From: Agelas oroides
Lineage: Eukaryota; Porifera; Demospongiae; Agelasida; Agelasidae
DNA: 64,000 bases
Direction of reading: 5' to 3'
Assembly: GCA_949130485.1 (NCBI GenBank)
Contig: OX422184.1
Span: 6,304,655-6,368,654, forward strand
The notes below the pieces were generated by a model. It was not told the DNA's origin. It did not search any database and was given only the letters and a program-made list of their open reading frames with translations. A program made the position numbers and the translations under genes. Every line of letters begins with the position of its first letter. Position 1 is the first letter of the stretch. Positions 1-64,000 of this stretch are shown here, piece after piece.

Positions 1-26
1 GGTTGTTGGAGCTGTTCAATGAGAAA

Positions 27-147
27 TCAGCTCCTACAACTGAGGAAATGCCATTAATTTCAGCATTATTCAGTCCTTCAGCTCCTGCAGTGGCTATAGA
101 ACACAGAAAATACCATTTGTAACTTGAGACATCCTGTTCTCTAATGT
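27..147 (-). pseudogene. Truncated duplicate of a membrane-anchor exon
   Basis: Read on the minus strand this stretch encodes a peptide nearly the same as the one at 3377-3493 (shared blocks include IREQDVSSYKWYF and ATAGAEGL). The homology stops abruptly on both sides. In the complete copy the peptide runs on into a strongly hydrophobic helix. Here the helix is broken after GISSVVG by polar residues, so no membrane segment forms. I read it as a duplicated exon fragment that has lost its anchor, or as an exon of a diverged paralogue whose rest lies outside the window. The protein family is not recognised. Confidence 0.5.
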
Positions 148-249
148 ATCATTTGCACAGTCTCTTCATAAACAAGCAAAGCAATTACGAAAGTGAGTCT
201 ATTGTCATCGCAGTTATTTCCAAAATGCACTAAAAATGGATGTCATTGT

Positions 250-1000
250 ATGCTAATCATATACCGTAAAATCGGGATAATAGGCACCCACACAAAATAA
301 GCACCCCATGAATATAGGCAGCTATTTTGATTACAACAACCACATTGCGTTTTTCCTCTCCACCAGTTTCGGTCACTCATATCCACAACAACAATTATTT
401 CGGCCTTCTGAAGGGCTAGTTCATCCTCATCGAGTGGTTTGAAATCATTGACAAATTCTACCTCGGCCTCCGGCAGCATATCTGTTAACTTTAAAGTCTG
501 TGTGAGGCTCAGTGAAGATTTTCGGTAATGCTCGATGAGTTGGTTCAACGAGTTGAATTGTACAGCCCAAAAAAGAAATGGCCAGCTCCATCACGGATAT
601 TGGCACCCTACATAAAAAGGCACCGTTGCCTCGCAAATGGAAGTGAATTGCTGATTCTTTTTTTTTTTTTGAATGCAGCAGCTAACTTTCACTAATATAA
701 TCTCTGAAGCTATCGACACAGGATAAAAGCTAACATATAGGCAATGCCTCTTCATAAAACATATCCAGATACCTCTCAGGAATTTGTTAGTTCCAAGCGC
801 TTTACTTTGGTGGGCGGGGGTTGGCAATGATCAATCGAGTATCTTGGGTTCTATATAAGCAGCGAACATGGGACAAGAAATAGCAAGAAGATGAACTCTA
901 GGCCTAATATATATCTCGGCTAGTACGTTTCCCTACAACTGTACCTTGTCACATTATTATATGCGTTTGTTAGCACCCCATGAATATATGCGCCCCACAA
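250..1000. repeat. Dispersed repeat with scattered GCACCC-type motifs
   Basis: A short motif of the form ATA-G-GCACCC(C) recurs here (for example near 268, 291, 600, 618, 969 and 989) and once more just right of the short element at 1374. This suggests one older repeat into which that element inserted. A 12-base T run lies near 660. Several short open frames in this stretch have no recognisable domain, and I see no gene. Confidence 0.4.
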
Positions 1001-1001
1001 T

Positions 1002-1373
1002 TACCGTATTTTTTCAATCAGACGCCGTCGCTACTATTTATTTCACTGCTGGTTTTGTGCGGCTACTATTCGAGGGCGGCGATTTTTCTTTGGAAAGCCT
1101 GGAGACATCAACGACGGCTGGATTGGGTACGAACTAGTGAGATGGTGACGGTTGCTAGACGCTGTCAGTAGTACGCGCAGCCTCTCAGTCCTGCTGTCAG
1201 CCGTGGGAACAACTCGTACAACACAAACAGTCCTAGCGCTAGCGTGGTGACTGTTGTCAGAAATCATTCGCACATGCCGCATGCGCGTGCCGCATTTACT
1301 AGCCGCAGCTACTCAGCTACTATTCGAGGGCGGCCACTATTCAAGGGCAGCGTCTATTCAAAGAAATACGGTA
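1002..1373. mobile_element. MITE-like element with TACCGTATTT terminal inverted repeats
   Basis: The left end TACCGTATTT and the right end AAATACGGTA are exact inverted copies. The similarity continues inward (GACGCCG on the left, CGGCGTC-like GCAGCGTC on the right). The outer dinucleotide TA on each side fits a Tc1/mariner-type TA target duplication. Inside are repeated ATTCGAGGGCGGC-like motifs facing the right end. The element is about 370 bp and has no transposase frame, so it would be non-autonomous. Its flanks on both sides carry the GCACCC-type repeat, as expected for insertion into that repeat. Confidence 0.65.
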
Positions 1374-1395
1374 TAAGCACCCATTCAGTCAGTTT

Positions 1396-1973
1396 CAATT
1401 TTTGCAGCCACCTTTTACACACTGGTGCAAGATGTTATCCTCTTAAACATGTTGAGATTGATACTTGTGTGGTTACACTGCTTGCTGACTCGTGTGGATA
1501 CAATCTATTAGTTGTGGTACAACTCACACTGCACTGTAATGAAGAAGGTCACATACTTGGGGGCTTCCCCTAGATCTCTGATTGCTACGCACCTGTATCT
1601 GTTGTTTTTGCATATCTCTAGTTACCCTTGGAATAGTGAGGGTGCTACTGTGTAGAATTTAACAATCCTGCATCCCTCTGTTGCCTTTTGGCTGTATCCA
1701 GCCAGTTGTCACAGTGTTTACTTATTCCTAGCAAAATTCTATTAGAAACCAATGTGGTCTCGGGTGAAAACAATGTACGTTACAATGCATTGAAATGTGG
1801 TACATCGCAATCTACCATATAGTATTTCCAAGGTAGCATAGAAAACAAGAAATCTACAGCAATTTAACTGCGATTTTTGCTCGCAGCACTACTATAAATT
1901 ATTATTATAATATTATAACAAGTCAATGTTCATGTGTTTTATAAGTTTGAACAGAATACAACAACAACAATAC
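1396..1973. repeat. Dispersed repeat family R1, copy 1
   Basis: This stretch aligns by eye with 9443-10149 in the same orientation. Long shared runs include CACACTGGTGCAAGAT, TTGAGATTGATACTTG and CTAGATCTCTGATTGCT. Differences are scattered substitutions and small indels, plus about 120 bp present only in copy 2. There is no shared long open frame, so this is a non-coding interspersed repeat or an untranslated part of a retroelement. I could not find inverted ends or a target duplication. Confidence 0.7.
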
Positions 1974-1979
1974 TGAGAA

Positions 1980-2101
1980 TGGTGCAGGTTGAGAATGGTG
2001 CTGCCCACATCATGACCAAACTGAAAGTTGGTGTTGTTTACATCTGGGAAGAATGCTTTTGTCCCACCCTCCTCACGTAGCCACACAGTTGATGGGTCAA
2101 G
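1980..2101 (-). CDS. Exon-like coding patch, unknown protein
   Basis: On the minus strand a pyrimidine-rich tract ending TTCTTATAG (just above 2101) precedes an open frame that begins LDPSTVWLREEGG and continues through KAFFPDVNNTNFQFG. Composition and the acceptor-like border look like a genuine exon, though no clear donor follows and the frame then runs into repeat R1. It lies 3' of the membrane-anchor exon at 3289-3690 on the same strand and could belong to the same gene, as a cytoplasmic or alternative end. That link is inference. I do not recognise the domain. Confidence 0.35.
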
Positions 2102-3288
2102 CTATAAGAAATAAGAAATGCTATCACAGTCTTGTGATGGATAACTTGATGATGCCATGCTAGAATAGCTACAGGCTCACATGCGATTTCCATCCCAGTA
2201 ATTGGAATTGTTATGTATTCATCTTCCTACATCAAATACGACTAGACCTTCTCCCACGTGCACTCTTTCTCATGTAACTGCATAGTCTGGAACCCAGACC
2301 CTTCTAACCGGGCGAGGAAGTGTCTGGAGTCCAGAGTAGTAACTCCACTGGTACAACGGTCAACAATCACAGGTAGCTATCTACATAGTGAACAAGTAGT
2401 AGCATTATACGGTGACTTACAGAAAAAGCTCAGACCATGCAGCTTGGCATCACTTGATGGATGCAGATTTTAAGGGCGTCGTGGCCGTTGTGCGAAAGCA
2501 TCACGTAAGGCATGGTGGTCCCTTCCATCCAAGTCAGTCTGTCGTATAATGCACTATGCACTGCCACTCAATCAAACTTGCAATCGTACCCAACGGTGAT
2601 CGTGCACGCGTGTTGGTGGCATAGTTGTGCTGGTCACGTGAGCAAATAACCACTTTGGCCAATCACATTTAATGTAGGCCTACCTGCATTCGGAAATGCC
2701 GTGCCAAGTAACTTGCTTGGTATACAATGGCAATGTTAGATGTGATTCCAGGAATTGAAGGCATAATACGAAGGATGGTGGTGCAGGAAAGAAGACCTAC
2801 AGAGCTGTTAGTGAAGAATTGAAATCCATGTTTCCCAATGTAGCTGGACAAGATACTGTGACGCTCATGGCATTCACGCTACTTCACGACTCAGTGATAC
2901 AGAACTTGATACACTCGTAACCCCTTTGCAGGGTAAATGATACAGGTAACTTACCCGCTCTAGAGAAAGTTCTACATATGTACCCTAAACGTCTTCTGGC
3001 CTTACAGCAAATACTCAATGTGCTTAGGCCAGGAGGAGGTCACCAGAGAGATATGTACATAGATACTTAAAATAATGAACTCTCTCAATTGGAGTATCAT
3101 TGAGATTTAAAAAAAAAGTTTGATTTGAGTTTGCTATGGGTAATCAGCATAAATATGCCAAATGATCACTTGGAGAGTTTATACAGCAGAATATCATCAG
3201 CAAACAAGAAAAGACCTTGTCTCATGGGATAACGGTAGATGCTATATCACTAGGGTAGAGTGAAATGGAGAGCTTGAACCATTGAGAA
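2102..3288. other. Mostly non-coding; one plus-strand coding-like patch
   Basis: No full gene is visible. On the plus strand an open frame at about 2762-2920 reads GAGKKTYRAVSEELKSMFPN and then VAGQDTVTLMAF before a stop. Its codon-like composition suggests an exon relic, possibly of an integrase- or transposase-like protein, but the family is not established. The rest holds short frames without features and an A-run near 3110. Confidence 0.3.
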
Positions 3289-3690
3289 CTAGTTTTTGGA
3301 AGCAACAAGGGAAATAGTTGGTAAGCCAATGGATGTTATGATAGTAACCACTACAATTATTAGTGTACCAAGAAGGCCTCCTACAACTGAGGAAATACCA
3401 ATAACTTCAGCATTACTCAGTCCTTCAGCTCCTGCAGTGGCTGTAGAACACATAAAGTACCATTTGTAACTTGAGACATCCTGTTCTCTAATGTTGTTAG
3501 GCATTAAATTTCCATGGTCCATCGATAATCCTGTGGTCACACTCCAAGCTGTACTACCTGGATAGGGCTTGCATTTTACGTTGATGAATGAATTGTATTT
3601 ACTATTCCCTAGGATTCCATCGGAGCACTCCCTTCTTACTTTAACAATAGTAGTTTTAATATATGTCTCATGGAGAATGCTACAACTGTA
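3289..3690 (-). CDS. Exon encoding extracellular juxtamembrane region plus transmembrane helix
   Basis: The frame is open from an in-frame TAG just above 3690 down to a stop at 3289, about 133 residues. Reading N to C it has a cysteine-containing ectodomain-like part (CSILHETY, RRECSDG, VKCKPYPGS, a further cysteine in YFMCSTA). A strong hydrophobic helix follows (VIGISSVVGGLLGTLIIVVV) and then a very short tail ending ASKN. There is no start methionine near the open end, and an acceptor-like TACAG sits near the upper border, so this looks like an internal or last exon of a single-pass membrane protein. Residues 78-95 and flanks recur as a truncated copy at 27-147. The family is not recognised; lineage-specific receptors of this shape are common in sponges. 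Confidence 0.55.
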   Translation of the reverse strand, partial: YSCSILHETYIKTTIVKVRRECSDGILGNSKYNSFINVKCKPYPGSTAWSVTTGLSMDHGNLMPNNIREQDVSSYKWYFMCSTATAGAEGLSNAEVIGISSVVGGLLGTLIIVVVTIITSIGLPTISLVASKN

Positions 3691-4292
3691 CTACGTACAG
3701 CAAACTAGATGGAGGCTAAGCAAAGAGGAAGGTCCTAAATGATCATGTTAATCATGTGCGTATATTATGTAACAGTATAAAAGATTGTCTGATCCAAAGG
3801 TAAAGCTCATCAAGCTTGGTAGAATTTGCTTACTGCCTTGAAATGGCACAATCTCACTTGACCGCTTTCACCCACTGATAAATTCCTGATTGTGAAGTAG
3901 TGGCAGTCATTGGGGGAATGAACGTACCAAGGAATATGCTCACTTTGGAATTAATAGTAGTATGGCAGGCTTTATGCAAATGACTCGAACCAGGCATCGA
4001 TCATTGCTGGGGGACAACATGGCAATAAAAGTTATTGTGTATCAGTTTACCCCTTACAAACTTGTTGCCAAGTTGATCATTAACTCTTTGAACGCGGAAA
4101 TAATGTGAACGTCACTGTTCATTAACGTGGAAGCTGTTCATGATTAACGTTATCAGTCCAACAGTCAAAGTGACAAGCATTGCTAAGCAAGCCCAGAGGG
4201 AAGCCAGTGACCTGATTTTTGTAGATAGTGTGTAACTAGGCTGGACTAGTTAACCCTTGGCACGCATGCGCAGCGAGGGTTACAGTACTTGG
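3691..4292. repeat. Non-coding stretch with a diverged repeat related to 12697-12840
   Basis: No gene seen. From about 4078 to 4260 the sequence shares a pattern with 12697-12840: TTAACTC near the start, GTTATCA followed by a TCAAAGT block, then GTAACTAGGCTG. The two copies are considerably diverged and lie in the same orientation. No terminal repeats were identified. Confidence 0.35.
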
Positions 4293-4294
4293 TC

Positions 4295-4346
<52 letters not shown>

Positions 4347-4370
4347 TGTGTGTGTGTGTGTGTGTGTCTG
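4293..4370. repeat. (TG)n microsatellite
   Basis: About 78 bp of almost pure TG dinucleotide repeat, broken by two TCTG variants, lies beside a GGTCTGTC lead-in. The tract is expected to be length-polymorphic. Confidence 0.95.
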
Positions 4371-4517
4371 TTACTCAACATCTCACTTTTCACGTGATTA
4401 TTCGTGCTACAAACGATACTAACCTTCTCAGCGGCGGATGAAGGTCGAAAGTTTTAAGCGATTTTCTCTGAAAATGCTTCGTTGCGAAGCTAGAGCGTTT
4501 CCTGTTGGTACGGCTAC

Positions 4518-4736
4518 ATGATAAGTCGGCCATTTTTTACTCCGCGGAAAACGCGCATGCATATAAATCTGGACCACGTGGCTAGCGGCCATTTTGTTCT
4601 TGGGAGAGACGTTCTTTGCGAGTTTGATTATTGGCCATTGGCAGTAAGTATGCCTCCAACAAAGGTATGCCCGCAGTGTAAAGCTGTTGTACCTGGTACA
4701 GTAATTTATCGTTACAGTTTTGGATGCTACAAATGA
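4518..4736 (+). promoter_or_regulatory. Possible promoter and 5' end of a small CxxC protein, truncated
   Basis: Two CGGCCATTTT motifs (4527-4536 and 4587-4596) match the YY1-type site often found near animal transcription starts, and a TATAAAT lies at 4562. Downstream an ATG at 4650 opens a 28-residue frame beginning MPPTKVCPQCK, with a CPQC pair typical of small zinc-ribbon proteins, but it soon loses similarity and stops at 4736. GTAAGT directly before the ATG and GTATGC after codon 5 are also donor-like. I infer a dispersed, broken copy of a small zinc-binding gene with its promoter. No full product remains here. Confidence 0.35.
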
Positions 4737-5098
4737 ATCGATATCGAAAGGCATGCCATATCAACTCGAGAGCAAACGTCATGATACTATTGTTCATGAG
4801 ACAGTGATCGATTCTAGTTAACACACAGGTACAATCACTTGCACTGCTGCGCCGAGGGTTTGGCACTTCAGTGCCTTTCATTTATCAAAGTAACTATTCA
4901 TAGGAAAACTTCATGTTTGGCAGCCCTTGACCAATTTTGCAACCGTTCACAAACTAGTACCACCCCTTCCTGCTTTTTCTATATAGTAGTGATGTACAGA
5001 TAATTTCAGGTTGGTTGAGGGAATCTGCAGAGTAGCAAATCACTCGTGTATTTTATTAAATAATGACAAGAGCACTCGAAAGTAACTAGGGATGAGTC

Positions 5099-5181
5099 TA
5101 TTATGCTTTTTATACCTATTATGCTTTTAAGCAATTCTCAAGAAATGTACCGATTATGCTGAAGAAAGTGCCCATTATGCT
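5099..5181. repeat. Four spaced ATTATGCT motifs
   Basis: ATTATGCT occurs at about 5099, 5118, 5153 and 5174 in otherwise unremarkable sequence, as in the end of a dispersed repeat. No partner end or target duplication was found nearby. Confidence 0.4.
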
Positions 5182-5699
5182 CGTTTCTTTCTCAACAAAA
5201 TGCCACGTTAGCCGCGATCTTACGCTTTCGCGCGAAGTCAGAAGGCCTAGGCGATTTTAGCTTGCTCAATAATGAAACGACTCGAACGTCAACTTCTTGG
5301 CCGGGCTCCTGGGAATCCTCTGGCTCGCTTCCGGAGCTGTCGACAACTGCTGGGCCACTACTACTACTAGTACTAGGCCCGCTATCTATGCTGCTGCTGA
5401 GTGATTCATAAGTAGAGGAGGAAAAAGCATTCAGGAATAACCCGCCAAGTTCTTATCAAAACATCCTCAAGTGGGAAGAACACCATGTTATCTAGACACA
5501 TAGCTTCAATTTTTATTGCTCAAGATTTAATACAGGCACCATTCCTGCATGCAAATTTAGCAGGTGTCGGTGCAACTTTCATATAGTATCATGATTACTT
5601 ATAGTGACTTTTGAGGTAAGCAAGAGCACAAGCAAATTAATTGACATAGTGCCTACAGGAGGATGAACTATAGCAAGGTAGTAGATAGGCCTGAAACGG

Positions 5700-6655
5700 A
5701 TATATGTTCCGCGCAATCTGAGAATTTGCGCAATCTCGAGATTGCGTTGCGCATTCTCAGAATCCCGAGATTGCGTTCTAATCTCGAGATTGCGCAGGCA
5801 ATCTGGAGATTGCGTAACACGTGTGCGCAATCTGGAGATTGCGTAATACGTGTGCGCAATCAGGAGATTGCGTAACACGTCTGCGCAATCTGGAGATTAC
5901 GTAACACGTCTGCGCAATCTACGAACTTTGCCTGTACGCCCGACAGTGAGTGATCTACTGTGTAGCGCGCAGGATGGAAGACATCCTTGATAAGCGGCGT
6001 CTGCCTCCATAGGAGGCATACTGCGATCTGGAAGAGTGAGTAATGCTGTGTATTGATGAGCAACAGAAGAGAAGGTCGCGTTCGAAGTTTGCCTGTCGAT
6101 CGTAGTTGGCCACAGTCAGCTTATATGCCACACGCTACTGGTTCAATCGAGTGTATACTATCTAATTGTGTCAGCGACAGTTGAAACGTACCTTCGCTGA
6201 AAATGTCAGCCATCTTTTGCGTGTATTATTGGTCATTTTCAGGTACACAGCGGGTACCCGCGTTTCCACCGTTGTAGCTTATTCCAACTTTACTAGCATG
6301 CAGGTCTCCTGACTACGTCCTGAGTAAGGCAGGTTTGTTTTCAACCAAGCTAAGCCAAACTATCATTGCCTGAACTCTGCTATTTTACAAGATATAACAC
6401 AAATTATGAATCAACACTACACAAAGTCGCCATTTTTTAGTAGCTTCTCGAGATGGTTTCTGCACATGCGCGTTGGGGTAAAAGAGATTGCGCACTATAC
6501 TTGCGCAATCTCGAGATAGCGCAATGTAGTGCGCAATCTCGAGATTGCGCAAGTATAGTGCGCAATCTCGAGATTAGAACGCAATCTCGGGATTCTGAGA
6601 ATGCGCAACGCAATCTCGAGATTGCGCAAATTCTCAGATTGCGCGGAACATATAT
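5700..6655. mobile_element. Foldback element nested in hAT 1, 97-bp perfect inverted arms
   Basis: Bases 5700-5796 and 6559-6655 are perfect inverted copies over 97 bp. The arms contain several CGCAATCTCGAGATTGCG palindromes, so each arm can also fold on itself. Just inside the left arm a 29-bp tandem repeat (GCGCAATCTGGAGATTGCG plus TAACACGTGT) runs about four times to 5925. Inside the right arm related palindromes recur at 6485-6558. The insertion lies 14 bp inside the hAT end, with TATA on both sides, so the target duplication is TA or TATA (ambiguous). The core has no transposase frame. The open frames seen here on both strands only mirror the palindromes. Confidence 0.85.
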
Positions 6656-6845
6656 ATTGGTTTTCTCTATCCGGTTGTGCTAGCCTAAATACATTAGGAT
6701 AGCCGTCGGATAATTACATACTTGTCTCCACTATGTAAAGTGTTATCATAACACAAGGAAAGAAAGACACTTTTTAATATCAAAATGTGCTCAGGGTAGT
6801 AAGCAGCTGTTCTTTACTGCAACAAACGTTCTGTGGCAGATACTG

Positions 6846-7278
6846 GTTACATGTGTGCGAGAAGGTACCTTGTAACCAGGTTCGAGACAGTTGATCGGTT
6901 ACCGTGGCCATCTACAACACTCAAAGGGCGCATATCCTTAGCTATGAACTCAACAATCTTCTCTGTGATGACAGCAGCACATTGGGGGGAAGTTGGGGAA
7001 CACTTCCGAACCAAGGTCGTCAACGAATTTTTGTTTATAGTGCTCGAGCAATCAGTACATCACTTGTACTCTTCTGGGTGCTTTGCCTGCAGATGACTGA
7101 ACAGGTTAGTTGTCCCTCCACCATCAACGAGCTGTTCTTCACACAACTTGCAGGGTACTCTTCTAATGTCTTGTCCCCCCTCCAAAATGACCTCGGGCTC
7201 TTCGAAAAACTCCCACACGCGGCTAGTTCGCTTTCTAGCCATTTTCACGGGAGCACGCGGAGTTTGAAGCTCAGTCAA
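6846..7278 (-). pseudogene. hAT transposase N-terminus (BED zinc finger), broken
   Basis: From the ATG at 7278 the minus strand reads a basic start (KMARKRTSRVWEFF) and a BED finger: PCKLC, then GGTTNLFSHLQAKH, giving the C-x2-C...H-x4-H ligand set. A stop follows at 7060. Further on, in another frame, comes ITEKIVEFIAKDMRPLSVVD (about 6910-6969), the segment that follows the BED finger in ZBED/hAT transposases. The DDE catalytic core and dimerisation domain are absent. The BED finger would bind element DNA. The product can no longer act as a transposase. It lies inside hAT 1, in antisense orientation to the window. Confidence 0.8.
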
Positions 7279-7445
7279 TTATTGCGCATGCGCAAAACTA
7301 TTGATGAACCTTGGACCTATCCGCCAGCTGCTGAAAACAAATCCGGATACATTTAGACGAATATCCGGATAACTAGGATATTCGTTTCGGCCCTAGTAGT
7401 AGACTTAGGTTGATAGCTGGATTACAATTTTACAGTTGTTAATAC

Positions 7446-8055
7446 TAGGGCTGGAACGGATCCACTAAACTGCTATCTGGATAACCTATAAGCTAAATCA
7501 GTAAAACATCCAGTTCTTCTTGATTACGTGCACACTCAATGGCATGGTTTACATAAGAGCAAAAAGGTCACAATTAACAGTTTACACAACTGAAGGTGGG
7601 GCCTCGAAGGTACTGGTAGTTCCGGGTTCGATGTAGTTTAACAACTGGCGAAAGCCGTCTCCCTTGACCACACTAAGAGGGCGTAAGTCACGGGCTACCA
7701 TCTCAGCAATCAGCTCAGTGATCCGAGTGGCACGAGCAGGAGAGCATCTTCAAGCGTCAGTGAACGTCGACATCAGCAGCGGCTTGGCGTCAGCTTCGCC
7801 GAAACATTTCTTGGCTTCGTCCACGTGCTTCGCTCTGAGATGTTTCTGCAAGTTCGTAGTTCCTCCACCATCAGCCAAGTCTTTCTTACAAATGTAAGTT
7901 ATTTTGCCGTCCTCTTGCCTTCTAAAATAGGACTAGTTCGCCTCCTTTTGCGACCGCTCATGATCACACGTGCAAGTTCCGGATACTATTATCGAATCCG
8001 GATATTTAGTGTAGCAGATAATTAACCGGATAATCAGGTATCTGTTCCAGCCCTA
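7446..8055 (-). mobile_element. hAT-type DNA transposon 2, 610 bp, with 8-bp TSD GTTAATAC
   Basis: The ends TAGGGCTGGAACGGAT and (inverted) TAGGGCTGGAACAGAT match at 15 of 16 positions. The flanks GTTAATAC at 7438-7445 and 8056-8063 are identical, a perfect 8-bp duplication. CCGGAT motifs are clustered near the right end. The interior holds only a remnant of the transposase 5' region (minus strand), so this is an internally deleted, non-autonomous copy. It sits 50 bp from hAT 1. Its ends are related to, but clearly distinct from, those of hAT 1, so the two are independent insertions of related subfamilies. Confidence 0.9.
7571..7960 (-). pseudogene. hAT transposase N-terminal remnant inside hAT 2
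   Basis: The minus strand reads MSGRKRRRTSPILEGK from about 7960. After a frameshift it gives CKKDLADGGGTTNLQKHLRAKH, the second half of a BED finger; the first cysteine of the expected pair is replaced by threonine. Beyond a gap comes ITELIAEMVARDLRPLSVV followed by KGDGFRQLLNYIEP, the conserved post-BED segment of ZBED/hAT transposases. The order and spacing match the remnant in hAT 1. The frameshift, the lost zinc ligand and the missing catalytic core make it non-functional. Confidence 0.8.
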
Positions 8056-9442
8056 GTTAATACATTTACTTTTAAATGAGACTGAAAAAAGATGTGAAAG
8101 TCCCCTTGTATGATTGGATTAACACCAACATGGGCTCTTCACCACTGAGACTTCTGAGACAATCTCATTACCTTTTAGGTGAGCAGCAACACCAAGACTA
8201 TGACAATAGCTGTTACTCAAATCAAGTATACACCCAGTATGATTCCTCCATGAGCTAACATTAACACTTTCCCTTTCAGCTGCAGAAGTATCAGGTAATT
8301 CAAACAACTATATAGGTATGTTGCCTGTTTCAGGGATGAAATTGTCAGTTACAAGTAACTGATACGTACTAGTGGTAAAATCACAACCGTACCTAGACTC
8401 TTTTTGGAACACTTACTCCGAAATGAAAACTAACATCAGATTATGAATTTACATACCAAATGGAACTGTTTGATACCCATTAATTTTGTCTGGTTTGGTC
8501 AAGTATTACTTGTTCCTTTTGTGAGTTGTTGGTCTTTCCTTAAAATTTGTTGGGCTTCAGTTGATTTTTCGATTGCAATTTTAACACCTTTCATCACCTG
8601 GTGTGGCTTCCTGGCTCTTTCACTCCGGGGATTAGTGGCATCTACAATACAACTATTATGTTTAAGTCAGACTGAGATTCTGTGAGTACGTCACTTTTTT
8701 CTCTGTGGTATAATCATCCACACTATGAATCAAGCCTTGATTTATCCTTCTTAACATATTTGTTAATTTGTCACTGGATAAAGGCTTTCTGTCCCACCCT
8801 GAAGTGACCCGATATCCCCAGGGTTACAGCTACACACTCAATTTGTGCACTGATGCACCGAGTTCTGGGAATGTCATTGCCATGATGCTGGCCCCTAGAC
8901 AGGAATGGCCTGGTGCCTTGATGCTGCCCCAAGATGCAAACGTGTGCAGTGCAATGATTCTGCTCCCAAGACAGGAATATGCTGTGTGCGATAATGTTAT
9001 ATGCTACCTTCAAAATGAGAATGCACCTGCCGCTATGATGCTGGTCCCAAGACAAGAAATATGTCTGGTGCCAACTTATGACAAACAGCCATAGGTATAT
9101 ATATTCCAAGAAATGTCTCAGCCCTGCCCTTGTTGAAAAGGAGGATATCACAGAACTAGAAGCAGGTAATTTATAAGTATACCATACCTTATGGGAATAT
9201 TGATGACATCAAAAAATCAAAGCAATCTACAGACACTAGTACTTGCTCCACTGTGTATTACGTTCTAAATTTGGGCTCTCAGGAAGGTGTAAAAAGCCAG
9301 CATAGGTGAATGAATTTCGCACAAATATATTTTACAAGTCAATTAATGGCCATGAATATTGGACAATCATTACATGCCCTATCCATATTAGTGTGTGGTG
9401 TGCAAATTGTGCTTTTTTTACACACAAAAATTAAAATCCCCA
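8056..9442. other. No gene recognised; degenerate internal repeat near 8880-9060
   Basis: Most of this interval shows only short, featureless frames. From about 8880 to 9060 a motif like ATGATGCTGGCCCCTAGACA recurs in weakened form three to four times (about 8881, 8918, 8954 and 9036). It translates on the plus strand as AMMLAPRQE-type repeats within a 108-codon open frame (8768-9094). With no start, domain or splice evidence I treat this as a degenerate minisatellite-like tract rather than a gene. Confidence 0.4.
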
Positions 9443-10149
9443 CAATTTTTGCGGCCAGCTTTTACACACTGGTGCAAGATATTATCCTCTTAAAATGTTG
9501 AGATTGATACTTGAATGGTTACACTGCTTGCTGACTCGTGTGGATACAATCTATTAGTTGTGGTTCAACTCACACTGCACTGTAATGAAGAAAGTCACAT
9601 ACTTAGGGGCTTGCCCTAGATCTCTGATTGCTGCACACCTGTATCTGTTGTTTTGCATGTCTCTAATTACCCTTGGAATAGTGAGGGTACTACTGTGTAG
9701 AATTTAACAATCCTGCATCCCTCTGTTGCCTTTTGGTTGTATCCAGGCAGTTGTCATAGTGTTTCCCATTCCTAACTAAATTCTATTAGAAACCAATGTG
9801 GTCTCGAGTGAAAATGATGTATGTTACAATGCATTGAAATGCGGTAGGTCACGATCTACCACGTAGTATTTCCACGCAATGTATTGCAAGGTAGCATAGA
9901 AAACAAGAAATCTACGGCAATTTAAGTGCAATTTTTGTGGAACTGGTCGGCAACAAACCAACTAGTACATCAAAGACTCAAGAAATTCATGAAAGTGCTT
10001 TCGGCCATTTGCACTGATCGGCGTCTTGGTGAAGTGTTTGCTTAGTTTCAAATCGGTGTTGCTCGTAACACCACTATATTATTATAACAAGTCAATGTTC
10101 ATGTGTTTTACAAGTTTGAACACAACGGAATGCAACAACAGCAATACTG
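9443..10149. repeat. Dispersed repeat family R1, copy 2
   Basis: Second copy of the repeat at 1396-1973, same orientation. Relative to copy 1 it has about 120 bp extra between an ATTTTTG and a CTCGTAACACC block (about 9938-10060). The tail motif AAGTC(A/G)ATGTTCATGTG is followed by CAACAACA. A weak echo of that tail appears again at about 10210-10270. Confidence 0.7.
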
Positions 10150-10669
10150 CGTGCTAGCTCATCAGGGAACTTCAAAGTTTCAGGAAGTTATAATCCCACT
10201 TATTGTTATAGCAAGTCGATGTCCATGTGTATATTTACCAAGTTTCAACACAATAGAGCGATACTGCATGCAAGCTCTTTGGAGAATGTCAAAGTTCCTG
10301 TTTCTGCAGCATCAGATGATGTCTGGTCAAAGCAGCCACCTTCTATCTACCTCTGTGCAACATCCTGCTGCCAGCTCATTTTTTTGGAAGAATACATCCA
10401 TGAGTTTTGGTGTATCAGGGTTTGATGAGGCCTCTTCTTCAGCCTTTATTTGCACCTGACTTCAACCTTGAGTTACTGTATTTTGACCATTGGGGTCACC
10501 CAAGATGCATCCATTTTACTACATGCCCACTAAACTTTACCCATATTAGAGTGCTTTATGACCTTTGGCTTTGTGATTACAAAAGGGATGCATTGTGTTA
10601 TAATGTACATGATAGCTGTAAAGGTAACCGTGTGAATTTTTCTATGTTATAAGTCTTAACCCTTATTCC
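10150..10669 (+). other. Open frames without recognisable domain
   Basis: Plus-strand frames at 10103-10459 and 10407-10652 overlap in different phases and contain no motif I know. They start inside repeat R1. I see no splice or promoter evidence, and consider the interval non-coding or relic. Confidence 0.25.
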
Positions 10670-11819
10670 CAGGTCTTCCCACCATCCAGTTTTTGGTGAC
10701 TTGGAGCATGCAAAAAATGGCCGAGAGAAGGCCTGGTAGCATTTACCACGAGTGACGTCAATGTCTACCTAGGTGAACAGGGGGGGGGGGTGAGCATGAA
10801 GCACAAAGCATAGCCAAGCGTAGAATGCGGGGCGGAGAGATGCTGGCAAGCTTCAGCAGTGAGGGGCAAGGAAGAGTGGCGCTTCCGCAAAGTAGCTGGC
10901 TTGTCCATCGTTGCTGTGGTCCGCGTTCCACGCGGTAGATACTTCACTTTTAACTGTAGACAGCCGAGTGGGTTAATCTCAGTATTTCGACTTCGGGATG
11001 AGTCTTCTTCAGGAGATGAGCGGTGACTGTGAGGTGAGTCTTTTATATACCATGGCTGTCTGACAAGAGGTGATACATGAAAGAGGAAAGAATGCTTTGA
11101 TACAAGACTAAACATGGGACAAGAGTACCAGAAGGGAGGAGTAGACAAAATGCAATATATTGTTCTATACATAGAGGTATTAGAATAATCAGGGTAGAAA
11201 CTCCTACCTCAGGGGATCTATCAGGCCAGGGATTTGGTTTTTCTAGCCTAGATGCTCATGTTACTTAGGGAGGCCTATGTTGTAGAGTATTGGGAGTTAA
11301 GACCAAAGGAGAGGACTGTGTTAAGTGCCCTGATCCAATGTATCACGAGATGGAAGCTGGATTCTCGCGTGCATATCTCTAAGCTGTGTCCTCTGGAGCT
11401 GAAATGGCTGTAGATGGGCCAGGTGCTTTTCCTCTCCTCCTTTGCTGCAGATCTATGGTGGCCAAAGCGATTTAGTAGAGATTTCTAAGTTTGTCCTACA
11501 TACATTTTAGAACAGATGATGCAGGAAAAGGCCTCAAATCCGCTCTTTCATCTGACAGCCCCTCCCCCCCTCTGTCTACCTTGGTAGACATTGACATCAC
11601 CCACATCGTAAATGGTACCAGGCCTTCAGCATGTTTCACGCATACATTCTTCGTTCTGTACAATGGGCAGCAACATTTCACTTTGCAACTCTTTCATCCA
11701 AGAACACCTCCCCCTCTGTCTTCCTTGGTAGACATTCATATCACTCGCATGATGAATGGTGCCAGGCCTCTGTTGGTACATACTGAAAGCAATCAAAAAA
11801 TGGAAGGTGGAAAGCCCTG
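10670..11819. mobile_element. Putative 1.15-kb element with long imperfect inverted ends
   Basis: The left end (CAGGTCTTCCCACCATCC...) and the inverted right end (CAGGGCTTTCCACCTTCC...) match over roughly 60 bp with mismatches and run into a shared block AGGCCTGGTA...TGTCTACC. That block occurs three times: 10732-10785 on plus, and 11563-11625 and 11708-11768 inverted, each beside a G or C run. I could not identify a clean target duplication. A 135-codon minus-strand frame (10765-11172) lies inside but has no known domain. The superfamily is undetermined. Confidence 0.5.
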
Positions 11820-12696
11820 AAAATGAGGCTAATAAGTCCCTTATTTATCCATTGCTCACTTCGTTGCATCTGACTTTGATTCTTGAGCTTAAACTTGGCA
11901 AACAGTAAGAACAAATAAAAAGCTGTATTTTACATGGAGGAGGAGCATGCTGTTGAGATGGTGCAGGTGATGGAGTTTGGGATAAACTGAAGCTCCTGGA
12001 AGTGTCAGCAACCTCATGTTTCATCATCGGGGAGAAAATAGCTGAGTACACCAATATTTCATAGGTAGGTGACCACTCATAAAGGCAATACAGCCATTTG
12101 TCCAACCAGGGCAGCTACTATGGCTACATTGGCATTACCTAAGCAACCGTTCTTGTCTGTCGTGGTCCATCTTAGAAAAATAGCAACTCAGGTGCCGTGT
12201 TTCCTTCAACTTGAGATGTCTTCACTTGTGGTCTCTTTCATGCTGATGCTGCAGTCTGGCAGTAGTTATCCATTCTTGACCTTAGTTGACCAAAGAGCAC
12301 AAGGATTCAACTTCCATGAAATCTATAGTAAGTGGTCTGTCAAAATTCGCTAATATGAGTGTGTAATGTAGTCTCAGGCTCATCCCTCACCGTTTATTTA
12401 GGCACTTGACACTTAAACAGTTTCCTTTAGGAAGCCTTGAGTGAACTGTTCAGTCTAGAGTATACTGGAGGTAACCAGTGTGCACTTAGATTGGATGTAC
12501 ATTGATTCCTCTGGTCTGTGTATTATTTACATACATGAATCCTAAAATTTGCTCCTTGGAGGTTAATTAGAATCTTGGGGTGCAATAATACTGACATGCT
12601 TACCTAAAAGCTCTTACTGCTGATCATGTGACCTTCACTCAAACTGTTGTTAAGAATTTGGTTGGGTTACTGCACATTAAATTGCTTAATGAACCA
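11820..12696. other. Intergenic, no gene or clear repeat seen
   Basis: Short frames on both strands (for example 11845-12105 minus and 12069-12353 plus) show no domain, hydrophobic segment or splice border I would trust. Confidence 0.4.
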
Positions 12697-12840
12697 CTTA
12701 ACTCGTTGCACGTGGAAACAATTTACACGTTACAGTTTAGCAACACAGAAATTGTCCATAATCAGCGTTATCATGTCTGAAGGTCAAAGTTGACAATTGT
12801 GTACATAGCATGTAACTAGGCTGTACTACTTTATCAAGTG
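12697..12840. repeat. Diverged dispersed repeat, partner at 4078-4260
   Basis: Shares ordered blocks with 4078-4260: TTAACTC, CACGTGGAA-like, GTTATCA, GGTCAAAGT and GTAACTAGGCTG. Same orientation, strongly diverged, no ends defined. Confidence 0.35.
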
Positions 12841-12969
12841 CCTTATCGCTGCCAAGTAAGCTATTTCTACTTGTTTGAAGCCATTCTCTGCTCACTATGC
12901 ATCGTAGCTAACTAGCAATTTGAAATTGGCACGATTCTACCACTGGATACTTACAGCTCCGAGTTGTAC

Positions 12970-13080
12970 AATAGATCTGGATATTTTCTTTGTAAAAATA
13001 TTTTCGTGGTTTGCGTAAACCACATAAATAAAAGACACGAAATATATTTTACAACGAAAATAAATCATTATGGTCAGCAC
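12970..13080. repeat. AT-rich snap-back repeat with TTTTCGTGG / CACGAAA arms
   Basis: AAATATTTTCGTGG and the later GACACGAAATATATTTT face each other around a GTTTGCGTAAAC core, giving a short hairpin. Related TTTTCG-bearing AT-rich stretches occur at 13400-13460, 19106-19180 and 20520-20585. This points to a family of small hairpin elements scattered through the left part of the window. Confidence 0.5.
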
Positions 13081-14397
13081 ATTTTGGTTTCACAACGCAG
13101 CTAGCTGTAGTTGTTTTGTGCAAGACGGCTCTTCATTTTAGCACAGCTAGATATTTCGCACAAGAGGGCCTCCGAGTTTGATACCCACAGGTTACTCATG
13201 GCAAACGTGTGACAGCTTTCTCTGTATCCGATAATTGTCCGTCTTTACTGCCACAGCACATGTATACAGCATTCCTGGGTATCCTTTCATGCACGAGTAG
13301 CTCGCCAACAGCTGCGTGTTAGACACGAATGCAGCAAGCTATTTGTACTCCATGTTTCTTCTACCTTCATATAACTTGGAAACTGGCTTACCATAGATCT
13401 AGAAATTTTCGCGTTGTAAAATTTTCATGTTTTGTTTCAATATTTTCGTAGTCTAGCACATCCATGTAAGTTTTTGTACGCTACTAAATATTGTACGTTC
13501 CCAGGTTTAATGATCTGGAAGGAGACTACGCATCCTACCTCAAGTGAAAATTGGAGGCTGTTTGCTCACTGTGTTTGAAGTAAAAGCTTCGTGTCTGACT
13601 GACCCGGCTAACTCGCAATCACCCAGAACTAGCACCGCCTCTTCCTGCCTTTCCGTGATGATATCAGCCAAAAGGTGTGGTCTAGCCTCATTGCTACTAA
13701 ATAAAGGGGCCTACCCCCGAGTTTCGCTAAGCTTCTTAGTTTCGCGGTAAACGATGAGTTCTACTCCTTTAGTGACCTTCCACGTGGGCTAACTGACAAT
13801 TATTGTGCCACTGAAGTGGCCTCCCACATGCAATAAGTTATGTTTGCATTATATTTTTAATGCACACTTTCTTCTTTGAGTACATCAAGTGATTTCCACA
13901 AATTTAAGGCTTGAAATACAGGCAAAATAATATGCATAGGAGTTTATTGCTGACTGGCTTCCGTGCACATACCACACAGAACGTGCTGGCATGTCTTTGA
14001 TATCGTTGAGAATTGAAAGTGCTTAAGCGGGCATCACTTGCACTAATGGATGGATGCTAGGTCTACTATTTACTTCACTGAAAACCTTATAACACGAACA
14101 CACGAACACAAATGTGGGAAGTACTTATGAAGTATTAGCTTTCTTGGTGCCTTCTTTTCAAGCTTCAGTGGCACGTCTACCGGTAAGCAAGTCTACTAGC
14201 ATTGACAACGTGGTGGACTACATCAATTTGAGCGGCAGCCCCATGTGCTTCAGAAACAAATTCACCAGTCATTAAGCTGTTAGTAATAGAGATCCCAATG
14301 TCATGTCTTCCGTTTTGCTACAGTTCTAAAGTGGGTTTTAAAGAGTCAATTTGATTGGTCAATGAGATTACCGTGAATACTACGTATGATCCAATTT
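13081..14397. other. Intergenic, no gene recognised
   Basis: Apart from an AT-rich TTTTCG remnant at 13400-13460, I see no domain-bearing frame, tandem repeat or element ends. The 68-codon plus-strand frame at 13544-13750 lacks features. Confidence 0.4.
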
Positions 14398-14975
14398 AAC
14401 GTAAGAAATTCAATTTCAGGAATTTATCATGAATCTAATGCTATGTAAACATGAGTCTTAATTTATACACTTATCTAGCTACGCTACAAAGGTATGTACA
14501 CAATTCGAGGAAAAGCCAGCTGTACACTTACCTAGGAAATGCAGTGGCTTCAGTCATTATCTTAAGCTAAATTGGATTAGCGTAAATAGCTGTCTTTTCC
14601 TGGAATTGTGCACATACTTTGCCGAACTATGAAGACAGTACATCTGTTTGTGAGACTGGTAGGAAGGCCACGAAGGTTGGAGGTTGGACACTTGGTACTG
14701 CCTTCATCGGTTACAGAGCTCATCGAGGTCTGTGCACAATTCCAGGAAACCCAGCTATACACTTATATGGCTTGCGAAAGCCCACCTTCGCGTTTCCACA
14801 TATAATTTGTGATTCTGTACACAATTCTAGGAAAAACCAGCTATGCACTTGCCTAGCTTACGAGAGCGGGCCTTCACGTTTTCACGTATTGTGATTCTTA
14901 TGCAACGTAAGATCTAATTTTACATAAGAAATTCCATTTCAGGAATTTATGATGAATCCAATCTAACGTAAGGTC
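14398..14975. repeat. Locally duplicated repeat block
   Basis: A unit like ACAATTC(G/C/T)AGGAAAA(G)CCAGCT followed by a CACTTAC/CACTTGC tail occurs at about 14499, 14736 and 14821, and in inverse orientation at 14593-14612. The block AAGAAATTCAATTTCAGG with GAATTTATCATGAATC appears at about 14402 and again at about 14925 with few changes. The pattern is several rounds of local duplication. The reading frames crossing it (14577-14894) are by-products. Confidence 0.65.
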
Positions 14976-15102
14976 ACACGACCTAATTATTTTTTAAGCT
15001 TACGTAGTATTCAAACAATTACGGTACATCATACTTATAGGCAGCTGCTTACGCAAACTTTCTAAACCCCGTGATGGCAACACTACGGACTTGGCAAACT
15101 CG

Positions 15103-15394
15103 GCAAACTCTGCAAGCTCAAAGCAATCCAACCAGTCACAGGACTGCTGTTGGAGTTGAAGATCAGTGCACAGTGACCAATGCAATGCTAGCTATAATAG
15201 CTAGCTATGTGTATAACAAACCTTGTGTACCTGGCAAATGCATACCTATCTCAGCTACACAGGAGCTTAACTCCACTGCAAAGCCCCATGAACAAAGTAA
15301 GCAAACTCTGCAAGCTCAAAGCAATCCAACCAGTCACAGGACTGCTGTTGGAGTTGAAGATCAGTGCACAGTGACCAATGCAATGCTAGCTATA
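15103..15394 (+). repeat. Exact 94-bp direct duplication, offset 198 bp
   Basis: Bases 15103-15196 and 15301-15394 are identical over 94 bp. The offset of 198 bp is a multiple of three, so the plus-strand frame 15071-15577 reads the same 30-odd residues twice (QTLQAQSNPTSHRTAVGVED and onwards). Identity without a mismatch amid diverged surroundings means the duplication is recent or maintained. The frame has no known domain, and whether it is expressed is unknown. Confidence 0.8.
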
Positions 15395-16004
15395 GATAGA
15401 ACTTTTGATCTTCATGTACTACACATGCCCTCAGCGTTGTATAATGAAGAAACCACCAACTACATATACTCTGCATTACAATGTTTTAAGTATACATTAC
15501 CTATATATTGGCATAACATACATATTATAATGTACAAGATGAGCCTGGTGTTTTGTAGGTGGAACACACATAGATAAAACGATGCAAGCGGTCCCTTGTG
15601 ACTGACTACTTCTCCAGATCTAACCTTACTGACCATTTTGCCAAGCTGCTTGTTGACAATGTTCACATTGTGCCAGTAGTCTATCAGTCTATTATTTAAA
15701 AAGTAGTGGTAGATATTCTGCTGTTAACTGGACTGCAGCCACATACTTTTGATCTTCAAGTTGATGACTTCTGAAGTGACTGACTGATGCTGGAGGAGTT
15801 CAGGACGCAACCTTATGTTATGAAATTTGCATGTGTCTCGCTTGTGTCCAGTTGCACTTGGTCCATTATGAAACCTGTCACCCAGAATATACCTCCTAGT
15901 TGTTTCCGTCAGAGGATGCTCCACACTCCGAGCATAGTTGTGTTCTATTCCTGGTTACTTTTGGAGTGGGAATTGGCTTGCTGTGTGGATGGTCTAGCAC
16001 AGGA
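15395..16004. other. No gene recognised
   Basis: Short frames only. The plus-strand frame ending at 16091 has a hydrophobic patch (VLFLVTFGVGIGLLCG) just before the inverted repeat, but no supporting features. Confidence 0.3.
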
Positions 16005-16447
16005 GCATGCGCACTGCAAAAACAAGTTGGTTGTTTTAACCACAGAATGGTTACCCTGGTTGCAGACAAAGTGAAGAAACAGTGGTTATGAGAGCTTTAC
16101 TTTGGTATTGAAGAGTAATTGCATAAGGCAACCCAAGAGGCAGCTTCCCAGTTCATCTTACAACCACAATACACTGAAAACCCTCATAACATCCTTGATT
16201 CCCTCATCTGGTTACATGAAAGTTCCTTATACTGCAACTTTGAAGTGCATTTGTAATGACTCCTTCACAGATGTTCTGAGGGTTGTCAGTGTATTGTGTT
16301 TGTAAGATGAACTGGGCAGCTGCCTATTGAGTTGCCTTATGCAAATAGTCTTCCATACCTAACATAACCATTGTCTCTCCAGCTTGTCTGCAACCATGGT
16401 AACCACTCTGAGGTTAAAACAACCAACTTGCTTTTGCAGTGCATGAG
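16005..16447. repeat. Long inverted repeat (about 210-bp arms, short loop) carrying an exon in both arms
   Basis: About 16005-16225 and 16232-16447 are inverted copies with moderate divergence. Each arm, read 5'-3', begins with a coding-like block ALQKQVGCFN...VADK...QWL and continues with LHKATQ...AAAQFILQ...QYT.NP.NI. Differences fall partly at silent positions, but both copies also carry stops and frame breaks. The minus-strand arm is in line with the exons of the broken gene to its right, so the plus-strand arm looks like an inverted duplicate of that gene's last recognisable exon. Transcription would give a near-perfect hairpin RNA. Confidence 0.7.
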
Positions 16448-16470
16448 TAACCTAAAAATCAGTGACAAAT

Positions 16471-16683
16471 TTAAAAGGATATTTTGGGATTGACGCAGCA
16501 GAAGTGTACTGTATGCAATTCTGCATACCTGTGGAGCTCTACCACTGCATGGAGTTTCAAAACACCCCCCAAAAATACATCAGCCATTCTTGGAAGATGA
16601 GGTTCTGTATGTGCTACAACATCACATGCCATGTCCACTGTATACACTACTGACCAGTGTCTAGTAGATAGCAGTAGGTCCAC
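16471..16683 (-). pseudogene. KDZ/HMGXB3-like broken gene, DMAC-motif exon
   Basis: The minus strand reads RHWSVVYTVDMACDVVAHTE and then PHLPRMADVF within a 70-residue frame. A D-x-A-C motif after a hydrophobic strand, followed by a P-rich loop, recalls the catalytic-site region of KDZ-type transposases and related HMGXB3-like proteins. This is recollection of the family style, not a search. It lies between the exons at 16886-17099 and the inverted-repeat exon at 16232-16447, in a consistent order on the same strand. The tail (HAVVELHRYAEL...) has probably lost its frame. Confidence 0.45.
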
Positions 16684-16885
16684 ATGGTCTCGTGTGCTCT
16701 ATTTCTTCATTATACAAATTTTGTGCCAGGTATAATTTATTACCTATATGTATAACAATGTACGTAATTAAATGTTGCCGACAATTATGTAAATGTATAC
16801 AATATAACCTGGTGGTGACAATTCTTGAAGACCTTTCTTCCAGAGCACGAAGGAGCTACTTCAAATATATGGCACTCACTTTTAC

Positions 16886-17099
16886 CTTGATTGTTGTGCT
16901 AGCTTCAATGATTGTTGCTGTCCATACCTTTGCGGCATTTGCTTGAAAAGGGATGTCTGCTGCCATTTGACATCAGCAGTAGTCATGAATTGTTCTTTAA
17001 TGGGAACCTAATCTCCTGCCCTAATCAAACTTGCAAGGTTTTTAGGGAAACCAAGTGGTTTGTCTCCTTGACTGGTACTGCACACACTGCTGCCACCTC
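16886..17099 (-). pseudogene. KDZ/HMGXB3-like broken gene, exon with in-frame stop
   Basis: The acceptor AATGCAG (17100-17106) and donor AAG|GTAAAAG (16886) bound this exon on the minus strand. It reads GDKPLGFPKNLASLIRAGD, then a TAG stop, then VPIKEQFMTTADVKWQQTSL and a Gln-rich end (QRYGQQQSLKLAQQ). Either side of the stop the frame is coherent, so the stop looks like decay of a formerly coding exon. The donor and acceptor still fit consensus. Biochemical role unknown. Confidence 0.5.
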
Positions 17100-17142
17100 C
17101 TGCATTGGTAATACCGTACTTATGATTTTTTTTTCTATTTAC

Positions 17143-17723
17143 CTTTCTTGCTTTCACTGTTGATAACAGCTGAGCTCCTGTTTAATGGAGGAATCCAGGG
17201 AGCAATTTGACTTGCATCCACAGGTGGTAGCTTTCTCTGCCCAGCAACTGCTGCTGTTTCAACTATTACCAGATCCACCTGTTTCCACCATGCATCCACC
17301 ACAACCACATCATATGCTACTTCTGACCAGAATATCTATAGGCATTTATTAACAGCATTGATGCATAGCTTAGACTGTGTGCACATGTATCTTAGCATAT
17401 TTGTTCTTTCTTCAATGTGGTGCAGTCCTATGCATTTCCATCGCCACTTTCAAACGTGGGTGATATGCTACATATACCACATATTGAGTGGTTCCAGTCT
17501 CGCCTTGCCAGAGCCTCAAAAGCAAAGTACCCTTTGTAGAGAATTCGCTCAAGGTACCACAACTCTTTCTCATTCAGTGACATATTCTCCCCACAACTGT
17601 ATGTTGACCCCTGTATCACTGAATGGGCACAGTTGTGGACTGGTTTTCCTTGTTGTATGTGACTACTCACCTCATAGAGAACATCCAGAGTCACGAACAA
17701 CTTGTTAGAAGCATTGAAGACAC
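17143..17723 (-). pseudogene. KDZ/HMGXB3-like broken gene, cysteine-cluster exon
   Basis: The longest coding block of this gene lies between an acceptor at 17724 (ACTCATGAG) and a donor AAAG|GTAAAT at 17143. It reads FNASNKLFVTLDVLYEV, a C-H region (VHNCAHSVIQG), LYKGYFAFEALARRDWNHSI and a CGIC pair with SPTFESGDGNA. A TAG then interrupts at 17425 before DCTTLKKEQI. After a further frameshift comes FWSEVAYDVVVVDAWWKQV and a Pro-rich end (APWIPPLN). The Y-x-x-FEAL...C-x-x-C block resembles the cysteine clusters of KDZ-associated and HMGXB3-like proteins. Two breaks make the product non-functional as read. Confidence 0.55.
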
Positions 17724-17769
17724 CTCATGAGTAAGTGTTGCAAATACAGTCTCACCAAGATAGTCATAT

Positions 17770-17913
17770 ATTTAGCTATGTTCCAAACTTTCTTTCTTTC
17801 CAATTGTGGTAGCTGTGTCTGGCAAGGCACTTAGTGTTGGGGCATCTTTTAATCCTTGCCTTTGCTCTGGCACAGATAGCAGAGAAGTGACTTATTGCTG
17901 TCCCATCTTCACC
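17770..17913 (-). pseudogene. KDZ/HMGXB3-like broken gene, CPNTKC zinc-binding exon
   Basis: A pyrimidine-rich acceptor (ATTTTTCTAG) above 17913 precedes an open minus-strand frame EDGTAISHFSAICARAKAR, then CPNTKCLARHSYHNWKERKF and a stop. C-x-x-x-x-C followed by two histidines suggests a zinc site. No good donor is left at the 3' side, which may be a mutated splice site. Its place, between the exon ending at 18342 and the cysteine-cluster exon, fits one gene read right to left. Confidence 0.45.
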
Positions 17914-18341
17914 CTAGAAAAATCTGAGTACAAGTGATATAACTTGACCACTCCTGTAAACACATTTTAAAGTTTTTTTCAGCATGGCTTGGTATCAATT
18001 AAACACAGTGGGATTGTCTGTCATATAGGGAAAAAAGACCATATGTCATGTAGTCACAAAGAACCAGAATTACATGCACCAATTCTTAAAGTATTCTGTT
18101 TTTATACTTATGTTTTATATGTGGTAGTAACTCAGTAAATTGAGTACATGAGCATGACAGAAAGTGCAACTAACTTAATATGCCACTAATTATTGATAAA
18201 ATGCAATTACAGACTCATTAAAAGGAAATCGAATAAAACAAGATCTTATAGTACATGAAAACCAGTGAGAACCAACCACAATCGAGTAAAGTGAACTGGC
18301 ATGAAGAAGGAAAATGTAACACTGTTGTCAAGTATACTCAC

Positions 18342-18984
18342 CATCCCAAATTTGCTTTTCTTTGTTTCAACAGCTCCTAGTTCTGCCATCTCATGCTCAG
18401 TAAATGCTGCAAGAGCCCCTTTCTTGTAGCCATGTGTTCATGAAACTTTTCTTCTTTAGTAAGGGATCTTCCATCACTTATGGTGTGAAAGCCGAATCAC
18501 ATCACATATGTTTAGCCACCTTGAGAGTGATGCGAAAGTGTTACCCTGATGAATGATGAATAGCCATTGCATTGTACATGAAGTTGTTGTCTCACTGCAT
18601 AGTTTAACAGGTAGCACATCAACTTGGTATAAAGCACTACTACCACACTATCTTGGTATCATATGATGTTGGGAAAATGCTCAGGTGCATTAAGGCATGA
18701 CTACTGAATTTGATCACACTAGATTTATGTGCTTAATGTCATTTACCTTGCCGTGATGTGTGGCAACACGCACTAACCTTGGTCATCCCACCGGCTTCAC
18801 TTTCTTGAACAGCAGCACCAACCTGAAATTTTAGTGCACTGACATAAAGACTCTTACCTAGGTGAAGACTGTTCCTTCCTACACTTGACGAACACACTGG
18901 ACATCAGAACAAGCCCAAAGTCGTTTCCTCAGATCAGTAATACACCTCTGCAGACTTGTCCATGATATGTCACAAAAAGGTTTT
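18342..18984 (-). pseudogene. KDZ/HMGXB3-like broken gene, three 5' exons
   Basis: Three exon-sized patches with splice borders lie in order on the minus strand. 18885-18984 (acceptor ATTCAG, donor CAA|GTGTAG) reads KPFCDISWTSLQRCITDLRK and on to VQCVRQ. 18778-18822 is a 45-nt exon (acceptor AATTTCAG, donor AAG|GTTAGT) reading VGAAVQESEAGGMTK. About 18342-18505 (donor ATG|GTGAGT) reads ISDGRSLTKEEKFHEHMATR and, after a one-base frame slip in a G run, ALAAFTEHEMAELGAVETKK. The sharp borders suggest a real spliced ancestor and the slip shows decay. I infer they belong with the cysteine-cluster exons downstream. Confidence 0.45.
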
Positions 18985-19105
18985 CTGAATGAAAACAAGC
19001 ACATGTAGGGATGGAACCCTCAAAACCCAACCAAACTAGATGGGAATGACACCAAAATACCTTCACACCATCCCTGCATCTTGTTCAGTTTTGCCAACTA
19101 CATGA

Positions 19106-19200
19106 ATTGGGAAATTTTCGTGTTAAAAAAATATTTCGTGTGAAAATATTTCGCGTTAAAAGTTTTTCATAGGAACAACCGAGCTACGAAATTTTTGATG
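19106..19200. repeat. AT-rich TTTTCGTGTT-type repeat remnant
   Basis: AAATTTTCGTGTTAAAA, ATATTTCGTGTGAAAAT and TTTCGCGTTAAAAG follow one another as a three-step degenerate tandem repeat, related to the other TTTTCG stretches of the left region. Confidence 0.5.
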
Positions 19201-19281
19201 CAAGCTGTTTTTTACATTATTATTGCTAAAGTACGAAGGACACGCCCATTCGTGCACGCAGTCAAGGTCAAAGCGTTAAAA

Positions 19282-19632
19282 ATGGAGGAGTTGTCGAGAG
19301 TCAGCTGTATTTGAGGCTACCATGTATGCAAAGACATATGGGACGCAGCCATTGGAGAAGTGCTAGTGTGTGAAAGAGAGCCCCATAACGTCGAAGATCG
19401 TTACACTATAGCCGTCAAAAAGGATGGACCAGTCATTGGACACTTGCCACGAAATTTGTCAAGAGTGTGTTCGCTTTTTATATGACGAGGAGGGATGATA
19501 GAGTGTACTGTAACTGGAGCAAAAAGATATTCAGCTGATCTACCACAAGGTGGACTTGAAGTACGTTGCTTCCTTTTGTTCAAAGCTTCACCAAAAGAAA
19601 TACAGAAGCTCAAGAAACTATGGAAGAAATAG
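19282..19632 (+). pseudogene. HIRAN-domain-like protein, two in-frame TGA
   Basis: The plus-strand frame from ATG 19282 to TAG 19630 (116 codons) reads GYHVCKDIWDAAIGEVLVCE, EPHNVEDRYTIAVKKDG, VIGHLPRNLSRVCSLF, then IECTVTGAKRYSADLPQGG and a Lys-rich end. The pattern REPxNxxDxxAIxVxxxG...VGHLP is that of HIRAN-like domains, which in other proteins (HLTF, Rad5) bind 3' DNA ends. Related small frames are abundant in sponge and cnidarian genomes. Two TGA codons (after SCI and after LFI) interrupt it. It ends 14 bp from the pogo-like relic, tail to tail. Domain call is from pattern memory. Confidence 0.65.
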
Positions 19633-19645
19633 CTAGCTATTTTGT

Positions 19646-20494
19646 TCACGGCATGGTATGTACTATAATTTTATCCCTTGCATGGGCCACATCCCATATA
19701 TTACTTCTGTCTGTCTGATCCCAGTTTAGAATCAGCTCGGATGGGATCTCCTCCATTTCTACTGTCGTTACTACATACTGCAAAAATTCCTCCTTCAGAC
19801 GTTGGAACTCAGCCACTGCATGCTTGCTCTTAGCAATCTTCACCTTCCACTTAACAAAGTTCATCCTCTTTAGCAGTGAGTAGGCCCAGAACCTGTTCAG
19901 TGTCACATGCCCACCAAACTCGGCCAGCTTCAAACGGTCGCACGACAGGAGAATACCTCAAGCAGCAGCTACAGCAATCCGTGCTGTTACCACTGCACCC
20001 CCATCCTGAACTCTTCTGAGGTACATCTGTACCTTGACATGCAAACTCTTTCCTAGAAGGACGGGTCTTCCTCGCTTTTGGTGAGGCAGCAGATCAACGT
20101 TCTCATCACTGTCTTCATTCGCTCACTTTCTCGTCACTTCCTGCAGGTAAGCTTTCTTCATGGAGTGAAGGGTAGTCTCACTCACTTGATGGTCAAGCTT
20201 CCTTGTGAAGAATCTGGCAGCTGCTGCAACCCCATGATGACTTGCGTATTTCCCGTTCTCAGCACGTTCACTCAGAATGCACCTCCAAATAGTAAATTCA
20301 TTTATTCACCTGATACTGGTCTACAAATGTGTACATGTACAAGCACTAGATCTATATACCGGTACTGTAGTTGTTCAATTTTATAGAACAAAAACCTATG
20401 GATATCAAAATTTGTGACTAGCTTCGCACCTTCTGTACTGGCCATGTTTCTTCTTCTTCTTAGTGATCTCCTTCTCCACTTTCTTATTAGCCAT
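19646..20494 (-). pseudogene. pogo/Tigger-like transposase relic
   Basis: From an ATG at 20494 the minus strand gives a Lys-rich N-terminus (MANKKVEKEITKKKKKHGQY, stop near 20416). From about 20287 it gives SERAENGKYASHHGVAAAAR with FFTRKLDHQVSET, a helix-turn-helix-like domain. Then come a basic GRP motif (HQKRGRPVLLGKS), AEFGGHVTLNRFWAYSLLKR and EMEEIPSELILNWDQT. NWDQT occupies the place of the first catalytic Asp in DDE_1 transposases of the pogo group. Two TGA codons interrupt the HTH-to-linker part. The frame after NWDQT departs from what I expect and stops at 19646, so the rest of the DDE core is missing. It sits inside the span of the KDZ-like broken gene. Confidence 0.7.
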
Positions 20495-20514
20495 GGCTAT
20501 AGCATTCGAGACGT

Positions 20515-20585
20515 GTGTTTTATTTTCGTAGTCGTGTGGGCCTACGAAAATTATTTAATAACGAAAATTTTCCGATTTTTACAGT
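20515..20585. repeat. TTTTCGTAG hairpin element remnant
   Basis: ATTTTCGTAG and CTACGAAAAT face each other around GTGTGGGC (about 20522-20551), followed by a second AACGAAAATTTTCCG. It is a small snap-back element of the TTTTCG family, just upstream of the transposase relic's start. Confidence 0.5.
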
Positions 20586-20819
20586 ATGCCTTGTGTTTGT
20601 TATTTGTGTACATAGGAGGGTTGTGGAAGGCAGTGGGGTGGGTAGTGCTGCATGGGCGTGTGTAGTGCATGTTGAGAAGTCATGTCAGGGTGGCTGCAAC
20701 TTTGGTTACTCTTCTGGGAGCCTGTTGCATGGCCTTGAGTAAGCTTGAAGTTTTGATACAACTTCCTCATCTGATAGTAAAATGTTTATCAGTGGAATTT
20801 CAAATTATGTCAATCTATG

Positions 20820-21520
20820 CTTGCTTTAGAAGAAGCTGTTTATAGGATATTTCAACTGATTCTCCTTCCAATGTGATACTACATACTGGGTGTACTGTGC
20901 ACGGACAACGTTTAGTCCATGTTGCTGGTGTTATAGTTTCTGGATTGTTTTGTGCCAGTCGCCAGGTACCAGTAGATGTAGGGAGATGAGTAAGGAAAGC
21001 CTGTGCCTATGTTTTACAAGTGATGAGAAACAACTTGAAGAGTCTGGTATTCTGAAAACGTTTCTGGCACACTTAAGAAAGTGAATGTCAACTGGTGTGC
21101 CTTGGGAGAGAACAAATCCACCTGGCTTCAAGGCCCAAATAGCATCACAGATGCCTTCTGTAATTTCCCCCTCAAATTGAACTCTATCATCCCCTTATGA
21201 GACCATACAAACTTCACTTGGGCTATTTGGAGCCATAAAATCGAATGCCAGGATGTTCTTCAGGTTTGTGTTTCAAGCACATTTCAGTGGCTTGCCCACA
21301 AAGGCTCTTTTTGCCTTAGCAGTCTCAGCTAAAGACCACAGGTGGATGCCGTTGGTAATACAGCAGTAGGAAGAGAAACCTTTACCTGAACTTAAAGGAA
21401 TACGGCTTCCCTCAACAAAGGTTCCATGAGTGCTGGAATACTCGTTATAAACTTTCCAACTTCAGGAGCGTCCAATCTCTCCATGAATTGCTCGCATACC
21501 AAGCTTAGGCTTCATGTGAC
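20820..21520 (-). pseudogene. Coding-like exon block, probably 5' part of the KDZ/HMGXB3-like broken gene
   Basis: Read right to left, the minus strand gives LVCEQFMERLDAPEVGKFIT and SIPALMEPLLREAVF (about 21400-21520). After a frame change it gives GIHLWSLAETAKAKRAFVGK, LAFDFMAPNSPSEVCMVS, a TAA, DDRVQFEGEITEGICDAIWA and LKPGGFVLSQGTPVDIHFLK. After a further change comes TWTKRCPCTVHPVCSITLEG (about 20880). The segments are coherent but separated by stops and frame changes, as in a decayed gene. It is on the same strand as the exons at 16.2-19.0 kb, with the HIRAN and pogo relics in between. Joining them into one gene is inference, and the family is not recognised. Confidence 0.4.
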
Positions 21521-21724
21521 AATAGAAATCAATGATTGTTTAGTTAATCTCATGCCTATCATTTCATGTCAGCTGTACAACCAGTTTGGAGTAATTTGTG
21601 CCTAAATAGTGGTTCTACTGATTGAAAGTTGAATGCGTTCGATATCAATGGTCCATTCACTGATCAGCCATTAAAGACAAATTATCAAGGTGTTGCTTAT
21701 GTGATCTTGACCAACCTCCTCTGA

Positions 21725-21890
21725 TATGAAGTATCATGCTACTTTATAAAGTATGATACTGTGCTACATTATAAACTATATGGTGCTGCTTCATAAACTA
21801 CAATGCTACTTAATAGACTAAAATGCTACTGTATACACAGCAGCATTTTAGTCTATTAAGTATATACAGTAGCATTTTTAGAAAGTTGTA
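21725..21890. repeat. AT-rich palindromic tract with a perfect 20-bp stem
   Basis: 21808-21827 and 21842-21861 are perfect inverted copies (20 bp, loop 14). A second small hairpin, GTATCAT...ATGATAC, lies at about 21730-21758, and TGCTAC recurs every 20-30 bp. Looks like a small hairpin transposon or a foldback of one. Confidence 0.6.
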
Positions 21891-22349
21891 GCTAATAGAC
21901 CTAGCTTGTAAACAGTGTACCCACCTTAGTTATTATAGAAGGCTCCAGAGGTGCAAGTCAGGATGAAGGTTAGTGTAGTCACTGAAGTGTCAACATTTTT
22001 GATCATAACTCAGGTTAGCAGTGGTTTCGTATATTCTCATTTTTAGCAAATGTAAGTACCTTCATGCTAAGATAGGTAGTTTGGGCACTGTAAAATCCTG
22101 TGTCACCATAGGTCCCATTTCACGACGACAAATGTTTGGCCCTGTATAGTCTCCATGGATTACCTCTCAGGCTTAGTACTCTAACTGAAGATTCTTCAAT
22201 GATAACTGTCCAGCTGTGGTGTCAAACTTCAGTGAATACTCTCAGGCTTGGAAAGACAGGCTAAAACATTGGACATACACATGCACTTAGGTGGCTTTTC
22301 ATTCATTCATTAATTAGTATAATTGTTTTGCTTTCCACTTGTGCTGTAA
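21891..22349. other. Intergenic, no gene seen
   Basis: No convincing frame. A CTCTCAGGCTT block occurs twice (about 22165 and 22240). The interval ends at the poly(A) end of the LINE relic. Confidence 0.4.
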
Positions 22350-23440
22350 TTTTTTTTTTTTTATAGTGAACATTCATATTGCTAAGCAACAAGACAATAC
22401 AGGACCCAATAGCTAAGAAGCTAATACTAAGGGTCTCGAACAGAAAACTAGATACATAAGTGTAGTTTAGCCCTTTAAACACTGAATTTTTTTCACTGGA
22501 GATTAGTTCTAGCCTAAACATGCCTTTAACGCACCGTATCTCCATTTGTGTCAAAGCTCTGACTCCAAAACTGAGCCCAACTCCACTTCCAGCCTTAGCA
22601 AGCAGACACGTGACCTTAACCACACCCCCTCATTAACGAGCACGCAATGGTCAGCACTCTCGATTGGCAAACACCCGCTTAGAGCCCAAGAAGCCTTCCC
22701 TGCCAGAAATGAACCCCCTGAAAGGTGAGAGTAGCATTTTCTAAGCCTGCTCATGCAGCCAGGCCAAGAGTTGGCCCACCCGGTGCCAACCATGGTCCTT
22801 TTGCAGCCAAGCCTAGCAGCTGCCATGTGCACAGCACCCTGCGGGTGACCCCACCCACCTCCCCCTGTCCCACCCTTTCTGCTGACGCAGAACCTGCGCG
22901 CCAGCGCACAGAGACTATCTTTTCTGCGCAGTGCGCAGTATGACGTTATCAAAAGTGTACTATAGGGTTTAAAGGGTTAAGGGAACTTTTAAATAGACTA
23001 AGGCTATCTAACAGTAGAATATCCCTAGGTAAGGAGTTCCAGAGCCTTACAGCACTTATAAAAAAAAAAGAATTGTAATGACTTACAGTTTTAGCTAGAG
23101 GCTGAAGTAATTGTTTAGAGTGAAATACACGTAAATTTGGAATAGGTTGGAAGTTTAAAAACTCTGAGGTACAATATAAAGTATCCGTGCAAAAACTTGT
23201 AAGTACAAACCAACTTAAAGTAAGTTCTACAATTAGTGAGAGGTGGGAGATGTAGATTGGCAGTGAGAGATGACGGGGAAGTGTTCCAATTTTTGGTGAG
23301 GGCTTTAACGGCGAAATGTTGAACATCTTCCAGTAGAATCTGGTCCTGTGCATTATATAATTTTTGAGTTTTTGTATTTAAGTGGACTGAGTTGTGTGTA
23401 TTGGTATTCCATCGAAATCGGGCAAATTAAAAGTTTGAGA
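22350..23440 (-). mobile_element. 3' end of a non-LTR retrotransposon (LINE), 5'-truncated
   Basis: On the minus strand the C-terminal part of a LINE ORF2 product can be read. ILLEDVQHFAVKALTKNWN and LHLPPLTNCRTYFKLVCTYK lie at about 23160-23345. After a frameshift come HSKQLLQPLAKTVSHYNSFF and SAVRLWNSLPRDI with SLFKSSL. The LExVQ...K...YK..HG and FF...RLWNSLP motifs are typical of the region behind the reverse transcriptase in L2/CR1/Jockey-like elements. The 3' end at 22350-22362 is a run of 12-13 A (T on plus). A TTAA-flanked element interrupts the coding end. The element stops where satellite B begins, and no reverse transcriptase core is present. Confidence 0.75.
22471..22976. mobile_element. 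piggyBac-type non-autonomous element (TTAA target)
   Basis: The ends CCCTTTAAACACT and (inverted) CCCTTTAAACCCT match over 13 bp with one change. The right flank is TTAA (22977-22980). The left flank is TTAG (22467-22470), a one-base decay of TTAA. TTAA targets with CCC-starting ends define piggyBac-like transposons. The 506-bp body is much richer in G+C than its surroundings and carries no transposase; the frames of 60-133 codons in it have no domain. Removing it would restore the LINE C-terminus across FKSSL-K, so it inserted after the LINE. Confidence 0.75.
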
Positions 23441-23467
23441 ATGTTCACCGCTATGGTCTGTTACAGA

Positions 23468-23712
23468 TACATATACCCCAATTGACTCTACTACACTCTA
23501 CCATGGCTCTACTACATTCTACCATGGCTCTACTTGACTCTACTACACTCTACCATGCATCCACTTGGCTCCGCTTGACTCTACTACAACTGTAGCATGG
23601 CTCTACCTGGCTTTATTTGACTCTACTACACGGCTCTATAATTGGCTCTACATGACTCCACTTGACTATACTACTCTCTACCACAACCTCCCATGGCTCT
23701 AATTTGCTCTTC
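23468..23712. repeat. Satellite B, block 1 (diverged edge)
   Basis: About 245 bp of TCTAC-based repeat (GGCTCTACTTGACTCTACTACA and variants), more degenerate than the main array. It forms the left border of the satellite domain directly after the LINE relic and switches sharply to satellite A at about 23713. Confidence 0.85.
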
Positions 23713-25559
23713 ATAAGACACCATGAGACTCCATGAGACGTAAGACACCATCAGACTCCATGAGACAACATAAGACACCAAGAGACAACATCATAAGACA
23801 ACATGAGACACCATGGGAGTACATCAGACGGCACCATGAGACTCCATGAGACATCATAACACACCATGAGACATATTACGACTATATGAGACAATATAAG
23901 ACACCATGAGACACCATGAGACATCATAAGACCATGATGCAACATCAGATCTAGACTGCATCAGACACAATGAGATTCCATTAGACATAAGACACCATGA
24001 GACACCTTGAGACTCCATGTGACATCAGAATGAGACATCATAAGACAGCATGAGATAACATGAGACTCTACGAGACATCCTAAGACACCATGAGACATAT
24101 TAAGACTCGATGAGACATCATAAGACATCATGAGACACAAGGAGATTCCATGAGACATCATAAGACAGCATAAGACACCATGAGACTCGATGAGACATAA
24201 GACAGCATGAGACACCATGAGTCACCATGAGACATCATAAGACACCATGATACACCATCAGCCTCCATGAGACATAACACAGCATAAGACAACATGAGAC
24301 TCTACGAGACATCCTAAGACACCATGAGACATATTAAGACTCGAGACATCATAAGACACCATGAGACACAGTGAGATTCCATGAGACCTAAGACACCATG
24401 AGACACCATAACACTGCATGAGACATCTTAAAAGACACCATGAGACTACAAGAGACATCATGAGACATCACAAGACACCGTGGGACACCACGAGATATAT
24501 TGAGTCTCCATGAGACATCATAAGACACCATGAGACACAGTGCGATTCCATGAGACATCATAAGACACCATGAGACACCTTGAGACTCCATGAGACATCA
24601 TAAGACACCATGAGACGTATTGAGTCTCCAGGAGACATAAGACACCATGAGACACCATCAGATGTATTAAGACTCCATGAGACATCATACGACACTATGA
24701 GACACCATGAGACTCCATGAGACGTAAGACATCATGAGACACCATCAGATGTATTAAGACTCCATGAGACATCATAAGACACTATGAGACACCATGAGAC
24801 TCCATGAGACGTAAGACATCATGAGACACCATGAGACTCCATGAGACATCATAAGACAGCATGAGACAACATGAGACATACTAAGACTCCATGAGACATC
24901 ATCGGACAACATGAGACTACATTATAAGACACCATGAGACACCATGAGATATATTAAGACTCCATGAGACATCCTAGGACACTATGAGACACCATAAAAC
25001 TCCATGAGACATCATAAGACAGCATGAGACACCATGAGACTCGATGAGACATCAGACAGCATGAGACATCATAAGACAACCATGAGACAACATCCAAAGA
25101 CACCATGAGACACCTTGAGACTCCATCAGACATCATAAGACACCATGGGACACCATGAAACATATTGAGTCTCTATAAGTCATCCTAAGACATCATGAGT
25201 CACCATGAGACTCGATGAGACATGATAAGACACCGTGAGACACGAGATTCCATGAGACATCATAAGACACCATGAGACACCTTGAGACTCCATCAGACAT
25301 CATAAGACACCATGAGACAACATCAGAACACACCGTGAGACACCATGAGATGTATTGAGTCTCCATGAGACATAAGACACCATGAGACACCATCAGATGT
25401 ATTAAGACTCCATGAGACATCATAAGACACTATAAGACACCATGAGACTCCATGAGACATAACACATCATGAGACACCATGAGACTCCATGAGACATCAT
25501 AACACAGCTTGAGACAACATGAGACAACTAAGACTCCATGAGACATCATCGGACAACAT

Positions 25560-25735
25560 CTTATGATTTCTCCTTGAGTCTCATGGTGCCTTGTGATATC
25601 TCATGGTGTTTCATGGTGTCTTATGATGTCTCACAGAGACATAATATACCTCAAGTTGTCTCATGATGTCTTAGGATGTAGTCTCAGGTTGTTTCATGGT
25701 GTCTTATGATGTCTCATGGAGGCTCATTGTGTGTC
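25560..25735. other. In-place inverted block within satellite A
   Basis: Only here does satellite A read in the opposite sense (TCTCATGGTGTCTTATGATG instead of its complement). Reverse-complemented, the block matches the phrase order at about 28482-28640: GAGCCTCCATGAGAC, ACAACCTGAGACTACATCC, then TTGAGGTATATTATGTCTC. It follows the same left neighbour, CATCGGACAACAT. It is therefore an inversion in place. With microhomology at the borders the length is 176-178 bp. Confidence 0.8.
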
Positions 25736-28700
25736 ACACCATGACACACCATGAGACTACATCATAAGACACCATGAGACTACATCATAAGACACCATGA
25801 GACATCATGAGACACCATGAGACTCCATGTGATATATTACAACTCCATTGAGAAATAAGACAATGAGACACCGTGAGACTCCATGAGACATCATAAGACA
25901 CCATGAGACACCATGAGACTCCAGGAGACATAAGTCACCATGAGACAACATCAGAAGACACCGTGGGACACCATGAGACATATTGAGTCTCCATGAGACA
26001 TCATAAGACACCATGAGAGATCATGAGCCTCCATGAGACATCATGAGACACCATCAGACACCATAGGACTCCATCAGACATCATAACACACCATGAGATG
26101 CCATGCGACTCCATGAGACATCATAAGACAGGATGAGGCAACATGAGACTCTACGAGATCTCCTAAGACACCATGAGGCGTCACAATGAAACACCACGAG
26201 ACTACATCCTAAGACACAATGAGACACCATAAGACATATTAAGACTTCATAAAGCATCATAAGACACCATGAGACATATTAAGACTACTTGAGACATCAT
26301 AAGACACCATGAGATAACATCAGAACACACCATGACACACCATGAGACGTATTGAGTCTCCAGGAGACATCACAAGACACCATGAGGCACCCTGAGACTT
26401 CATGAGACATCATAAGACACAATGAGACAACATCAGAACACACCGTGAGACACCATGAGACGTATTGAGTCTCCATGAGACATAAGACACCATGAGACAC
26501 CATCAGACGTATTAAGACTCCATGAGACATTATAAGACACTATGAGACTCCATGAGACATAAGACATCATGAGACACCATGAGACTCCATGAGACATCAT
26601 AAGACAGCATGAGACAACATGAGACATACTAAAACTCCATGAGACATCATCGGACACCATGAGACACAATGAGATATATTAAGACTCCATGAGACATCAT
26701 AAGACACTATGAGACACCATGAGACAACATCAGAATACACCGTAAGACGCCATGAGACGTATTGAGTCTCCATGAGACGTAAGACACCATGAGACACCAT
26801 CAGATGTATTAAGACTCCATGAGACATCATAAGACACTATGAGTCACCATGAGACTCCAAGAGATATAAGACCTCATGAGACACATCGAGACACCATGAG
26901 ACATCATAAGACAGCATCAGACAACATGAGACATACTAAGACACCATGATTCGTCACAATGAAACACCACGAGACTGCATCCTAAGACAAAATGAGACAC
27001 CATGAGACATATTAAGACTTGATAAAGACACCATGAGACACCATGAGATATATTAAGACTTCTTGAGACACCATGAGACACCATGAGCCATATTAAGACT
27101 GCTTCAGGCATCATAAGACACCATGAAACACCATGAGACCCCAGGAGACATGATAAGACACCATCAGACACCATAGGACTCCATTAGACATCATAAGACA
27201 CCATGACACACCATGAGACTACATCATACGACACCATGAGACACCATAAGACATATTAAGACTCCATGAGACGTCACAATGAGACACCCTGAGACGTCAT
27301 CATAAGAGACAATGAGACACCATAAGACACCATGAGACATATAAGACTCCATGAGACATCATAAGACACAATGAGACACCATGACACTCCATGAGACATC
27401 ATAAGACAACATGAGACACCATGACACTACATCATAAGACAGCATCAGACACCATGAGACATACTACGACTTCATGAGACATCATCAGACACCATGAGAC
27501 ACCATGAGACATATTGACTCTCCATGAGACATCATAAGACACCATGAGACACCTGAGACTCCATGAGACATCATAAGACACATGCAACACCATGAGACAT
27601 ATTACACATGAGACACCATGAGACATATATTAAGACTCGATGAGACATCATAAGACACCATGACAAACAATGAGATTGCATAAGACATAAGACACCATGA
27701 GACACCTTGAGACTCCGTGAGACATCATAAGACACCAGGAGACAATATCAGAAGACACCATGAGACACCATGAGACATATTGAGTCTCCATGAGACATCA
27801 TAAGACAGCATGAGACAACATGAGACGTACTAAGACTCCATGAGACATCATTGGACAACATGAGACTACATTATAAGACACCATGAGACTCCATGGGACA
27901 TCATAAGACAGCATGAGACACCATGAGACTCGAGACATAAGACAGCATGAGACACCATGAGACTCGAGACATAAGACAGCATGAGACACCATGAGTCACC
28001 ATGAGACATCATAAGACACCATGATACACCATGAGCCTCCATGAGACATAACACAGCATAAGACAACATGAGAGTCTACAAGACATCCTAAGACACCATG
28101 AGGCACCATGGGACTACATCATAAGACACAATGAGACACCATTAGACATATTAAGACTCCATCAGACATCATAAGACACAATTAGACACCATGAGACAAC
28201 ATCATAAGACACCTTGAGACTCCATCAGACATCATAAGACACCATGAGACAACATCAGAACACACCGTGAGACGCCATGAGAGGTATTGAGTCTCCATGA
28301 GATATAAGACACCATGAGACACCAGATGTATTAAGACTCCATGAGACATCATAAGACACTATGAGACTCCATGAGACATAAGACATCATGAGACACCATG
28401 AGACTCCATGAGACATCATAAGACAGCATGAGACATGAGACGACTAAGATTCCATGAGACATCATCGGACAACATGACACGCCATGAGCCTCCATGAGAC
28501 ATCATAAGACACCATGAGACAACCTGAGACTACATCCTAAGACATCATGAGACGCCTTGAGGTATATTATGTCTCCATGAGATATCCTAAGACACCATGA
28601 GGCACCATTAGACATCATTAGCGTCCATGAGACATCATAACACACCATAAGACACCATGAAACACCATGAGACCCCAGGAGACATAATAAGACACCATCA

Positions 28701-30047
28701 GACACCATAGGACTCCATTAGACATCATGACACACCATGAGACTACATCATAAGAAACAATGAGACACCATGAGATACCAAGAGACATATTAAGACTCTA
28801 TGAGACATAAGACACAATGAGACACCATGACACTCCATGAGACATCATAAGACACCATGAGCCTCCATGAGACATCATAAGACAGGGTGAGGCAACATGA
28901 GACTCTACGAGATATCCTAAGACACCATGATTCGTCACAATGAAACACCACGAGACTGCATCCTAAGACACAATGAGACACCATGAGACATATTAACACT
29001 TCTTGAGACACCTTGAGACACCATGAGCCATCTTCAGGCATCTTAAGACACCATGAAACACCATGAGACCCCAGGAGATATAATAAGACACCATCAGACA
29101 CCATAGGACTCCATTAGACATCATGACACACCATGAGACTACATCATAAGACACCATGAGACACCATAAGACATATTAAGACTCCATGAGACGTCACAAT
29201 GAGACACCCTGAGACTACATTATAAGACACAATGAGACACCATGAGACACCATGAGACATATTAAGACTCCATGAGACATCATAAGACACAATGAGACAC
29301 CATGACACTCCATGAGACATCGTAAGAGAACATGAGACACCATCACACTACGTTGTAAGATGGCATAAGACACCATGAGACATACTACGACTCCATGAGA
29401 CAACATCAGACACTATGAGACACCATGAGACTCCATGGGACATCATAAGACAGCATGAGACACCATGAGACTCGAGACATAAGACAGGCCCATGAGACAT
29501 ACTACGACTCCGTGAGACAACATCACACACCATGATACACCATGAGCCTCCATGAGACATAACACAGCATAAGACAACATGAGACTCTACAAGACATCCT
29601 AAGACACCATGAGGCACCATGAGACTACATTATAAGACACAATGAGACACCATGAGACATATTAAGACTCCATCAGACATCATAAGACACAATTAGACAC
29701 CATGAGACAGCATCATAAGACACCGTGAGACACCTTGAGACTCCATCAGACATCATAAGACAACATGGGACACCATGCAACAGATGTCTCCATGAGACAT
29801 CATAAGACACCATGAGACATCATGAGCCTCGATGAGACATCATAAGACACCATGAGACAACATCAGAAGAACACACCGTGAGACACCATGAGACGTATTG
29901 AGTCTCCATGAGACATAAGACACCATGAGACACCATCAGATGTATTAAGACTCCATGAGACATTATAAGACACTATGAGACTCCATGAGACATAAGACAT
30001 CATGAGACACCATGAGACTCCAGGAGAAAACATCAGAAGACACCATG

Positions 30048-30670
30048 GGACACCATGCAACATATTATGTCTCCATGAGACATCATAAGACACCATGAGA
30101 CAATATCAGAAGACACCATGAGACACCATGAGACATATTGAGTCTCCATGAGACATCATAAGACACCATGAGACAACATCAGAACACACCATGAGACACC
30201 ATGAGACGTATTGAGTCTCCATGAGACATAAGACACCATGAGACACCATCAGATGTATTAAGACTCCATGAGACATTATAAGACACTATGAGACTCCATG
30301 AGACATGAGACATCATGAGACACCATGAGACTCCAGGAGACAACATCAGAAGACACTATGGGACACCATGCAACATATTATGTCTCCATGAGACATCATA
30401 AGACACCATGAGACAATATCAGAAGACACCATGAGACACCATGAGACATATTGAGTCTCCATGAGACATCATAAGACACCATGAGACAACATCAGAACAC
30501 ACCATGAGACACCATGAGACGTATTGAGTCTCCATGAGACATAAGACACCATGAGACACCATCAGATGTATTAAGACTCCATGAGACATTATAAGACACT
30601 ATGAGACTCCATGAGACATACCATGAGACTCCATGAGACATCATAAGACAGCATGAGACAACATGAGACC
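30048..30670. repeat. Satellite A higher-order unit of 313 bp in tandem
   Basis: The phrase GGACACCATGCAACATATTA begins at 30048 and again at 30361, and the following order of modules is reproduced, including GAGACAATATCAGAAGACAC and the GTATTGAGTCTCC steps. An offset of 313 bp indicates unequal exchange or replication slippage at this scale. Confidence 0.7.
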
Positions 30671-32284
30671 TACTAAGACTCCATGAGACTACATTATAAG
30701 ACACCATGAGACACCATGAGATATATTAAGACTCCATCAGACATCATAAGACACTACGAGACACCATGAGACTCCATGAGACATCATAAGACAGCATGAG
30801 ACACCATGAGACTCGATGAGACATAAGACAGCATGAGACATCACGATACACCATGAGCCTCCATGAGACATAACACAGCATAAGACAACATGAGACTCTA
30901 CAAGACATCCTAAGACACCATGAGACACCATGAGACTACATCATAAGACACAATGAGACACCATGCGACATATTAAGACTCCATCAGACATCATAAGACA
31001 CAATTAGACACCATGAGACAACATCATAAGACACCATGAGACACCTTGAGACTCCATCAGACATCATAAGACACCATGAGACAACATCAGAAGACACCAT
31101 GGGACACCATGCAACATATTATGTCTCCATGAGACATCATAAGACACCATGAGACAACATCAGAACACACCGTGAGACACCATGAGATGTATTGACGTAT
31201 TGAGTCTCCATGAGACATAAGACACCATGAGAAACATCAGATGTATTAAGACTCCATGAGACATTATAAGACACTATGAGACTCCATGAGACATACCATG
31301 AGACTCCATGAGACATCATAAGACAGCATGAGACAACATGAGACATACTAAGACTCCATGAGACATCATCGGACAACATGAGACTACATTATAAGACACC
31401 ATGAGACACCATGAGATATATTAAGACTCCATCAGACGTCGTAAGACACTATGAGACACCATGAGACTCCATGAGACATATTAAGACATCTCGAGACACC
31501 ATGAGACACCATGAGCCATATTAAGACTACTTAAGACACCATGAAACACCATGAGACCCCAGGAGACATAATAAGACACCATCAGACACCATAGGACTCC
31601 ATTAGACATCATAAGACACCATGACACACCATGAGACTACATCATAAGACACCATGAGACACCATAAGACACCATAAGACATATTAAGACTCCATGAGAT
31701 GTCACAATGAGACACCCTGAGATGTCACAATGAGACACCCTGAGATTAAATCATAAGACACAATGAAAGATACTAAGACTCCATGAGACATCATCAGACA
31801 CGAGACACCATGACACTCAATGAGAAATCATAAGACAACATGAGACACCATGACACTGCATCATAAGACGGCATTAGACACCATGAGACATACTATGACT
31901 CCATGAGACATCATTAGACACCATGAGACACCATGAGTCTCAATGAGACATCATAAGACACATGCGACACCATGAGACATATTACAATTACATGAGACAA
32001 CATAAGGCATCATGAGACACCATGAGACTCCATCTGACATCATAAGACACCATGATACACCATGAGACATATTAAGACTCGATGAGACATCATAAGACAA
32101 CATGACAAACAATGAGATTGCATAAGACATAAGACACCATGAGACACCTTGAGACTCCATCAGACATAATAAGACACCATGAGACAACATCAGAACACAC
32201 CGTGAGACGCCATGAGAGGTATTGAGTCTCCATGAGATATAAGACACCATGAGACACCATCAGATGTATTAAGACTCCATGAGA

Positions 32285-35200
32285 CATCATAAGACACCAC
32301 CAGACACCATGAGACTCCATGAGACATCATAACACACCATGAGATGCCATGCAACTCCATGAGACATCATAAGACAGGATGAGGCAACATGAGACTCTAC
32401 GAGATATCCTAAGACACCATGAGACGTCACAATGAAACACCATGAGACTACATCCTAAGACACAATGAGACACCATGAGACATATTAAGACTTCTTGAGA
32501 CATCATAAGACACTATATGAGACATCAGAACACACCATGAGACACCATGAGACGTATTGAGTCTCCAGGAGACATCACAAGACACCATGAGACACCCTGA
32601 GACTTCATGAGACATAAGAACCATGAGACAACATCAGAACACACCGTGAGACGCCATGAGATGTATTGAGTCTCCATGAGACATAAGACACCATGAGACA
32701 CCATCAGATGTATTAAGACTCCATGAGACATCATAAGACACTATGAGACACCATGAGACTCCATGAGACATAAGACATCATGAGACACCATGAGACTCCA
32801 TGAGACATCATAAGACAGCATGAGACAACATGAGACGACTAAGACTCCATGAGACATCATCGGACAACATGACACGCCATGAGCCTCCATGAGACATCAT
32901 AAGACACCATGAGACAACCTGAGACTGCATCCTAAGACATCATGAGACACCTTGAGGTATATTATGTCTCCATGAGACATCATAAGACACCATGAGACAC
33001 CATAAGACATCATAAGACAGGGTGAGGCAACATAAGACTCTACAAGATATCCTAAGACAGCATGATTCGTCACAATGAAACACCACGAGACTACATCCTA
33101 AGACACAATGAGACACCATGAGACATATTAAGACTTGATAAAGACACCATGAGACACCATGAGACATATTAAGACTTCTTGAGACACCATGAGACACCAT
33201 GAGCCATATTAAGACTGCTTCAGGCATCATGATCATAAGACACCATGAAACACCATGAGACCCCAGGAGACATAATAAGACAACATCAGACAACAAAGGA
33301 CTCCATTAGACATCCTAAGACACCATGACACACCATGAGACTACATCATAAGACACCATGAGACACCATAAGACATATTTAGACTCCATGAGGCGTCACA
33401 ATGAGACACCCTGAGACTACATCATAAGACACAATGAGACACCATGAGACATATTAAAACTCCATGAGACATCATAAGACACAATGAGACACCACGACAC
33501 TCCATGAGACATCATAAGACACTATGAGACACCATGAGACTCCGTGAGACATAAGACAGCATGAGACACCATGAGACTCGAGACATAACACAGCATGAGA
33601 CACCATGAGTCACCATGAGACATAAGACACCATAATACACCATGAGCCTCCATGAGACATAACACAGCATAAGACAACATGAGACTCTACAAGACATCCT
33701 ATAAGACACCATGAGGCACCATGAGACTAGATCATAAGACACAATGAGACACCATGAGACACATTAAGACTCCATCAGACATCATAAGACACAATTAGAC
33801 ACCATGAGACAACATCATAAGACACCATGGGACAACATATTATGTCTCCATGAGACATCATAAGACACCATGAGACACCATGAGACATCATGAGCCTCCA
33901 TGAGACATCATGAGACACCATCAGACACCATGAGATTCCATGAGACATCATAACACACCATGAGACGCCATGCGACTCCATGAGACATAAGACAGGATGA
34001 TGCAACATGAGACTCTACGAGATATCCTAAGACACCATGAGGTGTCACAATGAAACACCATGAGACTACATCCTAAGACACAATGAGACACCATGAGACA
34101 TATTAAGACTTGATAAAGCATCATAAGACACCATGAGACACCATGAGAAATCTTGAGACATCATAAGACACCATGAGGCAACATCAGAACACACCATGAC
34201 ACATATTGAGTCTCCAGGAGACATCACAAGACACCATGAGACACCCTGAGACTTCATGAGACATCATAAGACACCATCAGACAACATCAGAACACACCGT
34301 GAGACGCCATGAGATGTATTGAGTCTCCATGAGACATAAGACACCATGAGACAGTATAAGACACTATGAGACTCCATGAGACATACCATGAGACTTCATG
34401 AGACATCATAAGACACCATTAGACAACATCAGAACACACCGTGAGACGCCATGCGATGTATTGAATCTCCATGTGACATAAGACACCATGAGACACCATC
34501 AGATGTATTAAGACTAGATGAGACATCATAAGACACTATGAGACACCATGAGACTCCATGAGACATAAGACATCATGAGACAAAATGAGTCTCCATGAGA
34601 CATCATAAGACAGCATGAGACAACATGAGACATACTAAGACTCCATGAGACATCATCGGACAACATGAGACTACATTATAAGACACCATGAGATATATTA
34701 AGACTCCATGAGACATCATAAGACACTATGAGACACCATGAGACTCCATGGGACATCATAAGACAGCATGAGACACCATGAGACTCGATGAGACATAACA
34801 CAGCATAAGACAACATGAGAGTCTACAAGACATCCTAAGACACCATGAGGCACCATGAGAGTACATCATAAGACACAATGAGACACCATGAGACAACATC
34901 ATAAGACACCATGAGACAACATCAGAACACACCGTGAGACACCATGAGACGTATTGAGTCTCCATGAGACATAAGACACCATGAGACACCATCAGATGTA
35001 TTAAGACTCCATGAGACATAAGACACTATGAGACACCATGAGACTCCATGAGACATAAGACATCATGAGACACCATGAGACTCCATGAGACATCATAAGA
35101 CAGTATGAGACAACATGAGACGACTAAGACTCCATGAGACATCATCGGACAACATGACACGCCGTGAGCCTGCATGAGACATCATAAGACACCATGAGAC

Positions 35201-38026
35201 ACCATGAGACATCATTAGCGTCCATGAGACATCATAACACACCATAAGACACCATGAGACTCCATGAGACATCATAAGACAGGGTGAGGCAACATGAGAC
35301 TCTACGAGATATCCTAAGACACCATGATTCGTCACAATGAAACACCACGAGACTACATCCTAAGACACAATGAGACACCATGAGACATATTAAGACTTGA
35401 TAAAGACACCATGAGACACCATGAGACATATTAAGACTTCTTGAGACACCATGAGACACCATGAGACATATTAAGACTTCTTGAGACACCATGAGACATC
35501 ATGAGCCATATTAAGACTGCTTCAGGCATCATAAGACACCATGAAACACCATGAGACCACAGGAGACATGATAAGACACCATCAGACACCATAGGACTCC
35601 ATTAGACATCATGACACACCATGAGACTACATCATAAGACACCATCAGACACCATAAGACATATTAAGACTCCATGAGACGTCACAATGAGACACCCTGA
35701 GACTACATCTTAAGACACAATGAGACACCATGAGACATATTAAGACTCCATGAGACATCATAAGACAACATGAGACACCATGACACTACATCATAAGACG
35801 GCATGAGACACCATGAGACATACTACGACTCCATGAGACATCATCAGACACCATGAGACACCATGAGTCTCCATGAGACACCCTGAGACTACATCATAAG
35901 ACACATTGAGACACCATGAGACATATTAAGACTGCATAAGACACAATGAGACACCATGACACTCCATGAGACATCATAAGACACCATGAGACTCCTGAGA
36001 CTCCATGAGACATCACAAGACAAATGCGACACCATGAGACATATTACAACTACATGAGACAACATAAGACATCATGAGACACCATGAGATTCCATCAGAC
36101 ATCATAAGACACCATGATACAACGTGAGACTACATTGTAAGACACCAAGAGACATATTAAGACTCGATGAGACATCATAAGACACCATGAGACAACCTGA
36201 GACTACATCCTAAGACATCATGAGACACCTTGAGGTATATTATGTCTCCATGAGACATCATAAGACACCATGAGACACCATGAGACATCATTAGCGTCCA
36301 TGAGACATCATAGCACACCATAAGACACCATGAGACTCCATGAGACATCATAAGACAGGGTAAGGCAACATGAGACTCTACGAGATATCCTAAGACACCA
36401 TGATTCGTCACAATGAAACACCACAAGACTACATCCTTAGACACCATGAGACACCATGAGACATATTAAGACTTCTTGAGACACCATGAGACACCATGAG
36501 CCATATTAAGACTGCTTCAGGCATCATGATCATAAGACACCATGAAACACCATGAGACCCCAGGAGACATAATAAGACACCATCAGACACCATAGGACTC
36601 CATTAGACATCCTAAGACACCATGACACACCATGAGACTACATCATAAGACACCATGAGACACCATGAGACTACATCATAAGACACCATGAGACACCATA
36701 AGACATATTTAGACTCCATGAGACGTCACAATGAGACCCCCTGAGACTACATCATAAGACACAATGAGACACCATGAGACATCTTAAGACTCCATGAGAC
36801 ATCATAAGACACAATGAGACACCACGACACTCCATGAGACATCATAAGACACTATGAGACACCATGAGACTCCATGAGACATAAGACAGCATGAGACACC
36901 ATGAGACTCGAGACATAAGACAGCATGAGACACCATGAGTCACCATGAGACATCATAAGACACCATAATACACCATGAGACATAACACAGCATAAGACAA
37001 CATGAGACTCTACAAGACATCCTATAAGACACCATGAGGCACCATGAGACTAGATCATAAGACACAATGAGACACCATGAGACATATTAAGACTCCATCA
37101 GACATCATAAGACACAATTAGACACCATGAGACAACATCATAAGACACCATGAGACACCTTGAGACTCCATCAGACATAACACAGCATAAGACAACATGA
37201 GACTCTACAAGACATCCTATAAGACACCATGAGGCACCATGAGACTAGATCATAAGACACAATGAGACACCATGAGACATATTAAGACTCCATCAGACAT
37301 CATAAGACACAATTAGACACCATGAGACAACATCATAAGCCACCATGAGACACCTTGAGACTCCATCAGCCATCATAAGACACCATGAGACAACATCAGA
37401 AGACACCATGGGACACCATGCAACATATTATGTCTCCATGAGACATCATAAGACACCATGAGACACCATGAGACATCATGAGCCTCCATGAGACATCATG
37501 AGACACCACCAGACACCATGAGACTCCATGAGACATCATAACACACCATGAGATGCCATGCAACTCCATGAGACATCATAAGACAGGATGAGGCAACATG
37601 AGACTCTACGAGATATCCTAAGACACCATGAGACGTCACAATGAAACACCATGAGACTACATCCTAAGACACAATGAGACACCATGAGACATATTAAGAC
37701 TTCTTGAGACATCATAAGACACTATATGAGACATCAGAACACACCATGAGACACCATGAGACGTATTGAGTCTCCAGGAGACATCACAAGACACCATGAG
37801 ACACCCTGAGACTTCATGAGACATAAGAACCATGAGACAACATCAGAACACACCGTGAGACGCCATGAGATGTATTGAGTCTCCATGAGACATAAGACAC
37901 CATGAGACACCATCAGATGTATTAAGACTCCATGAGACATCATAAGACACTATGAGACACCATGAGACTCCATGAGACATAAGACATCATGAGACACCAT
38001 GAGACTCCATGAGACATCATAAGACA
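32285..38026. repeat. Satellite A long-range duplication, offset 5,209 bp
   Basis: About 530 bp at 32285-32817 recurs at 37494-38026 at a constant offset of 5,209 bp (for example AGACACCACCAGACACC at 32292 and 37501). A 69-codon repeat-derived frame is identical in both. The intervening 4.7 kb contains other shared phrases in altered order. This entry spans both copies. Confidence 0.65.
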
Positions 38027-38519
38027 GGGTGAGGCAACATGAGACTCTACGAGATGTCCTAAGACACCATGATTCGTCACAAAGAAACACCACGAGACTA
38101 CATCCTAAGACACAATGAGACACCATGAGACATATTAAGACTTGATAAAGACACCATGAGACACCATGAGACATATTAAGACTTCTTGAGACACCATGAG
38201 ACACCATGAGCCATATTAAGATGGCTTAAGGCATCATAAGACACAATGAAACACCATGAGACCCCAGGAGACATAATAAGACACCATCAGACACCATATG
38301 ACTCCATTAGACATCATAAGACACCATGACACACCATGAGACTACATCATAAGACACCATGAGACACCTTAAGACATATTAAGACTCCATGAGACATCAC
38401 AATGAGACACCCTGAGACTACATCATAAGATGTGTCGAGTGGGGGAGCACCAACACAGCTGGCACATCGATGTTCAAAATTTCACACATACATAAAGTGT
38501 GAGGTTAAAACATAAAGGG

Positions 38520-38635
38520 AGATGGGGATGGGGCATTTATGGCTTAATTGGATGGGGCATTTTATGGCTTAAATGGGTGTGGCATTTATGGCTTAAATGG
38601 GTGGGGCATTTATGGCTCAAATGGATGGGGCGGTT
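38520..38635. repeat. Minisatellite, about 24-bp unit, five copies
   Basis: The phrase GGGGCATTTATGGCTTAAAT, with single-base variants (GTGGC, CATTTTATGG, CTCAAATGG), returns every 24 or so bases five times. Confidence 0.8.
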
Positions 38636-39130
38636 AGTTACTGTTTTTGGGAGATATACTCAAAAAAATACTGGTCTTCAGGGGAGTACCCTTTCCGGTC
38701 CTCGCATGACCACGGGTTTCGGTCCCTTTGAACTCCCGACCTGTGGCCTACTACAGAAAGGGCGGGACCACTCCCCGCCTAAGGTTTGCTTTGAGGAGCC
38801 CAGCTTTTGGTTGGCACATATATAGTGCTATGGGCATTCACAGTGCTATGGGCATTCACAGTGCTATAAATATTCAAATTACTAAACAAATTGGGGGTGG
38901 GGCTCAATGGGTGGAGTTATCATATTAACTTATAATTGGGGCGAGCCCCACATTAACGTGTTGAACGAAAGCGGTGTCTGTATGTATGTATGTAGCTATG
39001 TATTCCTACGTCGTACCGTAAATATATTCGTATTCGTTGAATAACAATACTCGCGTTGTGAAAAATTTGAAAATACACGTGTAGCTATTTCCCGGCAGTC
39101 TCACAGCCAAACGTAAATCTAAGGGTAGTT

Positions 39131-39308
39131 GATATGGAACCATCGTGTTCTCGAAGTGAAGCTTCGGGGTTGTCGATATGGCACCATCTTGTTCTCGAGG
39201 TGACCGCGAAGGACCCTGCAAACAACGGAGGAGAAAAGGAAACGTAGAATCGAACGTGACAGAGCGCGCCGCGCTGCTGAAACATCAGAGCAAAAAGAAC
39301 ACAGACTG
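39131..39308 (+). pseudogene. Arg-rich N-terminal fragment, transposon-type protein
   Basis: A 44-bp tandem pair (GATATGG(A/C)ACCATC at 39131 and 39175) contains the start MAPSCSRGDREGPCKQRRRK (ATG at about 39179). After a one-base slip in an A run the frame continues as KRRIERDRARRAAETSEQKE and HRL, ending at a donor-like CTG|GTAAGC (39308). RERARRAAETxEQRExRL-type charged repeats are familiar from Helitron- or PIF1-associated and other repetitive proteins of sponges and cnidarians. That assignment is from memory and tentative. The slip breaks the frame. The end is in phase 0, as is the next exon candidate. Confidence 0.4.
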
Positions 39309-39355
39309 GTAAGCCTAGGAAAAAAATAGATTGCTGAGGTAGTCTCGCGAGACCG

Positions 39356-39444
39356 TAGCCTCGTTCCCAGGCCCCGCCCAGCTTTCCGTCGCTTGCAGTA
39401 CAGAAAAGCTACGCCAAGCTGGGCGGGGCCTGGGAACGAGGCTA
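39356..39444. repeat. Perfect 29-bp inverted repeat, loop 31
   Basis: 39356-39384 (TAGCCTCGTTCCCAGGCCCC and on) and 39416-39444 are exact inverted copies around a 31-base loop. A third, partial copy (GTAGCCTCGTC...CCTGGGAACGA) lies just right, to 39490. TAGCCTCGTTCCCAGG-type ends are known from small hairpin transposons in marine invertebrates. Here the two ends are nearly all that is present. Confidence 0.8.
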
Positions 39445-39624
39445 AGACTACTGCTGAGTAGCCTCGTCTTCCCTTCGGGCCTGGGAACGACTAACTGCTG
39501 ATGTACCAGAGATCAGACCAACGACAGATGGGTGCAACTACAGCGGCAACGTGCCGCCTACTTTGGTTACATAAGTGCAAAGGAATAACCAACCAGATTG
39601 TTGTTCTTCTCTCCTTCATGCCAG

Positions 39625-39801
39625 GCTCGCCCCACAATGCAACGCATTCTGCTAGTAACTAGGGGGATGGGTGAACGGTTAACGTACGGGATTCTGGCTC
39701 GCTATCGTGTCGTCTTGGTGGAACGTCTGGGAGGCTTGTTCTTCGCTGGTAGGCGCTCCTGTACCGAAGATTATTCGGGTCTGTACTGCGACTATCTCAC
39801 G
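39625..39801 (+). CDS. Candidate internal exon, 177 nt, phase 0-0
   Basis: A strong acceptor (TTGTTCTTCTCTCCTTCATGCCAG) directly precedes 39625, and a consensus donor (ACG|GTGAGT) follows 39801. The 59 codons between are open in phase 0 and read ARPTMQRILLVTRGMGERL, then TYGILARYRVVLVERLGGLF, then FAGRRSCTEDYSGLYCDYLT. An ATG at codon 5 could also serve as a start. The donor is 19 bp before satellite A resumes, so any intron must begin with satellite. The family is not recognised. The nearest downstream acceptor with coding sequence on this strand is at 62884, also phase 0. Confidence 0.45.
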
Positions 39802-39820
39802 GTGAGTATTATTAGTTGTT

Positions 39821-41047
39821 TGTGAGACACCATGAGACATACTAAGACTCCATGAGACATCATAAGACACAATGAGACACCATGACACTCAATGAGAAAT
39901 CATAAGACAACATGAGACACCATGACACTACATCATAAGACGGCATGAGACACCGTGACACATACTATGACTCCATGAGACATCATCAGACACCATGAGA
40001 CACCATGAGTCTCCATGAGACATCATAAGACACATGCGACACCATGAGACATATTACAACTACACGAGACAACATAAGACATCATGAGACACCATGAGAC
40101 TCCATCAGACATCATAAGACACCATGATACAACATGAGACTACACTGTAAGACACCATGAGACACCATGAGACATATTAAGACTCGATGAGACATAAGAC
40201 AACATGACAAACAATGAGATTGCATAAGACACCATGAGACACCTTGAGACTCCATGAGACATCATAAGACACCATGAGACAACATCAGAACACACCATGA
40301 GACACCATGAGATGTATTGAGTCTCCAGGAGACATCATAAGACACCATGAGACACCCTGAGACTCCATGAGACATCATAAGACAGGGTGAGGCAACATGA
40401 GACTCTACGAGATATCCTAAGACACCATGATTCGTCACAATGAAACACCACAAGACTACATCCTAAGACACAATGAGACACCATGAGACATATTAAGACT
40501 TCTTGAGACATAAGACACCATGAGACATCAGAACACACCGTGAGACGCCATGAGAGGTATTGAGTCTCCATGAGACATAAGACACCATGAGACACCATCA
40601 GATGTATTAAGACTCCATGAGACATAAGACACTATGAGACACCATGAGACTCCATGAGACATAAGACATCATGAGACACCATGAGACTCCATGAGACATC
40701 ATAAGACAGCATGAGACAACATGAGACATACTAAGACTCCATGAGACCATGAGATATATTAAGACTCCATGAGACATCATAAGACACTATGAGACACCAT
40801 GAGACTCCATGAGACATCCTAAGACAGCATGAGACACCATGAGACTCGATGAGACATAAGACATAAGACAGCATGAAACACCATGAGTCGCCATGAGACA
40901 TCATAAGACACCAGGAAACACCATGAGCCTCCATGAGACATAACACAGCATAAGACAACATGAGACTCTACAAGACATCCTAAGACACCATGAGGTACCA
41001 TGAGACTACATCATAAGGCACAATTAGACACCATGAGACATATTAAA
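39821..41047. repeat. Satellite A, block 2 (1.2 kb)
   Basis: Same GAGAC modules and orientation as the main array, including phrases such as CATGATTCGTCACAATGAAA and CATCAGATGTATTAAGAC. It passes directly into satellite B at about 41048 (ATTAAAACTCTGCCTCTAC). Confidence 0.95.
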
Positions 41048-41783
41048 ACTCTGCCTCTACTTGACTCTACATGACTCTACTACATTCTACCATGCCTCTA
41101 CTTGGCTCTACTTGATTCCACTACACTCTACCATGTCTCTACTCCATTGTACCATTGCTCTACTTGACACTACATGACTCTACTACATTCTACAGTGGTT
41201 CTACATGACTCTACTTGACTCTACTACACTCTAGCATGGCTCTACTTGACTCCACTACATTCTACCATGGCTCTACTACATTCTACCATAGCACTACTTC
41301 CCTGTATATGACTCTACTACATTCTACCATGGCTCTACTTGACTCTACTTGGCACTACTTCACTCTACTACACTCTACCATGCCTCTACTCCATTGTACT
41401 TGACACTACATGACTCTACTACACTCTACCATGGATCTACTTGACCCTACTTGATTCTACTACACTCTATACCATGGCTCTACCTGCCTCTACTACATTC
41501 TACCATGCCTCTACTTGACTCTACATGACTCTACTACATTCTACCATGCCCCTACTTAACTCTACTTGACTCTACTACACTCTAGCATGGCTCTACTTGG
41601 CTCTACTTGACTCTAGTACACTCTACCATGGATCTACTCCATTGTACTATGCCTATACTTTACACTACATGACTCTACTTGACTCAACTACACTCTACCG
41701 TGGCTCTACTTGGCTCTATACTACACTCTACCATGGCTCTACTTGACTCTACAACACTCTACCATGACTCTACTTGACTCTAC
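41048..41783. repeat. Satellite B, block 2
   Basis: TCTAC modules (CTCTACTTGA, CTCTACTACA, CTCTACCATGG) running up to the TTAA-flanked insertion at 41784. They continue with the same phase style beyond it at 42733. Confidence 0.95.
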
Positions 41784-41787
41784 TTAA

Positions 41788-42728
41788 GGTGGCAGGGAAC
41801 CCTGTGTTTTCAAGGTCAACAAACCTGGAATCCAAGCAGATAGAATTCTTTGTGTAAACTTTTAGCGCACAGTCCGTTTTGGGAGTCTTCATCCGTTCAC
41901 TGTCTGTAAAATTGGGGATTTTCCCCATTTCCTGTCAGCATTGACATCCAATAATCAGTTTATAATTAAGTTAGTTAAGATGTGGCCTGGCGGAACCCCT
42001 CATGTGGTGGTCGGAACTTTGAAGATAAGCTTAGATCGACTTGAAAAAAATAAAAAGAAAAATGTAAGAGTTTGGTAGAGTGCTGTAATGTCAGTAGCTG
42101 TGAGTAGTGTGAAGTACCTGCTTGTGAAAGCAAGCTTGTGTCTAGAAGCAGTAGAAAGGCCACAGTGGCCAAGACTGTACTTATTGGGTAGATCGTGGCC
42201 CGGTGCTTGGAGTGCTGGGCTGGGCTTTAACTAGAATGCGCAATATATCGTTGGTCCTACGTTGGCGTTGACAAGAAAGCTGCAGAGGAGTTGTGTGGGG
42301 AACAGAACCGTGACAGGTGGGGCTAGTAATGCTTGCTTCCACTCGTGAATGAGCCCCTCCCGTAGACAAGCTATGAATTTTTTGAAATGTGCATTCATTT
42401 TAGTGCAGTCAAAGTTGTCCATTCCAAGAGTAGCGACAAACACGAGTCTAGCCTGACTTTGAGAGTAGCTCTGAACAAAAGCTGGCACAGACAGATTTGA
42501 GATACATTGGTGGTTAGGACGCTACCTACAGTGAGCATGTAGATGCATCCATCGAGTGGCAATTTTGGGTTCATGAATATATTAATGACCTACTAAAACC
42601 CTTTTTAAAATTAGGCAAAGCAAGATTACCCTAAAGCAAACCCTAACCCTGAAACTAGGAGTAACCCTGGTCCTGACTGTAACCCAAGTTTATGTTTTCG
42701 TTAACATCCGCCAAAAGACTTCGCCACC
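41788..42728. mobile_element. TTAA-flanked insertion in satellite B (island 2)
   Basis: TTAA (41784-41787) precedes GGTGGC and TTAA (42729-42732) follows GCCACC. The ends thus form short inverted repeats inside a duplicated TTAA, with satellite B resuming on both sides. That is the signature of a piggyBac-type target. The 941-bp body has no transposase. Minus-strand frames of 62 and 85 codons (42181-42369 and 42231-42488) carry no domain I know. Near its right end is a CCCTAA-rich stretch (about 42629-42690). The terminal repeats are short, so superfamily assignment rests mostly on TTAA. Confidence 0.7.
42629..42690. repeat. Degenerate CCCTAA/TAACCC tract
   Basis: ACCCTAAAG, AACCCTAACCCTGAAAC, GTAACCCTGG and GTAACCC occur within 60 bp. 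This is a telomere-like but irregular motif inside the TTAA-flanked insertion. It is too short and impure to be a telomere. Confidence 0.5.
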
Positions 42729-45067
42729 TTAATACCATGGCTCTACCTGGCTCTACTACATTCTATCATGCCTATACTTGACTCTACAGGACTCTACTAC
42801 ATTCCACCATGCCTCTATTTGACTCTACGTGAGCCTACTGCACACTACCAAGGCTCTACTTGGCTCTACATGACTATACTACACTCTAGCATCACTCTAC
42901 TTGGTTCCATTTGACTCTACTACACTCTAGCATGGCTCTACTTGGCTCTACTTCACTCTACTACACTCTAGCATGGCTCTACTTGGCTCTACTTGACTCT
43001 ACTACATTCTACAATGGCTTACTCCATGGCCTCTACTTGACACTACATGACTCTACTACATTCTACCATGGCTCTACCTGACTCTACTCCACACTACTAT
43101 GGCTCTACTTGGCTCTACTTCATTCTACTACACTCTACCATGGCATGGCTCTACCTGTCTCTACTACATTCTACCATGCCTCTACTACATTCTACCATGC
43201 CTCTACTTGACACTACATGACTCTACTACATTCTACCACAGCTCGACCTAACTCTACTACACCCTACCATGGCTCTCCTTGGCTCTACTTGACTCCACTA
43301 CACTATACCATTGCTCTACCTGGCTCTACTTCTCTCTATACTACATTCTACCATGGCTCTACTACATTCTACCATAGCTCTGTTTAACTTTACTTGGCTC
43401 TACATGACTCTACTACATTCTACCATGGCTCTACTTGACTCTACGTCAGTCTACTGCACTCTATCATGGCTCTACTTGGCTCTACTTGACTCTACTACAC
43501 TCTAGCATGGCTCTACTTGGCTCTACTTGACTCTACTACACTCTACCATGTTATACTCCATTGTACTATGCCTCTACATGACACTACATGACTCTACTAT
43601 ATTCTACCATGGCTCTACCTGACTCTACTCCACACTACTATGGCTCTATTTGGCTCTACTTGATTCTACTACACTCTACCATGGCATGGCTCTACCTGTC
43701 TCTACTACATTCTACCATGGCTCTACCTGACTCTACTACACCCTACCATGGCTCTCCTTGGCTCTACTTGACTCCACTACACTATACCATTGCTCTACCT
43801 GCCTCTACTTGTCTCTACTACATTCTACCATGGCTCTACTACATTCTACCATTGCTCTACTTGACTCTACTTGACTCTACATGACTCTACTACATTCCAC
43901 CATGCCTCTACTTGACTCTATGTGTGTCTACTGCACTCTAGCATGGCTCTACTTGGATCTACTTGACTCTACTACACTCTAGCATGGTTCTACTTGGCTC
44001 TACTTGACTCTACTACACTCTACCATGGTATACTCCATTGTACTATGCCTCTACTTGACACTACATGACTCTACTATATTCTACCATGGCTCTACCTGAC
44101 TCTACTCCACACTACTATGGCTCTACTTGGCTCTACTTGATTCTACTACACTCTACCATGGCATGGCTCTACCTGTCTGTACTACATTCTATCATGCCTC
44201 TACTTGACTCTACTGCACTCTACTACATTCTACCATGGCTCTACCTGACTCTACTCCACCCTACCATGGCTCTCCTTGGCTCTACTTGACTCCACTACAC
44301 TATACCATTCCTCTACCTGCCTCTACTTGTCTCTACTACATTCTACCATGGCTCTACTACATTCTACCATTGCTCTACTTGACTCTACTTGACTCTCCAT
44401 GACTATACTTGACTCTACGTGAGTCTACTGCACTCTAGCATGGCTTTAGTTGGATCTACTTGTCTGTACTACACTCTAGCATGGCTCTACTTGGCTTTAC
44501 TTGACTCTACTACAGTGTAGCATGGCTCTACGTGGCTCTACTTGACTCTACTACACACTAGCATGGCTCTACTTGACTCTAGTATGGCTCTACTTGGCTT
44601 TACTTAGCTCTACTTGATTCTACTCCATTGTACTTGATACTACATGACTCTACTGCATTCTACCATGGCTCTACATGACTCTACTACACATTAACATGGC
44701 TCTACTTGACCCTACTTGATACTACTACACTCTACCATGGCTCTACCTGTCTCTACTACATTCTACCATGCCTCTACTTGACTCTACATGACTCTACTTC
44801 GTTCTACGTTGACTCTACTTGGTTCTCCTTGACTGTACTACACTCTACGATGGTTCTACGTGGCTCTCCTTGGCCCTACTTGACTCTACATGACTCTACT
44901 ACATTCTAACCATAGCTCTACTCGACTCTACTGGACTTGACGTGACTCTACTACACTCTACGATGGCTCTACTTGACTGTACTTCACTCTACTACACTCT
45001 AGCATGGCTCTACTTGGCTCTACTTGACTCTACTACATTCTACCATGGATCTACTCCATTGTACTAT

Positions 45068-46247
45068 GCCTCTACTTTACACTACATGACTCTACTTGAC
45101 TCAACTACACTCTACCATGGCTCTACTTGGCTCTACTACACTCTAGCATGGCTCTACTTGGCTCTACTTGACTCTACTACACTCTACCATGGATCTACTC
45201 CATTGTACTATGCCTCTACTTTACACTACATGATTCTACTTGACTCAACTACACTCTACCATGGCTCTACTAGGCTCTTCTTGATTCTTCTACACTCTAC
45301 CAAGGCATGGCTCTACCTGTCTCTACTACATTCTACCATGCCTCTACTTGACTCAACTGCACTCTACTACATTCTACCATGGCTCTACCTGACTCTACTA
45401 CACCCTACCATGGCTCTCCTTGGCTCTACTTGACTCCACTACACTATACCATTGCTCTACCTGGCTCTACTTGTCTCTACTACATTCTACCATGGCTCTA
45501 CTACATTCTACCATTGCTCTACTTGACTCTACATGACTCTACTACATTCCACCATGCCTCTACTTCACTCTATGTGTGTCTACTGCACTCTAGCATGGCT
45601 CTACTTGGCTCTACTTGACTCTACTACACTCTACCATGGTATACTCCATTGTACTATGCCTCTACTTTACACTACATGACTCTACTTGACTAAACTACAC
45701 TCTACCATGGCTCTACTTGGCTCTACTACACTCTAGCATGGCTCTACTTGGCTCTACTTGACTCTACTACACTCTACCATGGATCTACTCCATTGTACTA
45801 TACCTCTACTTTACACTACATGATTCTACTTGACTCAACTACACTCTACCATGGCTCTACTTGGCTCTACTTGATTCTTCTACACTCTACCAAGGCATGG
45901 CTCTACCTGTCTCTACTACATTCTACCATGCCTCTACTTGACTCTGCTGCACTCTACTACATTCTACCATGGCTCTACCTGACTCTACTACACCCTACCA
46001 TGGCTCTCCTTGGCTCTACTTGACTCCACTACACTATACCATTGCTCTACCTGGCTCTACTTGTCTCTACTACATTCTACCATGGCTCTACTACATTCTA
46101 CCATTGCTCTACTTGACTCTACTTGACTCTGCATGACTCTACTACATTCCACCATGCCTCTACTTGACTCTATGTGTGTCTACTGCACTCTAGCATGGCT
46201 CTACTTGGCTCTACTTGACTCTACTACACTCTACCATGGTATACTCC
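45068..46247. repeat. Satellite B tandem unit of about 590 bp, two copies
   Basis: The phrase GCCTCTACTTTACACTACATG, with the following order of modules, occurs at 45068 and 45659. The repeat-derived frames end with the same peptide at 45433 and 46023 (offset 590). Confidence 0.65.
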
Positions 46248-46330
46248 ATTGTACTATGCCTCTACTTGACACTACATGACTCTACTATATTCTACCATGG
46301 TTCTACCTGACTCTACTCCACACTACTATG

Positions 46331-49300
46331 GCTCTACTTGGCTCTACTTGATTCTACTACACTCTACCATGGCATGGCTCTACCTGTCTCTACTACATTC
46401 TGTCATGCCTCTACTTGACTCTACTGCACTCTACTACAATCTACCATGGCTCTACCTGACTCTACTACACCCTACCATGGCTCTCCTTGGCTCTACTTGA
46501 CTCCACTACACTATACCATTGCTCTACCTGGCTCTACTTGTCTCTACTACATTCTACCATGGCTCTACTACATTCTACCATTGCTCTACTTGACTCTACT
46601 TGACTGTACATGACTATACTTGACTCTACGTAAGTCTACTGCACTCTAGCATGGCTTTAGTTGGATCTACTTGTCTGTACTACACTCTAGCATGGATCTA
46701 CTTGGTTTTACTTGACTCTACTACAGTGTAGCATGGCTCTACGTGGCTCTACTTGACTCTGCTACACACTAGCATGGCTCTACTTGGCTCTACGTGACTC
46801 TATTACAGTCTACCATTGCTCTACTCCATTTCCTCTACTTGACACTACATGACTCTACTTCATTCTACCATGGCTCTACCTGACTCTACTCCACACTACC
46901 ATGGCTCTACTTGGCTCTACTTGATTCTACTACACTCTACCATCGCATGGCTCTACCTGTCTTTCCTACTACCATGGCTCTACTCCATTGTACCATAGCT
47001 CTACTTGACACTACCTGACTCTACTACATTCTACAGTGGTTCTACATGACTCTACTAGACTCTATTACACTCTAGCATGTCTCTACTTGGCTCTACTTGA
47101 CTCTACTGCACTCTAGCATGGCTCTACTTGGCTCTACTTGACTCTACTACTCTCTACCATGCATCTACTCCATTGAACTATGCCTCTATTTTACACTACA
47201 TAACTCTACTTGACTCTACTACACTCTACCAAGGCTCTACTTGGCTCTACTTGACTCCACTACACTATACCATTGCTCTACCTGGTGCTACTTGTCTCTA
47301 CTACATTCTACCATGGCTCTACTACATTCTACCATAGCTCTACTTAACTCTATATGACGCCACTACATTCTACCATGGCTCTACTTGACTCTCCTTGATT
47401 CTGCTACACTCTACCTTGGGTCTACTTGGCTCTACTTGATTCCACTACACTCTACCATGTCTCTACTCCATTGTAGCATGGCTCTACTTGATACTACATG
47501 ACTCTACTACATTCTACAATGGCTCTACTTGACTCTACTACACTGTGCCATGGCTCTACTTGCTTTACTGGACTCTACTACACTATACCATTGCTCTACT
47601 TGGTTCTATTTCTGTCTACTCCCTTCTACCATGGCTCTACTTCAATCTACCATAGTTCTACTTGACTTTATCGACTCTCCTACATTCTACCATGGCTCTA
47701 CTTGACTCTACTACATTCTACCATGGGTCTATTTGGCTCTACTTGACTGTACTACATTCTACCATGGCTCTGCATTTGTCTCCTTTGATCTACTAACACT
47801 CTACCATAGCTCTACTTGGCTCTACTTGACTCTACTACACACTACCTTGGCTCTACTACATTCTACCATGACTCTATGTGACTCTACTTGACTCTACTAC
47901 ACACTACCATGGCTCTACCTGGTTCTTCTACATTCTTCCATGCCTCTACTTAACTCTACATGGCTCTACTACATTCTACCATGGGTCTATTTGGCTCTAC
48001 TTGACTGTACTACACTCTACCATTGCACTATGTCGGTCTCCTTGGATCTATACTAACACTCTACCATGCCTCTACTTGGATCTACTTGACACTACTACAC
48101 TCTAGCATGGCTCTACTTTGCTCTACTTGACTCTATTACATTCTACCATGGCTCTACTACATTCTACCATAGCGCTACTTCACTGTATATGACTCTACTA
48201 CATTCTTCCATGACTCTACTTGACTCTAGCATGGCTCTACTTGGCTCTACTTGGCTCTACTTGATTCTACTCCATTGTACTTGATACTACATGACTCTAC
48301 TGCATTCTACCATGGCTCTACATGACTCTACTACACTCTAACATGGCTCTACTTGACCCTACTTGATACTACTACACTCTACCATAGTTCTACCTGTCTC
48401 TACTACATTCTACCATGCCTCTACTTGACTCTACATGACTCTACTTCGTTCCACGTTGACTCTACTTGGTTCTCCTTGACTGTACTACACTCTACGATGG
48501 TTCTACGTGGCTCTCCTTGGCCCTACTTCACTCTACATCACTCTACTACATTCTACCATGGCTCTACTTGACTCTACTTGACTTTACATGACTCTTCTAC
48601 ATTCTACGATGGCTCTACTTGACTGTACTTCACTCTACTACACTCTAGCATGGCGCTACTTGGCTCTACTTGACTCAACTACACTCTACCATGGCTCTAC
48701 TTGCCTCTACTACACTCTAACATGGCTCTACTTGGCTCTACTTGATTTTACTACACTCTACCAAGGCATGGCTCTACCTGTCTCTATTACATTCTACCAT
48801 GCCTCTACTTGACTCTACTGCACTCTACTACATTCTACAATGGCTCTACCTGACTCTACTACACCCTACCATGGCTCTCCTTGGTTCTACTTGACTCCAC
48901 TACACTATACCATTGCTCTACCTGGCTCTACTTGTCACTACTACATTCTACCATGGCTCTACTACATTCTACCATTGCTCTACTTGACTCTAGTTGACTC
49001 TACATGACTCTACTACATTCCACCATGCCTCTACTTGACTCTACGTGTGTCTACTACACTCTAGCATGGCTCTACTTTGATCTACTTGACTCTACTGCAC
49101 TCTAGCATGGCTCTACTTGACTCTACTTGACTCTACTACACTCTACCATGGTATACTCCATTGTACTATGCCTCTACTTGACTCTACATGACTCTACTAT
49201 ATTCTACCATGGCTCTACCTGACTCAACACTACACTACTATGGCTCTACTTGGCTCTACTTGATTCTACTACACTCTACCATGGCATGGCTGTACCTGTC

Positions 49301-50974
49301 TCTACTACATTCTACCATGGCTCTACCTGACTCTACTACACCCTACCATGGCTCTCCTTGGCTCTACTTGACTCCACTACACTATACCATTGCTCTACCT
49401 GGCTCTACTTGTCTCTACTACATTCTACCATGGCTCTACTACATTCTACCATTGCTCTACTTGACTCTACTTGACTCTACATGACTCTACTACATTCCAC
49501 CATGCCTCTACTTGACTCTACGTGTGTCTACTGCACTCTAGCATCGCTCTACTTGGATCTACTTGACTCTACTACACTCTAGCATGGTTCTACTTGGCTC
49601 TACTTGACTCTACTACACTCTACCATGGTATACTCCATTGTACTATGCCTCTACTTGACACTACATGACTCTACTATATTCTACCATGGCTCTACCTGAC
49701 TCTACTCCACACTACTATGGCTCTACTTGGCTCTACTTGATTCTACTACACTATACATGGCATGGCTCTACCTGTCTCTACTACATTCTATCATGCCTCT
49801 ACTTGACTCTACTGCACTCTACTACATTCTACCATGGCTCTACCTGACTCTACTACACCCTACCATGGCTCTCCTTGGCTCTACTTGACTCTACTGCACT
49901 ATACCATCGCTCTACCTGCCTCTACTTGTCTCTACTACATTCTACCATGGCTGTACTACATTCTACCATTGCTCTACTTGACTCTACTGGACTCTACATG
50001 ACTATACTTGACTCTACGTGAGTCTACTGCACTCTAGCATGGCTTTAGTTGGATCTACTTGACTGTACTACACTCTAGCATGGCTCTACTTTGCTCTACT
50101 TAACTATACTACACTCTAGCATGGCTCTACTTGGCTCTACTTGGCTCTCCTTGACTCTACTACACTCTAGCATGGCTCTACTAGGCTCTAAATGACTCTC
50201 CTACACTCTACCATGGCTCTACTCCATTGTATTATGCCTCTACTTGACACTACATGACTGTACCACATTCTAGCATAGCTCTACTTGACTCTATATGAAT
50301 CTACTACATTCTACCATGGCTCTACTTGACTCTACTTTGCTCTACTTGACTCTACTGCACTCTACCATGGCTCTACTCCATTGTACATGACACTACATGA
50401 CTCTACTGCATTCTACCATGCCTCTACATGACTCTACTACATCCTACCATTGCTCTACTTGACTCTACTTGATTCTACTGCACTCTACCATGGCTCTACC
50501 TGTCTCTACTACATTCTACCATGCCTCTACTTGACTCTACATGACTCTACTACATTCTACCGTGCCCCTACTTGACTCTACATGCCTCTACTACATTCTA
50601 CCATGGCTCTACTTGACTCTACTTCACTCTACTTCATTCTACTACACTCTAGCATGGCTCTACTCTCTACTACACTCTACCATGGATCTATTCCATTGTA
50701 CTATGCCTCTACTTTACACTACATGACTCTACTTGACTCAACTTCACTCTACCGTGGCTCTACTTGGCTCTACTACACTCTACCATGACTCTACTTCACT
50801 CTACTACACTCTACCATGGCTCTTCTTTACTCTACGTAATCCTACTACACAATACCATGGCTCTACCTGGCTCAACTACATTCTACCATGCCTCTACTTG
50901 ACTCTACATGACCCTACTACACTCCACCATGCCTCTATGTGACTGTACGTGAGTCTATACTGCACTCCACCATG
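46331..50974. repeat. Satellite B 4,644-bp tandem duplication, copy 1
   Basis: At least nine repeat-derived frames recur at exactly +4,644 bp (47128/51772, 47878/52522, 48353/52997, 48588/53232, 49188/53832, 49665/54309, 50541/55185, 50582/55226 and 50733/55377). The copy begins at GCTCTACTTGGCTCTACTTG (46331) and ends in TGCACTCCACCATG (50974), directly abutting copy 2. Only scattered substitutions were seen in spot comparison. Confidence 0.9.
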
Positions 50975-53900
50975 GCTCTACTTGGCTCTACTTGATTCTA
51001 CTACACTCTACCATGGCATGGCTCTACCTGTCTCTACTACATTCTACCCTGCCTCTACTTGACTCTACTGCACTCTACTACAATCTACCATGGCTCTACC
51101 TGACTCTACTACACCCTACCATGGCTCTCCTTGGCTCTACTTGACTCCACTACACTATACCATTGCTCTACCTGGCTCTACTTGTCTCTACTACATTCTA
51201 CCATGGCTCTACTACATTCTACCATTGCTCTACGTGACTCTACTTGACTGTACATGACTATACTTGACTCTACGTAAGTCTACTGCACTCTAGCATGGCT
51301 TTAGTTGGATCTACTTGTCTGTACTACACTCTAGCATGGATCTACTTGGTTTTACTTGACTCTACTACAGTGTAGCATGGCTCTACGTGGCTCTACTTGA
51401 CTCTGCTACACACTAGCATGGCTCTACTTGGCTCTACGTGACTCTATTACAGTCTACCATTGCTCTACTCCATTTCCTCTACTTGACACTACATGACTCT
51501 ACTTCATTCTACCATGGCTCTACCTGACTCTACTCCACACTACCATGGCTCTACTTGGCTCTACTTGATTCTACTACACTCTACCATCGCATGGCTCTAC
51601 CTGTCTTTCCTACTACCATGGCTCTACTCCATTGTACCATAGCTCTACTTGACACTACCTGACTCTACTACATTCTACAGTGGTTCTACATGACTCTACT
51701 AGACTCTATTACACTCTAGCATGTCTCTACTTGGCTCTACTTGACTCTACTACACTCTAGCATGGCTCTACTTGGCTCTACTTGACTCTACTACTCTCTA
51801 CCATGCATCTACTCCATTGAACTATGCCTCTACTTTACACTACATAACTCTACTTGACTTTACTACACTCTACCAAGGCTCTACTTGGCTCTACTTGACT
51901 CCACTACACTATACCATTGCTCTACCTGGTGCTACTTGTCTCTACTACATTCTACCATGGCTCTACTACATTCTACCATAGCTCTACTTAACTCTATATG
52001 ACGCCACTACATTCTACCATGGCTCTACTTGACTCTCCTTGATTCTGCTACACTCTACCTTGGGTCTACTTGGCTCTACTTGATTCCACTACACTCTACC
52101 ATGTCTCTACTCCATTGTAGCATGGCTCTACTTGATACTACATGACTCTACTACATTCTACAATGGCTCTACTTGACTCTACTACACTGTGCCATGGCTC
52201 TACTTGCTCTACTGGACTCTACTACACTATACCATTGCTCTACTTGGTTCTATTTCTGTCTACTCCCTTCTACCATGGCTCTACTTCAATCTACCATAGT
52301 TCTACTTGACTTTATCGACTCTCCTACATTCTACCATGGCTCTACTTGACTCTACTACATTCTACCATGGGTCTATTTGGCTCTACTTGACTGTACTACA
52401 TTCTACCATGGCTCTGCATTTGTCTCCTTTGATCTACTAACACTCTACCATAGCTCTACTTGACTCTACTTGACTCTACTACACACTACCTTGGCTCTAC
52501 TACATTCTACCATGACTCTATGTGACTCTACTTGACTCTACTACACACTACCATGGCTCTACCTGGTTCTTCTACATTCTTCCATGCCTCTACTTAACTC
52601 TACATGGCTCTACTACATTCTACCATGGGTCTATTTGGCTCTACTTGACTGTACTACACTCTACCATTGCACTATGTCGGTCTCCTTGGATCTATACTAA
52701 CACTCTACCATGCCTCTACTTGGATCTACTTGACACTACTACACTCTAGCATGGCTCTACTTTGCTCTACTTGACTCTATTACATTCTACCATGGCTCTA
52801 CTACATTCTACCATAGCGCTACTTCACTGTATATGACTCTACTACATTCTTCCATGACTCTACTTGACTCTAGCATGGCTCTACTTGGCTCTACTTGGCT
52901 CTACTTGATTCTACTCCATTGTACTTGATACTACATGACTCTACTGCATTCTACCATGGCTCTACATGACTCTACTACACTCTAACATGGCTCTACTTGA
53001 CCCTACTTGATACTACTACACTCTACCATAGTTCTACCTGTCTCTACTACATTCTACCATGCCTCTACTTGACTCTACATGACTCTACTTCGTTCTACGT
53101 TGACTCTACTTGGTTCTCCTTGACTGTACTACACTCTACGATGGTTCTACATGGCTCTCCTTGGCCCTACTTCACTCTACATCACTCTACTACATTCTAC
53201 CATGGCTCTACTTGACTCTACTTGACTTTACATGACTCTTCTACATTCTACGATGGCTCTACTTGACTGTACTTCACTCTACTACACTCTAGCATGGCGC
53301 TACTTGGCTCTACTTGACTCAACTACACTCTACCATGGCTCTACTTGCCTCTACTACACTCTAACATGGCTCTACTTGGCTCTACTTGATTTTACTACAC
53401 TCTACCAAGGCATGGCTCTACCTGTCTCTATTACATTCTACCATGCCTCTACTTGACTCTACTGCACTCTACTACATTCTACAATGGCTCTACCTGACTC
53501 TACTACACCCTACCATGGCTCTCCTTGGTTCTACTTGACTCCACTACACTATACCATTGCTCTACCTGGCTCTACTTGTCTCTACTACATTCTACCATGG
53601 CTCTACTACATTCTGGTAGAGTGTAGTAGAGTCAAGTAGAGTCAAGTAGAGCCATGCTAGAGTGCAGTAGAGTCAAGTAAATCAAAGTAGAGCCATGCTA
53701 GAGTGTAGTAGACACACGTAGAGTCAAGTAGAGGCATGGTGGAATGTAGTAGAGTCATGTAGAGTCAACTAGAGTCAAGTAGAGCAATGGTATGGTATAC
53801 TCCATTGTACTATGCCTCTACTTGATTCTACATGACTCTACTATATTCTACCATGGCTCTACCTGACTCAACACTACACTACTATGGCTCTACTTGGCTC

Positions 53901-55618
53901 TACTTGATTCTACTACACTCTACCATGGCATGGCTGTACCTGTCTCTACTACATTCTACCATGGCTCTACCTGACTCTACTACACCCTACCATGGCTCTC
54001 CTTGGCTCTACTTGACTCCACTACACTATACCATTGCTCTACCTGGCTCTACTTGTCTCTACTACATTCTACCATGGCTCTACTACATTCTACCATTGCT
54101 CTACTTGACTCTACTTGACTCTACATGACTCTACTACATTCCACCATGCCTCTACTTGACTCTACGTGTGTCTACTGCACTCTAGCATCGCTCTACTTGG
54201 ATCTACTTGACTCTACTACACTCTAGCATGGTTCTACTTGGCTCTACTTGACTCCATTACACTCTACCATGGTATACTCCATTGTACTATGCCTCTACTT
54301 GACACTACATGACTCTACTATATTCTACCATGGCTCTACCTGACTCTACTCCACACTACTATGGCTCTACTTGGCTCTACTTGATTCTACTACACTATAC
54401 ATGGCATGGCTCTACCTGTCTCTACTACATTCTATCATGCCTCTACTTGACTCTACTGCACTCTACTACATTCTACCATGGCTCTACCTGACTCTACTAC
54501 ACCCTACCATGGCTCTCCTTGGCTCTACTTGACTCTACTGCACTATACCATCGCTCTACCTGCCTCTACTTGTCTCTACTACATTCTACCATGGCTGTAC
54601 TACATTCTACCATTGCTCTACTTGACTCTACTGGACTCTACATGACTATACTTGACTCTACGTGAGTCTACTGCACTCTAGCATGGCTTTAGTTGGATCT
54701 ACTTGACTGTACTACACTCTAGCATGGCTCTACTTTGCTCTACTTAACTATACTACACTCTAGCATGGCTCTACTTGGCTCTACTTGGCTCTCCTTGACT
54801 CTACTACACTCTAGCATGGCTCTACTAGGCTCTAAATGACTCTCCTACACTCTACCATGGCTCTACTCCATTGTATTATGCCTCTACTTGACACTACATG
54901 ACTGTACCACATTCTAGCATAGCTCTACTTGACTCTATATGAATCTACTACATTCTACCATGGCTCTACTTGACTCTACTTTGCTCTACTTGACTCTACT
55001 GCACTCTACCATGGCTCTACTCCATTGTACATGACACTACATGACTCTACTGCATTCTACCATGCCTCTACATGACTCTACTACATCCTACCATTGCTCT
55101 ACTTGACTCTACTTGATTCTACTGCACTCTACCATGGCTCTACCTGTCTCTACTACATTCTACCATGCCTCTACTTGACTCTACATGACTCTACTACATT
55201 CTACCGTGCCCCTACTTGACTCTACATGCCTCTACTACATTCTACCATGGCTCTACTTGACTCTACTTCACTCTACTTCATTCTACTACACTCTAGCATG
55301 GCTCTACTCTCTACTACACTCTACCATGGATCTATTCCATTGTACTATGCCTCTACTTTACACTACATGACTCTACTTGACTCAACTTCACTCTACCGTG
55401 GCTCTACTTGGCTCTACTACACTCTACCATGACTCTACTTCACTCTACTACACTCTACCATGGCTCTTCTTTACTCTACGTAATCCTACTACACAATACC
55501 ATGGCTCTACCTGGCTCAACTACATTCTACCATGCCTCTACTTGACTCTACATGACCCTACTACACTCCACCATGCCTCTATGTGACTGTACGTGAGTCT
55601 ATACTGCACTCCACCATG
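50975..55618. repeat. Satellite B 4,644-bp tandem duplication, copy 2
   Basis: Same content and same length as copy 1, ending in the same TGCACTCCACCATG at 55618. The only large difference is the inverted block at 53615-53791. Constant spacing before and after it shows that no bases were gained or lost there. High similarity over 4.6 kb implies a young duplication, ongoing homogenisation, or an assembly effect. Confidence 0.9.
53615..53791. other. In-place 177-bp inversion in copy 2 of the 4,644-bp unit
   Basis: The block reads GGTAGAGTGTAGTAGAGTC and so on, the only place where satellite B is reversed. Its complement equals 48971-49147 of copy 1 from ACCATTGCTC to CACTCTACC, with very few substitutions. 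The outer flanks (ACATTCT left, ATGGTATAC right) are unchanged. Hence a blunt inversion of exactly 177 bp after the duplication arose. Confidence 0.9.
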
Positions 55619-56338
55619 GCTCTACTTGGCTCTACTTGACTCTACTACACTGTACGTACCATGGCTCTACTCCATTGTACTATGCCTCTACTTGAAACTA
55701 CATGACTCTACTACATTCTACCATATCCACCTCACTCTACTCCACACTACCATGGCTCTACTTGGCTCTACTTGATTCTACTACACTCTACCATGGCATG
55801 GCTCTACCTGTCTCTACTACATTCTACCCTGCCTCTACTTGACTCTACATGACTCTACTACATTCTACCATGGCTCTACCTGATTCTACTACACCCTACC
55901 ATGGCTCTCCTTGGCTCTACTTGACTCCACCAAACTATACTATTGCTCTACCTGGCTCTACTTGTCTCTACTACATTCTACCGTGGATCTACTATATTCT
56001 ACCATTGTTCTACTTGACTCTACTTGACTCTACATGACTCTACTACATTCCACCATGCCTCTACTTGACTCTACTACATTCCACCATGCCTCTACTTGAC
56101 TCTACGTGAGTCTACTGCACTCTACCATGGCTCTACTTGGCTCTACTTGGCTCTACTACACACTAGCATGGCTCTACTTGACCGTACGTGATTCTAGTGC
56201 ACTCTTCCATGGCTCTACCTGTCTCTACTACATTCTACCATGCCCCTACTTGACTCTACACGACTCTACTACATTCTATAATGACTCTACTTGACTCTAC
56301 TTCACTCTACTACAGTCTAGCATGGCTCTACTTGACTC

Positions 56339-59300
56339 CACTGCACTCTACCATGGATCTACTCCATTGTACTATGCCTCTACTTCACACTACATGACTC
56401 TACTTGACTCAACTACACACTACCATGGCTCTACTTGGCTCTACTACACTCTACCATGGCTCTACCTGACTCTACTACACTCTACCATGCCTTTACTTGA
56501 CTCTACTTAATTCTACTACCCAATACCATGGCTCTACCTGGCTCTACTACATTCTACCATGCCTCTACTTCACTCTACATGACTCTACTAGATTCCATCA
56601 TGCCTCTACTTGACTCTACGTGAGTCTACTGCACTCTACCATGGCTCTACATGGCTCTAGTTGACTCTACTGCACTCTAGCATGGCTCTACATGGCTCTA
56701 CTTGACTCTACTACACTCTAGCATGGCTCTACTTGGCTCTACTTGATTCTACTACACTCTACCAAGGCATGGCTCTACCTGTCTCTACTACATTCTACCA
56801 TGCCTCTACCTGACTCTACTGCACTCTACTACATTCTACAACCATGGCTTTCCTTGGCTCTACTTGACTCCACCACACTATACCATTGCTCTACCTGGCT
56901 CTACTTGTCTCTACTACATTGTACCATGGATCTACTACATTCTACCATTGTTCTACTTGACTCTACTTGACTCTACATGACTCTACTACATTCCACCATG
57001 CCTCTACTTGACTCTACGTGAGTCTACTGCACTATACCATGGCTCTACTTGACTCCACTTGGCTCTACTACACTCTAGCATGGCTCTACTTGACCCTACT
57101 TGATTCTACCACACTCTTCCATGGCTCTACTTGTCTCTACTACATTCCACCATGCCTCTACTTGACTCTACTTGACTTTACATGACTCTACTGCATTCTA
57201 TAATGGCTCTACTTCACCCTACTTCACTCTTCTACACTCTAGCATGGCTCTACTTGACTCCACTGCACTCTACCATGGATGTACTCCATTGTACTATGCC
57301 TCTACTTTACACTACATGACTCTACTTGACTCAACTACACTCTACCATGGCTCTACTTGGCTCTTCTACACTCTACCATGGCTCTACTTGACTCTACTAC
57401 ACTCTACCATGCCTTTACTTGACTCTACTTAATTCTACTACACAACACCATGGCTCTACCTGGCTCTACTACATTCTACCATGCCTCTACTTGACTCTAC
57501 ATGACTCTACTACATTCCACCATGCCTCTACTTGACTCTACGTGAGTCTACTGCACTCTATCATGGCTCTAGTTAACTCTACTTGGCTCTACTACACTCT
57601 AGCATGGCTCTACGTGGCTCTACTTCACTCTACTACACTCTAGCATGACTCTACTTGGCTCTACTTCATTCTACTACACTCTACCATGGCATGGCTCTAC
57701 CTGTCTCTACTACATTCTACCATGCCTCTACTTGACTCTACTGCACTCTACTACATTCTACCATGGCTCTACCTGACTCTACTACACCCTACCATGGCTC
57801 TCCTAGGCTCTACTTGACTCCACCACACTATACCATTGCTCTACGTGGCTCTACTTGTCTCTACTACATTCTACCGTGGATCTACTACATTCTACCATTG
57901 TTCTATACTTGACTCTACTTGACTGTACATGACTCTACTACATTCTACCATGGATCCACTTGGCTCTACTTGGCTCTACTACACACTAGCATGGCTCTAC
58001 TTGACCCTACTTGATTCTACTACACTTCTTCCATGGCTCTACCTGTCTGTACTACATTCTACCATGCCCCTACTTGACTCTACACGACTCTACTACATTC
58101 TACAATGGCTCTACTTGACTCCACTTGGCTCTACTACACTCTAGCATGGCTCTACTTGACCCTACTTGATTCTACTACACTCTTCCATGGCTCTACCTGT
58201 CTCTACTACATTCCACCATGCCTCTACTTGACTCTACTTGACTTTACATGACTCTACTACATTCTATATTGGCTCTACTTGACTCTACTTCACTCTACTA
58301 CACTCTAGCATGGCTCTACTTGACTCCACTGCACTCTACCATGGATCTACTCCATTGTACTATGCCTCTACTTTACACTACATGACTCTACTTGACTCAA
58401 CTACACTCTACCATGGCTCTACTTGACTCTACTACACTCTACCATGCCTTTACTTGACTCTACTTAATTCTACTACACAACACCATGGCTCTACCTGGCT
58501 CTACTACATTCTACCATGCCTCTACTTGACTCTACATGACTCTACTACATTCCACCATGCCTCTACTTGACTCTACGTGAGTCTACTGCACTCTATCATG
58601 GCTCTAGTTAACTCTACTTGGCTCTACTACACTCTAGCATGGCTCTACGTGGCTCTACTTCACTCTACTACACTCTAGCATGGCTCTACTTGGCTCTACT
58701 TGATTCTACTACACTCTACCATGGCATGGCTCTACCTGTCTCTACTACATTCTACCATGCCTCTACTTGACTCTACATGACTCTACTACATTCTACCATG
58801 GCTCTACCTGACTCTACTACACCCTACCATGGCTCTCCTAGGCTCTACTTGGCTCCACCACACTATACCATTGCTCTACGTGGCTCTACTTGTCTCTACT
58901 ACATTCTACCATTGTTCTATTTGATTCTACTTGACTGTACATGACTCTACTACATTCTACCATGGATCCACTTGGCTCTACTTGGCTCTACTGCACACTA
59001 GCATGGCTCTACTTGACCCTACTTGATTCTACTACACTCTTCCATGGCTCTACCTGTCTCTACTACATTCTACCATGCCCCTACTTGACTCTACACGACT
59101 CTACTACATTCTACAATGGCTCTACTTGACTCCACTTGGCTCTACTACACTCTAGCATGGCTCTACTTGACCCTACTTGATTCTACTACACTCTTCCATG
59201 GCTCTACCTGTCTCTACTACATTCCACCATGCCTCTACTTGACTCTACTTGACTTTACATGACTCTACTACATTCTATATTTGCTCTACTTGACTTTACT

Positions 59301-62300
59301 TCACTCTACTACACTCTAGCATGGCTCTACGTGACTCCACTGCACTCTACCATGGATCTACTCCATTGTACTATGCCTCTACTTTACACTACATGACTCT
59401 ACTTGACTCAACTACACTCTACCATGGCTCTACTTGGCTCTACTACACTCTACCATGGCTCTACTTGGCTCTACTTGATTCTACTACATTCCACCATGCC
59501 TCTACTTGACTCTACGTGAGTCTACTGCACTATACCATGGCTCTACTTGACTCCACTTGGCTTTACTACACTCTAGGATGGCTCTACTTGACCCTACTTG
59601 ATTCTACTACACTCTTCCATGGCTCTACCTGTCTCTACTACATTCCACCATGCCTCTACTTGACTCTACTTGACTTTACATGACTCTACTACATTCTATA
59701 ATGGCTCTACTTGACCCTACTTCACTCTTCTACACTCTAGCATGGCTCTACTTGACTCCACTGCACTCTACCATGGATGTACTCCATTGTACTATGCCTC
59801 TACTTTACACTACATGACTCTACTTGACTCAACTACACTCTACCATGGCTCTACTTGGCTCTTCTACACTCTACCATGGCTCTACTTGACTCTACTACAC
59901 TCTACCATGCCTTTACTTGACTCTACTTAATTCTACTACACAACACCATGGCTCTACCTGGCTCTACTACATTCTACCATGCCTCTACTTGACTCTACAT
60001 GACTCTACTACATTCCACCATGCCTCTACTTTACTCTATGTGAGTCTACTGCACTCTATCATGGCTCTAGTTAACTCTACTTGGCTCTACTACACTCTAG
60101 CATGGCTGTAGTTGGATCTACTTGACTGGACTACACTCTAGCATGGCTCTACTTGGCTCTACTTGATTCTACTACACTCTACCAAGGCATGGCTCTACCT
60201 GTCTCTACTACATTCTACCATCCCTCTACTTTACTCCACTGCACTCTACTACATTCTACCATGTCTTTACCTGACTCTACTACAACCTACCATGGCTCTC
60301 CTAGGCTCTACTTGACTCCACCATACTATACCATTGCTCTACCTGGCTCTACTTGTCTCTACTACATTCTACCGTGGATCTACTACATTCTACCATTGTT
60401 CTATTTGATTCTACCTGACTGTACATGACTCTACTACATTCTACCATGGCTCTACTTGGCTCTACTTGGCTCTACTACACACTAGCATGGCTCTACTTGA
60501 CCCTACTTGATTCTACTACACTCTTCCATGGCTCTACCTGTCTCTACTACATTCTACCATGCCCCTACTTGACTGTACACGACTCTACTACATTCTACAA
60601 TGGCTCTACTTGACTCCAATTGGCTCTACTACACTCTAGCATGGCTCTACTTTACCCTACTTGATTCTACTACACTCTTCCATGTCTCTACCTGTCTCTA
60701 CTACATTCCACCATGCCTCTACTTGACTCTACTTGACTTTACATGACTCTACTACATTCTATATTGGCTCTCCTTGAATCTACTTCACTCTACTACACTC
60801 TAGCATGGCTCTACTTGACTCCACTGCACTCTACCATGGATCTACTCCATTGTACTATGCCTCTACTTTACACTACATGACTCTACTTGGCTCTACTACA
60901 CTCTACCATGGCTCTACTTGACTCTACCACACTCTACCATGCCTTCACTTGACTCTACTTAATTCTACTACACAATACCATGGCTCTACCTGGCTCTACT
61001 ACATTCTACCATGCCTCTACTTGACTCTACATGACTCTACTACATTCCACCATGCCTCTACTTGACTCTACGTGAGTCTACTGCACTCTATCATGGCTCT
61101 AGTTGACTCTACTTGGCTCTACTACACTCTAGCATGGCTCTACGTGACTCTACTTGACTCTACTACACTCTAGCATGGCTCTACTTGTCTCTACTTCATT
61201 CTACTACACTCTACCATTGCATGGCTCTACCTGTCTCTACTACATTCTACCATGCGTCTACTTGAGTCTACTACACTCTACTTGACTCTACTGCACTCTA
61301 CTACATTCTACCATGGCTCTACCTGACTCTACTACACCCTACCATGGCTCTCCTAGGCTCTACTTGACTCCACCACACTATACCATTGCTCTACGTGGCT
61401 CTACTTGTCTCTACTACATTCTACCGTGGATCTACTACATTCTACCATTGTTCGATTTGATTCTACTTGACTCTACATGACTCTACTACATTCTACCGTG
61501 GCTCCATTTGGCTCTACTTGGCTCTACTACACACTAGCATGGCTCTACTACACACTAGCATGGCTCTACTTGACCCTACTTGATTCTACTACACTCTTCC
61601 ATGGCTCTACCTGTCTCTACTACATTCTACCATGCCCCTACTTGACTCTACACGACTCTACTACATTCTACAATGACTCTACTTGACTCAACTACACTCT
61701 ACCATGGCTCTACTTGGCTCTACTACACTCTACCATGGCTCTACTTGACTCTACTACACTCTACCATGCCTTTACTTGACTCTACTTAGTTGTACTACAC
61801 AATACCATGGCTCTACCTGGCTCTACTACATTCTACCATTGTTCTACGTGACTCTACTTGACTCTACATGACTCTACTGCATTCCATCATGCCTCTACTT
61901 GACTCTACGTGAGTCTACTGCACTCGACCATAGCTCTACATGGCTCTAGTTGACTCTACTACACTCTAGCATGGCACTACGTGGCTCTACTTGACTCTAC
62001 TACACTCTAGCATGGCTGTACTTGGCTCTACTTTAATCTACTATACTCTAGCAAGGCAAGGCTCTACATGACTCTACTACATTCTACCATGCCTCTACTT
62101 GATTCTACTGCACTGTACTACATTCTGCCATGGCTCTACCTGACTCTACTACACCCTACCATGGCTTTCCTTGGCTCTACTTGACTCCACCACACTATAC
62201 CATTCCTCTACCTGGCTCTACTTGTCTCTACTACATTCTACCGTGGATCTACTACATTCTACCATTGTTCTACTTGACTCTACTTGACTCTACATGACTC

Positions 62301-62800
62301 TACTACATTCCACCATGCCTCTACTTGACTGTACGTGAGTCTACTGCACTATACCATGGCTCTACTTGGCTCTACTTGTCTCTACTACACACTAGCATGG
62401 CTCTACTTGACCGTACTTGATTCTAGTACACTCTTCCATGGCTCTACCTGTCTCTAGTACATTCTACCTTGCCCCTACTTGACTCTACACGACTCTACTA
62501 CATTCTACCATGGCTCTACTTGACTCCACTTGGCTCTACTACACTCTAGCATGGCTCTACTTGACCCTACTTGATTCTACTGCACTCTTCCATGGCTCTA
62601 CCGGTCTCTACTACATTCCACCATGCCTCTACTTGACTCTACTTGACTTTACATGACTCTAATACATTCTATGTTGGCTCTACTTGACTCTACTTCACTC
62701 TACTACACTCTAGCATGGCTCTACTTGACTCCACTGCACTCTACCATGGATCTACTCCATTGTACTATGCCTCTACTTTGCACTACATGACTCTACTTGA
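56339..62800. repeat. Satellite B higher-order array, about 1-kb units
   Basis: The phrase CACTGCACTCTACCATGGAT, followed by a TACTCCATTGTAC block, recurs at 56339, 57261, 58327, 59338, 59759, 60832 and 62732. Steps are 922, 1066, 1011, 421, 1073 and 1900 bp. The pattern suggests a unit near 1.0 kb with partial deletions or fusions, distinct from the 4.6-kb unit to the left. Confidence 0.65.
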
Positions 62801-62883
62801 CTCAACTACACTCTACCCTGGCTCTACTTGGCTCTACTACTCAACACATGAGGTGAAGACTGTGCAAACACTCTCTCTTTCAG

Positions 62884-63078
62884 GATTTCCTACAACTCTG
62901 GGATGAATTTGCTCCAGTTGAGTTCAGGAGAATACTGACAGCACAATACCTTCAAAGGCACTGCTCATATGGGCAAGTGAAGTCTTTAGCAAGAGACTAT
63001 CAATTGGCTAAAACAAGTCTGTTTGATTGCTATGGTTTACGCTGTGGCTCACCCTGGGTCAAGAAGCCTCCCCAATAA
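62884..63078 (+). CDS. 3'-terminal exon of an unidentified protein-coding gene
   Basis: The acceptor CTCTCTCTTTCAG ends at 62883. The 64 codons that follow are open in phase 0 and read DFLQLWDEFAPVEFRRILTA, QYLQRHCSYGQVKSLARDYQ, then LAKTSLFDCYGLRCGSPWVK and KPPQ, ending with TAA at 63076. The stop overlaps AATAAA (63074-63079). Amino-acid composition is that of a normal globular protein and quite unlike the satellite. It starts less than 40 bp after the array ends, so the preceding intron must contain satellite B. No domain recognised. The nearest upstream exon candidate on this strand is 39625-39801, with a compatible phase. Confidence 0.65.
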   Translation, partial: DFLQLWDEFAPVEFRRILTAQYLQRHCSYGQVKSLARDYQLAKTSLFDCYGLRCGSPWVKKPPQ

Positions 63079-63079
63079 A
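63074..63079 (+). terminator. AATAAA polyadenylation signal
   Basis: Canonical hexamer overlapping the stop codon of the terminal exon. A cleavage site would be expected 10-30 bp on, which would make the 3' UTR extremely short. Alternatives further down are not obvious. Confidence 0.5.
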
Positions 63080-64000
63080 ATGACTTCACTGTGACACAAT
63101 GATTTAGGAGCCTGGACTGCATCCCAGGATAAAAAAGCACAAACCTCCAAAAGCTCACAGACCTTGCGTCAGAGGGCTGTTTACATTAGCTACACTTTTT
63201 CTGTCCCAGTATATGTACATGTATATATGCAATTCCCTTGTGCTCAGAGGGCCATTAATAAAGCACCATTATGCTCTTTAATTACTTGTAAAATGTTTTT
63301 CATAAAACTACATAACTTGATCTTTTTGCTATATTGAATACTCTTCCGGATAAGGGTCTGGCCACACGAGACTACTATTATGCCAGTGGTCATGGGTGAC
63401 CATGTGCACTGTGGAGGTGGGGCTGAATACGCAAAGCCGTACAGTGTACACACTGCGCTTTTTGGCAGGTGGTACTTCTGCTCCAAACAGCTAGCTAGCC
63501 AGCTGGCAAGCCCTTCACTCCGAGTTTTCTGCTGAGCTGAAATTGGAGGGAAGGTATGTACACGGTCGACATGCATGCATGGTGGACTCTAGCTAGTTCC
63601 CTGTTCACTCGTTATGTTACTTTCTTACAACAGGGTAACTGCTGCGTTCCACCAACAAGGAGACACGGACGGTGAAACTGGCCAAGAACCACACAGACCA
63701 GCTCTGGGCTCTGTTAAAGGATGTTCACATAATTGCTCTGTGCAGTTAGCTGGCTGACTTGCTCCCAGTATGTTTCAGCTGTATTTATGCATATGGCTGT
63801 ATGTATATCCTTGAGCCCAGGCGCATTGGAGGTCCTGAAAGCATAGCTATAGGAAGCAAATTTATAGATATCTACGAGGTTGTGATACAAGGCAGTTAGC
63901 TATGGCACATAAATAAGGATGGTGAGAAGAAGTTGGGAAGTGAATTAGTCGTGATATCTCTTTCTCTCTCTTTAGCTATTCAAAATTTTCTACCTCTGCA
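63080..64000. other. Downstream flank; no firm gene
   Basis: Sequence returns to ordinary composition. A minus-strand frame of 110 codons (63244-63576) has no domain or splice support. A plus-strand patch at about 63640-63745, after TTCTTACAACAG, reads STNKETRTVKLAKNHTDQLW and ALLKDVHIIA, but it has an in-frame stop right at the acceptor side. It could be an exon relic or an untranslated part. Confidence 0.3.

Follow-up and report, generated by a model that had tools for sequence, protein, structure and literature searches.

Two satellite arrays and their reversed blocks

The window analysed here is a 64-kb stretch of the Agelas oroides genome (contig C2, positions 6304655-6368654), and the genome scanned comprises 259.3 Mb in 141 contigs. 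The right part of the window consists mostly of two strand-asymmetric satellites, A and B, which were delimited by a strand-aware k-mer segmentation that allowed each satellite in either orientation. The features are the following, in window coordinates:

23710-38427, + strand: array of satellite A, built of 10-bp units around AGAC; a single block departs from the forward orientation (segmentation and tandem repeats)
25560-25735, - strand: reversed block in satellite A, 176 bp, by junction refinement (alternative 25559-25736, 178 bp)
42734-62839, + strand: array of satellite B, built of CTCTAC-based 10/11-bp units; here, too, a single block departs from the forward orientation (segmentation)
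46323-50966, + strand: copy 1 of a tandem duplication of 4,644 bp within satellite B, with approximate limits
48971-49147, + strand: forward counterpart of the reversed B block, lying in copy 1 of the duplication, by direct comparison
50967-55645, + strand: copy 2 of the 4,644-bp tandem duplication, bearing the inversion, limits approximate
53615-53791, - strand: reversed block in satellite B, 177 bp, by comparison with the forward copy (alternative 53614-53792, 179 bp)

Segmentation also placed satellite A at 39825-41050 and satellite B at 41051-41784, and the B array restarts past the window end, at C2:6368937. CATG palindromes occur in both satellites. A Pfam scan of six flanking reading frames matched no family. 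The first-pass annotation had described the satellites as different in sequence and unit length; they do differ in both, but they share their strongest period, 10.28 bp, followed in satellite A by a second peak at 9.88 that is almost as strong. A period of 10.28 bp is approximately the helical repeat of nucleosomal DNA, and it is a speculation that this period may favour wrapped nucleosomes on A and B.

Segmentation of the 64-kb window revealed one reversed block in satellite A and one in satellite B, and no other; their refined limits correspond to C2:6330214-6330389 and C2:6358269-6358445. The segmentation limits of the B block (53613-53796) were refined by comparison with copy 1 of the tandem duplication, which is young (15 differences between the copies in 4,475 positions outside the block). 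After the block was flipped back, 53315-54091 aligned with 48671-49447 without gaps, the 777 bp differing at 3 positions. The B block is an exact in-place inversion that neither added nor removed sequence. Lengths of 177 and 179 bp suit it equally well, in an exact tie, since its edges include one self-complementary base pair. Since copy 1 and the other closest copies of the block are in the forward orientation, the reversed state is the derived one, and the inversion is probably younger than the duplication. A small inverted triplication was considered at this block and rejected: there is no duplication, and the block replaces its forward counterpart exactly.

The A block has no close forward copy, and its limits (25561-25733 by segmentation) were therefore taken from array words across the restored junctions, which favour 176 or 178 bp. 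Flipping it back raised the best array match from 218 to 478 bits. With up to 2 mismatches allowed, the genome contains a single occurrence each of a 26-base word across the left A junction and of a 28-base word across the left B junction. The proposal that satellite A is reversed only at 25560-25735, over 176-178 bp, is thus borne out for the window, as is the choice of 48971-49147 as the comparison copy for B. The corresponding proposal for satellite B holds in that 53615-53791 is the sole reversed B block in the window, but not in its exact length of 177 bp, given the tie with 179 bp.

A genome-wide sample of orientation switches

Orientation switches of the satellites were located genome-wide by sequence pattern. 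One 20-mer of satellite B has 20,519 exact matches in the genome, and from its density in C2 the total of this satellite was estimated at about 10 Mb. A loose pattern for divergent B switches gave 50 forward and 64 reverse-strand matches in at least 42 distinct places, and the loose convergent pattern gave 64 and 60 matches in at least 43. For satellite A, the patterns gave 57 and 57 convergent and 28 and 29 divergent matches, with 6 and 11 for the control of the divergent pattern.

The letters were examined at 30 B switch sites (24 of the 42 listed divergent and 6 of the 14 listed strict convergent places), at two A sites (on C10 and C19) and in 200 kb of arrays; sites were picked broadly in list order, their length not being known beforehand. 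Among the 30 B sites there were 14 small blocks closed on both sides, two fold-back duplications, two isolated islands, and 12 sites at which no switch back occurred within the stretch retrieved (L038, L045, L046, L047, L050, L053, L054, L055, L057, L058, L061 and L063). For one of these, L057, coordinates later gave a closure at about 584 bp, and it is included in the counts. The length counts leave out the fold-back duplications at C16:1883929 (97 bp, 100% identical to its neighbour) and C3:8173252 (519 bp, 99.5%), the islands L033 and L048, and a 222-bp satellite A block at C19:3263928 with flanks of just 45 and 38 bp. The next 80 kb of C2, nearly all satellite B, contain one further reversed block, at 6398805-6399005, refined to 200-206 bp.

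Inversions were also simulated in the C2 array. The divergent pattern detected 27-45% of them at every length tried between 30 and 700 bp and 14% at 20 bp, and segmentation recovered 98-100% of the blocks found by pattern (40% at 20 bp). Detection is about independent of length between 30 and 700 bp, so the length mode described below is not produced by the method.

Lengths of the reversed blocks

The 19 refined blocks, including the two of the window, measure 29, 30, 44, 71, 106, 139, 166, 176, 176, 176, 177, 183, 188, 198, 205, 206, 218, 222 and 378 bp. Several of these values are uncertain by some bases: 188 may be 177-188, 222 may be 210-222, the 166-bp block measured 152 by segmentation, and the block listed as 378 bp has a range of 376-378 bp. 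With the two window blocks excluded, 10 of the 17 resolved blocks lie at 166-222 bp and the other 7 lie outside. Pairing of junctions by coordinates only adds four blocks, of about 38, 175, 584 and 590-680 bp, where 175 bp is a midpoint (bounds 149-201) taken from junction positions and not from letters; the same range then holds 11 of 21. Lengths thus span 29 to about 680 bp, and there are many unclosed switches besides.

These lengths bear on one alternative, that of ordinary micro-inversions without any size rule, in which the equal lengths of the window pair would be coincidental and the excess at 166-222 bp a small-sample effect. The wide range of lengths speaks for this explanation, and so does the densest 10% band, which holds 4 of the 17 resolved blocks, with a chance of 0.14 and 0.28 under two models (5 of 21 with the coordinate-only blocks, chance 0.03 and 0.08). 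On the contrary, 10 of 17 and 11 of 21 blocks fall in the densest 34% band, counts that a log-uniform distribution reached in 0 of 20,000 and 0 of 10,000 draws, and for which a fitted lognormal gave 0.0009 and 0.0001, respectively. For a 20% band, the lognormal gave 0.015 (17 blocks) and 0.006 (21 blocks). Omission of the blocks shorter than 50 bp, which leaves 14, eases the case for ordinary micro-inversions, with lognormal values of 0.012 for the 34% band and 0.084 for the 20% band; the detection without length bias counts against it. We consider this explanation unlikely. It has to be noted that the band widths were picked after the data had been seen and that the sample is small and partial; within these limits, smooth length distributions explain the broad nucleosome-sized mode poorly.

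The mode is a nucleosome-sized range and not a spike at 177 bp. The equality of the two window lengths, presented at first as remarkable, is less so, the exact length not being specially enriched in the densest 10% band. The related expectation of a peak near 177 bp or the nucleosome repeat survives in part: about half of the blocks fall at 166-222 bp and one lies at 376-378 bp, but no spike appears at 177 bp in this partial sample. Altogether, the nucleosome-size idea is partly supported, having passed a first small post hoc test.

Joints and breakpoints

Flipping back improved the array match in all 14 blocks tested among the 19 (those left out were C1:26373742, L034, L039, L059 and L064). 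Because all of them match better when flipped back, the blocks are inversions in place rather than reversed copies that were inserted. The possibility that the length recurs because one inversion was copied to several loci is also rejected: unrestored blocks match each other across their junctions at just 71-76% or so, 14 of 14 score higher restored, and the window junctions are unique.

Inverted microhomology at the joints amounts to 0 bp in 5 of the 19 blocks, 1 bp in 9 (both window inversions among them), 2 bp in 2 and 3-4 bp in 3, so that homology is little or absent (0-1 bp) in 14 of 19 and never exceeds 4 bp. Microhomology of at least 1 bp, found in 14 of 19 blocks, compares with a null of about 0.41, and the null for at least 3 bp is about 0.03. 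There is a mild excess of microhomology, yet most blocks lack an inverted repeat that could serve: repeats of 3 nt or more are absent from the edges of both window blocks and reach 3-4 bp in the three blocks mentioned. Joints of this kind are more like end joining than like switching at inverted repeats.

Breakpoints centred on CATG were considered as well and set aside, with no clear excess among 28: 3 lay within 1 bp (null 0.071), 5 within 5 bp (null 0.264) and 13 within 8 bp (null 0.393).

Rearrangement or artefact

The first-pass annotation had named a sequencing or polishing artefact as the main alternative. In an artefact of sequencing or assembly, consensus or graph errors would have introduced the reversed segments. 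This explanation gains from the window itself, where both flips are singletons in the assembly, and it loses ground at other switches, which are present in more than one copy. A block of about 175 bp on C15 has both of its junctions repeated 8,747 bp away with unchanged spacing (5297604-5297835 and 5306351-5306582), though the divergent junction strings are identical and the pair may be a false duplication. C11 has switches that are shared by many repeat copies of differing sequence. On C3, one divergent junction is present in two tandem copies that differ at 2 of 41 bases; here the left-side alignment ends at the junction of the first copy, and a shared left side was not demonstrated. Read from the assembled sequence, these data suggest that flips in these satellites are inherited and amplified, and we regard an artefact as very unlikely, its standing as main alternative being weakened by the recurring switches.

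Possible mechanisms

Our preferred reading, which we hold tentatively and short of calling it probable, is that both window blocks are germline micro-inversions of restricted size, arising through nucleosome-flanking breaks and reverse end joining. Two double-strand breaks would occur, one on each side of a single nucleosome and presumably in the linkers; the released fragment of about 170-220 bp would turn round, and end joining, with 0-4 bp of microhomology, would seal it back into the chromosome. The literature offers two parallels: circles of about 180 and 360 bp derived from nucleosomes are described in germ cells in the available text of one study (PMC10581685), and the accessible part of another describes a fragment freed by two breaks that can be religated flipped (PMC11879418). 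The flip would be the chromosomal counterpart of such circles. What favours the nucleosome flip is its agreement with the range of sizes, with an inversion exactly in place and with joints of little microhomology. Against it stand the small partial sample and its post hoc bands, the 7 of 17 blocks outside the band, the blocks of about 584 and 590-680 bp, the unclosed switches, and microhomology of at least 1 bp that is mildly above the null.

The main rival is template switching on the lagging strand, in which an unprocessed Okazaki flap would copy the opposite strand over about one nucleosome-sized Okazaki fragment and then switch back, leaving a reversed block; the small inverted triplications of FEN1/rad27 mutants are a related kind of event. 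Template switching owes this place to the effects of FEN1 loss as described in the available portion of one report (PMC13334657): the inverted fragments of these mutants have a median length of 160 bp and break close to the midpoints of nucleosomes and the ends of Okazaki fragments, and simple inversions likewise become more frequent when rad27 is lost. The fold-back duplications at C16:1883929 and C3:8173252 show that such events take place in these arrays. On the other hand, the FEN1-type events in that portion carry flanking duplications and junctions of about 6 bp, neither of which is found at the B block of the window, and inverted microhomology of 3-4 bp, with none longer, is confined to just 3 of the 19 blocks. 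We judge template switching rather unlikely as the source of the window blocks.

If the nucleosome flip is extended beyond the window, chromatin would set a length quantum for germline inversions, of one nucleosome (about 170-220 bp) and sometimes two, rejoined with no need for inverted repeats. This generalisation is conceivable, and we consider it doubtful at present.

Relation to known systems and significance

The blocks resemble three known systems in part. Human-chimpanzee micro-inversions, as presented in the text available to us (PMC8755829), are likewise short segments reversed exactly in place, but they measure 17-33 bp and are all flanked by inverted repeats of 3-75 nt, whereas the window pair measures 176-179 bp with 1 bp of microhomology. 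The small inverted triplications of FEN1/rad27 mutants likewise contain a reversed segment that is roughly as long as the DNA of a nucleosome (median 160 bp); in the accessible sections they are duplication-inversion-duplication structures with junctions of about 6 bp (PMC13334657), whereas the B block has no duplication. Extrachromosomal circular DNA of germ cells, which the available text derives from oligonucleosomal fragments (PMC10581685), shares the size classes of about 180 and 360 bp and the joining with microhomology; there the fragment becomes a circle, whereas the window segments stay chromosomal and reversed. In the open-licence literature, the terms searched did not retrieve any description of in-place, nucleosome-sized inversions within satellites.

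Inversions only a few hundred bases long usually escape notice. In a strand-asymmetric satellite each of them stands out, and lengths and joint structures become countable. If the mode holds in a full census, these arrays would be a natural assay of germline breaks against chromatin, and chromosomal micro-inversions would be tied to the nucleosome-sized circles of germ cells. Should the chromatin length quantum be true, strand-asymmetric arrays would act as passive recorders of nucleosome-sized DNA breakage in the germline. The data give a hint that chromatin may determine the size of a rare type of rearrangement.

Periodicity and duplication in satellites A and B

The strongest period was 10.28 bp in both of the unrelated satellites, A (window 23710-38427) and B (window 42734-62839). 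In satellite A the phase also slips by +3 or -3 bases, seen as 13-base (n = 56) and 7-base (n = 38) gaps between AGAC motifs. Within satellite B, a head-to-tail duplication of 4,644 bp was found at window 46323-55645, whose copies showed 15 differences over 4,475 positions, the inversion at 53615-53791 being left out of this comparison. Near the window start, short minisatellites with mutually related, near-palindromic, GCAATCTnGAGATTGC-like units were also present:

Window 5798-5920: short minisatellite, units of 28-29 bp
Window 6484-6575: short minisatellite, units of 28-29 bp

Satellite arrays on other contigs of the assembly

On contig C16, two identical perfect palindromes of 52 bp (G000:C16:4621537-4621588 and 4624954-4625005), located at a satellite B orientation switch, look like fold-back joints. 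The long satellite A-like region G000:C11:7291351-7443498 contains many repeat copies with recurring changes of strand, and is apparently a higher-order repeat with the orientation switches built in. On contig C10, satellite A is interleaved with unclassified spacers along G000:C10:2163939-2227863 (stretches L026-L032); spacer sizes recur there, with two spacers of 577 bp and three of 644 bp, and this pattern suggests a composite repeat.
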